Assembly (NCBI GenBank): GCA_921293015.1
Contig: OV121094.1
Location: forward strand, 8,975,448 to 9,039,447
Length of the DNA: 64,000 nucleotides
Origin: Phorcus lineatus
Taxonomy: Eukaryota > Mollusca > Gastropoda > Trochida > Trochidae
Direction of reading: 5' to 3'
Each line of letters starts with the position of its first letter. The first letter of the stretch is position 1. Shown here piece by piece: positions 1-64,000 of this stretch. A program made the translations under genes and the position numbers. The notes below the pieces were generated by a model that made no database searches, had not been told where the DNA came from, and saw only the letters and a program-made list of their open reading frames with translations.

Positions 1-1680
1 TCAAAGTAAAGTGACCCACGTATCAAAAACACGGACTGGTTGTCATACAACAGAACAGAAAAAGGGTTCCACTCAACTATTGTCCAACTTAAGTCATGCA
101 ATCAATTTCTTCTACACAACAAAGGACCAAATGCTGGATGTTTCTATGATGGAAACCATGGCGTCAGTCGGTATTTATTTACTTAACAAATAAACACTAG
201 ACTATTGCGTCGTTAGACTTATATACCCGGGGTACATGTAACGATGCATATCTTTAGAAGCAGTTCGGGAATGTAAGGCACAGCTAAAAGATGGCTCAAT
301 GGCTAGTTCCCAAGGTAAGCGTGAGAAAATAAATACTTTAGGTACACATCAATCGATTTAATTTCAGCATCTGTAACAGTGTGATGAAATGTGAAAACTA
401 TCACGTACATTATACGTTTAATAGTCTTAGTTAGTACAATCATACGAAATGTAGTTTTTTCAATTAATTTTTTACTAACTGGTAATAAATTTAGAAATGG
501 TAATGGATGAGTGTGTTTATTTCTGTTCTGTTTAGTTCTTTTCATAATTTTAATCCATCGTCAAATATTTGGTTACATTTAACATAAGATTTACCAGAAA
601 AGCAGTTAAGTTATAGTACTATTTAAGTAAATGTAGAAGTTGAGGTATGGTACAGCAGTCGTTCTAAATAAATGTAGATCAACAGTTTTTAAATACCATG
701 CCTCATTGCTGATTAACGATCATTTAACTTAAGTTAAGTTAATCAGAGAAAATGTCTGAACTCGCCTTAGCTTCCTTGACACTCAAAAATCGTTTTGGTA
801 TACGGTTTGGCAGTGCATGGATTCCAGCTTCATTCGGAAAGCCGCTAGCGACCAAAATGAGCATCGCGAAGTTTTTAATGGCCATTAATTACTAACTTAA
901 ACATGTTTTTGTATAATTTCAAGACGTCAATGACAACACGTTTCACAAGAACTCACGTTATTAATGATAATGACATTGTGAGAGTTAAAATCTGCCCGTT
1001 TACCTCAATACTAAGGCAAATGCCTGTAATGTCAGATAACTCATCACATTCTTTTCATTTTTTTCTAAGATTTACGACTGTAGAGGAAATTTCCCTATAT
1101 CCTTTAAATCTTTCCGTGTCTCCATCATATGTTAACATACTACGTGAATCGTTGATTATTTTATTGACATTATGACGGGTTGAAAGATTATGAACACTGT
1201 TGAGTTTGACGTTTATGAAAACGTTTAAGCTCCGCTTCACCAAGCATGTTAAAAAGCCGATTGGGTTAGCTAATGTATATATGCAATTTGAAGTTTGACA
1301 CGAAGTATGTGAACACTCCCAGGCTTACAATTACAGTTAGGTCGCTTCAAAGAACTTGGCAAATACAGAGCTCATACACGAGCAGTAGTTGTCAATAATT
1401 ACTTCACTGCAAACATTAACGGAAACATAATTTATAAAGAAGATCTAAACCTTTTGCGTGTTAACCGGATACTCAGTGTGTGTAACATTTGTATGATTTA
1501 AACATCGTGCATTGCCCGCTTTGGTTATAAAATAGTAATTTTTGCTTGTTTTTCAATGAGGTAATGCATATTTGAAGTAGTGTGCTAACTAACGGCAGTG
1601 GATTAGTTTAGATACAGTTTGAGTCTAGAGACTTTAAATTTCCAAATTTATAATAACCAGTCATTTGGAATACAAAGGGT
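1..1680. other. Non-coding stretch, no gene seen
   Basis: No open frame here has protein-like composition, a recognisable motif or well-placed splice sites. The longest frames (about 60-90 codons) look like chance in A+T-rich DNA. It may hold 5' exons or the promoter of Schlafen copy 1, because that exon begins with a splice acceptor and so needs an upstream exon, but I could not identify one. Confidence 0.5.
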
Positions 1681-1686
1681 GCAGTT

Positions 1687-1790
1687 CGACCTTTTGTTTC
1701 AAAACGATGTGGTGACTGTAAATGAGTTGTAAACGCTTCAAAATGTCCTAGAATCAACCAAATCCCTTTACTGGGAATTTTCCTTGAGAC
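1687..1790 (+). pseudogene. Decayed duplicate of the 5' end of the Schlafen exon
   Basis: The stretch from the 'ccttttgtttca' run onward matches, with many substitutions, the intron/exon junction and first ~75 bases of the Schlafen exon at 1991 and at 44246. It includes the aatcaaccaaat stretch and the following 'ctttact'. The acceptor AG is lost and the frame is broken. Directly after it (about 1795-1880) lies, in inverted orientation, the intron segment that normally sits upstream of the exon in copy 2 (about 44335-44430). The locus was therefore rearranged as well as duplicated. Confidence 0.65.
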
Positions 1791-1990
1791 CATGTTCCAT
1801 TCCGTTTTGTAAGGCATTTGCTAAGAGAGATCTAAAAATAACTTGGAAACACTCGTGAGCTACAGTAAATAGAAAGATATCAAGAAAAACGCCGTGATGC
1901 ATTTTTTTTTTCGAGGTGCATAAGTATCTTTATATTTTGAAAACCGGGTACCATGAATTTTTAAAAAGAATCAGTTAAATGTTGTTTCAG

Positions 1991-3096
1991 AACAATGTGA
2001 TGACTGTAAGCGAGTCGAGAAAAACTTCAGAATATCCTTGAATCAACCAAATGCCTTTACTGTGCACATGGACTCTTCCTTGTTTGAGGCAGTGAAATAC
2101 AATAGGAAAGAAGAAAAGAAGCGTGTTCTGAATAAATTATCAGCAATTGCATGTGCTCTTCGTAATACGAAAGGTGGGTCGATACTGGTGCATCTCTGTG
2201 GGCAGAAGAAAGAAAACAGATACCTTGGTTTCTTCGACGAGTTCGTGAAGGATGCCCTCACATACCTCATAGAGGACGGAACACTTTATGTGGAGACATA
2301 TAGGCGGTATTGGCTGGACAACTTGAGAAAATTCAAGTCAGAAGTGGGATTTGTATGTATCAATGTCGATAAGAGCAGTAGTGTTTCAATTGTAGATTTT
2401 TACTCCAAGATAAGGAACGACTTTGAAATAACTAAACCATCGCCATTGAACATTTTCACTTATTTTAAATCTTTTACTTCGTCTGTAGACCGAGAGTCAG
2501 AAGCTCCCAAAGTTCGTGGCATAAAGACATCCGATCTTCAAGAATGTAGAAATGTTGAATTAAAATCAGTTTTCAAATGTAAACAGGTAACCAACCACGA
2601 AAAGGTGTCCGATTTTGTAGAATATGTATGGAAAGAACTTCAACTGAAGCACTGCATAGTTTCCATGTCTAAAATAGATGATGGTGGGTCTTATTATGTT
2701 GGAATCGCAGAGAAAAGTTCTGATGGAACACGTTTGGATGTGAAACCAGAACTTCAAGGGTTTGACGTTTGTAAACCTATTGTAGAGTACACGAATGAAC
2801 TCCATAGCAAGTTAAGTTCAGAAATATTGGTTCTGAATCCTGATCTCACCTTTGCTGATGCACCGGATGATCTTATAACAGTCACTTTCCATCCCTTCAA
2901 TACAAAGTTCATTCTTGAAGTTTCAATAAGAAAATTTGACGGTCTTGTGTTCTTTGACAAAGAAGGGCCGCTTGCCTACGTCATTGAAAATAAAGATGTT
3001 CAACGCATGTCTAAAGAGGAAGTATTGGACCGAGCTTTACGATTTTACAGGATCAGAGGCATCCGTTCAGTTATGACACAAACTGTAGCAACTTGA
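1991..3096 (+). CDS. Schlafen core exon, copy 1 (terminal or alternative exon)
   Basis: This exon encodes a two-lobed Schlafen core of about 367 residues. It starts at a good acceptor (ttgtttcag before 1991) in phase 1, giving an N-terminus with Glu-Gln-Cys-Asp-Asp-Cys; the first in-frame residues come from an upstream exon not found. The N-lobe carries 'CALRNTKGGSILVHL' (about 2152-2195) and the 'FVCINVD..' strand. The C-lobe has the ECRNVELK motif, with the two glutamates of the Schlafen nuclease site at 2542 and 2557, then 'DDGGSYYVGIAEK' (to 2715). In vertebrate SLFN13 this core cleaves tRNA/rRNA using two Glu and one Asp; here the Asp position reads Ala-Glu. No SWADL or helicase part follows, so it resembles short Schlafens. 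The stop is at 3096; no clear polyadenylation signal follows. Exon A lies about 580 bases downstream on the same strand. The frame is intact and very similar to copy 2. Family assignment is strong; activity is inferred. Confidence 0.85.
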
Positions 3097-3149
3097 TTAA
3101 CTATGAAAATGAAAAATGATTCATGTAATAAGATTTCAATGGAAAACAG

Positions 3150-3262
3150 CAGGCCTACGTGATCATAAATAACGATATTCAACCTATGTCCAAAGAGGAA
3201 GTATTAGACCGAGCATTGCGACTTACAACATCAAATGCAACCATTTCGCTATGATATCAACG
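3150..3262 (+). pseudogene. Tandem duplicate of the Schlafen exon 3' end
   Basis: Just past the copy 1 stop codon the last ~30 codons of the Schlafen exon appear again, reading approximately 'AYVI.INNDIQPMSKEEVLDRAL', then a divergent tail and stop. It is closer to copy 2 in places ('INNDIQ' versus 'INGDIQ') than to copy 1 ('ENKDVQ'), which suggests unequal exchange or conversion between copies rather than simple slippage. Confidence 0.7.
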
Positions 3263-3661
3263 GTGATAACCTCAGCTAAAGATGATTCATTTACTGAGAA
3301 AAGGGAAACTCATTAAAACTTATTCATGAAATAACACCTCAAAGGAAAACATCCGGTGCACTCCCAGGATTGAATTCTTCAACGAACTAAGGGTATAACT
3401 GAGACAATCTGACGGGAGATCATTGTAGATAAGTAACGTAAATCAAGATAGAAATTTAAAAAGATCAAAAATTATTATTTCATGAGGTAAAGAGGGGGTT
3501 TAATGTTAAAAATACACTATAATTATCAAAATTATATTCAATGATACAGTAAATAGAAAGTTTATTTGTTTATGTATGGATCAATGAATGGATTGATGAA
3601 TATTTAGTTATTTTAATATGAAATGAAAATTGGTATTAACAGTGTATGTATGCCATCACAG

Positions 3662-3775
3662 TGAGGATCCAGTTGGCAATGGCGAGCAATGATTCCTCAG
3701 ATGACAGCATCAGTCCTCTTAATGAAAAGATTTCCTGTATTTTGGGCTGTTCCTCATCAAGTTCTGAGGAATCAG
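3662..3775 (+). CDS. Exon A of module copy 1 (acidic Ser-rich peptide)
   Basis: This short exon contains ATG at 3679 and encodes MASNDSSDDSISPLNEK.. ending in a Ser-Glu cluster (SSSSSEES). It ends at a consensus donor (tcag|gtatgt, exon end 3775) in phase 1. A possible acceptor (catcacag, exon start 3662) is also phase 1 with no in-frame stop before the ATG, so the exon could be internal or the first coding exon. Matching exons are at 42428-42526 and 62989-63105. The Ser/Asp/Glu composition would suit casein-kinase-type phosphorylation, but no function is known. It joins in frame to exon B at 14082, across an intron of 10.3 kb that is only about 170-240 bases in the other copies. Confidence 0.7.
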
Positions 3776-4138
3776 GTATGTATTACAGTTTTTTATACCT
3801 GAAATGTTTAAGGTTATGTTCCAATAAACGATAGCTTTCGTGCACCCGAAAGTGTTATTAAAGCAAAGGAAAAAGTTTGAATACATCTTCTTGCTCATTA
3901 CAAATAATCAAAATGCTAAAAGTGAGAAGGAGATCACACAGTTTGTAGAAAAAGCATGATATAACAATCCAGTACTTCTTATTATCTTTAAACTGGAAAG
4001 CAATCTTTTCTGGATCTAGTGAAAAAATATTGAAACTATTCATAGATAGTTTTCGAGATGTTCCATCCCCAAAAAACTGAAGTATAAAAGAAACTAAACA
4101 TCAAAAGAAGTTCATATTCTGACAAAAGTTCATCACGC

Positions 4139-4249
4139 TTCCCTGACTAATCACCAATCAAGTATCTTTGGGACCAGTTGGGAAGACGACTTAGACGTTT
4201 CGACAGCAACCGGTCACAATACAAAGCTGTGACTAGCACTACACGACAA
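4139..4249 (+). mobile_element. Tc1-type transposase C-terminal relic
   Basis: The frame reads F-P-D-stop-S-P-I-K-Y-L-W-D-Q-L-G-R-R-L-R-R.., the signature of the Tc1 transposase block around the last catalytic acid ('SPDLNPIEHLWDELGRR'). One in-frame stop and the lack of the rest of the enzyme mark it as dead. It lies in the inflated A-B intron of module copy 1. Confidence 0.7.
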
Positions 4250-4575
4250 TGATGTCATCCGACATCTTACCTTTTCCTTGAAAAGACGTGTCTATGCATT
4301 TATTAACTTTAATGGGGTAACACCTGTTAATAACTACAGTATTTATGGAAATCATACATCGTTATGTTACCTGATCTGTCCATGTTTATTTCAAAATATA
4401 TCCCCAGTGGACACAAACAGATATAATGAAGTGACACTTTTAACAAAACACTCCAACATGTCCCGGCAATTTTTAAAATTGAATATCACACATTCTAAAT
4501 GCCGAAAGTTTTCCCTGTTTTCTATAATAACTGACACATGTTGCTGTCACTAGCGTAAGCGAATGTGGCTTGGAT

Positions 4576-4674
4576 ATACTTCTACATCAACCTAAATCTC
4601 CAGATTTGGCACCATTGAACTTCTTCCTCTTCCTCAGTATGATAAACCATTTCTGCGGACGTGGTTTTTGCTAA
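4576..4674 (+). mobile_element. mariner transposase C-terminal relic
   Basis: The translation ILLHQPKSPDLAPLNFFLF followed by 'INHFCGRGF' matches the mariner transposase C-terminal block (HPPYSPDLAPSDFFLF...L.GR.F). Only about 33 codons remain before a stop, with no inverted repeats recognised. It is a second, unrelated transposase fragment in the same intron. Confidence 0.75.
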
Positions 4675-5089
4675 TAATATCAGCCTCATTTCTACAGTCA
4701 AGACATATCTTGAGACCCAGGATGCGGAGATGGAATACTAATGCCATAATTGTACCTTAACATTGCTGGTCCCAATTTCAGTGGAGACTAAATACAAAAT
4801 TCAATAAGTGATGGTTTGATCTTGATTTCTATGTTATTCAACGAACTTTTTAATATACTCTCGCATCTCCATTATCCGTCCACTAATAAAGAGAGGGTGA
4901 AAGTTTTATACGCAACAGCAGAGTATTCAATGATATGTTGGCAACCTATTCATTTATAATATGTTGATTAGAGTTTATATCCAAATCATGCGAAGTTAGC
5001 ATAGGGAACTGTCAGAAAACGTCGATTTTTGAGCACACAAATGCAACTTATGTTGAGGCAGAGAGGTCAAAGACCTAATTCTTGTCTGG

Positions 5090-5400
5090 ATGGAGAAATA
5101 CTGGCTGAAGTCAAATTGTTATCCTCCGACCAACAATACTTAAGTTTTCTCTTGATTTACATGTAGTGTAGGTATCCTGTTCATCCTTGATGGATTAATT
5201 TCAAAAGTACAGGATTCTAGAGTTTGTAAGGTATCTGAATGAGATTCAGAGTTAAATCATGAATTTACCAACATCAGCATGCAATTTAATCTATGATTGT
5301 TCTGACTTGGTGGAATAATTGAAAAAAACACAGAGAAGAGTACAGAGCCTTGAAGAACCCCTGTTTGGAAAACTTTCTATTTTTTATGATGCCAAGAGGA
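5090..5400 (-). mobile_element. LINE reverse transcriptase relic (weak)
   Basis: On the minus strand the stretch around 5370-5290 reads approximately TGVLQGSVLFSVFFSIIPP, which resembles the 'GVPQGSVLGPLLF.IYIND' block of Jockey/CR1-type reverse transcriptases. The rest is too decayed to follow, with several stops. Confidence 0.45.
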
Positions 5401-5529
5401 GGCTGTAATATTTGTAGAAGCTGTAAGTGATCGACCATATCAAATGATAGATTGGATAAAATTTTTACATTTTATATACTTTAGACATCAAGGGAAAATG
5501 CGAGATGAGAGATTTTTTTCGATGATATG

Positions 5530-5690
5530 TGTTAACTCATCATCGCCGAGAGACGCATATATATATGTTAATTAAATGAGATCCTCACAGCGAGAGCCGC
5601 ATATACACGTCCATTAATTAACAGTTTCTCACAGCGAGAGACGCGTTAATTAAAACATCTATTTCACAGCTAGAGCCGCATGTATCGTAT
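5530..5690 (+). repeat. Minisatellite, about four degenerate units of 35-46 bp
   Basis: The core 'tcacagcgagag(a/c)cgc' recurs at roughly 5538, 5584, 5629 and 5668, each followed by an A+T-rich spacer with ttaattaa. Units differ in spacer length and sequence. I see no coding role. Confidence 0.6.
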
Positions 5691-5699
5691 AGTATTACA

Positions 5700-7050
5700 A
5701 TACACTTATTTTCAAAATCAGTTTGGCAACAATCAATGAAGAAAAGTGCTTTTAAGGTTAGATTCTATCCTCAGGTAATGAATAAAAAATGAAAATAGTT
5801 GCCCCACAGTTGGTACCAAAATATAACACGTTTGGTGCATGAAAACATTCTACACAGGTAGGTCATGAAAGGGGATAACAGATTCTTCAAAAGGCAGGTT
5901 TTTTAAAATTAGATGGAATTCTTCGAGTCTTTGTAAAGTTATAAATTTTCAGACATTACCATATTTTTTCAGTCTGTAATAAGATTGAATTCAAATATCT
6001 AAGACGAAACGAAAAAGCGTTATTACTGAAATTTATGTACATGTATTCATGAAGCATTTGTGAAGAATTTGAAGCTATTGAAAGTTACACTTTGATTTTA
6101 ACTTTACTTCTTGAATGCATCCCTTTGGTCATGAAATATCGATTTTTAATTACCTGTAGTTAATATTTTGAACGGAAAAGTCATTTTAATATGAATAATA
6201 CTATTAGTATAATGATTTATTCGAATATTGACCTGGCTGAGCGCATTGTATTTCAAGCACGGTCAATAACGGTCCTGTAACATTTATGGGTTTGGCATGT
6301 ACGGGAGTTTTTTTATGTTTATTATCTCATTACCTTTAAGCCAATATTAATGAAGCTATATCTTATGTTCTTTGCTTGTCATAACATTACTTAAGATCAT
6401 AAAAAAAATCTCTAAGAAGTTATTGCATAAATACCCCTATGTGAATACGTGTCGTTGTCATGCCTTGGGCGAGTGGCTGAACGCATGGTAATTTTTTTAA
6501 GATTTCAACAGATAAAAGTGGCAATAGCTTCAAGAAAAATGTATAATGAAAGCATCGAAACAAGCTTGTATATCAATACTGTCAAGTAATGTGAAGTTTG
6601 AACAAGATGTCTCTTGGTTTTGCTTTCAATCACGCCTTGTTGCCTGTATCAAGAACTGTAACTCTAATCGTATTACTTATCGTGTCGTCGATGAACCTAC
6701 GTCAAACTGATTAATACACAAATACAACAACGAAACGTTCGCTCAACAATTTTGTACGGATCGTTCTCAACTTTTATGAGTACTGAATAAAACTGCATAC
6801 CACGTGGGAGAGGACACCGTTGTGCAAAGGTTTGTCTGGTGCGAGCTTATCCGAATTGGATCGAGTCCGTCAGAGACCTAGCTGAACATTCCGTATACGA
6901 ATGTTCATCGATCTACGCATTTCTTTGAATGGCGATGCATGTGTTCGGCACGTTCTATTTATCAATGAAACATGAAATAGTTCCGTCAACCAATCAAATC
7001 ATATTGCATTCTCCGACCAATAAACATCCATCGAGAATCACTGAAGAGCA
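5700..7050. other. Intron stretch of module copy 1 with little content
   Basis: No coding signal. Near its right end, two CCAAT boxes (about 6981 and 7018), a TATA-like element (gatataaaac, about 7057-7066) and a later GT-starting donor-like site (gatatgg|gtaata) could together form a + strand promoter with a non-coding first exon. The support is only motif spacing. Confidence 0.3.
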
Positions 7051-7541
7051 CATGTGCGGATATAAAACAAAATATGCATCTGTGTCTCCTCGACGATATG
7101 GGTAATATTGATAAGTTATGAAATGAACAAACGCCTTTTACTATACATTTGGTACAGACACTTTGCTAGTTGATACTGGAATTTATCATTTGTAAATAGC
7201 CACAGAAACTTTTCCAGCTTTGAGAAACTAGAGAAAATAGAGTTTTGTTGTCTGGCAGTACTAAACAGTGCCAACCTGTTAATTTATAATTAATAATATT
7301 AAAACAACTGCAGTCAACCATAAAATGAAATTCATCTTCTACAGATCACTGAGAGTAAACAGTCTTTCGGAAAGAGGCGTGATTGGCTTGGTATATCTTC
7401 CACGTTCAATATTAATAGGCAGGTTCCGACAATGCAAAGAGGCCATAACACTTTTATGTTGCCTTGGTAGAGAAATTTTGACATATTGACATGTATCAAT
7501 TTCTTGTTTAAACAACCTCTATGTTCTTAACCTACTTCCAT

Positions 7542-8035
7542 TTATGTTTTTTTATCATTAAATAAATCTTCTCTCTGTCTCCTGCATCTAATTATGTTAG
7601 TATTATTACATGAATCATAAACACCTTGACCACTGGTGATGGAAACGTTCTTGACCATATCCATCACCCTGTAATCCAATGAAGATTTCTTTCTCCTGAC
7701 AACTTGTGAATGTTCCTGGTACTGATTTTGGATCTGATATGACAGTTTTTTTGAAAATATCAAAATACTTCTTCTTTTATCTTTGGTTGCTGGTGCCTCT
7801 ATCCCATGTTCCCTCCTACAGAGATGTTTGAACTGTTTTTCCTCACACCAAGGAAGAATCGACAGGGTTTATTTTGTACATTATTAATTTCTTTATAAGT
7901 GTCCATACCCCACACACTGGCACTATAATTCAGAACCGTTGGACATAACTTTCAAACAATTTGGAAAACACATTACGACTTAAACCACCCATGGTATTTA
8001 ACTTCGATACCACCGCCCCAAGGGCTCGATCTGCT
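7542..8035 (-). mobile_element. LINE ORF2 C-terminal relic
   Basis: Minus-strand translation, crossing a few frameshifts, gives 'ADRALGAVVSKLN..GGLSRNVFSKLFESYVQ', 'LNYSASVWGMDTYKEINNVQ' and 'CRFFLGVRKNSSN', the typical region after the RT domain of CR1/Jockey-like LINEs. The RT relic at 10690-11300 stops at 'YKYFCMWLNEH', which in such proteins precedes this segment. The two may be parts of one element split by about 2.6 kb of later insertions. Confidence 0.6.
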
Positions 8036-8038
8036 GTT

Positions 8039-8470
8039 TTACAAATTTCTACTACAGTCTTCTCGTAAATTATGACTGTGACTGCCTTTTGGCTTCATTT
8101 GTCCGAAAACTGGATCATTGGCTTCCTCTGCAGTAGTCTCAAGAAAACTTGCCAGATGATATATATCAGGATAATATCCGGTATTCCTCAAAACCCCAAC
8201 TGCTTCTCTCCTCCACCTTCCTTGTAAATATGTTGGTAGCTTTTCAACAATTTTACTCGTTCTGATCTGGTTGTCAATCTCATTGATGCGACCCATTGCC
8301 GACAGTGTTACTACACAACTTCTGATATCATCTGAGTAACGTTGTAGCTCAGCGCCATCCCCAGGCCGTAGACATGGACGTTCCGTGACTTTCTGTACCC
8401 AGGCCTTAGAAATAACAAACTGATTACCAAATCGTTCACTCAGAAGTCTCCTTGCCTCATTAAGCTCCAT
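8039..8470 (-). mobile_element. BEL/Pao gag (DUF1759-type) fragment
   Basis: A 143-codon open frame reads ELNEARRLLSERFGNQFVI, then '..LRPGDGAELQRYSDDIRSCV', 'EIDNQIRTSKIVEKLP' and 'EEANDPVFGQ'. This is the conserved core of BEL/Pao retroelement gag proteins. The Met at 8470 is a convenience start; the real protein continued upstream. A likely N-terminal piece lies at 9100-9239, separated by a hairpin insert. No protease, RT, integrase or LTR was found, so this is a relic, though its core frame is intact. Confidence 0.75.
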
Positions 8471-8526
8471 TTGGCGACGTTTAATTTTCCTGTGATTTCT
8501 TTAATTTGTGTGACCGTACAAGTAGT

Positions 8527-8700
8527 AGTTACTTCATCCATAAACGAGAGCTGGATCTAGTTACACCACACCTGATCGCTGTTTGATTGACAGCTGAATT
8601 CGTCGAGGACGGTAGTCCGAGACGCAAATTCAGCTGTCAATCAAACAGCGATCAGGTGTGGTGTAACTAGATCAAGCTCGAGTGATTGGATGAAGTAACT
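8527..8700. repeat. Near-perfect long hairpin (foldback MITE) in the gag relic
   Basis: Bases 8554-8600 and 8627-8673 are reverse complements over 47 bp with, as far as I can see, no mismatch, separated by 26 bp. The similarity continues outward with some mismatches to about 8527 and 8700. Such long perfect arms imply recent insertion or active homogenisation. It interrupts the BEL/Pao gag relic. Confidence 0.85.
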
Positions 8701-9035
8701 GCTTTGTACCACGCCCACATTGCACGTTGTCAAAATCTGAACGAGATCTGCGCGGGATATTTGAATTTGTAATCATTCAGTTTCACACCGCCACGAGTCA
8801 CGAGTGGGCTGACATGATTGACGACCTTACATTGTCACAAATAATGAAAAATGGGTTATATTTGATAGTTTAATTTGTTTGAATGTGTATGGTGCTCGTT
8901 GCAATCAAAACTTGAATTACTTGTCATTTTTTCGAAAATTTACATCTTTTCAACTGATTCCTTAAGGGCGTGAACAATAGGCGTGGCTTGCTAAACTGCA
9001 GCGAGCCAATGAGATAGCTACGATCAATGGTTACT

Positions 9036-9074
9036 TCAGGCCGTGGTGTAACTAATAGATACACCACGGCCGAC
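9036..9074. repeat. Short palindrome
   Basis: The 12-bp arms ggccgtggtgta (9039-9050) and tacaccacggcc (9060-9071) flank a 9-bp loop. Its 'gtggtgta' core is shared with the 8527-8700 hairpin, so it may be a terminal remnant of the same family. Confidence 0.6.
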
Positions 9075-9099
9075 ATCAAAGGGACCGACGCGCGGGCAT

Positions 9100-9239
9100 G
9101 GTACAAGCAGAGCTTCTTTCTTAGCTGCAACTTTTGTCAATAAAGATTTGGTAGAAATACTGGAAGTTTGACTTGCCGAATCCTCAGGGTTCACTTCCAA
9201 TTCTTGCATTGAACTATCTAAACTATCTTGAGTTTCCAT
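9100..9239 (-). mobile_element. BEL/Pao gag N-terminal fragment
   Basis: From an ATG at 9239 the minus strand reads METQDSLDSSMQELEV.. and then 'STKSLLTKVAAKKEALLV', resembling the N-terminal helix found in BEL/Pao gag proteins. After about 9100 the similarity is lost. With 8039-8470 it probably derives from one element. Confidence 0.5.
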
Positions 9240-9850
9240 TTTCAAAGGAATTCTTGAACTTTCTTGTAGGCAAAACAAAGGATTTTCCTGTACAACCTTT
9301 TATTGTTGAGTTGGTTCAAGCTAGAAAAAGAAATAAAGTATTTCTTTAAGTAAGAAATTCAAAATAAACAATTTTTAATGACAAATTGCCAGGGAATGAA
9401 TGATGTTGCTTTACGTACCTTGACAAATAGTAAATTGCCATAAATAAGCTTTAAAATAAGAAAGCTTACAGTGAAACATCTATAACGAAATTGGGCGACC
9501 CTCACGGAAATAGGTGACGAAAAAAGCACATGGTTTGCCAACACCATTTGAATTAAACTTACTGAGAAAAATGTAACAATTTTTGATTACTCATGAATTG
9601 TAAAATATCAAATAAACATTTAATCTATACACTTAATTAATACTCACAATTTTTACCCCATAAATGCCTACAAAACATGGCATAGCTTCACCGCAGCGAA
9701 GTCAAGCATCTTTCGTGAACCGCAGCTCGCTACCAAAGAGTTACTTCCCCCTAATCCCAGGTTTTTTCCAAATTTAAGAATTAAAAGCGAAACATTTGAT
9801 AGAAATAAAACGAAATAAAATATATCAGCAACAGCAGTGTTCGCATCCTG

Positions 9851-10668
9851 TCTCAGGGTAAGACGTATAGCTGACGCTCCACTCTCATACCCTGGGAGTA
9901 AACCCCAGCTAAAACTTCGCGCCGCAACCCATGATTCAGCCAATCAAATATTTTTATCGCGATGGTGTGCGATAAAATTTCAGCCAACCAAAGAGAGCCT
10001 CTCGCACAGGAGTTGGCTTTCGCACTTACTCCATGTGGCGACGTCCATAGATGAACTAACTGGAATCGAAAGGTTTTTTGAACCGATCGACCATGGTGAT
10101 AATGTCCCGAGTCCAATTTTGCGATTCTGATTAGTTTATTACAACAAATCATACATCCACTTTTAAGAGATCGGTTTGATTTTCCACAACTTAACTCAAT
10201 ACCTTATCGTGGTGGTTTGAGTGGTCAAGAGACCCCTGGAGCTATGCCAGCCGGAGCTTACATGCTCCTTGCAGGGGCACCCAAGCTTGATAGGTCGTCG
10301 GGTAGAAGTCAGATTAAATTTTAGTCGTTCTAAAACCTGTTGTCTGTCTCTAACAATGTTTTTCATTCCGTCGTTTCCCACATCCTTTCGATCCTCTTTT
10401 GGATGCTTGTCATCTACGTGTTAAATAACTGAAATATTGTTCAAAACACGTTAAATCAAAATTCACTCACTCACTCACTCACTCACTCGGTTTTAACTTG
10501 AAGGGATGGGCGCTGCCATATTAAATTGCCGACTCGCCTTTCAAGCACAATCATTGGTTGGTTATTTTTAGAAAGTTAGTAGGGAAAAGGACATGGCGCG
10601 AAGTTTTTGCTGGGGTTTACACCCAGGGTAAGAAGAGTGGAGCGTCAGCTATACGTCTTACCCTGAGA
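9851..10668. mobile_element. Foldback element with ~73-bp inverted ends
   Basis: Bases 9851-9923 and 10595-10668 are inverted copies with few differences (tctcagggtaagacgtatag ... on both). Just outside lie imperfect 7-bp direct repeats (catcctg at 9844, catgatg at 10669) and a shared cagtgttcg. No transposase lies between the arms; the interior holds a SINE-like repeat. The right arm adjoins the LINE RT relic. Confidence 0.75.
10203..10487 (+). mobile_element. SINE-like repeat with (ACTC)n tail
   Basis: It contains 'gccagccggagcttacatgc' and 'ttgcaggggcaccca', then 'ttaaataactgaaatattgt' and ends in (ACTC)n at about 10463-10487. From memory this 3' layout is common in molluscan SINEs, including abalone and other gastropods and bivalves. 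It is one of the main hints for the organism. No intact pol III box pair was confirmed. Confidence 0.5.
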
Positions 10669-10684
10669 CATGATGCAGTGTTCG

Positions 10685-13350
10685 TTCAGCCACATACAAA
10701 AATATTTATATTCCTCACAATAATCGATATCTAATTCACCACAAGTAAACTGATTGAAACTTTTGTTTTGTCTTTGTTTACACACCGTTTCCATCGTTTT
10801 GACCAGTCTGAGAGACAATTCAGAAGCTTCTGCAAACAACCAGCATCCCGGCAATAAGCACTAGGCTTTATCATCTACAAACAAGAATGATGAAATGTTC
10901 ATATGATCTATATCAACGCCGCACTTTAGTTCACTGAGTTTTACTGCCAAGTCATGAATATACAATGCGAAGAGAGTTGGTGAAAGGCAGCACTCTTGTT
11001 TCACTCCAACTGAAACATCAAACCAGTCAATTTCTTTTGTATTGATTTTTACACAGCACTGAACAGCATTATATAGGAACTGAAGTGTATTCCAAATCGA
11101 ATTCCTAGTTTATGCCACAGCGGATTTCTCTGTACTGAGCCGAAAGCTTTCTTCAAATCAACAAAACAAACATGTGTTGATAATTGCATTGAGAAACAGA
11201 CCTTGTATTCCAATCTGAATTCTGGTTTATGCCACAGCAGGTTTCTCTGTACTGATTCGAAAGCTTTCTTCAAATCGACAAAACAAACATAAAATTATGT
11301 TGATAACCTGGTTATGATTCCTGTTATACAATGTTATTGTTAACGATTGTAAGTCACCTTGACAAGAGCGCCCCTTCCGGAAAAAATGTTTTTAATTCTG
11401 TTAGGTGACTGTTATTTTCTAACCATTTACTCAGCCATATATTTAGAACTTTGGCATAATTTTTATAAGGTACGCACAGCAATGTACCGCCTCTGTAACT
11501 TGTTGGTAGTCTTGGGTCGCCCATCCCTGACTTGGGAAGAGGATTTACAATCCCATGTTCCAGATATTCGGTATCAATCCATAATATTAAACATTTTGTA
11601 TAACAACTTTACACACTGAGGGTTCTTAAGTATTTCTGCTTGAATGTTTTCTATTCCAGGGGTTTAGTTAACTTTAGAAAGTAAGATAGCCTTAGAAACT
11701 TCTATTTCGCTGATAGGTTGATTGAGACCTTCAATGTCTGCTCTCATTCTGTATTTCCACTTTAACAATATTTTTCCACAAGACTGTTAGATTATATATT
11801 CTATGAATCATTAACTCTTCCTGTTTTTGTTTTTGATATGTTCTTTTATAAATTCTATGGATTTTATCAAATAACCTCCTTGCTTTACTAAACTCATCTC
11901 TTAAGTGTATTTAGTATCAGTTGAGCCATCCATTTTATTTCCTTTTTATATGCATTCTTATATATAAAACAAAGTCTGTAACTCTTCACACAAATATGAC
12001 TTCCTCAATGTGGAGGTAGATAGCAAGGACATATATAAATATTGGGGCATTGTTGTCTTTTATCCACAGTATGTCCTCAGTATCAAAGTCTTTCAGTAAA
12101 TGGGGCTAGTTTCCTCTTTACCAAAAAGCCTACCCCACCAGAGCCTCTCTTAGCACGTGGATGTAAACAAAATCTATTCTGACCATACCATTAATAGTTT
12201 TCTATATCTAGTTTTACCTTCCCTTTAAAAAATGTCTCACAAACACCAACAAATTAATGTCACAACTTAATTCATGAAAAACATCACATTTGAAACTAAA
12301 AACATCATGGTCTTTGCACTTTTGGTAAACCCCCTTGCGTTCCATATTCCAAGCCGTACCCCCTAATCGGTCATTGATAATTGATGTGATAGATTGCCAT
12401 TCTTTTGGAGTATAAATTTACTATTTATATCCAATGTCTTGAGCAACAAAGGCTTGTTCCAATCACTTTTCTTCTCTTGTTTTGAAACAGTCAATATATA
12501 CTCGCTGCATGTTTTCTATACCTTTAAGTTTGTATTTGGCTCTCAGTATTTGTACCTTCTGCTCTTCTGCTGCCACTTGACAAGTGTTATGTCCCGAGTA
12601 GTCTCCCTTTGTTTTCTGTTTCCTTACACAACTAACAACCTTCACATTTTTTAGCTCTAATTTTACCTGTATTAAATGTTCAACTTGTTTCCCCAGTTCA
12701 CTTGGTATTTCTGGATCTTTATCACATTTCAGGCCTTTGATAACTAATCTTGTCCTGTTTTGACAATGCTAGCATATGAGCTTTCTAATTCATCAATGCT
12801 TTTCTGAACTAAGTTAAAGTCTTTTTGGAAGTTTTCCTTCATTTTCTTAACTTCAGTCTCATTTGTTGCAGTTATCAAAGTTTTCAATTTCTTTTCTTAG
12901 TTTGTTTTTTAATTTCCATTCGTTTCGTGAGTGACACAAAAGCACCCCTAATTTATGTGCCGAGTCTGACACAGCGCTTAGTACTGCTAAATCATTACCA
13001 TAACGATTGCTGGACTTGTAGAACTTGTGGAACAGATAGATTTTCCGGTCCTTCATTCAATACTGACGTATCATATGCGGCGCTTGCATGCACTCCGGCT
13101 ACAATTATGTCTTGGTTTCAGCATGCACATTCTTTGTCTTTTTGTGTCCTGTTACTATATCTTCATATACGTGTACCGTGCTTGCCTATTGACTTAGACA
13201 TCTCCATACACGACAATGTCAATGGCTGACATGTTTGACTCTCCATCACTCGACGAATTCTAAGTCTGTATTCATTGTCTATGTATATTGCAAGTATTGT
13301 AACCATTATCGTGGTATCAAGGGTGTATGCTGACCTTACCCACAACAAAA
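10685..13350 (-). mobile_element. CR1/Jockey-like LINE, decayed (ORF1, endonuclease, RT)
   Basis: Read on the minus strand from right to left, the order matches a LINE. At 12645-12440 an ORF1-like piece reads 'ILRAKYKLKGIENMQRVYI..FKTREEK'. From about 12385 to 12100 there is an endonuclease-like start ('GIWNARG') and 'RGSGGVGFLVK'. At 11300-10690 RT pieces include 'CFVDLKKAFGSVQRN', a second similar 'KKAFESVQRNLLWHK' and 'FLFVDDKA' (the YADD-box equivalent). Frameshifts, stops and a ~120-bp internal duplication (11090-11280) show it is dead. It sits in the A-B intron of module copy 1. Confidence 0.7.
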
Positions 13351-13359
13351 TCTTCTTGA

Positions 13360-14081
13360 ATGTTTCACTTATTTTTTGTTTTTGAAGTACCTTTACTCAG
13401 AGCTCGTGTGTCTGCTTTCTTGACACCAGGGACTAATTCTCTTTAATGAGTTAAAACTTCACGGTAGCCCAACGTCGCCCTGAAATCCACCTATACCTAC
13501 CTACCTACCTTAAAACTGGAAAATGGTCGATATTCACTCCAAGACGTCTTTGGAAAAATCAATAAGACAAGTAGTTTTTAGTGTTCATGTACTGTAGGAT
13601 GTTATTTACTTACAGATTGGAATTTGAATAACCTCTCTATTTTTATAATTTCTCAGCAAATACCAAAAAAACCTTGTATAGTTCATATAAGTACAAAAAT
13701 CAAATTGTTGACATTGTTAAATGCTCATTGTGTCATGGTTCGGTAGAAAAACGTCAATAAATTTTATTTTGTTGCAGCAGTGCTTCTGCAATCTTGTAAA
13801 ACTATCATGTGAGTGAGCCTTATTTCAAACAAATGTTCAATTCATGAAAAGGTTATGACCAATGTAGTCAAATTCCGAAGATAAAATAGGTAAAAATAAC
13901 CATGTGTCCAAAGAAAATCAAGAAACGCCGAAGTTTAACAAACGATGTACTAGTAGCTGTGCAATAGTGGAACTTTGTGATAAAGAAAAATCAACACGCA
14001 TTTACATTGTATGGTTTTGTTACTATTTTAAGCTTGAGTTTTATTTTTTTAAAACAAGGTTTCATCTTTCACTCATTGCAG
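13360..14081 (+). other. 3' end of the inflated A-B intron
   Basis: No coding content of its own. It includes a small (ACCT)n run (about 13494-13509) and ends in a pyrimidine-rich tract with the acceptor cattgcag at 14074-14081. Confidence 0.6.
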
Positions 14082-14854
14082 CTGATGGCAGTGTGGAGTA
14101 TCCTGGAGATATTACGAGAGAACTAAGATCAGAATACCCCGAAGTGTTGGAGCGAGTAAAGACTCTCTATGTTGAAGATGTGGACAAGGCGTATTTCTCA
14201 ACTTCACTGATGAAGGACTGGCGTATCAGACTTAGAGGTTCAACCAGGGTTCTATGTGACGTGTGTATTGTGTCCCGCAAACGACCTGTTACGTTGCTTT
14301 CGTTTGTGAAGGACTTTGAAATTAAGGATAAACACATTAAGCATAACAGTAAAGTCGCAAGGTTTTTGGTTTCTAAAGTCCGGGAACATTTATTCGGGAG
14401 CTTCAGTGTGATATCCGGTGTTATAAACCTGAAGTCGTGCAAGAGTGAGGAACTATTTAGAGAAGAAATTAAGAGTTTGGATGCAGAAGCGAAACTTTGC
14501 TCAGTACCGGGGTGGTTGCACATGAACAATGACAAATGTGAACAGTTGGCGGAGTTCATTGATAATCTTTATTCGGAAGAAGTCAAAGATGAAAGACAGA
14601 CAATTGCTTCAACATTGACTATATATAGTGAAGAGACACTTAGTAGTACAGAAACTAACTTAGCTCACGATTTGGTAGTGTCTCAGTGTTCTGAATCCGA
14701 GACAGAAGTGGAAAATGTACGAAAAAATGTTCGTAGAAGAAGAAAAAGACAAAACCACTCTGAAACGAATTTCAATTCTGCGAAGCTGCGACGGAATTCG
14801 ACCGATCGAAACCCAAACCGGTTTAAGGGCTCATTTCATGACAATTGTCATTGA
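14082..14854 (+). CDS. Exon B of module copy 1 (unrecognised conserved domain, basic tail)
   Basis: The exon joins exon A in phase 1 (S|A-DGSVEYPGD..) and encodes about 257 residues to a stop at 14854. I do not recognise the domain. Residues shared by all three copies include the 'DW' pair near 14217, CDxCxxS (14258-14278), 'PVxLxxF', 'RxxVSKVR' (near 14360-14382), 'GV' plus 'C..E', an 'EA(K/R)' pair and VPxWLHM (about 14506-14526). The C-terminal tail is basic (RRRRKRQ..., then KLRR), resembling a bipartite nuclear localisation signal. Spaced cysteines and a late His could bind metal, but this is a guess. Its constant linkage to a Schlafen core suggests related or alternative function. The frame is intact despite the 10.3-kb TE-filled intron before it. 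Confidence 0.75.
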
Positions 14855-14859
14855 TAGCT

Positions 14860-15420
14860 ATCAGGATATGAAGATATGTTCATTTGAGTAATATCATTGT
14901 TACAATGCTTGTTTATTGAGTATATTAAGGATAAAATAGACATAGTGATAACAATAATACATTTTAAATGGCTTTAACTAGACTAATAAAATTACAAAAA
15001 TGAAGTTACATTGGAAAAGAATTTTTTTAGATCTTTTCTACACTTGCATTATTTTGGAAGGCTTAAATTTGCCTATTATAGTCCCGACCAACGGTTTAGG
15101 GTGTTAAGTAATAGAAAAGTTTCCTTCCATTCGTCCCTCCGAGGACATCTTTTTTCTGTTATCCTTTTTTATCCGTTCGCAACTTTCTATATTTTGTACT
15201 TGGTCATTTCATGGCATCATAATTTGTTCAAACGATTGCAGAAAAAAATTCATCTTGTTCTTTTCAAATTTTGTAAATGATTGTGGCAGGTGATATGGTG
15301 ATTTTCATGTCTTTAGTAATTTTCTCTGTTTAAAACATTGTTGTTCTACAAGATTTAAAATGATCTATCGAATCATAATACAGAAACCCGCTAGTAATTT
15401 GAGACATCCTGCTATAAGAG
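14860..15420. other. Spacer, nothing recognised
   Basis: A+T-rich sequence after exon B of copy 1. A 3' UTR of the gene may lie here, but no convincing AATAAA is placed close to the stop. Confidence 0.4.
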
Positions 15421-15422
15421 TG

Positions 15423-15661
15423 TTTGTCTCCGCCCAGCTCCATCATAAAGCCTGATATCCTTCGGCCTAAAACGCTCATATCGCAATATATAGCAAGCCA
15501 ATGAAATGACTCGCATTTAGCGATAGCGGCACCACCCGGATGAGAAAATCAAACGAATGTTAATGTAGGCTTTAAATAGCCATGATTTACCAGCCGTAAG
15601 CGATACGAGCGTTTAAGGCCGAATTATATCAGGGTATATGATAGAGCTAGGCAGAGACAAA
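15423..15661. mobile_element. MITE with ~62-bp TIRs starting TTTGTCTC
   Basis: The first ~62 bases and the last ~62 bases are inverted copies (tttgtctc..cgctc..tatcgc against its reverse complement) with about 85% match by eye. The element is about 240 bp. It lies inside a 555-bp segment present again at 18896-19450; a fainter trace (ggctccgcccatctccatca) is at about 40393. Confidence 0.7.
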
Positions 15662-15979
15662 TCCGCTGATGTAGCAGGATGAACTTGACCCGAAATATAT
15701 ATTTCAAAAACATGACAACAACATTCCAACATAACCCATATGCTGCGCCACGAGTACCTTCACGTGTGTGAACTATATGATACTTTGACTAATTTGATCA
15801 CATCGGCCATATAAAATGATAGGTTTGTGTATAAACTCTGTATAGGCACACACAATTTATCAAATAACAATTCTAGCTGTAATTCTACAAACATTCAATA
15901 AAAATCACTTCTGTCCGTATTCCGAAATTACATTAGTAGATTTGCGTATCTGTTATCAAAATTAACATTTGTGTAACCA
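15425..15979 (+). repeat. 555-bp direct duplication, first copy
   Basis: This segment recurs at 18896-19450 at equal length with only a handful of substitutions. It contains the TTTGTCTC MITE and ~315 bp of unrelated flank, so the event was a segmental duplication rather than independent transposition. Both ends at 'gtgtaacca' then diverge. Confidence 0.85.
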
Positions 15980-16399
15980 AATGTATAACAAAATCAACTG
16001 GATTTTGAATATTCATCTCTTTCTCCATACTTCGGGATTTTTAGTTTCATTTGCTGTAACTAGTGACATTTTGACTAAACCGCAGATACAAAAGTTTCAT
16101 CAGTTGCCTTGCAAGAATGGAACTTCACATTTCAACTTCTTATATTCATTTATAATTTCTCAGTAACACGTATTTTGGGTCACAAAAACATGATTTTTTT
16201 TATGAATGCAAATACCCCAAAAAAACATTGCAACAGCAAGAAAAGAGTTGCTGTTATTCATGTATTTCAGACAACAAATCGATTTTCATATCGATAATAA
16301 ATAGAATTTGTGTATTTACATATTAATCATGGTCAATTTTTTTAAAGTTTAATTAGTTTTGTTATTTATTTTTTTTAGAATTTTCCCATTTATTTGGCT

Positions 16400-17760
16400 T
16401 ATGAACATGTTTGTTATAGGTTATGAATAGTTCAATTTCCATATGTAAAATTTTCATCACGCCATCACCAGTTAGAGAGCAGTTGTTAAACGCACTAGTG
16501 CACACCAATATTTCGTTAACACAACGATTGCACAGATTCTGCATATCTCTCAATATTATTCAAGATCCTCACTCAAGTAATCTACCTCGTAAGTTATTTA
16601 ACGAATATTTACGTATAAATCCGCGTGAACTACGATATCGGAAATATTTAGATTTTGCTCATAACCAAAAAAGCGGAAACGGCAGCCGCTTTGGTCAATC
16701 TAATAGCAATGCTAATGCTGTGTTATTAAGTCGGTTTATTTACAACATTGCTTTCATAAAACATAATTCATTCTTTGGTCTCAGTTCAGAGTTTAGGAAA
16801 ATTCAATAGCTGCTCATGATAATAGTTCAGCCGCGTTTAACTGTCTTTGAGATATCCGTTTTGTGCACAGCTAAACTTAGATTTTTTATATGTCCAAGCC
16901 AACAGCGGCTGTCTAAATTTTTTGATTGTTGACAGCAGGTCAATTGTAAAGAATCTTAAGTATTTCATTGCATCGATAGAAAGGTTAAGTGAATGCATAA
17001 GTCCTCTTAAACCTTAAAATAGCCAATTTAAACCGTAAAATCGTGCACTAGTGCCTTTAAATATCATATTTGTTTTTATATAATGTGTTTGAAACTTGAA
17101 ACACGTAAAAGAAGACATTAATCACGTCTCAATATTTTTTGTGAAAATGTTAACTCAGGTTATATAGGATGTGTACATCATGAAGATTGAAATGATAATA
17201 TGGAAACGAAAACTGAGTAAGAAATCGTTAGTGAAGCCAAATTTTGTTTGTTCATTTTAATTTCTCAGTAAACCGAATTTCGGGTCATCAAAACGTGACT
17301 ATATGAATGAAAATAAAAACCAAAAAAAACCAAAAGGTTATTTCTTATATCCATCTCACAATAGAAATGAAATAGGGTGAATTGGATCGCTTCGTCTATC
17401 AGTAAAACAGTAAACAGTTGACAGTACAAAAAAAGAGTTAATGTTATTCGTGTACATCAGACAACGAATCGATTTTTCAAAATCGATAAGAAATAGAATT
17501 TTTGTATTTACATATTCATCATGGTCAATGTAAAGTTAAATTTTACCTAAGAACTTTAATTAGTTTTGTTATATATTTTTCAGAATTTTCCCATTGTTTT
17601 TGCTTATAAACGTGTTTCTTATAGATTATGAATAGTTCAGTTTCTATGTGTAAAAAGTTTTCATCAACGTCATCACCAGTTAGAGAGCAGTTGTTAAATA
17701 TCATATTTGTTTTTATATAATGTGTTTGAAACTTGAACACGTAAAAAGAAGACATTTATT
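16400..17760 (+). repeat. Dispersed repeat family, two older copies
   Basis: A block containing 'catgtttgttata', 'tcaccagttagagagcagtt' and, further on, 'gaaaatgttaactcag' occurs near 16410-17200 and again near 17600-17760. Younger relatives are in the 806-bp tandem units (19307-20917) and a diverged one lies at about 32690-33500. No protein function is apparent in any of them. Confidence 0.55.
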
Positions 17761-17952
17761 CATATACAAATATATTATTTTAGAAGACAATTTATTATGT
17801 TGACCCCTGTAATGACTACTATAAATGCAATAAAGAAAGCTTCTCAAAATTATGGTCGGTATGTCATGACCTGTTTATATTCAATTGTACACTTCTGTTT
17901 TGTGTGTACATATCCTTCCCACCAATTGCTTGTAAATCAAACACTGTTTTAA

Positions 17953-18432
17953 AGGGCCACAGAGTATGCTGTTGGAGTCAAATATGCCAAACTTCATAAA
18001 TGGTGTTATTTTATCGAGAAGTGATTGTTGTTTCAAAAAATTAGCATCTTAGTGCTTATAAGTTCAGTATAGCGACAACAAAGAGGTTTAAGTCTCGATT
18101 TGTGATCGAAAACCGGACAATGACGCGCGTCAATGACTGAAACGTAATTTTGGAAACTTATTCACAGCAGACAGAAATGTAAAACTGGATTGGTAGTATT
18201 GATTAGGACATTTAACTGATATACATGTAAAATGTACGCAGAATAACGACATCCTAACATTTAAATGGCCGTTTTTCTTTTATCATGGAAAACATAAAAA
18301 TATCACAATTTGGGAATTTGGAAGATATACACTCGAGTTAGGTAGGCGATTTGAAGTAACTTGAGGACATATGGTAATTTGGCTCTTATTTTAGGAACAT
18401 AAAAAATCCAAAAACATACTCTGTGTCACTTT
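17953..18432. mobile_element. Diverged MITE, GGCCACAGAGTATG-type end
   Basis: It starts 'aaagggccacagagtatgct' and ends 'catactctgtgtcactttaa', so its ends are inverted repeats. The interior (tcaaatatgccaaactt, gatcgaaaaccggacaatga, gcgcgtcaa) matches the MITE copies at 47757, 48517 and 55875. It is an older member of that family. Confidence 0.65.
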
Positions 18433-18820
18433 AAGTGATCTTGTAAAAAGAAGTTATCACGTACAAATCTTTAGAGAATGAACAGCTGATTCCATTATAC
18501 TGTATTTAATAGGTCATATAAATAAATGGATCGTGTAATCGGATTATCTCTTATTCCATACTTTGTATTTTCACGTTTCACAGCGTAAGTATGCAGTAAC
18601 AAGTGTCATTTTTTTTCTGATCAGCAGATACTAAATTTTTATCAGTTGCCTTGCAAGAATGGAACTATTAACATTTCAACTACCAATTCACTTTCATTTC
18701 TCATTAATATGTATTGGGTCATCAAAAACATAATTATATGAATGCAAATACCAAAAAAAATCAAAACATTATTTCTTATATCCATCTCACAATAGAAATG
18801 TAATTGGGGGAATGAATACA

Positions 18821-18844
18821 CCCCCCCCCCCCCCCCCCCCCCCC
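18821..18844 (+). repeat. Poly(C) tract, 24 bases
   Basis: An uninterrupted run of C precedes the second copy of the 555-bp duplication by about 50 bp. Homopolymers of this length are often miscounted in sequencing. Confidence 0.95.
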
Positions 18845-18895
18845 TTTGATTTCCAAGTTTTTGACAGTAACAAAAGAGTTAATGTTATTCTTGTA

Positions 18896-19450
18896 TGTCT
18901 CCGCCCAGCTCCATCATAAAGCCTGATATCCTTCGGCCTAAAACGCTCGTATCGCAATATATAGCAAGCCAATGAAATGACTCGCATTTAGCGATAGCAG
19001 CACCACCCGGATGAGAAAATCAAACAATTGTCAATGTAGGCTTTAAATAGCCATGATTTACCAGCCGTAAGCGATACGAGCGTTTAAGGCCGAATTATAT
19101 CAGGGTATATGATAGAGCTAGGCAGAGACAAATCCGCTGATGTAGCAGGATGAACTTGACCCGAAATATATATTTCAAAAACATGACAACAACATTCCAA
19201 CATAACCCATATGCTGCGCCACGAGTACCTTCACGTGTGTGAACTATATGATACTTTGACTAATTTGATCACATCGGCCATATAAAATGATAGGTTTGTG
19301 TATAAACTCTGTATAGGCACACACAATTTATCAAATAACATTTCTAGCTGTAATTCTACAAACATTCAATAAAAATCACTTCTGTCCGTATTCCGAAATT
19401 ACATTAGTAGATTTGCGTATCTGTTATCAAAATTAACATTTGTGTAACCA
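18896..19450 (+). repeat. 555-bp direct duplication, second copy
   Basis: Near-identical to 15425-15979, offset 3471 bases. Its last ~144 bp overlap the start of the 806-bp tandem unit, so that part is present three times in the window. Confidence 0.85.
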
Positions 19451-20917
19451 TTTGTGAATTATTTAAAATTTACCCATTGTTTTGGTTTATGAACATGTTT
19501 GTTATAGATGAAGAGTATTTCAGTTTCCATATGTAAAATTGTTCGTCAACGTCATCAGCAGTTTGAGAGCATTTCTTGACAAACACCATAAATTTTTATC
19601 ATGTCTTCTTTTACTTGTATTAAGTTTCAAAATTGAAACACTAAAAGGAAGACATTCAAAAACGTTTTATATTGACGGTTTAATGCTCATGGTTTTGGTG
19701 AAAATGTTAACTCAGATCAAATAGGACGGGTACATCAAACAGGTTGAAATGATAAACAAAGATACATAAACTTAGTAAGAAATCGTTAGTTAAGCCAAAT
19801 TTTGTTTTTAAGATGAGCAGAATTCATTGAAGCGTAAATAAAATATACTTTTTGTTATTTGCTGTACAATAAAAGATTTGACACCTACCTTAGAGCCACA
19901 ATTACAAAGGAAGTTGTCACGTACACATCTTCAGAGAATGAACAGCTGATTCAATTATGAAATACTGTATGTGCTCAAATGTGTGTGATATTATTTGAAA
20001 GAATTCGTTAGTTAAGCCAAAAAAATTAATGTTTTTAAGATGAGCAAAACTTATTGAAGCGTGAATAAATATACCTTATAACTTTTTGCACTGGATACAA
20101 GGATAGGTAAGCCTCTGTATAGGCACACACAATTTATCAAATAACAATTCTAGCTGTAATTCTACAAACATTCAATAAAAATCACTTCTGTCCGTATTCC
20201 GAAATTACATTAGTAGATTTGCGTATCTGTTATCAAAATTAACATTTGTGTAACCATTTGTGAATTATTTAAAATTTACCCATTGTTTTGGTTTATGAAC
20301 ATGTTTGTTATAGATGAAGAGTATTTCAGTTTCCATATGTAAAATTGTTCGTCAACGTCATCAGCAGTTTGAGAGCATTTCTTGACAAACACCATAAATT
20401 TTTATCATGTCTTCTTTTACTTGTATTAAGTTTCAAAATTGAAACACTAAAAGGAAGACATTCAAAAACGTTTTATATTGACGGTTTAATGCTCATGGTT
20501 TTGGTGAAAATGTTAACTCAGATCAAATAGGACTGGTACATCAAACAGGTTGAAATGATAAACAAAGATACATAAACTTAGTAAGAAATCGTTAGTTAAG
20601 CCAAATTTTGTTTTTAAGATGAGCAGAATTCATTGAAGCGTAAATAAAATATACTTTTTGTTATTTGCTGTACAATAAAAGATTTGACACCTACCTTAGA
20701 GCCACAATTACAAAGGAAGTTGTCACGTACACATCTTCAGAGAATGAACAGCTGATTCAATTATGAAATACTGTATGTGCTCAAATGTGTGTGATATTAT
20801 TTGAAAGAATTCGTTAGTTAAGCCAAAAAAATTAATGTTTTTAAGATGAGCAAAACTTATTGAAGCGTGAATAAATATACCTTATAACTTTTTGCACTGG
20901 ATACAAGGATAGGTAAG
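19307..20917 (+). repeat. Two tandem 806-bp units, almost identical
   Basis: Unit 1 is 19307-20112 and unit 2 is 20113-20917. They begin 'ctctgtataggcacacac' and end 'ggataggtaag'. I saw only a few differences (for example aacatttc/aacaattc and gacggg/gactgg). Either the duplication is very young or two haplotypes were placed in tandem by the assembler. No gene is evident in the unit. Confidence 0.9.
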
Positions 20918-21272
20918 ACTATTTTATTGATAGTTATTACTTTGTAACATATTTTTAAAAACTTCAAATGATTCCCTTATAATTCTTTCACAAGTAATAA
21001 AACGCTCTTACTTCAACTATGTTGTTATATTTTTATATGTAAGTGTTTGTAATCGAAGAAGCCAAAAGCTGATGAAGACGTGAAGATGCCCTGTCTTGTC
21101 AGTGAAAACACCTACAAGGGAATATTTTGCGACTGATTCAGTTATTAACCTCAGTTCACATGAGATTGAAAATAATCACTTTCTAATTTTATATCAAATA
21201 CAAATGATAATAAACTCTTCCCAATAATGAAAGACTATTGAACAGACAACTACATAATGGTCAGAAATCTCT

Positions 21273-22651
21273 CACCAGATAGCTACCCTAGACGAAAGTG
21301 AATCTGATTGGTCAAATTAAGACCATTTGGTTCCACACATTTAAGTATTATTAGCAGAATCGATATGTATAGAATAACAAATCCGATAACATGGTTATCA
21401 ATAGTTATTTGATGAGCAGTTTGCTGCTGTGTATTTCGACCTTTATGAATAGAATATACTCGCATACGATTTATACGATTTATATGATTTAAATTCTGCA
21501 GCATCAATTCAAAGATAACAGTTAATCGTGTACGCTGAAATGATGAATTTTTACCGATCTACAATAATCATTAAACCTTAGATAACAATTGGCTGAAAGT
21601 AATTTGGGAAGACCTTGTGTAGGATTTGAGATAGCAGCCACGAATCGAGGGCGAGGTCGTGATTTAAAATAACTCTGATAGAATGACTATAGTTAATTTC
21701 AGTAACACTGCTATGTTCAATCCATGGATTGTGAAAAGTATTGCTTTTCCAAAAATATGTTACACATTCGACAGATATGTAAGCCAAAATAATTCTTAAT
21801 TATGAGATAAACCTGAAACCAAACGCACAGCACAGCACATAAAAGCAAAATACCGACTCTGAAGTTACCAGTAGGATACTCAGAAGTTAATGTTTGAACT
21901 AATATACGGACAACTGATTTCAGGTAAACAGAGAAACTTCGAGAATTAAAATCCTTTGAATCCGGCAAAACAAACAAGCAGAATCGAGTATCCAGCGCTT
22001 CCATGGTAGAAATTGGTTATAATAAGGTTTTTTTTATTATGTTATGAACCATTTTTTAATTTTGTTTATTGTAGTATCTTATTATTAGCTATACATCCTA
22101 CGGTTTTAATTCAATACACAATTGTAGACAAATGAAGCAATTATTGATTCCAACTCTCCTTTATACCATTCAATATTTAAATCTGTACACAAACTTTGTT
22201 CACTACCTGTCACTTAGCCAATCAAAATTGCTTTAGTCTTATCTATATTAGTTTTCAAACTTGACATCTTATTAAATTCATTTATTGACTTTCTTCAGAG
22301 CCAACTATAAATGATTGTGTATCGTCAGCATATTGAGCTATTTAATACTGTTGATCATCAATAACAGTACCTTTAATCTTATTATTTCGTGTCATTCATC
22401 CGAAGATTTCCGCCACGAAGAGGATAATATATGGTGACAGTTTTTTTTTATAGTTTTTTTTTTTTGTTCCCACAGTTCACATCAGTACAATAATTTGTAA
22501 GATGTTACACAACTTTCTCCAAAAGGATTTCTTTTCTGCAAAGAAAGGGTCCAGACTTTATCAATTCTGCTAATAATACTTAAATATGTGGAAACAAATG
22601 GTCTTAACTTGACCAATCAGATTCACTTTCGTCTAGGGTAGCTATCTGGTG
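21273..22651. mobile_element. Inverted ~90-bp repeats bracketing an L1-like relic
   Basis: Bases 21273-21365 and 22558-22651 are inverted copies beginning CACCAGATAGCTACCCTAGA. The 1.38 kb between them includes an RT relic (22200-22450) that must be a passenger or an insertion. No clear target-site duplication is visible. Confidence 0.7.
22200..22450 (-). mobile_element. L1-like RT relic (YADD box)
   Basis: Minus-strand translation gives 'LSPYIILFVAEI', 'GTVIDDQQY', 'AQYADDTQSFIVGSEES' and 'IDKTKA(I)LIG'-like pieces, matching the catalytic YADD region of L1/Tx1-clade reverse transcriptases. Several stops. Confidence 0.75.
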
Positions 22652-22759
22652 TTTTAATAACAGTGATTTTACCAAATAAGGTCAAATACCTTTTTCTCCA
22701 TGCTGCCAGTAATCTGTTTATTTCTTCAAGTCTTCTCCTTGTATTGATAACCTATAAGC

Positions 22760-23290
22760 CATTAAAATTAGGTATAAATTTTATACCCGAAACTTCAAAT
22801 TCTTCTTTGCCATTCTATATTCAAATCTTGACAGAGTAAGTCATTACTACCTGGTTTTGAGACACTCCAAATTGCCTTAGTCTTATCTATATTTATCTTT
22901 AAGCCTGACATATCATAAATGGTATTGATGGTATCAATAGACGCATATTAACTTTCCTCTGATCATCTATTATAATACCTTTTATATTATCATTTTGTCT
23001 TATCAACATCAAAGGATTTCAGCTACAAAAAGAAAGAAATACGGTGGTATTGGATATCTTTGCCTGCAACCTCGTTTATAAGGGAACAAAATCAGAGAGA
23101 TGTCCATTCTGAATAACACATGAAGTTGTATCCAAAGTTAAAAGATTGATCGATCTAATAATCTCAGGGCCAAAGCCAAATTTTACCAAGACAGAGTTGA
23201 TGAAATCTTTGGAAACTGTATCAAAGGCCTTTTCAAAATCAATTAGAATTAGAATTAACAAACCCGGTATATTTCTTTCTTTAGTTTAAA
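22760..23290 (-). mobile_element. L1-like RT relic (DFEKAFDTVS box)
   Basis: A 61-codon minus-strand frame reads LILIDFEKAFDTVSKDFINS, then 'FGFGPEIIRSI' and 'NGHLSDF'. Further left come 'RGCRQRYPI', 'PYFFLFVAEIL', 'GLKINIDKTKAIW' and 'DLNIEWQRR'. This is the same enzyme family as the 22200-22450 relic, and probably a separate copy because the YADD-proximal region is repeated. Confidence 0.8.
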
Positions 23291-23299
23291 ACATAAGAT

Positions 23300-24160
23300 C
23301 ATAAAATAACCTCAGTTAAAGTTCTGCCAGGAATAAAGCCTGTCGGTTAATTATGAATCAAAGTATCTAAGGTGATTTTCAGCCTGTTTCAGACACAGGC
23401 CCTCGGATCATTAAAAAAAAATATTAAAATTTTTTTTTTGTAAATTGAGAACACCCCCTGAATAGACAGATCTCATTGGTTTGATGCAAAGTTAGGAACA
23501 GATAATTTTAATTCTCCGTTCTTGCAACCAATGAGATCTGTCGCTGCGGCCACACACCCCGTAAGGTCAAGGTGACATTAAGTTGGGCGTGAAAATCGTC
23601 TTTCGGCCGTCCTCATTAAATTACCCAAAAGATTTATTTATTTAAGTCAGTTGGAGTAGAAAGGTAAATTATGTGACATCATGTATGCATAGATTTTATA
23701 TTGATTGCGTGCGTATTTATTGTAGCATTCGGTCAAGGCAGCGGGTGGTTAGCTGATTAGATTACCGGGAATATTATTCCTGAGTGAGAAGACGTTTTTC
23801 AAAATCTGTTTTCATTTCTCACATCTCCTTCTTCAATCTGTCTATCTCATCTGTGTTATGCTCAATCTGCTCAGCGTTGTATTGCACTGATGATAGAATG
23901 TTGGAAGTTTTCTCATGAAGTTCTTTATATTTCGGAATTCACACTGTCAAGTTTATGCATAATCTCTGAAGTTTGATATGTAAGAGCAACAGCTATAATA
24001 AAGCTTTTAAGTCTGACCTCTCACCGATATCATCTGTGTTAGTATAATCGTGCTATATTTACCTATTTTTAGTTGCAAATTGTTTATTTATTATATGATT
24101 AAAAATTGGAAATAGAACGTGGACATTTTAGTCTGCCATTTTGTAACAAATCTAAGAGCC
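23300..24160. other. Spacer with one short hairpin
   Basis: Nothing coding. Inverted arms acagatctcattggtt (23466-23481) and aaccaatgagatctgt (23525-23540) form a hairpin with a loop of about 45 bases. Confidence 0.5.
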
Positions 24161-24475
24161 GGCATGGCTAGCCAGAGCTAGCCAGTAGGTCAGCTTGACC
24201 GGCACATAACCTTGATATTAACCAGAGTCCACATTCCAATACCAAACGTGGAACCAGCTTAAGACTTAGGTGAGGTGAGGTGAGGTGAATTTGTGTTTAA
24301 GGCCTCTTTCAAGATTATTTCACTTATATCGCGGCTGCTAGTATTTTTGCAGGGAGAAAGCCCGCAACACTGAGCTTAAGACTTAGAGAAGTTCAGATAG
24401 CTGGTTACATATATACCCTAGCCATTTATGGAAGGTAGGTCGCATTACCACTGAACGTAGGCTCACCAGCGCTTC

Positions 24476-24544
24476 TATAAAACCCCAACATGCCTTGACT
24501 TCAGCAGTCCAAGTTGATGTCAAGCTGTTGGTGTTCTTTTCTAG
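24476..24544 (+). promoter_or_regulatory. Candidate TATA promoter and non-coding first exon
   Basis: TATAAAA at 24476-24482 lies ~60 bases before a consensus donor (ttctag|gtgagt, exon end 24544), which would leave a first exon of about 35-40 bases. The upstream DNA has inverted motifs (ggctagcc, ggtcagcttgacc) and three aggtg repeats at about 24271. The next coding signal on this strand is the broken THAP sequence at 25355, but a link is unproven. Confidence 0.35.
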
Positions 24545-25354
24545 GTGAGTTGAATTTAGTACTGCTACATTTGTTAGGTTAACTTTGGTTTTATGTTACT
24601 CTGTTTAACGAACATAAAGACTCGTTATTTCTTTTTAGCAAATTGTTAAGTAGTGGTTTTGAGGGTTAGGTATATTATGAATTAAGAATTTAAAGATCAG
24701 ACAATACTAATATCCAGTAAATATACGTTGTATGCTAACATCTGACTTCAATGGTATTTTATATTCATGAAAAGGGTGACATGGCTAACTAGTCTATGTT
24801 AATATGTTTTATTATATCGACACAATATTGTTTTATTGTACGTGTATTTCGGGACATCTTTGATATACGTCATCGACATGGATTACAACGATTCGATTAC
24901 TATTGCAATTACTCGTATTACAAATATCACGTACTACAGTGTTTGTATATCTAGGCTTAAATGTGTCCTTAATTTTCATATGTATACAGGGGGTATTCCT
25001 CTACGACAACAGAGCTGTATTGGAGTCCATAAGTTGATAAAGATATTATATCCCACTTTTGTATCCGACTTCAATCCCCATTTTCATAAAGACAATACAT
25101 TCAAGTAAATAAAACACCAAACAGAGTTTCGATGCGTCCTGTGATTAAAAAGATATAACGGTTCAAAGTGCGTAGAAATTGGCCACCTCGAAAGCCCAAT
25201 TAAAAAAGTCCCAAGAGTGGCCTGAGCTGTCTTCGGCATATGTGACGTAATAGACAGGACTCGCTCCGCGTTTGCTTGTAATCAAGTATATATCAGTGCA
25301 GATATTGGTCGCATTCGTCTACGTTTTTATTGAGAATGAGACCTGCCTTCTTCA

Positions 25355-25575
25355 TGCGTTGCTGCCAACTGTACTAATATGAAATCAGGAGACATTCAAC
25401 TGCATCGGTTTCCGAAGGATCCTGTCCAATTCGCGAATTGACAAAGTTTGTTAGTCAGAAATGAGCGAAGTGGAGTCCCAATGACAGGTCTGTCATCTGC
25501 TCCGATCATTTCACAGAGGACTGTTATGATCTTTCCTATGATTTCAAAACGAACTTTGGAATGCCGTACCAATAG
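25355..25575 (+). pseudogene. Broken THAP-type zinc finger
   Basis: The frame from 25355 reads CVAANCTNMKSGDIQLHRFP, giving the first C-x4-C and the 'RFP' motif of a THAP domain. It hits a TGA in place of an expected Trp near 25430. After a frameshift the sequence resumes as ICSDHFTEDCYDLSYDFKTN, the C-x2-H half, and stops at 25575. All four metal ligands are present but not in one frame. THAP domains bind DNA in transcription factors and P-element-type transposases; which parent this had is unclear. The following 100 bases include a Lys/Arg-rich stretch. Confidence 0.7.
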
Positions 25576-25809
25576 TTAATAAACAGATAAAGATGAAATT
25601 AGGCCCGCTAACCGTCTGTCCAGCGAGATATGACAATCAACCATATCGGAAGAGAAAACGGACGGAATACTTTGAGAAGAGGGAACGAAAGAGGGTAAGG
25701 AATTTGAAAAATAGGCTATTTCCAGGGGGAGGTGGGATAAATAATCATGAAACTTGCCCCGAAGAAACATTTACCATTTTATGTAGCCTTACAGTGGATA
25801 ATTTATAAC

Positions 25810-28800
25810 CTATTTGATATTGATAAACATTGCAGTATAAAATAGGGTATTTAGTTAAAAGGATTTCTTAATGTATTGTCATGTGTCACGTGTATTGACA
25901 AACCTAATTACCTTCATCAAGTTTCAATAAAGGCTGATGATCATGTGTGAGGATAAAGTTAGATAACTAATCAGTGTCTTGTGTCTTTGGAAATGTGCCA
26001 GGTGCCGAGGTCATTAAGTTTATTGCTTAATTGCCATAATGTACAGGTGTGCGGCATTTCATGTATAGACTGTTAGGTAATAACTTTATGACTATATTGT
26101 CTGGTGTAAAAAAGTAGTGTTAGGTAACTAAAAACCTCTCTCTGGTAAAATACCGGTACTAAAGTACCGAAGGAAATGGAAGTAATATGCTTTTCAGCGT
26201 TAATATTTTCATTTGGTTGAAATACTTAAAACTGAATGAAATACGTTTCCAAGCAGGCTTTAACTTACATCACAATCAACAATAAATGTTGTTCTATTAT
26301 TGACAATATTGGCCTACATCACTCTGGATTAGTACCACACTCTTTATATCAAACACTGACCATTAACTCACACAAAACAACAATAATCTGTATCCTTACT
26401 ATGCAAAATACATTAGTAAGTTTTTATGAAGGTGGCAAATCGCGAATCAAGAGGTAAATTTACTAAACACATAAAAAATGTGATCTTCATTATCACTTAT
26501 AACACGTTAATAAGCCAAAAAACAGTTGTTCGGAACCGTTGTATCCTATCCCGAGATCCGGAAGTTGCCGAGAGGCAGTCCATCAAAAGCGAGATCTCAT
26601 TGTTACAGTCATGCAAAGCAGAAACACAGAGTTACGATATTGAGTTGACATTATAAAATGGCACAAAGTAGTAACAAATATTCTACATATACAATGGTCA
26701 TTCTACTACACAGGGGGATAATCGATTTGTCTAGATGTTCAAACAAAAAACAGTCACAATTGCGGCAGATATCAGTTTGGGTTCACTCGATGGGCATTAT
26801 CGGAGATTAACAACTCAAACAAATAAAAAGTTAATTAATGTCAAACAGAATATGTGGATGTATTGATATTAATAGGTTTGGTGACTTAGGGGCTTTTTAT
26901 AAGTACAATCAGTGAAAATATATACGTTCACGATCGCTGGAATCTATATTGTAAACAATGACACAGATCAGCCAGTCCGACACCAGTTTAGCGCAGACAA
27001 AACCTAGTCAATAGCGAACCAATCACATCATCGCGTTTAAAATAAAGATAGCGGCGATCAAGGTTAACGAATGGTAAATGGGAGTTACTTGCCCCTAGCT
27101 ACTGATACCGAATGCTTTTGCCGCACGCATTGTGATTGGTTAGCTTAGTTTACGCAAGAACGTGCGCTACAGTAGGGTGCGGTCAGACCCAGTGGAGAGG
27201 ATGGCCTAGACAGATAGAGTTCGAATCTCGATAGAGTCAATATTTTGAAACTTTTATTCCTCGGAACAGGGTCGATTTTAATCAGACTGTATAATAACCC
27301 ATGCGTGAGGCAAGCTAGAAGCCGAGCACAAGGCACATTACTATACAATACCTACTATTGAAGAATCCGAGGTATATTAGTTATTTTCACCACCTTCAGT
27401 GTATGTCATCAAAACTCAGTTCTAGCATGCGCAGAACAGCTATTTCTTTTCAACACCGCAAAAGGCTGTCATGGATTTTTTCGGTTTACATTATTTAAAG
27501 ATTTATTTCTGCAAAAGAAAATGTAAATCAAAAAGCACGCTGACTTTACTTGTCGTTTGAAATATAATTTATATTTGTGAAAATGGATAATACCTGTAGT
27601 TAAGTTGTAAACAAATTAAGACTTAAAACAGAACTTCAGATGATTTTAATGAGAGCACAAGTACTGAACTTCATCATGTGGAAAACGTTCCATCAAAACG
27701 TAAACGGTGGTTATTGTATTGGTACAAACAAAACAAAAACAAACAAAAAAAACAAAAAGATCCATCATTCTGTTTTCTTTATGACTGCTATGGAGGTAAT
27801 GAATAGAAAAACAAATAACCGCCTTTAACTATCATATCATTCTAAAGTATGAAAAGCTGTCCAAATTGTCATCATACAAATTAAAAGAATTTGTAAAAAA
27901 GAAAAAATGGACCTACTGAATGCATTTACTTTTCTAAAATTGTACCAGCGTCGACTCTAGTGTATTGATTTCTACGTGTTCTAAATCCCCCTGGTAGGCA
28001 TAAATCGGAACGTTATCACTCAGTTGTTAAGATAAGAAATTCTAGTTTGAACATCGGCATAATAACCCATAACCGATAGAAAGCAACCTATTTGATATCG
28101 GCCCATCAATCACAGCTGCAGAAAGCTAAAGAGTTGGCGCAAAGTGATTGATATAAATCACCAAGGCTTAAATTGTCTTTGGCGGAGATTGGAAATTATC
28201 AATAATGTTTTTTAAAGTGCGGGGCTTTTCTGTAGGTTTTAAAGTCATTTAAACTGACATGATGCATAACTAAAATTTCCTCAGGCCTCAAAAGCTAGAT
28301 TTACCCACATGCTACCCACGAATCCGACACAATTATCATGGCTAAGCAAGACCATTGTTCAAAACGTTTTCCCAAAGAGACGGATTTAAATATTTAGAAA
28401 TGAACGCAAAACTTACAACAAGGGTTGGAAAACGCTTCATTCGAACCTGAAATACAATTGAACACGCTGTTGATAACGAGATGTAGCTGTTATGAATAGA
28501 TTAAAATTACATCAAGGTGCAAAGTTCAATTTGAATCTTTTGCGAAATATGAACCATTTAACGCTACCTCTGAAAAGTAAGAAAAGCAACCCATGTTTAT
28601 CTTTGTGTCTGCTGTCAATAAATTTAGAAAATTGAAAAGATTATTGTTACTATACTAACTGATAAGCATTGTGATACTGATTTCACAAACAAATACCTCT
28701 TCATGATAAGGTAACACCTTTTATGAAAAAAAGATTCATAGTTGACTTAGTAACATACTGTGAGGTTCTTTTAGTTAACAGTGTATTTACTATAGTAAGA
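25810..28800. other. Three-kilobase stretch with no recognised gene
   Basis: I see no motif-bearing frame. A short 'gttcgaatc' at 27218 resembles a tRNA B box but has no matching cloverleaf. Confidence 0.5.
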
Positions 28801-28806
28801 TCTTAC

Positions 28807-28919
28807 ATCTGGTTGTCATGTCATTCAGGGGAATTGCATTGAGCGCCATCGTTGTCAGGGCCCGGTCGCAACAAACGGTTGCAACACCGACTATACAATC
28901 CACAGCTTCCATTGCAAGC
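28807..28919 (-). CDS. Candidate exon 3 of a secreted Cys-rich protein
   Basis: Bounded by an acceptor (ttgtttacag before 28919) and a donor (agat|gtaaga at 28807). Joined in phase with the exon at 29345 it reads GLAMEAVDCIVGVATVCCDR.. to 'NDMTTR'. A second frame of the same exon (ACNGSCGLYSRCCNR..., 32 residues then stop) is also open and Cys-rich, so the reading frame is not certain. No family recognised. Confidence 0.3.
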
Positions 28920-29344
28920 CTGTAAACAAGATACACAACATTAGGATATAAGACCACCAAATACCATTCACTTCACAGAAGTAGCGCTAACTTTTATTCC
29001 TATCCGAACGTATGTTCTTATACAAGCTTTTCTTAAGGCAAGTGTCACTAGCTGTAAACTATTCAACAAACATTAAATGCAGTATTTCTGCCAATGAAAA
29101 CACCACATGCACCACACATATTTGTTTTCTCTGATGCCTTTACAAATATGTATTTGTTAAAAGGCAAAAATGTTTTGTGAAGAAGACTTTAAAGGCAGGG
29201 TTCATATTTAAAAAGTTTAACTTTAAAAAAGCGTACGGAATATACTTTAGCGTTTTGAATGATAACCTTTGAAACGCTAATTGAAAACAATTGTTCAAAA
29301 GTATTGTATCATCTCCAATTTTAATATTTGGATTAAGTAATTAC

Positions 29345-29558
29345 CCAAATACAATAATTTTTTCTAATGATTCAAATTGATACGTTCTTATTGAAATCAG
29401 CGATTCATCAATCTTAGTTTGAAACTGATAAGCATGGCACTTTCTCGCATACTTGCATGACTCAATAGGGTCTGGTTCGCTGGTGCTTTGGACGTATATA
29501 TCGATGCAGTCTGCAAGCTGTTGGTTATAATCGGCTGGACATTTACAAACCACTGCGG
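29345..29558 (-). CDS. Candidate exon 2 of a secreted Cys-rich protein
   Basis: The exon has a strong polypyrimidine acceptor (ttctttcttcag), is open throughout (phase 1 in, phase 2 out) and ends at g|gtaatt. It encodes AVVCKCPADYNQQLADCIDI.. then 'ESCKYARKC', with five cysteines and a helical look. A possible signal-peptide exon in matching phase lies at 32048-32117. Expression evidence would decide; the family is unknown to me. Confidence 0.4.
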
Positions 29559-29759
29559 CTGAAGAAAGAATCATTTGTCATTGAAATATTATTTAATGAA
29601 GTTTAAAGTGAATGTCAAGTGTAAGAGGGGTCCTTTTAGTGTATTTGTGGCTTATTGATGTTTTGTCTGCCTTTGTTTGACAGAATTTGACAAAATAGTG
29701 CCTGTTCCTAAGAAAAAGCAATTAATTTATCGTGGTAAGATTATGTAAAATCCTTGCTA

Positions 29760-30440
29760 AAAGATTTTAAAGGTACTGTTGATCTTAATAGTTTTTGAAT
29801 TAGATGATTTTTTTTCAAATGTACCATATCTTTATTAGTTTTTTTAATTTGATGTACAGCAGTTTTCATGATGATGTAAGATGAGGAGTTTATAACGAAA
29901 TGCAAAACAAACCAATATGGCTGACAAGAAGCCGATATAACCCTTCCTTTAGCGTTTGAACATCGTCTATAATGAATTAATCTAAATATTTAATCTACTG
30001 CATTATGATCAGAAGGTCACTATGCCTCAATGGCAGTACCTAAACCAATAAAACACTCTCTTTGGTGTACACCAATCTAATTTTCGAAACATCTCAATTC
30101 TTATAACAAGAGTTCAGACACATCAACGTTTCCCTTAAGCGCCTGCAGATTTAAAAGGATCTGCTAAGATAAACACTTTGAATTGTATTTGTAAAGGATA
30201 AACTTATGAAAATAATATTTTTTCTGGATAACAAATTCTTTATTGTCAAATTCACAATACTCCGACATCCAGTAAGATATTGTCTTCTTGACGAAAGAAA
30301 GTTTATCATTTTATAACAAGAGAACCGAAATAACTGAGGCCTATAGTCGTTCCTTTCATCCAACAACAGTCAAAAAGTTTTATAAAGACAAGACACTGTC
30401 CGAAATGCTCGAGACTAACTGGAGAACGCCGACGTTACTG
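29760..30440. other. Intergenic or intronic A+T-rich stretch
   Basis: No recognised feature; open frames here are short and without motif. Confidence 0.4.
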
Positions 30441-30445
30441 ATTTA

Positions 30446-30673
30446 CAGTGGCCAGCCAGTTCATCAGATATGAATCCAAATGAACACCTTTGGGATTACC
30501 TTGACCGCCATTTGATACAGCTGATGCCGCCGAACAACCAGCAGGAACTTGAGCGAGCTCTATTAAACATATGGAACAGTATCTCTGCTGAGGTCATCGG
30601 ACGCCTGACGACTTTAGTCAGGAGGTGTGTACTTGCTTGCATTGAAGCCCAGGGTGGTCACGCTCGCTACTGA
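30446..30673 (+). mobile_element. Tc1-type transposase C-terminal relic
   Basis: The frame contains WPASSSDMNPNEHLWDYLDR and ends '..VLACIEAQGGHARY' at the stop. This is the standard end of a Tc1-family transposase, including the last catalytic acid (the Glu of 'NEHLWD'). The upstream part is missing or frameshifted. Confidence 0.85.
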
Positions 30674-30732
30674 TGACAGGTTATTTTCATTAAACAATTG
30701 TCAGAATTCTTCGTTTGTTTTCATTTGAATGA

Positions 30733-31810
30733 GTGAAACATTTCTTTTGCCTGGTAGTTCACATACGTGATCCAAATCCCGACTCGCCTGATTTCTTCAC
30801 GAAACTTATGTTACAACTAGTTCAACTCCCAGGAATACTGATTCCTGCTGGAGATTGGAATGTTGTTCATGATCATAATCTCGACGCTTTTAATTACAAA
30901 CATAAACACGACTTTCAAGCCAATTATGCCATATGAATTTAAAGAACAATTAGAAATCGTTGGTCCTTTGACATTCCTCAATCCTGAAATCGAATGGATT
31001 GCTTTCTAAATTCAGAAGATCTCTGTTAATAAGTTTAACATTGTATTAGATTGTTGTATTGTTAAGTGGGTCACACTTGCAATTGCTTTGATAGTCGTAT
31101 TGATTGCATTGGTTGGATACTCCTGACTGGAGTTGGACGTGGAACTTTAAAGAATATTCTAGAAAGTTTTTAACTTATATAGAACTCTTATACATCTTGC
31201 TTCTTACAATGAACTTTGCGATCATCTGCCGTGCCATTGTTTTGGATACCTTTACAAACCGGATTCATCTATCTCCTATTAATTTAGACCCACTGACTGT
31301 TTTCTATATTCATCAACTGTATGATTCATAAGGACTGGTGAATATGTTTAGATAGCTAATTAGTGTGACCCATTTGATATTTATTATAGCTTGTTATAGC
31401 TTGATAATGTAACCTTAAACGATTTGTTTATCATTTGATTGATTGAATTGTAATTAAAATACAACTGTCTTGTTATATTTTGCTGGTTTGACTGGCGACA
31501 TTTTCCTATTCCAAATTCATTCGTGACAATTCATATATATAAAGCAATGAGGTCAAATAAGCTCGAATCTAGCCAAGAATTGTTGGAAAATCTAAGAACT
31601 GAGAAATAAAAGGAATCATCCTCGTTAGCAAGGCAAAATGGTCAGAAGATGGCGGAAAAAACACCGTATCTTGAAAAAGAAATTATATCAAAAAAACCAT
31701 GCAATAAATTATTACATCTCAAAACCAATCCTCGACATCTGCAGAAGATATCTTGAATGAATGTTTCAATTTTATGAAAAATATATTCCTCAAATAATGA
31801 TCTGAACGGG
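30733..31810 (+). mobile_element. L1-like LINE relic (endonuclease and pre-RT)
   Basis: At 30760-30930 the frame reads RDPNPDSPDFFTKLMLQLVQ then 'PAGDWNVVHDHNLD', the PN.D..FF....GD.N signature of the L1 endonuclease. At about 31620-31790 the line 'SKAKWSEDGGKNTVS', 'KRNYIKK' and 'AEDILNECFNFMKNIF' matches the L1 segment before the RT domain. Its orientation is opposite to the 22-23 kb relics. Confidence 0.7.
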
Positions 31811-32047
31811 ACCGATAATTAAAATTATTTTACAGAAATAGATGTTAGGATGTCAGATAACAAGAGAGAAGGTAATATATAACCGGACGTATGGTCCTCA
31901 TTCTTCAAACATTTCCTGAACAAACATGTCCAGGTTGTGATTGAAATACCGTAGAATCCTTTTGAAGGATGAAGGATCCCCTCTTATATACACAATTCGA
32001 TTCGCCTACGAACATAAAACAATATTTCAAAGGAAAGACATTATAAC

Positions 32048-32117
32048 TTGCATACCAAAAGACAGCTGCGATCGTAAATGTTACGAGAACTTGAATACAG
32101 TTTAGATTCAACAACAT
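32048..32117 (-). CDS. Candidate signal-peptide exon (exon 1)
   Basis: ATG at 32117 opens MLLNLNCIQVLVTFTIAAVF, a plausible secretion signal. Two donors follow: a|gttata (exon end 32048, phase 1, matching the exon at 29558) and g|gtatgc (32056, phase 2, stronger site but wrong phase). The join to the exons at 29 kb is therefore tentative. Confidence 0.3.
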
Positions 32118-32689
32118 GTAATATTATCATTATCATTCATATGGTTAATCGAGTTAATCACTAAGATGAGCCAATCAAAATGTTTGCACCACTCGTAGGT
32201 GAATAAACATGGCTGCCCGAATACCACGTTGTTGTGGGTTGATTTCAAATGATCCGAATACTCACAATTAACACAGTCAATATCTAAAGAATCACACTTC
32301 TTAGTGTTGACAAGATAGCATCCCACGTAATTGCTAGTAGAATGAAACATGTCTTACCCACTATTATCACGCGATACTCTAATAAGATTTCTCAAAATCG
32401 ACTCATTTCAGAAAAACACTAGACTATTTTAGTACCAAATAAATCACTGTAAAGTAAATTAAAAAAACAGGTTTGTTAGTCACTGTTGACAACGGGAAAA
32501 TCGGGCACTTTACCGATAAGGCACTAGAAACTGTCAACTTTGGTATCTCATTTCGAAAAGGGATCAAACATTGAAAATACCGTTTCTCTTTTTATCTTTA
32601 CCATGCACATATATACCATAGTCAATGGGAAGTCAAAGTTTCATCTTAGAAGTTTAGTAACCTTTGCTATTTATTTGGTTATCTTGTAG

Positions 32690-33600
32690 ACTTTTTTGAT
32701 TTATAAAAATGTTTGTTATAATTTATGAATAGTTAGATTCCCATTTATGAAATTAAGCGTCAACTTCATTTGGAAAGCGGTCATTATTCGGTTATTCGAA
32801 AGCATTTGTTGACAACATCTTATATACGTTCATACAATTAGGAATGTCAAAAGGACATGTTATCATTGTGCATATGTAATTACTTTTGAGTAGAAGATTA
32901 ACACTTCTCCGTGATTTTGGTGAAAATGTTTTCTCAAATCTTAGAGACGATTAACCACTTATAGAAGCGCGAATAAGATATACCTTTCGTCTTTCGTTGT
33001 ATAATAAGAGATGTGCCAACCACATTTGAGTCAGATTTCACATGACGTTGCCATCTAAAACATTCAGAGAATATTAAAAGCTGAAACTGTTATAGAATGC
33101 TTTTTATAGTAAAACAATATACATGTATTTGAAACTTTGTTTCATATTCAATTTTGTGTGATATTGATTCATTGTTCATGTAATTAAGAATTAGAAGATT
33201 GACACGCCTCCTTGGTTTTGGTGAAAATGTAAACTCAGATCTAAGAGGACGGGTACATCAAGAAGGTTGAAATTATAACCCGGGTTATCAAAATTGTGTA
33301 ATAAATCGTTAATGATGCCAATTTTTTTATTAAGAGGAGTGACCACTATTTGAAGCGCGAATAAAATATGCCTTTGGGCATTTGCTGTACAATAAGATAG
33401 CCCCTTCGAGCCACATTTTCAAATAAAGTTGTCATGTAGAACATTCAGAAAATGAACAGCTAATACTGTTGTAAAACACTGTATATTGTAAAGAAATGTA
33501 TTTGAAACGTTGTTCATTGAATATGTTATAGCTAATAATAATGATAGTAATTAAGGATAATTTTATCGTCACACTTCAAATGATTTCATCAAGCTTTCTT
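32690..33600 (+). repeat. Diverged copy of the 16-20 kb dispersed repeat
   Basis: It shares 'atgtttgttata', 'gaaaatgtaaactcagatc', 'gacgggtacatcaa' and 'tttgctgtacaataa' with the 806-bp units, in the same order. Two partial copies appear head to tail (32700-33060 and 33130-33500). Confidence 0.55.
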
Positions 33601-34229
33601 CATAATTAAGACAACGCTTTTACTACAGCTATGATGTTTGAAGTTTGAAGTGCAAAATTTAACAACTTTTTTTAGTCCAGAAATATTCAAAACCAAAAAC
33701 CAAGGCAAAGGGAAAATCATTTTATTTCAATAAAATTACTATGTTCAATCCATAAATGAGTAAGACTAATATTTTACAATAAAATACACATTCGATAATC
33801 ATTTAGGCTTAAGTAATTCTTGATTTGGTTATAAATAGGGTTTCATTAGAATCTTATTAAGTATTGACAATGCATTTTATTGGAGTAACCTTTGATTTGC
33901 TATACAAATACTGAAGAGGAAAAAAGTTAAATGGATTCTTGATTTGCTTATAATTTCGGTTAAATAATTATGATTTACCTTTGATCATGCTTTTTATTCC
34001 AGGAACTTTTGATTTTCTATACATATGGCGGTATATTGAAGAGGAAAAATTCATACTGAAAGGCTTCTTAAGTTAACATATCCAGATACACGAATCAATC
34101 AAGGTAGAATTGTTTGATAATGATATAATTATTATCATTATCATCTTCATCATCATTATAATTGTTTCTGCGTGTATGCTTTTTATCAGCATCAGCGTCA
34201 TCATCATTATCGTAACATCTAAACTAAAA
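33600..34229. other. A+T-rich spacer
   Basis: Contains a run of atcatc/attatc trinucleotide-like repeats (about 34125-34215) and no gene. Confidence 0.5.
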
Positions 34230-35508
34230 GCCAAAAGAAATTTTACACCTCCTTGAATTTGAATATAATAAAAAGTTATGTGTTCAGAGGAATTTGCTTT
34301 TTGTGTTGTAACACTAGTACTCCATCAGTTTAGTGTTTTGTGCTAAAAAAGCAGACCTGTAACTTTAATGGTAAATAAGTTATCGCCAGTTCTTCATGGG
34401 TGGGGTCAATTGTCCTATTTCTGATCATAGAATAATCAACAAAATCATAGAATAATCATTAGTTTAATGACAAATTGTATGTGATCAGTATCTGGTATGT
34501 CCGCCGTTGGCATTCTAACATGCCTGGACTCTTTGCCTCACATTAAACGTCAGTCGTCTGATGAAAGTAGGCGGTATCTGCCTCCATTCGGCCATCGATG
34601 CAGCAATTTGTTGTTGACCTGAGTGTGGTTGGTGTCGACGTTGACGGATCCTTAGATCGATGTAATCCTAGAGGTGCTCGATGGGATTCATATCGGGCGA
34701 TCTGGCAGGCCAAGGCAAAACGTGGACGTTGTTGACGTTGAGGTACCTCTGGCTGTAGGACCCTGTCAATTTACCTCTGCGCCATCAATGACAATGAGGT
34801 CGGTTGTAGCGTTGCCGCGTATCCCATCCCAGACCATGACGCTGCCTCCACCGAAAGGGATAACCTCCTGTACGCAGCAGCGTGCCTCCCTCTCACCCCG
34901 GCGACGGTAGACCCTCCTACTCACGTCTGTTACGTGCATCTGGAACATACTTTCGTCGGAAAATAACACTCTCTGCCAGTTTTGGTTCTGCCAACGTCGA
35001 ACATTTCTGGCCAAAGCAACCCTGTTTTGTCGATATCGGCGCGTCAACAGCATTGCTCGATGCGACCTCAGTCCATGTTGTAGAAGCTTTCTTCTCACCG
35101 TCCAAATTTTTTACAAAAACGTTTTCTAAGAATCTTATGGTTGTGTTTAGAAAAGAACAATAACAAATCTCAATATTTCGTCATTTTCAGACAAAATAAC
35201 AAATAAATATTTCCAAGAACATAACTCATTTCCTTTTTTATGAATGTGGATTCATTAATAAAGAAAACAATGTCAGTTTGGTTAATCTTTTACAATTTTA
35301 CTTCAATTATTGCATGATCGGTAATAGTACAATTGACCCCACTTATGAAGAACTGGCGATAAATTATTTACCATTACAAGTTACAGGTCTGCTATTTTAG
35401 CACAAAACACTAAACTGATGGAGTGTTACAACACAACAAAGCAAATTCCTCTGAACACGTAACTTTTTATGATATTAAAATTCAAAGAGGTGTATCATTT
35501 CTTTTGGC
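34230..35508 (-). mobile_element. Tc1-like element with ~200-bp TIRs, internally deleted
   Basis: The ends 34230-34440 and 35304-35508 are inverted copies over about 200 bp, starting GCCAAAAGAAAT. Minus-strand coding inside includes RAMLLTRRYRQNRVALARNV.., 'NWQRVLFSDESMF' (catalytic Asp), 'FGGGSVMVWDGI' (35098-34766) and, after a frameshift, 'VLPWPARSPDMNPIEHL' with an 'ANGGHTRY'-type end (about 34740-34490). The N-terminal DNA-binding part is missing and frames are broken, so it is not autonomous. Confidence 0.85.
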
Positions 35509-36612
35509 GTTCAATTTGAATATATTTATATCGATACACAAAGTGCATGTTCAAACAAAGAATAAAGAAACAAAATAATTGATTATAATTCATGATTGAT
35601 CAAAGGAGAAAAGTTTGATAAAAATATCAATAATTTGTAAAGACCTTATCTATCAGTTCTCAAAGCATATGGATACAAAAAAACTAAGAGAAAACGAACT
35701 TTGGAAATTGCATAAAAGAAAAATAATAATAATAAATAAACTTTCTGATCACATACAGCTCGAAACGTCACGCAGATTATAGAGAAAATGTAAAATATCC
35801 ATAATCAAAAATGTGTGTAAAAATTTAAATAATTTAAAAAAAAATTATATCTGTTACTGACATCCACTATCAAGTAATACATGTAGATATGGCGATGTAC
35901 AAATCATAGGGGAAATATTTATGTAAAAAGGCTATGAGAGATAAGATAAGTAAATGTGACCCAGTCATTCATACATTTATCATCATGAAAGCAAACTTGA
36001 AATAAAAATCCTTGGCTTTTTTCTCTTCCCCAAAGTAATTCCCGAGTTAGAACAGTCAACAACAAACATATGATATATATTTCAGTGTAACACTCTTGCA
36101 ACGTCTTTCATCATTTCCGAAAGAGCGCACTTCTCAAACGATAACACTTCACTTTTTTATCAATTAAGTTATTGATTTAACATTCGATCATCGGTAGATT
36201 ATTATTTTTTAATTAAGCAGAGTTTTCATTCGTCAGACCGAGCTTGCCTTTGCGTCGCGTAATAATGCTGTTGTGTGGTTCAAATTTCAAGAAAGGGCAT
36301 TTCAAGTCGACACATCCAAACTTCAAACCTGATGTCAGAAAAAAGTCAATATCAACCAGTTTTTTTAGCCGTATGTAAGTCTTCGTCCTTGAAATGCATT
36401 CTCTACCCACAGATTCCTATACGAACTTTTTCGCGGTGTAGAAATGTAGAAGCATCAGGGTTAGTGTGTTTTTTATCTACAGAACATAGTGGCATTCTTC
36501 AGCGACTTACTCATTGTAAAGGCCTGGTGACAAAAATCGGTCATCTATGGTTGCTGTGCTTTCATTGGCTCAACTATAGCAAGTCGGTTAGTGTTGCAGT
36601 GTTTTGCCGCTA
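35509..36612. other. Spacer left of the CACTA element
   Basis: No recognised gene. A minus-strand frame at 36213-36410 has a possible acceptor (tctgacatcag) and would lie ~300 bases past exon B of copy 2 if the CACTA insert were removed. It could be a lost 3' exon, but nothing identifies it. Confidence 0.35.
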
Positions 36613-36689
36613 GGACACTACAGAAATGACTTGGTTTCCGGATCACTGAAACCACCATGAAACGACATGGAAACCAGTATTTCCACTTG

Positions 36690-37170
36690 GTATCCAGATA
36701 GGTTTCTATAGTTTCATGTTGGTTTCCTTGAAAACTGAAACCTACTTTTGCCCCAGATCCGGATGGTATCCATCACCGTTCTTTACACACTCCTCCAAGT
36801 AGGATCCACTTGGTTTCCGTGATTGAAATTTCATGGTGGTTTCCATGAAAACTGAAACCTACTTTTGCCCCAGATCCGGATGGTATCCATCACCGTTCTT
36901 TACACACTCTTCCAAGTAGGATCCACTTGGTTTCCGTGATTGAAGTTTCATGTTGGTTTCCATGAAACTGAAACCTACTTTTGCCCCAGATCCGGATGGT
37001 ATCCATCACCGTTCTTTACACACTCTTCCAAGTAGGATCCACTTGGTTTCCGTGATTGAAGTTTCATGTTGGTTTCCATGAAACTGAAACCTACTTTTGC
37101 CCCAGATCCGGATGGTATCCATCACCGTTCTTTACACACTCCTCCAAGTAGGATCCACTTGGTTTCCATG
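36690..37170 (+). repeat. Four tandem ~116-bp subterminal units of the CACTA element
   Basis: The landmark 'cctacttttgccccagatcc' recurs at 36741, 36858, 36974 and 37090, spacing 116-117. Each unit carries ggtttcc motifs in both orientations, typical of subterminal transposase-binding arrays. Degenerate units continue to about 37400. Confidence 0.9.
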
Positions 37171-37419
37171 ATTTTAGTTTACTGTAGATTTCCACTTGGT
37201 TTCCTTGTTTAGTCAGTTTATTGTGTGTTTCAACCTGGTTTCCATATTCAGGTTTATTGTAAGTTTCAACTTGGTTTCCGTGTTTTGTTAGTTTAACGTA
37301 GGTTTCAAACTGGTTTCCATATCCTTATATATTGTAAGTTTCAACTTGGTTTCCGTGTTTTGTAAGTTTATCGTAGGTTTCAAATTAGTTTCCATGTAGT
37401 GTTTATTGTGTGTTATGTA

Positions 37420-40400
37420 GGTTGTACAATGAACAAACACATTAATTACCATAAAATATTTATTGCAATAAAGACAAAAAACATTCATGGAAAGTTAAAA
37501 TACCTACAAGGTAAAATGTAAGCGTGAATTTATGGTGGTTCACAGTGTATGCCGATCTTTTAAAAAGCATTCCTCCTATAAAAACATTTTATAGAAAATA
37601 TTACTAATCCATTCACTATCAACGTTTATTCAAACATACAATTTCGAAGAATGAATTCATCTTTAAACGAGTAGTAAGAAAACGTAAGTTTACAAATTAA
37701 CCCCTTTTAATGAAATCTCCAATCTTCATTGAAATAATTATTCTATGACAGCTATGAATATAAATATATGATGGTTTAAAAATGCCTTTAGTTATTCATT
37801 GCAAAATTAACAATCTACAAAAGTGCAAAATATACACAATTCACCCTGTTCACTTTTCAGATGTTTTGGATTGGTCTTTATTCTGAAACAGAAAACAATT
37901 GTATAGATATTTAAAATATTCATATGATTACATGAAGATGAGACACTTTCAATCTTCCACAGTTACTTCTTTTCGCAAGCATACATATCAATTAGGGAGA
38001 GTAGTTAACAATCAATCCGTATGCTTACTTAACAATTGAATGTACTTACGGCCTTGCAACCCTCCTTGTTGCGTCAGTGAACACCTCAGATAAGCAAATT
38101 GAATTGAAAATGAAATTTATATATCTCTTATTTTGAATTTCGATAAAAATCAGTAATTTCATTTTCAATTTATACTAAAATATGTTGGATTTATCACCAT
38201 AACAACGAATACCATTAAGACATATAAAATGATAAAAATGAAGTAAAAATCTTTTGCAAAGCCGTCATAAAATTATAATTTGTAGATAACACAAGAACTT
38301 ACTGTATGTTTAATTGAATAAACTATGTTTAAACCACAACAATTTTTTCTCAGAGCAGTCTTCAATTGCCCAACTTGCAACCCAGTGCATAGTGTAATAT
38401 CAGTAAAACTTTCAATAGTAACACTGATTGGTAAATAGAGAGCAACTCACATTGAATAAGCATTGCTGTGAGGCACTGCATGTATCTTGATGGTTCACAC
38501 TAAAATTAACATCAGCAATATAAGTCGAGCAGTTTTAAAAACCAATTCAATTGTTTCATTTTCATTTATCCAAATAATATTCTTTTGCATAAGTTATATT
38601 TAAAAAAATATCTTATTTTACAATATTCTTATAAGTTGAATAAAGGAAAACCATTGAGTTTGTGACTTGCACATTAAATAGTATCCAAAGAAAAACACAA
38701 ACATTTAGTTGAAATCGAAAGTTGACTCATGGTATAACAACTGTTACTGTTCCCACCTTGTTGAAATTCTACTATTACACAGAAAACCTACATACTTTCA
38801 ATGAAAACAAATAGATATAGTAGAAATTGACGGAAATATGAAATCCCAAAATAAATTCTTGTTCTAAGTCAAAAGCAATTGATGTCAAGTACTCCCATAT
38901 CAAAACACATGCAGTTACAGTAGATTAAACAAATCAATCAATTTAGACAACCAATTGCCTTGGTTGCATTACCTATTGAATTTTCCCATCTAAACAGTTC
39001 AGTAATATACTGCGTGATTATTCAAGAATTAGGTCAGCATGCTGACTGTGATGTTACCTGTTGCATAATCCACTTCATTTGTCTCAGCTCACGGCTGTCA
39101 TGGTTCAGTGCACCCTTGTGTAAACAATGTATCTTCGGCTGAAAATTGTTAAATAAAGGGAACTAAGTGAATCATCTACTTACAGGTCAACATAATACAT
39201 ACAAACCTGATGACAATGCAAATTTAACATTCTTATAAACACACCAATCCATAAAGCTTGTCAGTTAAAAACACTCATTTCGACTGAGTGTGAAGCCAAC
39301 ATTTAAGAATGATTTTATTCAGTTCTCTCACGGAAGTTTAAAAAACAGTTTATAAGAGAAATGTAAGTGAGTTTGATGCAGTTAAGGGGTACTTACTTTG
39401 GTATCCTTTACTGTAGAGCTGCCTCTGAACTTATTACTCAGCTGAGAAATTATCTACAGTCGTTTATGTTGATGGCGGCCATGTTTGTCTCCTTCATTAG
39501 TGACTGACCTGTGTCCGGTAAGGCCAGGTGTCAAGCAGGAAGTGTTATACAATCAGCCAGTTCAATTACAGAGGTTCTGATTGGTAGATTTTGTCTAGCC
39601 TCTTAAGGAGTGAAACGAAATGTATTTAATGTTGTAGAGATACGATGAAGGTGATGATTCACTAACAGAAGAGTATTTGAAAAGGTTATGTCAAATGGTT
39701 GTGTTAAAAAAACGTATTCTTCTTAGGTTTTTCAGAAAGTAATATAGTATTCTATGAACATCTTTTTGGCTGAAATAAGGAAATGATGTATCAAATACAA
39801 GATATTCCTAATTTTATTTTTGTTTCTATTGAATATTGAATTGTTAGTTTCCTTTAGTTAATTCTTTACAAAAATTATTTGTTATCTTTAGTTAATATTT
39901 TATCTGTTTACAATGAAATACGCATATGTTTATATCTCTAACGACCAACATTAAGGTAACCTATCAAAGATATTATTCGGCAAATATGTACGCATACAGG
40001 TTACAAAGCCAATTTTGTAAGACCGGAAATATTCAATGCAACTGTGCTTAAGAAATTGGTTCATTTTCAGGGGTGTCTTAAGAAACATTATTTCTTCCTT
40101 AATTATGAGTTCAAATATTAACGCTAACTCAAAAGCTGCACATGTTACTAATTCAGGCGTTTTCAACAGTCCATATCGAATCATTTGTTTGCAAGCTGAT
40201 CATAGAGATTATATTTCTCTATGCTGAGTAACTGGTGTCCTTTACTAAACAAACAACCAAATATGTTTACAACTTATTGACCGATAAAGGGATTTAGCTA
40301 TAATGGTAACAATCAACATTCAAGACTATTTACTGTGGTGGACAATTGATACTTTTTCACTTCACATTTCTTTCGTCCATTAATAAATTATAGGCTCCGC

Positions 40401-40830
40401 CCATCTCCATCAATATAGCCGATTACTGTTCATGTCAACAACATTCACTTAAATCCTTTTGTAACTGAATATGAAACGTAAATTTCTTATAACGAATATC
40501 ATTGATTCATAACACACTAAAGGAAAACATCTATTCTATTAAATTCAACATATCGATAAAATGAGTGTTCTTATGTAAACTTTGATGCATTGTTTTTATC
40601 TTGAATATTAAATCTTCTCCGTTGATGTTAATAATTTGTAAACGATCTTAAGATGATGGAAAACTATTTTGCTCCTTAAACAGGATTTGACTCAAAGTTT
40701 AAACATTGCCACGATGTAGCCGAAGTATTGCAATTTTCTAGATGTTTTCTAGGGTTAATCTTGAAGCCACACAGTCATAGTATAGATACGCGCAACCATC
40801 GTATCTTGTTGGTTTTCCATTCCGGAAATA
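37420..40830. other. Interior of the CACTA element, non-coding
   Basis: Over 3.4 kb I find no transposase-like frame and no motif. The A+T-rich sequence looks like captured or decayed DNA. Confidence 0.6.
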
Positions 40831-41379
40831 TATAAAACCTGAATGCCAAATGGATTCCAGTAGGAAACCAAGTTACTCAGTTTCAGTGTATGGATACCAA
40901 GTGGATGCCATACTAGTCAAACAAAACTGCTTATGATAAAACTAACTAATTTGTCAGTCTATTCATTTAGTTCAAAACAAGATTGGAAACCAACATGAAA
41001 CTTAACATTATGGTTTCATGTTAGTTTCCATTCAAAGAAATCACCATTTCCACTTTCCAGAAATGGAAACGAACACGATACTTATGACCACAGTTTCATG
41101 TTGGTTTCCATATATGGATATATACAAATCAAAGAATCCAAAATGGATTGTAGCTGGAAACCAAGTTACTTAGTTTCAGTGAATGGATACCAACTGGATA
41201 CCCCAATTACCCACTTTACTTGTGGTTTCCCGGATTCAGGAAACCAAGTCATTTCTGTAGTGGGAGTACCCGTCATTAGCCGAAGAGTGGCAACATGGCT
41301 ACCGAAATACACTCAATAATCCCAGTTTGACATCTCTCTTGCGCTCAAAACATCTAAAAAGAACAATACTACAGCGTAA

Positions 41380-42254
41380 TCATTTTAAAACTCTTCTAGT
41401 GATTCTTCTAAATTTAAAACAAGTTCCAGTGACTGTTGCTACAGTATGGCCTTTCTTAGTAGTTTTCCCCTTCAAAGCAGAGTTTCGATCGATTGAATTT
41501 TTGGAGGGATGACGAGTAGTGCGTCGCACCTTTGAAGATTTCAAATTCGTTTCTGAGCTAATTCTTCTTTTTCTTTTTTTACGAAGACTTCTCGGTAATG
41601 GAGCTCTCAAACTTTCTATTTCTGTCTCGAAAACAAAATCCTGGGAAAGTAACTTATCAACACTTACGCTTCGCTCTTTATTTTCAATTGTCCCCACACT
41701 ATAAGCAGTTGATGCCTGATTTGTCATTTTTTCAACTTCGAATTCTTTGGATTTAAGACTGTCAATGAACTTTACCAAGCACTCATATCTGTCATTGCTC
41801 ATGTGCAACCATCCGGGTACAGAGCAAAGTTTCGCTTCTTTGTCCAAACACCGGATTTCTTCTCTAAATACTTCCTCACTCTGGCATGAATTCAGGTTTA
41901 TAACACCAGATATCACACTGAAGCTCCCGAATAAATGTTCCCGGACTTCAGAAATAAAGAACCGTGCAACTGTACTATTATACTTGATGTGGTCATCCTC
42001 AATTTCTAGGTCCTTGACAAACGACAGCAGTGTAACTGGTCTTTTACCGGACACAATGCACACGTCACATAGAACCCTGGTTGAACCTCGATGTTTGATA
42101 CGCCAGTCATTCATCAGTGAAGATGAGAAATACCCCTTGTCTACATCTTCAGAGTACAGAGTCTTGACTCGCTTCAACACTTCAGGGTATTTTGATTCTA
42201 ATTCTTTTATAATGTCTCTAGACCTGACATTCGTCCCTTGTGGACTACCATCTG
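41380..42254 (-). CDS. Exon B of module copy 2 (unrecognised conserved domain, basic tail)
   Basis: The exon starts after acttcacacattgcag-type acceptor sequence (exon start 42254, phase 1, S|A-DGSPQGTN..) and runs ~291 codons to the stop at 41380. It shares with copy 1 the DW pair, CDVCIVSGKRPVTLLSFVKD, 'VREHLFGSFSVISGVINL', and VPGWLHM (about 41830-41810). The tail 'RKKRKRRISSETNLKSSKVRR' region (41601-41536, 21 residues, quoted here only by its ends RKKRKRR and KVRR) is strongly basic and suggests nuclear import. The last ~40 residues differ from copy 1. It is separated from exon A by only 173 bases. Function unknown; the frame is intact. Confidence 0.78.
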
Positions 42255-42427
42255 CTGCAATGTGTGAAGAAAAGAAAAATCATTATTTTAATCATGTACC
42301 TTTAAGTCGTTTGGGCACGTAAGAAGTTGGATGTATACTAAGATTTGTAACGTTTAACATTTGACACGTACATCTTCCATTCTGGATAAGTAAAATTAAA
42401 TACTTCGGCCTCACAAAACAAACATAC

Positions 42428-42526
42428 CTGAATCCTCTGAACTTGATGAGGACCTTCGCAGAATACATGACACCTTTTCATCGAGAGGGTTGATGCTGTC
42501 ATCTGACGAATCACTGCTCGCCATTG
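42428..42526 (-). CDS. Exon A of module copy 2
   Basis: ATG at 42524 opens MASSDSSDDSINPLDEKVSC, ending in a Ser/Glu/Asp cluster (SSSSSEDS) and a consensus donor (tcag|gtatgt, exon end 42428) in phase 1. The possible acceptor (gttatag, exon start 42526) is phase 1 too. It is nearly the same peptide as in copy 1. Confidence 0.72.
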
Positions 42527-42539
42527 CTATAACATGTAA

Positions 42540-43140
42540 TTATAGGGAATAATGTTGTATTGAAACTTGCAAACTGATCTTCATATGACAGAAATGTTTT
42601 TGGCAAGAACAAGTCTTGTAAAAGTCATGTAAAGATGGGTATAATAAATGATAATATAATAAAGTTCCTAATAATATTATATTATGAAAACGAGTGCCTA
42701 AATATTTGCATTTTCCGAGCAAGAGCGAAGGATAGGATGATATTCAGGGAAACTGTCTAAAACATAATTTGACATAGACATAATTTGAGGGAAATATTTA
42801 CTTTCATAACAACGTAACTAACTGCCAACGCTGTATTTTGTAAGCAACGTCCTAGACCAGACCCGAAAATGTTCAAACTGCCAGCATGATTCCTGTGACT
42901 GCCCTATTTCCGTAAATGAACTGATGTTATACTTTAATGTCACATTAGTTATCTTTTTTTTAATTGACAACTTCCTTAATATAGTGACAGTAATATCGCT
43001 GTAATATTTTGAGCAATTACCTTCTGCAAGTATCACAGACTTCTCTTCCTTTTCCTATTACTTCCTTTACTCACAGTTTACATGAATCGCCCCTGTTCTT
43101 TGTAAATAAGGTATCGTTATTATACAGAATTTGCCACCCT
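42540..43140 (-). other. Spacer between Schlafen exon and exon A, copy 2
   Basis: About 600 bases, similar in length to the 565-bp spacer of copy 1. No polyadenylation signal or promoter is clear, leaving open whether the two parts are one transcription unit. Confidence 0.4.
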
Positions 43141-44246
43141 TTACTTCCTTATCTTGTAATGTCGTAATGCTCGGTCTAATACTTCCTCTTTTGGCATACG
43201 CTGAATATCGCCATTTATTATCAAGTAGGCAAGTGGTCCTTTTTTGTCACAGAACACCAGACCGTTGAATTTTCTTATTGAAACTTCAAGAATGAACTTT
43301 GTATTAAATGGATGAAAAGTGATTGTTATAAGATCCTCCGGTGCATCAGAAAAGGTGAGATCAGGATTTAGAACTAATATCGCTGAACGAAACTTGCTCA
43401 CTAGTTCATTCGTGTACTCTACAATAGGTTCACAAACATCAAACCCTTCAAGCTCTGGTTTCAAATCCAAACGTTTTCTATCAGATTTTTTCTCTGCGAT
43501 TCCAACATAATAGGACCCACCATCATCTATCTTGGACATGGAAACAATGTTGTGTTTGAGTTTAAGTTTGTTCCATACACATTCCACAAAATCGGAAACC
43601 TTTGTATGGTTGGTTACCTGTTTACAGTGAAAAACAGATTTTAGTTCAATATTTCTACATTCTTGAAGATCTGATGTCTTTATGCCACGAACTTTGGGAA
43701 TTTTCCCATCTTCTTCTAGCCTTTGGCCTTCAGATGTCTTCTTGTCCCCAACTGATGACGTCAAAGATTTAAGATAAGTGAAAATGTTCAATGGCGATGG
43801 TTTTGTAATTTCAAAGTCGTTCCTTATCTTGGAGTAAAACTCTAAAATTGAAACACTACTGCTCTTATCGACATTGATACATACAAACCCAACATCTGAC
43901 TCGAAGTTTCTCAATTTGTCCAGCCAAAACCGCCTATATGTCTCAACATAAAGTTGTCCGTCCTCTATGAGGTATGTGAAGGTATCACTCACGAACTCGT
44001 CGAAGAATCCAAGGTATCTGTTTTCCTTCTTCTGCCCACAGAGATGCACCAGTATCGACCCACCTTTCGTGTTACGAAGAGCACATGCAAATGCTGATAA
44101 TTTCTCCAGAACACGCTTCTTTTCTTCTTTCCTTTTGGATTTCACTGCTTCAAACAAGGAAGAGTCCGTGTGCACAATAAAGGCATTTGGTTGATTCGAG
44201 GATATTCTGAAGTTGTTCACAACTCGATTACAATCATCACATTGTT
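43141..44246 (-). CDS. Schlafen core exon, copy 2
   Basis: This exon begins at the acceptor ccttttgtttcag (exon start 44246) in phase 1 and encodes EQCDDCNRVVNNFRIS.. to a stop at 43141, about 368 residues. It is closely similar to copy 1 along its whole length, with an extra ~15-residue polar insert between the lobes (after 'SLTSSVGD'). The N-lobe 'CALRNTKGGSILVHL', the 'FVCINVD' strand, ECRNIELK with its two glutamates, and 'DDGGSYYVGIAEK' are all present; the third acid is again Ala-Glu rather than Asp. Upstream Met codons in the same frame lie in the intron and are probably not used. The 5' exon is not found. The intact frame plus divergence from copy 1 suggests both copies have been kept by selection. 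Confidence 0.85.
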
Positions 44247-44334
44247 CTGAAACAAAAGGTCGAAATGTTTTCATTTCAAAAAGTCATATATCATGGTACT
44301 CGGTCCAAGACCTTAACCAAAGTATCGCAGGACT

Positions 44335-44435
44335 ATATTTGATTTATTTCTATGCACTGTAACCAATCAGTTTCCAAGTTATATATAGAGATCTCCTAGC
44401 AATGCATTTCCAAAACGGAATGGAACCAACGGCCT
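44335..44435 (-). repeat. Segment shared between SLFN upstream introns and 49155
   Basis: The ~100-bp block (aggactatatttgatttatt ... ccaaaacggaatggaacca) recurs at 49154-49253 in the same orientation, and inverted and more diverged at about 1795-1860, upstream of Schlafen copy 1. It marks duplicated module flank or a small repeat. Confidence 0.7.
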
Positions 44436-44439
44436 CAAG

Positions 44440-45440
44440 GACAAATCAGAGACTTGTTAAGTAATAGATAGGACGTATTTCGGAAACCATTTGTGCTCAT
44501 AGGGGCTACACTGTATACTGACTTCTTCCTGTGTTGTTGTCAATCATCAATATAAGTCACTAAATGTCCACATGCACCTTTGAGAATATAAGTATTTTCA
44601 TGTTGTACATAATATGTCTAAACGGACAAACAAATCATACTGCTTATAACTTTTGTGATGGATTTTCACATGCACGTCGTAAGATAATATACACATATGA
44701 TGATTGGTATTCTTAATTTTTAGTTTCGAATGATTATATGATAAACACAATATTCATCAGTCCCACACTTACCTGCTCTTTGAGCCATAGAATAATCCCA
44801 AATCAGCTGTCTACGCGCCGGGCGTTTTCTTTTGAACCAGCAACTGTTAGGCTATTATTCTGACACTCTATCCTTATTGACGAAAAACAAAAAATCAATT
44901 CAGAAACCATTTGAAAAAAAACTTCCTCTTTCCTTAGGGTTTGAAAAAATAAACAAACAAGGAATTAATATACAGAGCCAATTTGAAAAAAAAGCATTTA
45001 AAAATTGCACACAAACAAGAGGTTTTAAAGTATTATCATGTGTGGTCTTTGATATAACGTCATCGAATTTGAAGATACTTGGAGCAACGGTACAGGAGGT
45101 ATGACGTTAATAACCAAAATGTCTACAGCTGCACACCAAAAGTTTGTTTACATACCTCCATATCCTAGTGCAAATACCATGTAATTTGGCGTGTCTTTGA
45201 GGCATCTTAGCATTACGAAAAAAAAGGAATAATTTTGAAGTTCCAAAACAGAAGTGAAGATACATTGAACCTTGACGCAACCGTATGCCTTACCCAACAG
45301 TTAACCGTAATAGTTTTGGCAGGTCATTGAAGTGGCCAGGGGTCAAAATTTCAAAAACAGTTGAATAAAAGAAATTATTACTCGCCCGTGTAAGATACCG
45401 CAGTGTAATATTAATACGGCGATATTAAACTAGTGTAATA
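44440..45440. other. Spacer, no gene recognised
   Basis: One 90-codon frame (44832-45104) has no motif and a low-complexity Lys-rich look; not called. Confidence 0.4.
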
Positions 45441-45452
45441 CCGCTCCCCGTA

Positions 45453-45505
45453 TGACGTCATAATATTGTGTGGTTGTGACGTCACAATCTTGGCACCGAC
45501 GTCAC
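45453..45505. promoter_or_regulatory. Cluster of CRE-type palindromes
   Basis: TGACGTCA occurs at 45453-45460 and 45477-45484, with a one-mismatch site (CGACGTCA) at 45497-45504, followed by 'caatggcggc', which resembles a YY1-type start motif. It could be a regulatory region, but no gene start is clear beside it. Confidence 0.45.
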
Positions 45506-45590
45506 AATGGCGGCTTAGTCGCGGAAATGCTTCGTTCAGTACCCTTTCAGCAATCAATGCTTGATTACTGAGGTCAAGTAATAAACAGAA

Positions 45591-45726
45591 TACTAAACTT
45601 CCTTCCATTTAATACTATTTTTATCAAACTCGTTAATGATTTGGTATCAAACTCGCTTTCGCTAGTTTTATACTAAATCATTACCTCGTTTGATAAAAAT
45701 AGTATTAAATGGAAGGTCGTTTAGTA
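45591..45726. repeat. Long hairpin, ~63-bp arms
   Basis: Bases 45591-45653 and 45661-45726 are inverted copies with few mismatches (tactaaac ... gtttagta) around a loop of under 10 bases. Candidate foldback MITE end-to-end, or a structured RNA. Confidence 0.85.
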
Positions 45727-46571
45727 TCCTCTATTACTCTACAAAATCCTTTGTAAGTGACGAACTGCTTTAAACACATGTCATGTGTGTTCGTTTGTAT
45801 TAAGTCAGTATGATTCTGTTCTCATGGAGTCAAAATGAAATATTTTGATCGAAATTGATGGAAATCTTAATTTTGATAATGTGACCTTTTAATGTGATCT
45901 TTTTAACTATGCAAAAGCTCTAATTTCTGCACCAGAGAAAAGACAAATCTACAATAATTTTAAAGAATGTCTATTTTACCATTTGACAATTGAAGATTCT
46001 TTGTCAGTTCAGCTGAAGTTATGTTATTGACCTAAATTACACAATATTTGCACTAAGATACAGTAGTAAGTGAAAAAACTTTTGATATGCAGCTTTATAT
46101 ATTTGGGCCCTTTACAGTAACAATTGCACGTTGACAACTATTTAAACGTGCTAATGATTTATTATGAAAAGTTGAATCCCTTTTCTAAAAAAATTTAAAT
46201 GACCAACTTATGAGCATGCTGCATGACAATTACGGCCGTATCTCAAAACTTCTTACGTCATTCTTAACGGTAAAGATGTCAATTAATTAAAAAATTGAAA
46301 ATAATAATGCCCTGAAAACAGTGTAACTCGTTTATCATCATTATCATGATATCATGTCTTTTTTTCCTGGCTGGTTATTTCTATATATTCTGCGTTTAGA
46401 ATTGGTGTACTTGCAATTTGTTGTTGTGTTTTTGAGGTTACATTTGTAAATACATGCGCCGACGCCAAAAAATAGTTAGTAGGTTGTATTCTCGGAAAAT
46501 TAACTAAGTTAGTGCGAACTTCAAGATTAAAGCCCAAAAGCACAAAAGCAACAGATTTAATTCGAATACAA

Positions 46572-47085
46572 TGACGTCATACGAGATGTTTATGACGTCA
46601 AAAACCCGACGGAATCGTCACAGGGATTCTCTATGCGGGCGTCGCTATATAATCTCTGGACATTAATCAAATTGCAATTTCATGTGAACAGCGAATCTTT
46701 TTAAATAAACTTTATCAAGTACTATTTATTCTAGCATACCAAACGAATACAGGTAAAGGGAAGGAAGCCATGTCCGAGATTCTGTCGGATTGTCTACAGG
46801 GTACCATGTGTTTCATAAAGTTTGACTTTAAATCAACATGTGGGTAATAGAGAGTGTAACCAACTCGTGACCGGGAATGGCGGATTATCTTGTTACATCC
46901 CTGTAACTCGGCAGAGTTTATCCGTCACTACCAGACACTTGTTCAAAGTAGTTATGGTTTCATTGATAAAATGTGGAGTGATTATTACGGGAAACATTAA
47001 ATCTTCAAACTATTGGAGTGGTAGGAAAAATCCCAGAGAGGTTTCCAATCGTTCAGAAACCTTCAAGAAAACATGGAAGTAAGTA
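46572..47085 (+). promoter_or_regulatory. Candidate CRE/TATA promoter and first exon
   Basis: Two TGACGTCA sites (46572, 46593) lie ~50 bases before TATATAAT (46646-46653), and a consensus donor (gaa|gtaagt) is near 47078. An ATG with fair context (gccATGt, 46771) opens only a 25-codon frame, though an earlier donor (cagg|gtacca) could end that exon at about codon 10. A gene start is possible; no coding continuation was found. Confidence 0.35.
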
Positions 47086-47756
47086 AGCTACAGGGAGTGT
47101 TAGTAGCCCTACCCTTAAGAGCTTCCTAATGTAAATAACCAAAACTGTATTTTTCTATTATTTACAAAAGATGACACGTTAACTTTATCCCAAAGATTTG
47201 TTACCAAGTTTACTTAACCTAAATCAAAGTGATATTAACGGAGACAAGACACCAAGCTTTAAAAGTTCTTTTTTAAACTTAATCATTTGGAAAAAAATAA
47301 GGGGAAAATTGTCTTAAATAATGAAAGATGTGGGCAGATTTTGTTCCAATTACTGGATTTGAAATTTAGATTGTGTGAAATCATTTTATAAGACATAAGA
47401 GTGCTGTTTAAAGATTCGTTGTATATTCTAATGAAATAAAGAGAACTGACCTTGAAAACTCGAAACGAAGTTCGCTTTCGTCTACATTAAGAATGAACAA
47501 AAAGTTTATCATTACCCTACCTGATGACAGCTTGGTCATATGATATTATCGTGTAAATAGATGAGCAACACCTACTGTTATCAGTACCTCTTATTTTACG
47601 ACCTGTTGGAGCGAGATAAAGTAGATATTTACACAGTATTAAACCATTGCCGAGATATTTCAATTCGTGTAAGGTAGTCATATAGATATATACAGATATA
47701 GATTGTATGCAGTATCTCAGTATCTTTCAGTAACGCCTACATGTAAACAGATTAAA

Positions 47757-48225
47757 GAGCCACTCCGCGATTTTCATAACATATTATTTACCTTTGATAC
47801 GAACCTCAACGTCATATGTGGTGATACAAAATCGAAAAATCTTAACTTTCATGTCCAAAAGAAATATATATATGACATATACTGGTTTTCCGTGAAAATC
47901 TAATAACAGCCATATAAATGTATATATGTGTAGATAGCACGTCCAATATACATAGATACTAGTTATATAACCTAACAAACACTATCAACTCCTAACTGCC
48001 CTCCTGGCTGTTTTACACAAGTCTCCAAAATAACGTTTGACTATTTGACGCGCGCCACTGTCCGGTTTTCGATCATAAATACCACGCTCTACCTTCATAT
48101 GTCACTGTAAAAAAAGTCAAATAAGGTTTAAAATGTGTCTTTCTGAAACAGTCGATACTTCGCGATCAAATGTAACCATTTATCAAGTTTGGCATATATG
48201 ACTCCAACAACTCACGAAGTGGCTC
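47757..48225. mobile_element. MITE, GAGCCACTCCG family, copy 1
   Basis: It begins gagccactccgcga and ends with the inverted ctcacgaagtggctc. The flanks are a 6-bp direct repeat, ATTAAA (47751-47756 and 48226-48231). Length 469 bp. The interior 'gacgcgcgcc' and 'gtccggttttcgatcataaa' stretches are shared by the other copies. Non-coding. Confidence 0.85.
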
Positions 48226-48516
48226 ATTAAAGGTAAACGTTTCACGATGTGATGACATTATTTCAAATTTTTCGCATAGCCATCCAAAAAGGCTAAATAA
48301 TTGCTGTATTTGCTGGATTCATACAAAGGTCAACAATTCACGTCCATGATATACGTATACATAATCACTTTTAACTCAAATCTGTCTATATGTCAGTCCT
48401 AGATGAAATTGTCTGGATAACTTCTCCTTTATGGCATTTCTGAATATATACAATCTCCATTGTATAACTATTTGATTTAATATTCCTCTTTAGTTAGGTT
48501 TCATCACTGTTATCAA

Positions 48517-48983
48517 AGCCACTCCGTGATTTTCATAATATAATTTTTACCTTTGATACGGACCCAAATGTCATAAGTGGTGAGATAAAATTAAAACATC
48601 TTAACTTTTCATGTCCAAAAGACATATAAGTGACAAAAACTGGACTTCCAGGAAAATCTAAAAACAGCCTTATAAATGCACAGAGGTGTAGATAGCACGT
48701 CCAGTATACATGGATACTAGTTATATAACCTAACAAACGCTATCAACTCTTAACTGTCCTCCTGGCTGTTTTACACAAGTCTCCAAAATAACGTTTGAGT
48801 ATTTGACGCGCGCCTCTGTCCGGTTTTCGATCATAAATACCACGCTCTACCTTCATATGTCACTGTAAAAAAAGTCAAATAAGGTTTAAAATGTGTCTTT
48901 CTGAAAACAGTCGATACTTCGCGATCAAATGTAACCATTTATTATATTGGCATATATGACTCCAACAACTCACGGAGTGGCTC
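48517..48983. mobile_element. MITE, GAGCCACTCCG family, copy 2 (in a duplicated block)
   Basis: Near-identical to copy 1. The ~165 bp to its right (48990-49154) also match the right flank of copy 1 (48231-48398), so this copy arose by segmental duplication of about 640 bp rather than by transposition. Confidence 0.85.
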
Positions 48984-49441
48984 TTTAAAGGTAAACGTTT
49001 CACGATGTGATGACATTATTTCAAATGTTTCGCATAGCCATCCAAAAAGGCTAAATAATTGCTGTATTTGCTGGATTCATACAAAGGTCAACAATTCACG
49101 TCCATGATATACGTATACATAATCACTTTTAGCTCAAATCTGTCTATATGTCAGGACTATATTTGATTTATTTTCTATGCACTGTAACCAATCGGTTTCC
49201 GAGTTCTATTTAGAGATCTCCTAGCAATGCATTACCAAAACGGAATGGAACCACCTTATGTTGTATGTTTTGCGACACTTTAGTAAACTATATCTTTCTC
49301 CTTCTACTTCTTCTTCTTCAATAATCTCGCAAACTTTATACCTTCTCAATTAACATGATTCTTTGCTACATTTGTACATAATTTTATTTTTCTTAATCAT
49401 GATTTACATTGTCCTTGTACACTATCTGCCAATTACCTTGT

Positions 49442-49850
49442 ATTAATTAATTAATTCATTCATTCATTCATTCATTCATTCATTCATTCATTCATTCATT
49501 CATTCATTCATTCATTTTTTATTTTTTTAATATTTATTTATTTATATATTTTTTTAAATTTATTTATTTATTCATTCATTTATTTATTTATTCATTAATA
49601 TTTGTTTGTTCGTTCGTTCGTTCGTTCGTTCGTTCGTTCGTTCGTTCGTTCGTTCGTTCGTTCGTTCGTTCGTTCGTTCGTTCGTTCATTTTATTTTTTA
49701 AATTTATTTATTTATTCATTCATTTATTTATTTATTCATTAATATTTGTTCGTTCGTTCATTCATTCATTCATTCATTCATTCATTCATTCATTCATTCA
49801 TTCATTCATTCATTCATTCATTTATTTATTTATTTATTTATTCATTTTAT
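49442..49850 (+). repeat. Compound microsatellite (ATTC)n-(GTTC)n-(ATTC)n
   Basis: (ATTC)n at about 49448-49514, (GTTC)n at about 49602-49686 and (ATTC)n/(ATTT)n at about 49757-49845. The connecting block tttatttattcattcattta is itself duplicated, so the array grew by block duplication as well as slippage. A frame through it (FIHSFIHS...) is not a gene. Confidence 0.95.
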
Positions 49851-49859
49851 CTAAATTTT

Positions 49860-50705
49860 AATTTAAATTTTTTATTAAAAAATGTAATCTATCTAATTTA
49901 TTTAACTTATTTATTTCCCTGGAAATATGCATGTATATCCCATTTCAAATTACCTACATCCCACCTGATGAACTCGTGGTGTATTTCACGATTTCTTTTT
50001 TTATAAATTAACATCACTGATAAAATATTGGATGTGTCACTCTCATAATTCACGTTGTGTTTCCGTACCTGAAACTCGTGACATTTTCCTATTGTTCCCT
50101 TCCCGTTTATGAGCCTATAATTTAGGTTTATTCATATCATTCAATTATCGATCGACCCCGTAATTAGATGGTTTTATTTACAACAATATCTCAGTATAGA
50201 AGGATATATTGTGTATGGTACATGTCTAACACACATGAATAAAAAAAGTATATTGTTCAAAATATATATTGTCTTGCTGTAGTAGCAAATACTGTTTAAG
50301 GACAAGTCAAACATGCAGCCTTTGCATATACGAAAAGACAGTTGTCTGCAATTCCCGCATGCTTTCCCTGAATAAACGCAATGAATCGGTCAATACATAC
50401 AGGCATGATAATAAATATTTACTCAAAAACGCCTTAAACCAAAAAACAAGACCCAAAACTCAGCTTTCCCAAATTCAAAGAAACGTATAGCCAAAACGCA
50501 ACCTAAGGGCATCAAACCCGCCAATGAGCCCAAGCGCACGTGTGGCCAAAACCTCACACAAGCTGTCACTATCTAATCGGATGAAATAGAGCTGCAATGA
50601 TAGACAGAATATGTTTTTGCAGAAAAATTACTTATCTTTTACATTCTCTGTTACCGTATTCGCTAAATGTTGAGCGCTTTACCAAACTCTAACAAGGTCA
50701 AATGT
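49860..50705. other. Spacer left of the hAT-like element
   Basis: No motif-bearing frame or RNA gene recognised. Confidence 0.4.
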
Positions 50706-50729
50706 ACAAAATTAGGGAGCTCGCGTCAA

Positions 50730-51796
50730 ATTCCTAAAACACAAACCCTTGAGCCAACAGTTTTGAAATTGGTGGCGGATAAAAGTGCTTATCATTACAA
50801 AGTCTTTCAATACCTTAATGAGTGTGTACTCATTAAGTGAACTTTTTAATCCATCATTTACTTTCGCTCTCACGTACAACTTCAAAAGTGTTGCGTCAAA
50901 ATGGCTGAGTGACCCGCTGTGTTTATTCCGGAAGTGCTAAATATAGATTGTGCTATATAAAATGTTAACGTCCTTATGAAACGAAATATTCCTTTTCAGT
51001 GATATTGCATTTTATGGAGCTTCAATTAATATGTATCATGCTTCAACCACTGCTCACTTTCACTATGTTTTGTTTCATACATTGACTATACAAATAAAAC
51101 AAACAGCTTTTCAGGGTTTATGTTTTTAATTCGATATAATATGACATATTGGTATATTTAATTCATATCACAGAATATCTTGTTGTATTTATCACATTAA
51201 ACATCACATAATAAATAGGTTTTACACATTAATCACAAATATTAGTTTTCATCACGCGTTATCACAAATTATCACAGAGCAGTTATTGCACATTGTATTA
51301 TTAAAAATATTAAAACTTTGATGACGAATTGTGATTATTTACAATATGAATAGATAAATTAATAATTACACTTATGTACAATTCATAAAATAAAGGGCTT
51401 GTCTGGGTAGAAACATATGTCTTAAGCGTTCACAATTGCATGGCCACAGACATGTTGAATTAATGTCGAACTTCATCATTAATATGCATTACTTTAAAAA
51501 CAACTCTAATCTAGATTGTTATTTTAATTACCGATATAGTTAAGGTATGTGTTTAGGGTAAGTTTATAACTCAATTATACAGCATTCTGGCACAGTGTTA
51601 ATATTCACTTGTAATTGACTAAGATCTCTTATGGTGAAATGATAATCCATTGTCATTTATCCGTATCGTTACTTTAATCTTATAACATGAATGATATTGA
51701 AAAACACTACTCATTTACATAAAAATTTCCTATTCATTGCTAAACATGTCTGTGAGCCCTTTGCCATATGTATGTAATCGATATCTTATCTACCAC
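50730..51796 (-). other. 3' flank inside the hAT-like element
   Basis: About 1 kb of A+T-rich DNA after the stop codon; likely 3' UTR and subterminal sequence. No second gene seen. Confidence 0.5.
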
Positions 51797-54720
51797 TCAA
51801 TCGGCAAAAGCCAGGCTACCATCCTGCCAGTCCTCCACAAGTTTGTAGGTATAGATGGAATCTAACTCCCCGTCGTACACAACGTTGTACCACTCGGGGA
51901 AGCCTGGCACCGAAGCAATAACTCTTCCCCGGTAGGAAGTTAGAACTCCATCTTCCTCAAACGTGTGGAGGATGGCTCTACCCGGGAGACGGGGCATTTC
52001 GAACCTGGAACACACCTCATCCTCTGCAGCAACATCGGCAGCAACTGATAAAGTAGCATTATCAAGGAGAATAGCCAAATTTGAACGCAATTGCTGCCAA
52101 GTCAGAATTTTTTTGTTTATTGTGAAATTAAATATTTGTTTGTTTTGATGTTGCTGCCCCAATACATGTTTTCGAAAACGAAGCTGTCCTTTGACAGCTT
52201 CTACTTTAAGTTTTGGATCATTAACGGAGGAGAGATGCCTATCCATGTCCGAGACAGTCAACCACAAACCCTCATTAACTATTTGGAGAGTCAACTTCTC
52301 CTTTAGTTTCGTTTTTTCAGACATCCTGGCTCTCAATTTCGATTCTTTTTCTCTCTGTTGCTCCACCAACTTGCGCTTAATATCCATTTCGCGCTGCCGA
52401 AATTTGTGAATTTGTTCTGCAGTTGCCTGGACAGAACGGTGGAGCAACTCTTTTTTTTCAGGGGAGTTTTTGGTGGAGAGCCATTTAGATGTCTGATTAA
52501 TTTTGTACATAATGGAGGCTTCGTTTGTGAAGACGCTGGCTGAAGGACGAGTACGAGACAGTCTGTCTAAATGTCCAAAAATGGTTTCTGGCAATTTATT
52601 ATGGGGAAGGGTCGAGGCGCTTGGTGTGCTATCATTTACATTTGAAAATTCCGCCACAATTTTGTCTGTGTATAAACCAAACGCCTCAAAAAGCTGTTCC
52701 AATACATGATGCAGGGCGGGACTGCTTGTGTCACGGATCAGATGGGTGAACACATCATCGCACCGAATTTGGATAAAAGATTGAAAGGGGGACGATGAGC
52801 CAGATGAAAATGTCTCGGTGCTTGTTTCTTTGAAATAGGCAGAAAGTCTCGCATAAATATCCTTCATCGGCATCACACCTACTCCACTCTCCATTATTCT
52901 CCAAATTGGACCAGTAATGAGTTTGTCAATAAGCCCCAGAGCCTGGCATTCCGTCACGTAGACAGGGACATTGATGTCCTGCCGGACAGACTGCAGGAGC
53001 CGATTGGCAGAGCCATTACCTGATAGAAAAAACTGCCGAATAGTGTCCGACATGTTAGACAAAACAGCGCTATTATGAAACACGATATTAAATCGGTTGC
53101 CATGGAAGGGTTTCAGTGGAACTTCATTAACCCCATGCTCTTTACAATAAATTGAAAAGGGCACATGACAACCAGATTTATCATCTCCACCTCGGGCGAA
53201 AGCCTTGCAGGAAGTTCGAAGAAGCCGGACACACCCAGATTCAGCACCGCTGCTAAACTGGGGTACCGGCGCTTTGGTGCCACTTTCTTCGAAATGCAAA
53301 GCTTCAAACTTCCGCAAAACCTCATTGGCGATGTCTGCAAGTCCAGTTAAAAAATGAAGACCACAAAAAAAATGGTTGACATGGTTGTGTTGAAATTTCT
53401 CCTTGTCAGAAAATTCATTCCAATTTGGAAGGATTTCAGCATTTATTGAAGAGCGGTATTTATCGAAAAGTGAATTGAAAAGTTTTTCAGTACTAGCCCG
53501 ATCGGACATAGTACTGCGAATTTTGGTCACAATGGACTTACTGACTGGACCTGCAATGTCATCTAGATCCGTAAGGATCTCCTCCAAGGTAGAGAGAGTG
53601 GTGCCTGCCGATTTGTCTAACATGTGACGAACCCCTAAAACTACCGGTGTGTGGTTGCTGTCTGTTATGGCGAATGCCCCAAACTTATCTCCATACTTAC
53701 TGGTCTCATCGGTGTAAAGGGTAGACTCCGAGGCAGTGGCCGCTGTTTCCGCCACCTGAATGCTAGATAAAACATGCATTTTTTTACTCACACTGTTGAC
53801 ATATGTTTTCTGTGGAAGCCTGTCATACTTTACATTTACCATTTTCAAGCAGGCTTCCATCACACCCGAAACCTTAGAGTCTGCGACCCCCAGGTCCTTC
53901 AAACTCAGCACACACTCTTCACACTCCGGTATGTATGTTCTCTGAATTGAATCATACAGAGACTTGAAACCCGAAGTGTCAACAGTGTGTGGAGAGTTTG
54001 AACTTTGGATATTGTTAATGCGCTTCACACGCTTCTCACATTTCACCCGCCGCAACTCTGCAGACAGAGCCCTCTTTGTTATTAACAATTTATTTTTTGC
54101 CATTTTTATACAATTTGTGATTTTTTTTTGATGTTTTAATTCTTTTTGTAATTTTTTTATGTACTTTTTCTTACGCTGGATGATGCTTGATGATTTACGA
54201 TGAGAAGAGTCTTGGGTGGTCTGCGTGGATGATGTGAATGTAAAAGATGACGATGAAGATGACAATGACGATGAAGCCGATGTTGCAGAAGTCATTGTGT
54301 TCTGGGACGGGATAGTTGTTTGAATGTTGGTGATTGTGGCAGGAGATGATGATGATTGAGATGTTGATTGAGATGTTGATGAAGATGTTGTGTCCTGCCA
54401 CTGATGACCGCCCCAGAACGCGCTGTGGAAGAACATTTGAAGTTGTTTTGCATTTCTTGCTTTGTTTTTCACCAGTTTAGTTCTTTTCTCCCACAGCGCA
54501 GATGTCTTTGCTATGAATGTGTTGAGATTCATAGACTCGCAATCGCCACATAATTTTAAAAATATTTTATAACGCAGACCACCCTCTCTGTAATGATGAT
54601 GAAGCCCAAGGCACAACATGTTGGTGATGATGGGAATGGGTTGAATAGTGGAAAGATCCTCCAGTGATATGGGTGGATGTAGGTTCACCTCCCTTAAAGC
54701 ATCTTCAAACTCTTTTACAT
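51797..54720 (-). CDS. Transposase-like protein of the hAT-like element (main exon)
   Basis: The exon starts at the acceptor ttgtgtgtttcag (exon start 54720) in phase 1; joined to ATG-A at 59148 it gives MNVKEFEDALREVNL.., about 975 residues. Layout: N-terminal region with 'LCGDCESM' (1-110), Ser/Thr-rich linker (about 112-180), basic coiled coil (182-236), a likely RNase-H-type catalytic region with 'TLYTDETSKYGDKFGAF' (Asp near 339), 'TMSDRASTEKLFN' (Asp near 408) and 'FFCGLHFLTGL' (Cys and His near 454-457, like the C..H of hAT enzymes), a Lys/Arg/Glu-rich coiled coil (about 800-850), and a C-terminal Tudor/agenet-like module with 'YRGRVIASVPGFPEWYNVVY'. No stop or frameshift. I recall similar uncharacterised proteins as multicopy families in invertebrates. 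Transposase function is inferred from the flanking TIRs and acids, and the catalytic Glu is not assigned. Confidence 0.8.
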
Positions 54721-54899
54721 CTGAAACACACAATTTTAAACAATGAAGAAATGAAAACCACTTAAAAATTACATATGGGTAAAAGTAGAATATAACAAGC
54801 GTAAAAAAAATAAAGATCCGTTTGGTGAACATTTACAAACCTTCCACACACATTAAAAAGCACAACCTACTTCATACCCTCTATATTTGTTACGACACC

Positions 54900-55870
54900 A
54901 AGTGATTAAATTTCTGTAGGTAATATTTATATTATTTTATTGTCATTATGTTTACATAATTGATACATTGTTGTGTACTCATTTCCGAAGGATTCATGTA
55001 ATACAAGAAGTTGGAAGTTACAAAAAGTTGAGTCAGTCTTCTTTTGGTTATTTTCTACTTCATATCCAATAGTACACCTTTGAAGGTAGTAATGAGGAGT
55101 AGGGTATTTATTTTGTAAATATGTGTTTATAGCTATCATAAGTGCAGGGAGATAGATAGGTCGCAACAGCCGTTTTAATAGAGTTTACACGTACAGATCA
55201 TCAAACACACTAACTGACATAAAAGTAATAAATGTGAAGCGAACATAAAATACGCTACGCAGACTATCATCCATTCCCTAATTGTAAAAACGCTTACAAC
55301 AATGTCATGTTCATTAATATACATATTTATGTTTCGTATCTGTAAAATATTATTTACAAGTCGTAAATGCCAATAATTTGTCAATGGAACGTCACCTCCT
55401 TACAGCGAAATTAGTGGTTGTAGTGGCAATGTGACATTGCGCATGAAGAAACAATTGCGCCGGAAAAATAATTCTGCTGTAGCAGTGTGTACCAAAAGTC
55501 TTATATCATTATTGAGGATTTTCTGAAAGAAGTGACAAATTTATATTAGGCAGGATTCGGTTGCCATGAATTGAAATAAATAGTGAACCATATTTGGAAA
55601 CACATTGCTATTACTAAAATGTATATACGATAAATTTTCGTGTGAAAGACGGAGTTCTGTTTTCATAATGTAATACAGTTGGGTGTGTGTTTTCAAGTTT
55701 GTTATTCCAAGATGCGTTTTCTCAATGACATGGTTTGAATAAATACAGACATTGATAATCCTCATAAAAGCATTCAAATCCTCTTTAAAAAAAACCTTCT
55801 TTATTTATTTGACAAAGGTTCTGTATATTGTACAGTACACAAGTAAACAGTTTAAAAGGTTGAATATGAA
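54900..55870 (-). other. Intron of the hAT-like gene, left part
   Basis: No coding content recognised. Confidence 0.5.
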
Positions 55871-55874
55871 AATT

Positions 55875-56353
55875 GTTAAATAGCCACTCCGGGAGTTTTT
55901 GGACTCAAATATGCCAAACTTAATCAATGGTGTAATCTGATCGCGAAGTATGGACTATTAAAAAAACAAAAAACATTTAAAAACTAATTTGTTTTCTACA
56001 GTGACAATATGAAGATAGAACGTCGCAATTTTGATCGAAAACTGGACGGTGGCGCGCGTCAAATGGTCAAACGTAATTTTGAAGACTTATTTACATCAGC
56101 CAGGAGGGCAGTTAGGAGTTGACAGTGTTTGTCAGGTTATCTAATTAGCATCCATGTATATTGTACGTGATATATACACCTCTGTGCATTTATAAGGGTG
56201 TTTTTAGAATTTGCTGCAAAACCAGTATTTGTCTTATATATGTCTTTTGGACATGAAAAGTTAAGATGATTTGATCTTATATCACCACATGACATTTACG
56301 TTCATATCATAGGTGAATATTATGTAATGAAAAGCATGGAGTGGCTATTTAAG
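55875..56353. mobile_element. MITE, GAGCCACTCCG family, copy 3 (inverted)
   Basis: It begins tagccactccgggag and ends catggagtggcta. Its interior matches the reverse complement of the 47757 copy (tgccaaactt, ggcgcgcgtcaaa, ccaggagggcagttaggagt). It is nested in the intron of the hAT-like gene, so it inserted later than that element's structure formed. Confidence 0.8.
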
Positions 56354-56359
56354 AAATTG

Positions 56360-59130
56360 CGCATGCCAATTCAAGAAGAAACGGTAACTGTGTATGTCAA
56401 TTTAGATACGACAGACCCGTTTTAACACACTGGAAAATGTTATGTTTGTGTGCAATAACTGGTAATGACAAGAATTAATGATATATAGAAGATTAACTGT
56501 GAGTGCTAATAAATTAATGAAGATGAGGCATATTGACAATGTCAGCCAAATTTTTGCCCAGCAAGCATTATGATAAGAAGAAATCTTAGCGGAAAGATTC
56601 AAAGATGTAAAAACGAAATTGGGATAGTAAGAGATGTTTTATGTTAAAAAGACTTCTTGTACAGACAGATTTCCTCAATTGGAAAGTAATGTTTGTACAG
56701 ATACAATATAATTTAAAAATGGGGTTATAACAAAGTCGTTATGACGATTTCATGTAACATACAAAATAATTTGCAATGATGAAATACAACTTTAACGTGA
56801 GTGGTTTAAAAAGTGTTATTACACATTTTTAACCAGAAAAACAATCCTAAGTAATTACCTTTTTGCAACGAAAAAAAACAATTGTAAAAGTGTTGCCTCG
56901 TACTAACGTATTTTAAACATTATAATTATGATGTGTCGTCATCATGATTTATTTATCTCATAATTAGGACCTTTTCAAAAGAAATAAGAAAATAACATAT
57001 GTGGTATTTAATGGACATTTTAAAGAGAACCTTTCACCTCATTACGATTAAGTCATAAACACAACTATTTTCCAATGTGTTATCAATGGTATTACGTAAA
57101 AACGTAGCTGAAGTGTTTCGTAAATAACAATAGTGTGAACTATATGCTGAACATCATACGCTGCCCATTTTTCATTAGTTATATAGCCTATTCCTTCATA
57201 ATATTCATTTCAGTTTAAGTAACCAAGATGTATGGGAGTCTTTGGGGGGGGGGGCGGGCTCCGTCGAGTGACATTTTCTGAATGTTACGAATTTTAACTT
57301 TATTTTGTCAATTGAAATGGACACATAAATCTAAAGGAAAGAAATAATGCCACAAAATAGTTTACTTAATCTGTTTATATATATGATTATGACAGGAGTT
57401 CATTAACAATGTTGGGTGCGTTCGTTGAGAGAATGGACGATTCAGAATTATATTTCATTACGATTTAAGGATGATATACATCAAATATATATTGATAACC
57501 TGTTTTTACGAAAATGTTTATTAAAGTCGTAGAACGGTAGAATGAAGGTAGGCATGAAATAGCACGCATATTGTATTTTACATTGTGAGTCAATCCTCTA
57601 TTAGATTCATGAGGTTTCTTAACACCTTTATGTGTGTATTTGAAAGTGGAGCATATAATATGGTGATAATGTGCAGATGATACATTTTAATAGGAGGGTG
57701 GTACATTCAATTCATTGCCATATTCGTGCAGTTTTATGTAACATTTACATTATAAATCAAATAATGTATGGGCCTTTTCTTCAATGATGATTAAGTTATC
57801 AGAAATGAGTGAACCATACAAATAACGTAATATAGTTTTTTATCCACACTCTTTAAACTTTTCCTCTAATCAAGTTTAAAAAGTTACCTTTCAACACAAG
57901 TACTTATTAAGTTGTTGATCGCATTTATATGACTCTTGCGTGTAAGAATTAGTGGATGTTAATAGATTTGAATTGACGAAAGTGAGGAGCAATAATATGA
58001 CCGCCGGTATAATGCGTCTTTGAGTAGTGTTTGGATGGAAGAAGGCTTGTAAATCAAGAACAATCAACAATATATCAGTTGGGGATTCAAATAGTAATTA
58101 ATGCTAACACGTTCATGAATGTGGCTACAGATTAATGTATCATTTCAATGTATAATATGTAGGGCCAGGGCAAAGGAGAGTTCAGAAAAATATCATTGAC
58201 AACAGTAATAAGGTTTGTTGTTGATTGGTTGCAATATTACAAAGATATATAGAAATCTGTGTTAAAAGTTAGGGTTACATAATGATAATATATTGTACTT
58301 TTGGGGATAAATATGCATTAAAAGCGAAATGATATGAATTTATAATAGGTAACGTTTTGACTGTATGTAAACATATACCGACATTGAAATCCCTTATGCC
58401 TGGTTAACATGCATGAATTTTTTGGTAATAGTTTAAACGTTAAAAAGAACATTTTAATTAAGTTACAGAATTTTCGTAGTCACTATTAATGAATGAAAAC
58501 CGTAAGGAAATCGTTAAAATATCAAAATCGTGAACAATATAAACAGCATATATGTATTATAAATTTGGGTGTAAATTTGTTTATAATAATGTTTCACATG
58601 AGAAAATAAATTCGTGTCAATTCAACAATGAAGTGTGTGTAACATTGAAATATGAGGAAGAGAACAAAGTACAATAATTGACACATGTGAAGAGAGTATG
58701 TGTAAGAAGATTAAAATGTCGATGACAAAATACAACAACATAAAAACGATGTCTTACAAACTAATATACATTTGCAATACATAAAGTTTCAACACATGTC
58801 AGCATAAGAAAGCAAACGTGCTGTACAAATTACATTTTCCGGATTGTAAAATTCCATTTCGTCGTTGCCATTACATTTTATACTGACCGGAAATCGCTTT
58901 TTGTAGACAAAAAACGTAAGATATTTTTTTACTGGCCTCAAGCAAGATTTTTAGAAGAAGCAAAATACGTTAAATATTGATATCAATGTATGGAAAGGTT
59001 TTCAAGAATGCTCGTGGACAGTAAAGGTAGATATAAGCAAAATATGTCGATATGCTAATGTAAATAACAACCAAAGAAAACTTGACCAATGAAATCGCTA
59101 GTATTCAATATTCACGTAAATATGTTATGA
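56360..59130 (-). other. Intron of the hAT-like gene, right part
   Basis: A+T-rich, with a G-rich run (57244-57258). No gene or RNA recognised. Confidence 0.5.
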
Positions 59131-59147
59131 AGAGAAATTCGACTTAC

Positions 59148-59205
59148 TCATATTTCTTGGCTTGAAGCTGTCGGAGGATCTTCCCACAAAAAATGAAAAA
59201 TACCC
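59148..59205 (-). CDS. First exon of the hAT-like gene (5' UTR plus ATG-A)
   Basis: Minus-strand ATG at 59151-59149 is followed by one base and a consensus donor (ATGA|GTAAGT). It is phase 1 and joins to the exon at 54720, adding Met and completing an Asn codon. The exon start is inferred from the TATA box about 30 bases upstream. A coding exon of only four bases is unusual but the phase fit is exact. Confidence 0.6.
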
Positions 59206-59233
59206 GAAAGGGAAAAGTGAGTTTTCAAGCGAG

Positions 59234-59324
59234 CTTTTATAGTCGGATGCATGTCAATTTCTCGCGACTTGCACGTGAATGCACGTGAGATTACGAAAAT
59301 TGTCATAACTTTGCTGTGACGTCA
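59234..59324 (-). promoter_or_regulatory. Promoter of the hAT-like gene: TATA, two CACGTG boxes, CRE
   Basis: On the minus strand, TATAAAAG (59241-59234) sits ~80 bases before the ATG. CACGTG occurs at 59272-59277 and 59282-59287, exactly 10 bp apart (one helical turn), and TGACGTCA at 59317-59324. These suit bHLH-zip and CREB-type factors. All lie inside the element, between its end and its gene. Confidence 0.65.
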
Positions 59325-59449
59325 CACGCACGGCCGAATCATTTTGTACAGGATCGAAGAGAGAGGTAGGTTGTTCGACGCGAGCTCCCTAACAAAATCA
59401 CGCTGTGTTTTTTGAACAATTTTTTATCGATCAAATGTTACTGATGGCA

Positions 59450-59806
59450 TGTTCAAGTACATGTATTAGAAGGAAACGAATATAACTTCAAAAGTGGCCA
59501 CTTACTCCATGTACGGGAAAACCTGACATACGCATCACAAAATTTAATATATGTTATCAAATGCAGTGGTTGTGACGAAGATTACATAGGACAAACGGGG
59601 GAGACACTCAATCAAGAGTGAGGGTCCATAAACAGCAATCAGGGACCCGTCCTGCCGCTACATTCCACTGATTGGTCATTTAGAAAGATGCGTCGGGGAT
59701 AATTTTAAGATATTTCCCTTCTATAAAGTCGCGAAAAGAGAAAGAGGAAAGAAATTACTTCATTAAACTTTTCAAGCCACAATTAAATGCAATTAATGTC
59801 ACCTAA
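59450..59806 (+). mobile_element. Penelope-like GIY-YIG endonuclease relic
   Basis: The frame near 59543 reads LIYVIKCSGCDEDYIGQTGE, the GIY-YIG signature of Penelope-like element endonucleases with its Cys pair. After a frameshift come 'VRVHKQQ' and, at the end, 'REKEERNYFIKLFKPQLN', the usual C-terminus. Several frameshifts and stops. The hAT-like element ends 58 bp to its left, close to or within this older element. Confidence 0.75.
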
Positions 59807-59809
59807 CTA

Positions 59810-61540
59810 TGTCCATATCTAAAAACTGCTGTTATTATTATATACGTGATTGATGTAAAGTAATGACGTCACCAATCTGTGGGTACGCATCGATTGCCAT
59901 GACTTATGCGCCCCTTGTTCTCTGACGTCAACGTCATTAATTAAGACCCTATGATGATCAATGAATAGGGTGAAACCGGTCGGGGATTCAATTCATTTCC
60001 AGACTTTTGTTTTTTTATATATCATTCTATACATATATATTAAGCATTAAACGGCTAGTTAAAACAGGTACAAAATGGAACTACTGAAACCGTTTGCCAA
60101 AGATAAATTTCCATCTTCTTTTTCATTTATAAAACACTTGAGTTTTCTATATTACTTTTTTTATATTTCATATATATATATTTTCCCTCATTTCAGCCGA
60201 AAAATTAATATATCTTGCTTTGAAAGTTTAAAAATGAGAATAATATAAATTCATCGAAGGTTTCTACTCATGCACAAGTCTTATAGCAAACGTCACTATG
60301 AACCGCGCCACTCTGCAGTTATTTTCTTGCCCCTAAAACACTAACAGCACTTACTTTTTATTACATTTTCCCGCATTTAATACAACTTACCCCTCTTCAT
60401 TTTATTACATACATACTTTTAATTACGCACTTTTGACTCAAGGGAAGACAGATATTTCATCAAAGTTTTATTTTGCTAAAAGCACACACGCAAATTATAA
60501 TCAAAGGGCGGTATCAAAATTAATGATTTATGGAACGACTGAAATCTGAATGAATTATTTTGTTATTTCATTTTTATGAGTCCATTAATTAACTTTGGTT
60601 TCTGATACAATGGTTAATATAATGATAAAAAGTAGGCTCTTCCGTTTAATGTTTATATAATAGTTAACCTACGATACCTCTATTCGAATTAACTTTAAGA
60701 ATGACATGTTGATATACAATGATGATATGCATTTAACAGTGATGCATTTTTTTCTTCAAAATAATAATACAAATATCTACAATCCATCAGCCCAATCAAA
60801 CCGAGCATGATTATCACATCTTGTGTATGTAATAAAACATTTCTTTTAATACTTTTTTGCATATTAAAAACATTTGTAAGGAGGATTGTTCAAATTCATT
60901 CTGAATCTTAGTTAGTTTAGCATTATAACGTATACAAATTACAAGTATTGCAAATATAATGACTTCATGCATGTTTAACATAATTCACTGGTTTCGTATT
61001 GTCGTAAATTAGTTTATTTCCAATATGGTTAATCATAAATGATGACACATTTTCAATATGAGCACATGTGCACATATCACTTTTGCCAAGAAACGATTGT
61101 TTCAGCGCGAGTTACCGTATCATGTCGTCTGTGACGTCATCAAACCATTGTTCGTGACGTCATTGAAGCGGGCCGCCGCAAAGAAAGTAGGCCGCTTTCC
61201 GTGTCTTAAATGAAATAGAATCGGTAATAAAGAAATTATAACCCTCGGAATTGTGTCATATGACACACTTCCTCGGGTAATAATCTCTATATATACGTAT
61301 ACATATCAAAAGGATTTACATAACGTGCTGCATCTTCATGACATGTCATGCGCATATGAAAAATCAAGTGTAAAAGCGTGATGGCGATACATGATATGAC
61401 AGCACGACAATAGTAGTATTATGGAAGTATTGTCTTCAAATATGCATGTTTCATTAGAAAAAAGGCGTATTATGTTAATTTCAATCAGGTTACGTTAATG
61501 TGATTCAGTTAGATTTCTTCAATGTTTTTCTATCTTTTGT
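59810..61540. other. Spacer with CRE palindromes, no gene seen
   Basis: TGACGTCA occurs at 59864, 59923, 61132 and 61155. A short hairpin (taaccctcggaa ... ttcctcgggtaa region, about 61240-61282) is present. No coding frame recognised. Confidence 0.5.
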
Positions 61541-61544
61541 GTAT

Positions 61545-61712
61545 ATGTCCTTGGTCCGCCTTTTACGCAAAACACAATTCATTCCAAATATCTGATGGCT
61601 CAACTCAATAAAAACATATTTTGGAAGTGTTCCTATAATGTAAGTTGTGGCATCGCCAAAAGTTCCATTGTAATTAAGAACTGAATTTTCAGAAGTTTTT
61701 CAAATTGATCTA
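61545..61712 (-). pseudogene. Schlafen pseudo-exon fragment (C-lobe end)
   Basis: The minus strand matches, with decay, the C-lobe end of the copy 3 exon: 'VLNYNGTFGDA' survives as in the living copy 'VLNYDGTFGDAP', and the DNA shares 'cttggtccgcctttt.cg.aaaacacaatt'. Stops and indels break the frame. It lies just beyond exon B of copy 3, so a further Schlafen exon once stood there. Confidence 0.75.
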
Positions 61713-61940
61713 GTCTATCAGCTTGAAAATTAAGTTTTGAGTCTTTGTTACAGCTAATCGTCCTTGATCGATCATTGTCACCCATCTCTATTTCGTTCAA
61801 GACTACTTCCATTGAATTTCTCCAACTATGCCGTCATCATAGTGGATACAGACGTTTTCTCATCAGCGACATCTGACAAAGTTTGCTCAGTGTCTCCAAC
61901 TGAATATGCTTACGTTCCTTTGTGTCAAAGGCTTTTTTTG

Positions 61941-62749
61941 TCAACGAGACTGTTTCTTTAGTTCATGTATTGAGTCCGACACATCAATCCATTGTTTCCC
62001 GCTTTTCTGACCCATTCTAAGAAATATTCCAACAATCTGTGAACGTCGTGCTCCGTCCATGTGTAACCAATTCGGAACGAACTTCTTTCTTGCTTCAGAC
62101 TGGAGTTTTTGCCTCTTCGACATGAATCTGTCTTCAGTGTTGCAGTCTGCTTCATCGAAAACACCATTTAGAGCTGTGAAGTTAGAGTGGGAGACTTTTC
62201 GAACTTTTGAAACGAAATGCCTCGTGATCTTTGCATTGTAGCGAAGGATTTCATCAGCATCCCCACCCTGGTGAAAAGTAAAAAGACAAACAGGCAGAGT
62301 GTCCGAAAAGACACATGCGTCACAAATCACTTTTGGTGGAACATCTGAAGAAATGGTCCAATCTCTCATAAAGGATGCAGAAAGATATATAATGGCTTCA
62401 TTTTGCTTAATCAAATCCAATAATCGTAACTTTATTGTTGAACTGAACAGGTCTTGTGGCAAGTCATTTCCATTTTCGAACATTTGACATTGAAACAACC
62501 TTTGAAATGTCTTATATCCGGTTTCCCTTTCTTTGGACGTTCGATGTCCTGAAAATGCTTTTAACTTTGGCAAAGAAATTAAAGGATCTTTCAGCCTCGG
62601 CGTAGTCTGTCCTGTCGATTCAGTTGCAGAGGGCGGTGTTGGTGTTGAAGAGCGGATCGTTAGTTTTGTTGGGAAGAGTTGGCTTAAGTCTCTTTGCATG
62701 TCCATTGACCCGCGCCCACTATCACGTCGACTATATATCACATGATCCA
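61941..62749 (-). CDS. Exon B of module copy 3 (divergent)
   Basis: The exon starts after the acceptor ttactttcag (exon start 62749, phase 1, V-DHVIYSRRDSGRGSMD..) and runs ~269 codons to 61941. It keeps the shared core: MRDW, ICDACVFSDTLPVCLFTF, 'NAKITRHFVSKVR', 'GVFDEADC..EDRF', VPNWLHM (about 62075-62055). Compared with copies 1 and 2 it has a longer Ser/Thr/Pro-rich N-terminal part and lacks the basic C-terminal tail, so cell location may differ. It is much more diverged, indicating an older split. Function unknown. Confidence 0.75.
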
Positions 62750-62988
62750 CTGAAAGTAATAAAGGTATTGTATATTATAAAACAGGGAAGTGGTTCTCAA
62801 TGTAATTGATACAATAACATTCTAAGCCAAATTCAAAAGATTTTTCAAACAAATATTGATACAAATCTAGAGAGATAATAGCTTATGATACAAATAAAGG
62901 CAGCGAAATAAAAAAAAAAAATGAGGTAAGAATATTGCAAGTAAAGCAAAATTACCATTTATAGTCTTTCCAATTAGCTTATAATCAC

Positions 62989-63105
62989 CTTTTTTGTCAA
63001 GGGTCTCATCACTTGAACTATTGCACATGTGCAGAAAGGAGGTTATTTCCTCATCGGACATGTAGGTGCCGTCATCTGATTGGTGACTTGAAGACATTAT
63101 TCCCC
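62989..63105 (-). CDS. Exon A of module copy 3
   Basis: ATG at 63097 opens MSSSHQSDDGTYMSDEEITS.. to 'SSSDETLDKK', again acidic and Ser-rich. Two phase-1 donors are possible (aaag|gtgatt, end 62989; aatg|gtaatt, end 62956). The acceptor gttgtttag ends at 63106, and its TAG is also the stop codon of the Schlafen frame, so there is no spacer between the two coding parts. Confidence 0.65.
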
Positions 63106-63999
63106 CTAAACAACCAATAAGGGACAGACAAGAAACTCAAAAGGAATCTTTGCAAGCCACTCGTCGCGTTCCAAACGTCTTATTGTCCCCACCTTATCTA
63201 TTGTGTATGCCCTTGGTCCGCCTTTTTCGTAAAACACAATTCCGTCAAATTGTCTGATGGATACCTCAAGAACAAATTTCTTTGGAAGCGATTTTGGTAC
63301 AGGATGAAAACAGATGTCTACAAGGTCAGTTGGGGCATCGCCAAACGTTCCGTCGTAATTTAGAACTGAAATATCAGTAGTTATCATAGTTTGAATTTCA
63401 GCTTTAAGACAACGGCCCTCGTCTGGGAGCTCAAAACCTTCAATTTCTGCAGATTTTGTCGGGTAAGGGTTTAGATTCTGGTTGTTCTCGGCAATTCCTA
63501 CATAGAATGACCCCCCTTCTGATATTTTTGACATTGACGTCACATTTTCCCTCAGTTTAAGATTCACCCAAATGAAGTTGGTTAAAGTTTGAACGTCGTT
63601 GGTGTCAATGCAACACTTCGAGACGGATTTGAACTCGATGTTTCTGTTTTCTTGAAGTACCTGCAGCTCTATGCCGCGCAAAACCGGAAGCTGAAGATTG
63701 ACGTTAGCTTTCAAGGATACAAGAGCAGCAAGAACGTTCAATGGCGTTGGTTTCACGTTTTCAAAGTCGTTCCTTATTTTCGTGTTGAAGTCAACTGTAG
63801 AAAGACCATTAGTTTTGCTAACGAATATGCAGATGAAGTCTTTCTCGTCCTTGAATTGTTCCTGATCACTTAGCCAAGACCTCCTGAACACATCAACGTA
63901 TAACTGCCCGTTCTCTATCAAGTAGGTGAAGGCATTGCCCACAAACTCGTCAAAATAACCAAGGTACCTGTCTGTCTTGTCGTGCCCAAATAGGTGCAC
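63106..63999 (-). CDS. Schlafen core exon, copy 3 (partial, cut by window edge)
   Basis: The frame enters from the window edge at the N-lobe (HLFGHDKTDRYLGYFDEFVG..) and ends at TAG 63108-63106, about 297 residues visible. The C-lobe shows ENRNIEFKSV (two glutamates), 'EGGSFYVGIAEN' (again Ala-Glu at the third acid) and 'KFVLEVSIRQFDGIVFYEKG'. Overall similarity to copies 1 and 2 is moderate. The last ~15 residues (IPFEFLVCPLLVV) do not match the others and may be read-through of the pyrimidine tract of the next acceptor; the natural end could then depend on splicing. The start of this exon lies outside the window. Confidence 0.8.
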   Translation of the reverse strand: MHLFGHDKTDRYLGYFDEFVGNAFTYLIENGQLYVDVFRRSWLSDQEQFKDEKDFICIFVSKTNGLSTVDFNTKIRNDFENVKPTPLNVLAALVSLKANVNLQLPVLRGIELQVLQENRNIEFKSVSKCCIDTNDVQTLTNFIWVNLKLRENVTSMSKISEGGSFYVGIAENNQNLNPYPTKSAEIEGFELPDEGRCLKAEIQTMITTDISVLNYDGTFGDAPTDLVDICFHPVPKSLPKKFVLEVSIRQFDGIVFYEKGGPRAYTIDKVGTIRRLERDEWLAKIPFEFLVCPLLVV

Positions 64000-64000
64000 T

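Follow-up and report, generated by a model that had tools for sequence, protein, structure and literature searches.

In vertebrates, the core and the middle domain of Schlafen proteins, known as antiviral factors, are fused in one polypeptide, as described for groups II and III (PMC9256597), and a CCCH zinc finger has been reported for SLFN13 (PMC5862951). Among invertebrates, PUCH of C. elegans (TOFU-1, TOFU-2, and SLFL-3/4) represents a Schlafen-fold RNase with separately encoded subunits (PMC10567574), and a mussel transcriptome had Schlafens among its most strongly upregulated genes following Vibrio (PMC7772429). Within the literature covered by a search on invertebrate Schlafens, these two reports were the only relevant ones. 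The loci described here are unusual in that core and middle (M) domain appear, from the genomic DNA, to be two adjacent reading frames. With a probability of roughly 55%, we regard each unit as a split Schlafen locus, in which an RNase core and an M-domain partner would be encoded by adjacent ORFs, co-expressed, bind each other, cleave RNA, and be linked to stress or defense.

The window, i.e., the whole analyzed stretch of 64 kb, harbors three loci. As the earlier note had claimed, each of them (3/3) consists of a core exon, an exon A, and an exon B in the described order and strand:

299..314, + strand: candidate first coding exon of locus 1 (5 codons, phase-1 donor)
1991..3096, + strand: Schlafen core exon of locus 1 with its own stop (homology via a 10-core profile; this copy alone without Pfam match)
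3679..3775, + strand: exon A of locus 1, ATG-started, rich in Ser and acidic residues
14082..14854, + strand: exon B of locus 1, Schlafen M domain and basic tail (PF21026 E 0.0016, under the curated cut-off; M profile)
44773..44788, - strand: candidate first coding exon of locus 2 (5 codons, phase-1 donor)
43141..44246, - strand: Schlafen core exon of locus 2 with its own stop (PF04326 E 0.1; 10-core profile)
42428..42524, - strand: exon A of locus 2
41380..42254, - strand: exon B of locus 2, M domain and basic tail (PF21026 E 0.017, under the curated cut-off; M profile)
63106..64000, - strand: Schlafen core exon of locus 3 with its own stop, cut by the window edge (PF04326 E 0.046; C-lobe alone 0.016; 10-core profile)
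62989..63097, - strand: exon A of locus 3, its ATG 8 nt past the core stop
61941..62749, - strand: exon B of locus 3, M domain (PF21026 E 0.018, under the curated cut-off; M profile)
1685..1850, + strand: decayed remnant of a core-exon start and its upstream intron (self-BLAST, 82-84% to pieces of 44175-44446)
3153..3231, + strand: decayed remnant of a core-exon end (self-BLAST, 86% to 43151-43230)
61531..61697, - strand: remnant of a decayed core-exon end, locus-3 type (self-BLAST, 81-83% to pieces of 63195-63382)

The candidate first exon of locus 1 scored 11.0 bits and is the sole one above 10.5 bits across 1985 nt upstream; this cut-off was chosen after the 11.0-bit candidate had been seen, and random windows gave 0.06 candidates above it and 0.01 as short as that of locus 1. 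The core of locus 3 is truncated at the window edge, beyond which the DNA is partly N. The intron between exons A and B is in phase 1 at all three loci and spans 10 kb in locus 1. In comparison to locus 2, core identity amounts to 81% for locus 1 and 47% for locus 3, with the respective exon B ORFs showing 63% and 29%. Between loci 1 and 2, dN/dS values of 0.36 (core), 0.24 (exon A), and 0.47 (exon B) were determined, and purifying selection acts between these two loci; synonymous sites are saturated in comparisons with locus 3, so that the ratio is not computable there. The three core fragments at 1685-1850, 3153-3231, and 61531-61697 are accompanied by neither exon A nor exon B. Such core remnants, together with internal stops in some matches from the same genome, could be taken as a sign of mostly decaying copies in transposon-rich DNA with little function left. 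In view of the open frames, the dN/dS range of 0.24-0.47 between loci 1 and 2, and the conserved junctions, we consider this reading very improbable.

The Schlafen nature of the core, already recognized in the earlier note, was confirmed by a PDB search with a profile of 10 cores, two of them from the window. All 10 matches at E<=1 are Schlafens, with SLFN11 being the best (E 9.8e-10). This profile matches chiefly via the C-lobe, the N-lobe stretch being weak on its own. Profiles of three core sequences retrieved no Schlafen from the PDB, and neither did core P0004 alone, whose sole match was a bacterial protein (E 0.49). In Pfam scans, P0001 and the isolated C-lobe of P0004 had no match, and in another scan one out of three cores had none to a Schlafen family. 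The residues E208, E213, and E264 (P0004 numbering) are identical in all three window cores, giving E/E/E, and align with the ESQSIEFK and GGSLFIGVDD stretches of SLFN11, which correspond to the E/E/D active site of SLFN13 (PMC5862951). Nine of the 10 cores in the alignment retain the third acid; since Gln replaces the second catalytic Glu in five of the 10, many core copies may not cleave RNA.

Exon B had been put forward as an undescribed partner domain, which was not borne out. Judged by its profile matches, exon B is the already known Schlafen M domain (SWAVDL or "GTPase-like"). A PDB search with a profile of 13 M sequences led to 15 matches, the first nine of which are Schlafens, including SLFN14 (best, 2.9e-7), SLFN5, and SLFN12. 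PF21026 is the best Pfam match of exon B in all three window copies, at 15.1-18.5 bits vs the curated 27 bits. A bridge within the same genome is provided by the M ORF L001 (C25:27.865M), which passes this cut-off (29.5 vs 27 bits) and matches exon B of locus 2 with a pairwise E of 1e-8, and the reversed-sequence controls (2/2 sequences) gave no matches. The motifs DW, CDxC, VSKVR, and VPxWLHM, named in the earlier note, are present in all three window copies; CDxC is lost in some distant paralogues, e.g., L001, L031, and L036. Between L002 and P0005, no real pairwise similarity was seen. A domain unrelated to Schlafen would fit the weakness of single-sequence searches, which stay below the Pfam curated cut-off and leave P0005 without a PDB match at E<=5, as well as the five out of seven distant M ORFs without a match when scanned with PF21026. 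It would also fit the absence of the strict SWADL motif S-W-(A/S)-(V/G/L)-D-(L/I/V), as defined in PMC8875196, from 3/3 window copies, all of which retain the W. However, with the M profile matching Schlafens, the L001 bridge, and the empty reversed controls, the probability of this view is close to nil, and the PF21026 matches, the profile, and the bridge led us to reject an undescribed domain.

The partnership of core and exon B, previously proposed to be fixed, was recovered in this genome. A search with one exon B query located 28 places; in 26 of them, a core precedes exon B by no more than 15 kb in the same orientation. A second query raised the linkage to 28/30, the added two being assigned by comparing their coordinates with the core list. 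No core was found within 15 kb of two of the 28 matches, nor of the PF21026 match L002. Assuming uniform and independent places, the chance of linkage is 5.8e-4 per exon B. The suspected expansion was likewise evident: the genome contains 74 merged core loci and at least 30 M exons, with thirteen core/exon B pairs being located within a single 305-kb array. Because core and exon B distances correlate across 15 loci (r 0.98, reached by 0/5000 permutations), core and exon B duplicate together as units. As a whole, the earlier interpretation proved right in the Schlafen core, the fixed partnership, and the expansion, and wrong in calling the known M domain undescribed. A few M ORFs extend into P-loop-like stretches, recognized by Pfam for L002 and only by eye and alignment for L001 and L031.

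At the junction, the core frame closes with its own stop in all 18 fully tested pairs, a set that includes recent duplicates. In each of them, an ATG-started, Ser/Asp/Glu-rich exon A, picked by script as the most S/D/E-rich candidate, begins 8-616 nt past this stop and ends at a phase-1 donor of 8.5-12.1 bits, followed by a phase-1 acceptor at exon B. Among 600 control windows, 14.5% hold any exon-A-like exon and 1.5% one with 40% S/D/E. On the scale of these splice scores, which derive from a generic textbook matrix and not from one trained on this animal, no phase-1 GT donor >=7 bits was found in the last 40 core codons of the 18 loci, the maximum being 5.3 bits at the core end of L016. An interior phase-1 donor of 7.3 bits exists in the locus 2 core (43520). 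Phase-0 donors exist as well, with ~8 bits at 5/18 core ends and with 9.9 bits in L025 and L026 at 123 nt before the core stop; joined to exon A, they would shift the frame. In the genomic sequence of the 18 loci, no GT splice route was seen that would link core and M domain in frame into a single polypeptide. At 10/18 loci, the gap between stop and ATG is only 8-25 nt; it is 8 nt in eight copies of locus-3 type, of which six use TAG and two TAA, the latter two with the AG ahead of the ATG shifted by one base. A 19th pair (C25:27.87M), outside the 18-locus test, likewise has a stop at the end of its core, with phase-1 donors not exceeding 2 bits, and a search of its 5.6-kb gap for an acidic ATG exon found none.

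This 19th pair without the expected exon A would suit an ordinary fused group II Schlafen, spliced in frame via weak, non-canonical, or micro-exon junctions, with the ATG of exon A serving as an internal Met. Order, strand, and co-duplication are what one gene would give, the vertebrate group II/III proteins provide the precedent, and non-canonical donors or an overlooked micro-exon could restore a single ORF. We nevertheless consider it unlikely, given the 0/18 core ends with a phase-1 GT donor >=7 bits vs 8.5-12.1 bits for the exon A donors, and the 8-nt gap and shifted AG in the locus-3 type. Separate stop and start would also be expected from two independent neighboring genes, one for a core-only Schlafen and one for an M-domain protein, each with its own promoter and a role unrelated to that of its neighbor, and two protein queries detected no exon B at 46 of the 74 merged core loci. 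Those undetected partners may be merely divergent, however, since the second query found two more. Gaps of 8-25 nt (10/18 loci) are too small for a promoter, though the core exon could house one, and core and exon B duplicate closely together, making independent genes improbable.

If the locus is split in this way, the tiny ATG exon and the core exon would together form the first ORF, with 373 aa in loci 1 and 2. Its product would correspond to the Schlafen N-domain with N-lobe, C-lobe, and a triad of acidic active-site residues, and would probably act as a metal-dependent endoribonuclease on structured RNAs, e.g., tRNA. The acidic exon A and exon B would make up the second ORF (289-323 aa), corresponding to the M domain. 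Both proteins would most likely be produced together from the same locus and interact, with the M-domain protein as a putative specificity or regulatory subunit, resulting in a stress- or defense-linked RNA cleavage system expanded by tandem duplication. More tentatively, the conserved two-ORF locus could yield two proteins acting in trans, either from a dicistronic mRNA or through phase-1 exons that are used alternatively; in that case, the fused vertebrate form would represent one version of a more ancient bipartite system, grown here to dozens of pairs in the manner of an innate-immune family. Should this genome be that of an invertebrate, its 74 core loci, its M exons (at least 30), and its few M ORFs with P-loop-like extensions would imply a far more ancient origin of the vertebrate Schlafen architecture. 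Provided that core and M domain are truly made as separate proteins, this also offers a natural system for asking about the effect of the M domain on the RNase.

Beyond this genome, no prokaryotic or phage relatives were confirmed in viral_contigs, nor in genome_contigs, which were searched for the M domain only. PADLOC and NCBIfam contained no relative, PHROG gave weak, scattered matches only, and Rfam revealed 0 RNA families at the gathering threshold. A PHROG "DNA helicase" match to P0001 (E 0.064) is not credible.

Compared with described systems, exon B has its top match in PF21026 (SLFN_GTPase-like), although the window copies remain below its 27-bit curated cut-off. Vertebrate group II proteins (SLFN12, SLFN12L) share the succession of N-domain and M domain, and exon B likewise stops without a helicase match in all three window copies. 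Unlike in group II, the core here has its own stop, the M part has a separate ATG and is preceded by an acidic exon, and the strict SWADL motif is missing in the window copies. Group III proteins (SLFN5, 11, 13, 14) also have both domains, and the genome additionally holds P-loop-like M extensions (L002; L001, L031), but no helicase part was seen in the window units: a Pfam scan covering 20 of the 31 window ORFs of at least 90 aa found no helicase. PUCH, compared here by its published description, is similar in that it is an invertebrate RNase with the Schlafen fold and with separately encoded subunits. It differs in that each PUCH subunit contributes one SLFN fold, whereas here a two-lobed core is accompanied by an M-domain partner.

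The three units proposed in the earlier note, each consisting of a Schlafen core exon, an acidic, Ser-rich exon A and an exon B, are all present in the window (C29:8975448-9039447): locus 1 on the forward strand, loci 2 and 3 on the reverse strand. Loci 1 and 2 share 86-92% DNA identity in the core, 85% in exon A and 83% in exon B, with dN/dS values of 0.36, 0.24 and 0.47, respectively; all three exons are under purifying selection between these two loci. Comparisons with locus 3 show saturation at synonymous sites. Between loci 1 and 2, the core has diverged less at synonymous sites than A and B combined (Fisher p 0.002) and the intact core of locus 1 has core remnants on its flanks, together suggesting that the core exon was duplicated or converted separately at this locus. 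The window additionally hosts the following features:

51797-54832, reverse strand: single open frame of 1011 aa, C-terminus matching Spin/Ssty (27.7 bits vs. a Pfam cut-off of 25 bits)
8039-8500, reverse strand: ORF matching DUF1759 (E 1.3e-4, under the cut-off), a retrotransposon-associated family
59445-59621, forward strand: short ORF, by eye resembling a GIY-YIG/Penelope-type fragment
19307-20917: a segment of about 805 bp duplicated in tandem, 99.75% identity
36710-37409: tandem array of 116-bp units, then shorter units, with 'TGGTTTCC' in common
49442-49916: ATTC-rich tandem array

Compared with Pfam as single sequences, two of the three window cores matched PF04326 weakly (E 0.1 and 0.046), and neither the core protein query P0004 alone nor three-sequence core profiles retrieved a Schlafen from the PDB. 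A profile of ten cores, comprising two from the window and eight from the same genome, yielded ten PDB matches at E<=1, all of them Schlafens (best SLFN11, 9.8e-10), the score coming mostly from the C-lobe, with the N-lobe in register and weakly scoring. Residues E208, E213 and E264 (P0004 numbering) align onto the catalytic E/E/D positions described for SLFN13 (PMC5862951). Within the ten aligned cores, E208 is found in all, the third acid in nine and the second Glu in five; the remaining five (L039, L041, L043, L044, and L004) carry Gln at the latter position and are, judged by this substitution, possible non-cutting paralogues. By homology, the core is predicted to be of the tRNA/rRNA-type endoribonuclease fold.

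For exon B, the best Pfam family was PF21026 (SLFN_GTPase-like) in all three window copies, at scores under its curated cut-off, and reversed sequences of two copies gave zero matches. A three-sequence exon B profile found six PDB sequences at E<=10, five being SLFN12 or SLFN14 (best E 0.008, aligned on the SWAVDL region), and its full-ORF version likewise five of six. Extension to 13 members resulted in 15 matches at E<=1, the nine best all being Schlafens (SLFN14 2.9e-7, SLFN5 3.9e-6, SLFN12 5.4e-6, SLFN11 0.15). Exon B, regarded in the earlier note as an undescribed partner domain, is the Schlafen middle (M) domain. The PF21026 search revealed two ORFs above the cut-off in the same genome, L001 and L002, and none in 14 control genomes. 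L001 matches locus 2 exon B (pairwise E 1e-8 across 92 residues); L002 has an NPHP3_N (P-loop) match over cut-off plus a weak SLFN-g3_helicase match, and no real pairwise match to the exon B query P0005. By eye, L001 continues into a P-loop-like stretch. L016 (C29:8937609, forward strand), an M-domain exon in a 498-aa open frame, has a long C-terminal extension absent from the window copies. L031 (C13:17380109, forward strand), an M-domain exon without a match in the Pfam scan, also enters a P-loop-like stretch by eye; together with its core exon 3 kb upstream it is perhaps an example, within this genome, of a unit resembling group III.

The association of both parts was evaluated throughout the genome (958 Mb, 74 contigs). 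P0004 found 91 core pieces, merging into 74 core loci, and P0005 found 28 exon-B places. A same-strand core lies upstream within 15 kb at 26 of these (512 bp to 11 kb), the chance of such linkage being 5.8e-4 per place if places are uniform; the two exceptions are C7:25153629 and C50:24811. With the locus-3 exon B query P0006, 25 places were recovered, including two that P0005 had not found:

C29:44719201: exon-B place with one in-frame TGA
C13:2375801: exon-B place

By coordinates, each is preceded by a core at a distance of 5-6 kb, bringing the total to 28/30; exon B mostly lacking a Schlafen neighbour, the observation named in the earlier note as refuting the partnership, is not what this genome contains. 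Of the two PF21026 ORFs, L001 is preceded by a core at about 5.9 kb, and for L002 there is none among the core pieces listed. Thirteen pairs fall within C29 8.936-9.240 Mb; the remainder are spread over other parts of C29 and contigs C9, C7, C13, C25, C2, and C15, so that the linkage is not due to a single tandem array alone. Core distances correlate with exon-B distances (0.98, 15 loci). At 46 of the 74 core loci the two protein queries found no exon B; as only the best candidates were scored in the search, the pair count is a lower bound. Inside the array, two core loci at which no exon B was found (C29:9126423-9127517 and C29:9178213-9179307) are fragmented, and their pieces match each other.

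Ahead of the core exon, loci 1 and 2 have a candidate ATG exon of five codons that ends in a strong phase-1 donor. At each locus it is the only candidate first exon >10.5 bits in the 1985 nt upstream, compared with 0.06 in random windows (0.01 of 5-codon length), at a cut-off chosen after the locus 1 candidate was seen. The full junction analysis covered the 18 of 28 pairs with DNA spanning core end to exon B. In all 18, the core frame terminates in its own stop, an ATG-started exon A follows 8-616 nt later (Ser/Asp/Glu 44-59%), and exon A has a phase-1 donor of 8.5-12.1 bits facing a phase-1 acceptor at exon B. Exon A is the most S/D/E-rich candidate by selection, a 40% mark being reached in 1.5% of 600 random windows. 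Phase-1 GT donors within the last 40 core codons reach 5.3 bits at most (18/18), and the phase-0 donors of ~8 bits at five core ends are out of frame with A. Eight locus-3-type copies share a stop-to-ATG gap of 8 nt, with TAG in six and TAA in two; in the latter the AG ahead of the ATG is displaced by a single base, a shift that would disrupt the frame of a spliced product and leave an ATG start intact. Outside this set, the core of L001 (C25:27.87M) also ends in a stop, with no phase-1 donor >2 bits and no acidic ATG exon found in its 5.6-kb gap. Six further distant cores, including L043, the core upstream of L031, likewise have a stop codon, about 5-30 residues or less from the conserved EW motif. 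In the simplest reading, core and M domain are predicted to be two proteins. Since at ten loci the stop and the ATG are 8-25 nt apart, too close for a promoter between the ORFs, a single message with both ORFs or alternative phase-1 exon use from one promoter is likely.

Exon B of loci 1 and 2 carries basic tails, which together with the acidic exon A may, as a guess, contribute to binding or to entry into the nucleus. Public databases contain invertebrate 'schlafen-like' proteins. Within the accessible portions of the literature searched, no account was found of a locus split into core and M domain. In SLFN12, the M domain is required for binding PDE3A, and the complex, formed with certain small molecules, increases RNase activity (PMC9256597). 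PUCH is an invertebrate Schlafen-fold nuclease assembled from separate proteins (PMC10567574). Because of these two precedents we propose, by analogy, that the RNase core would act with its M-domain partner in trans.
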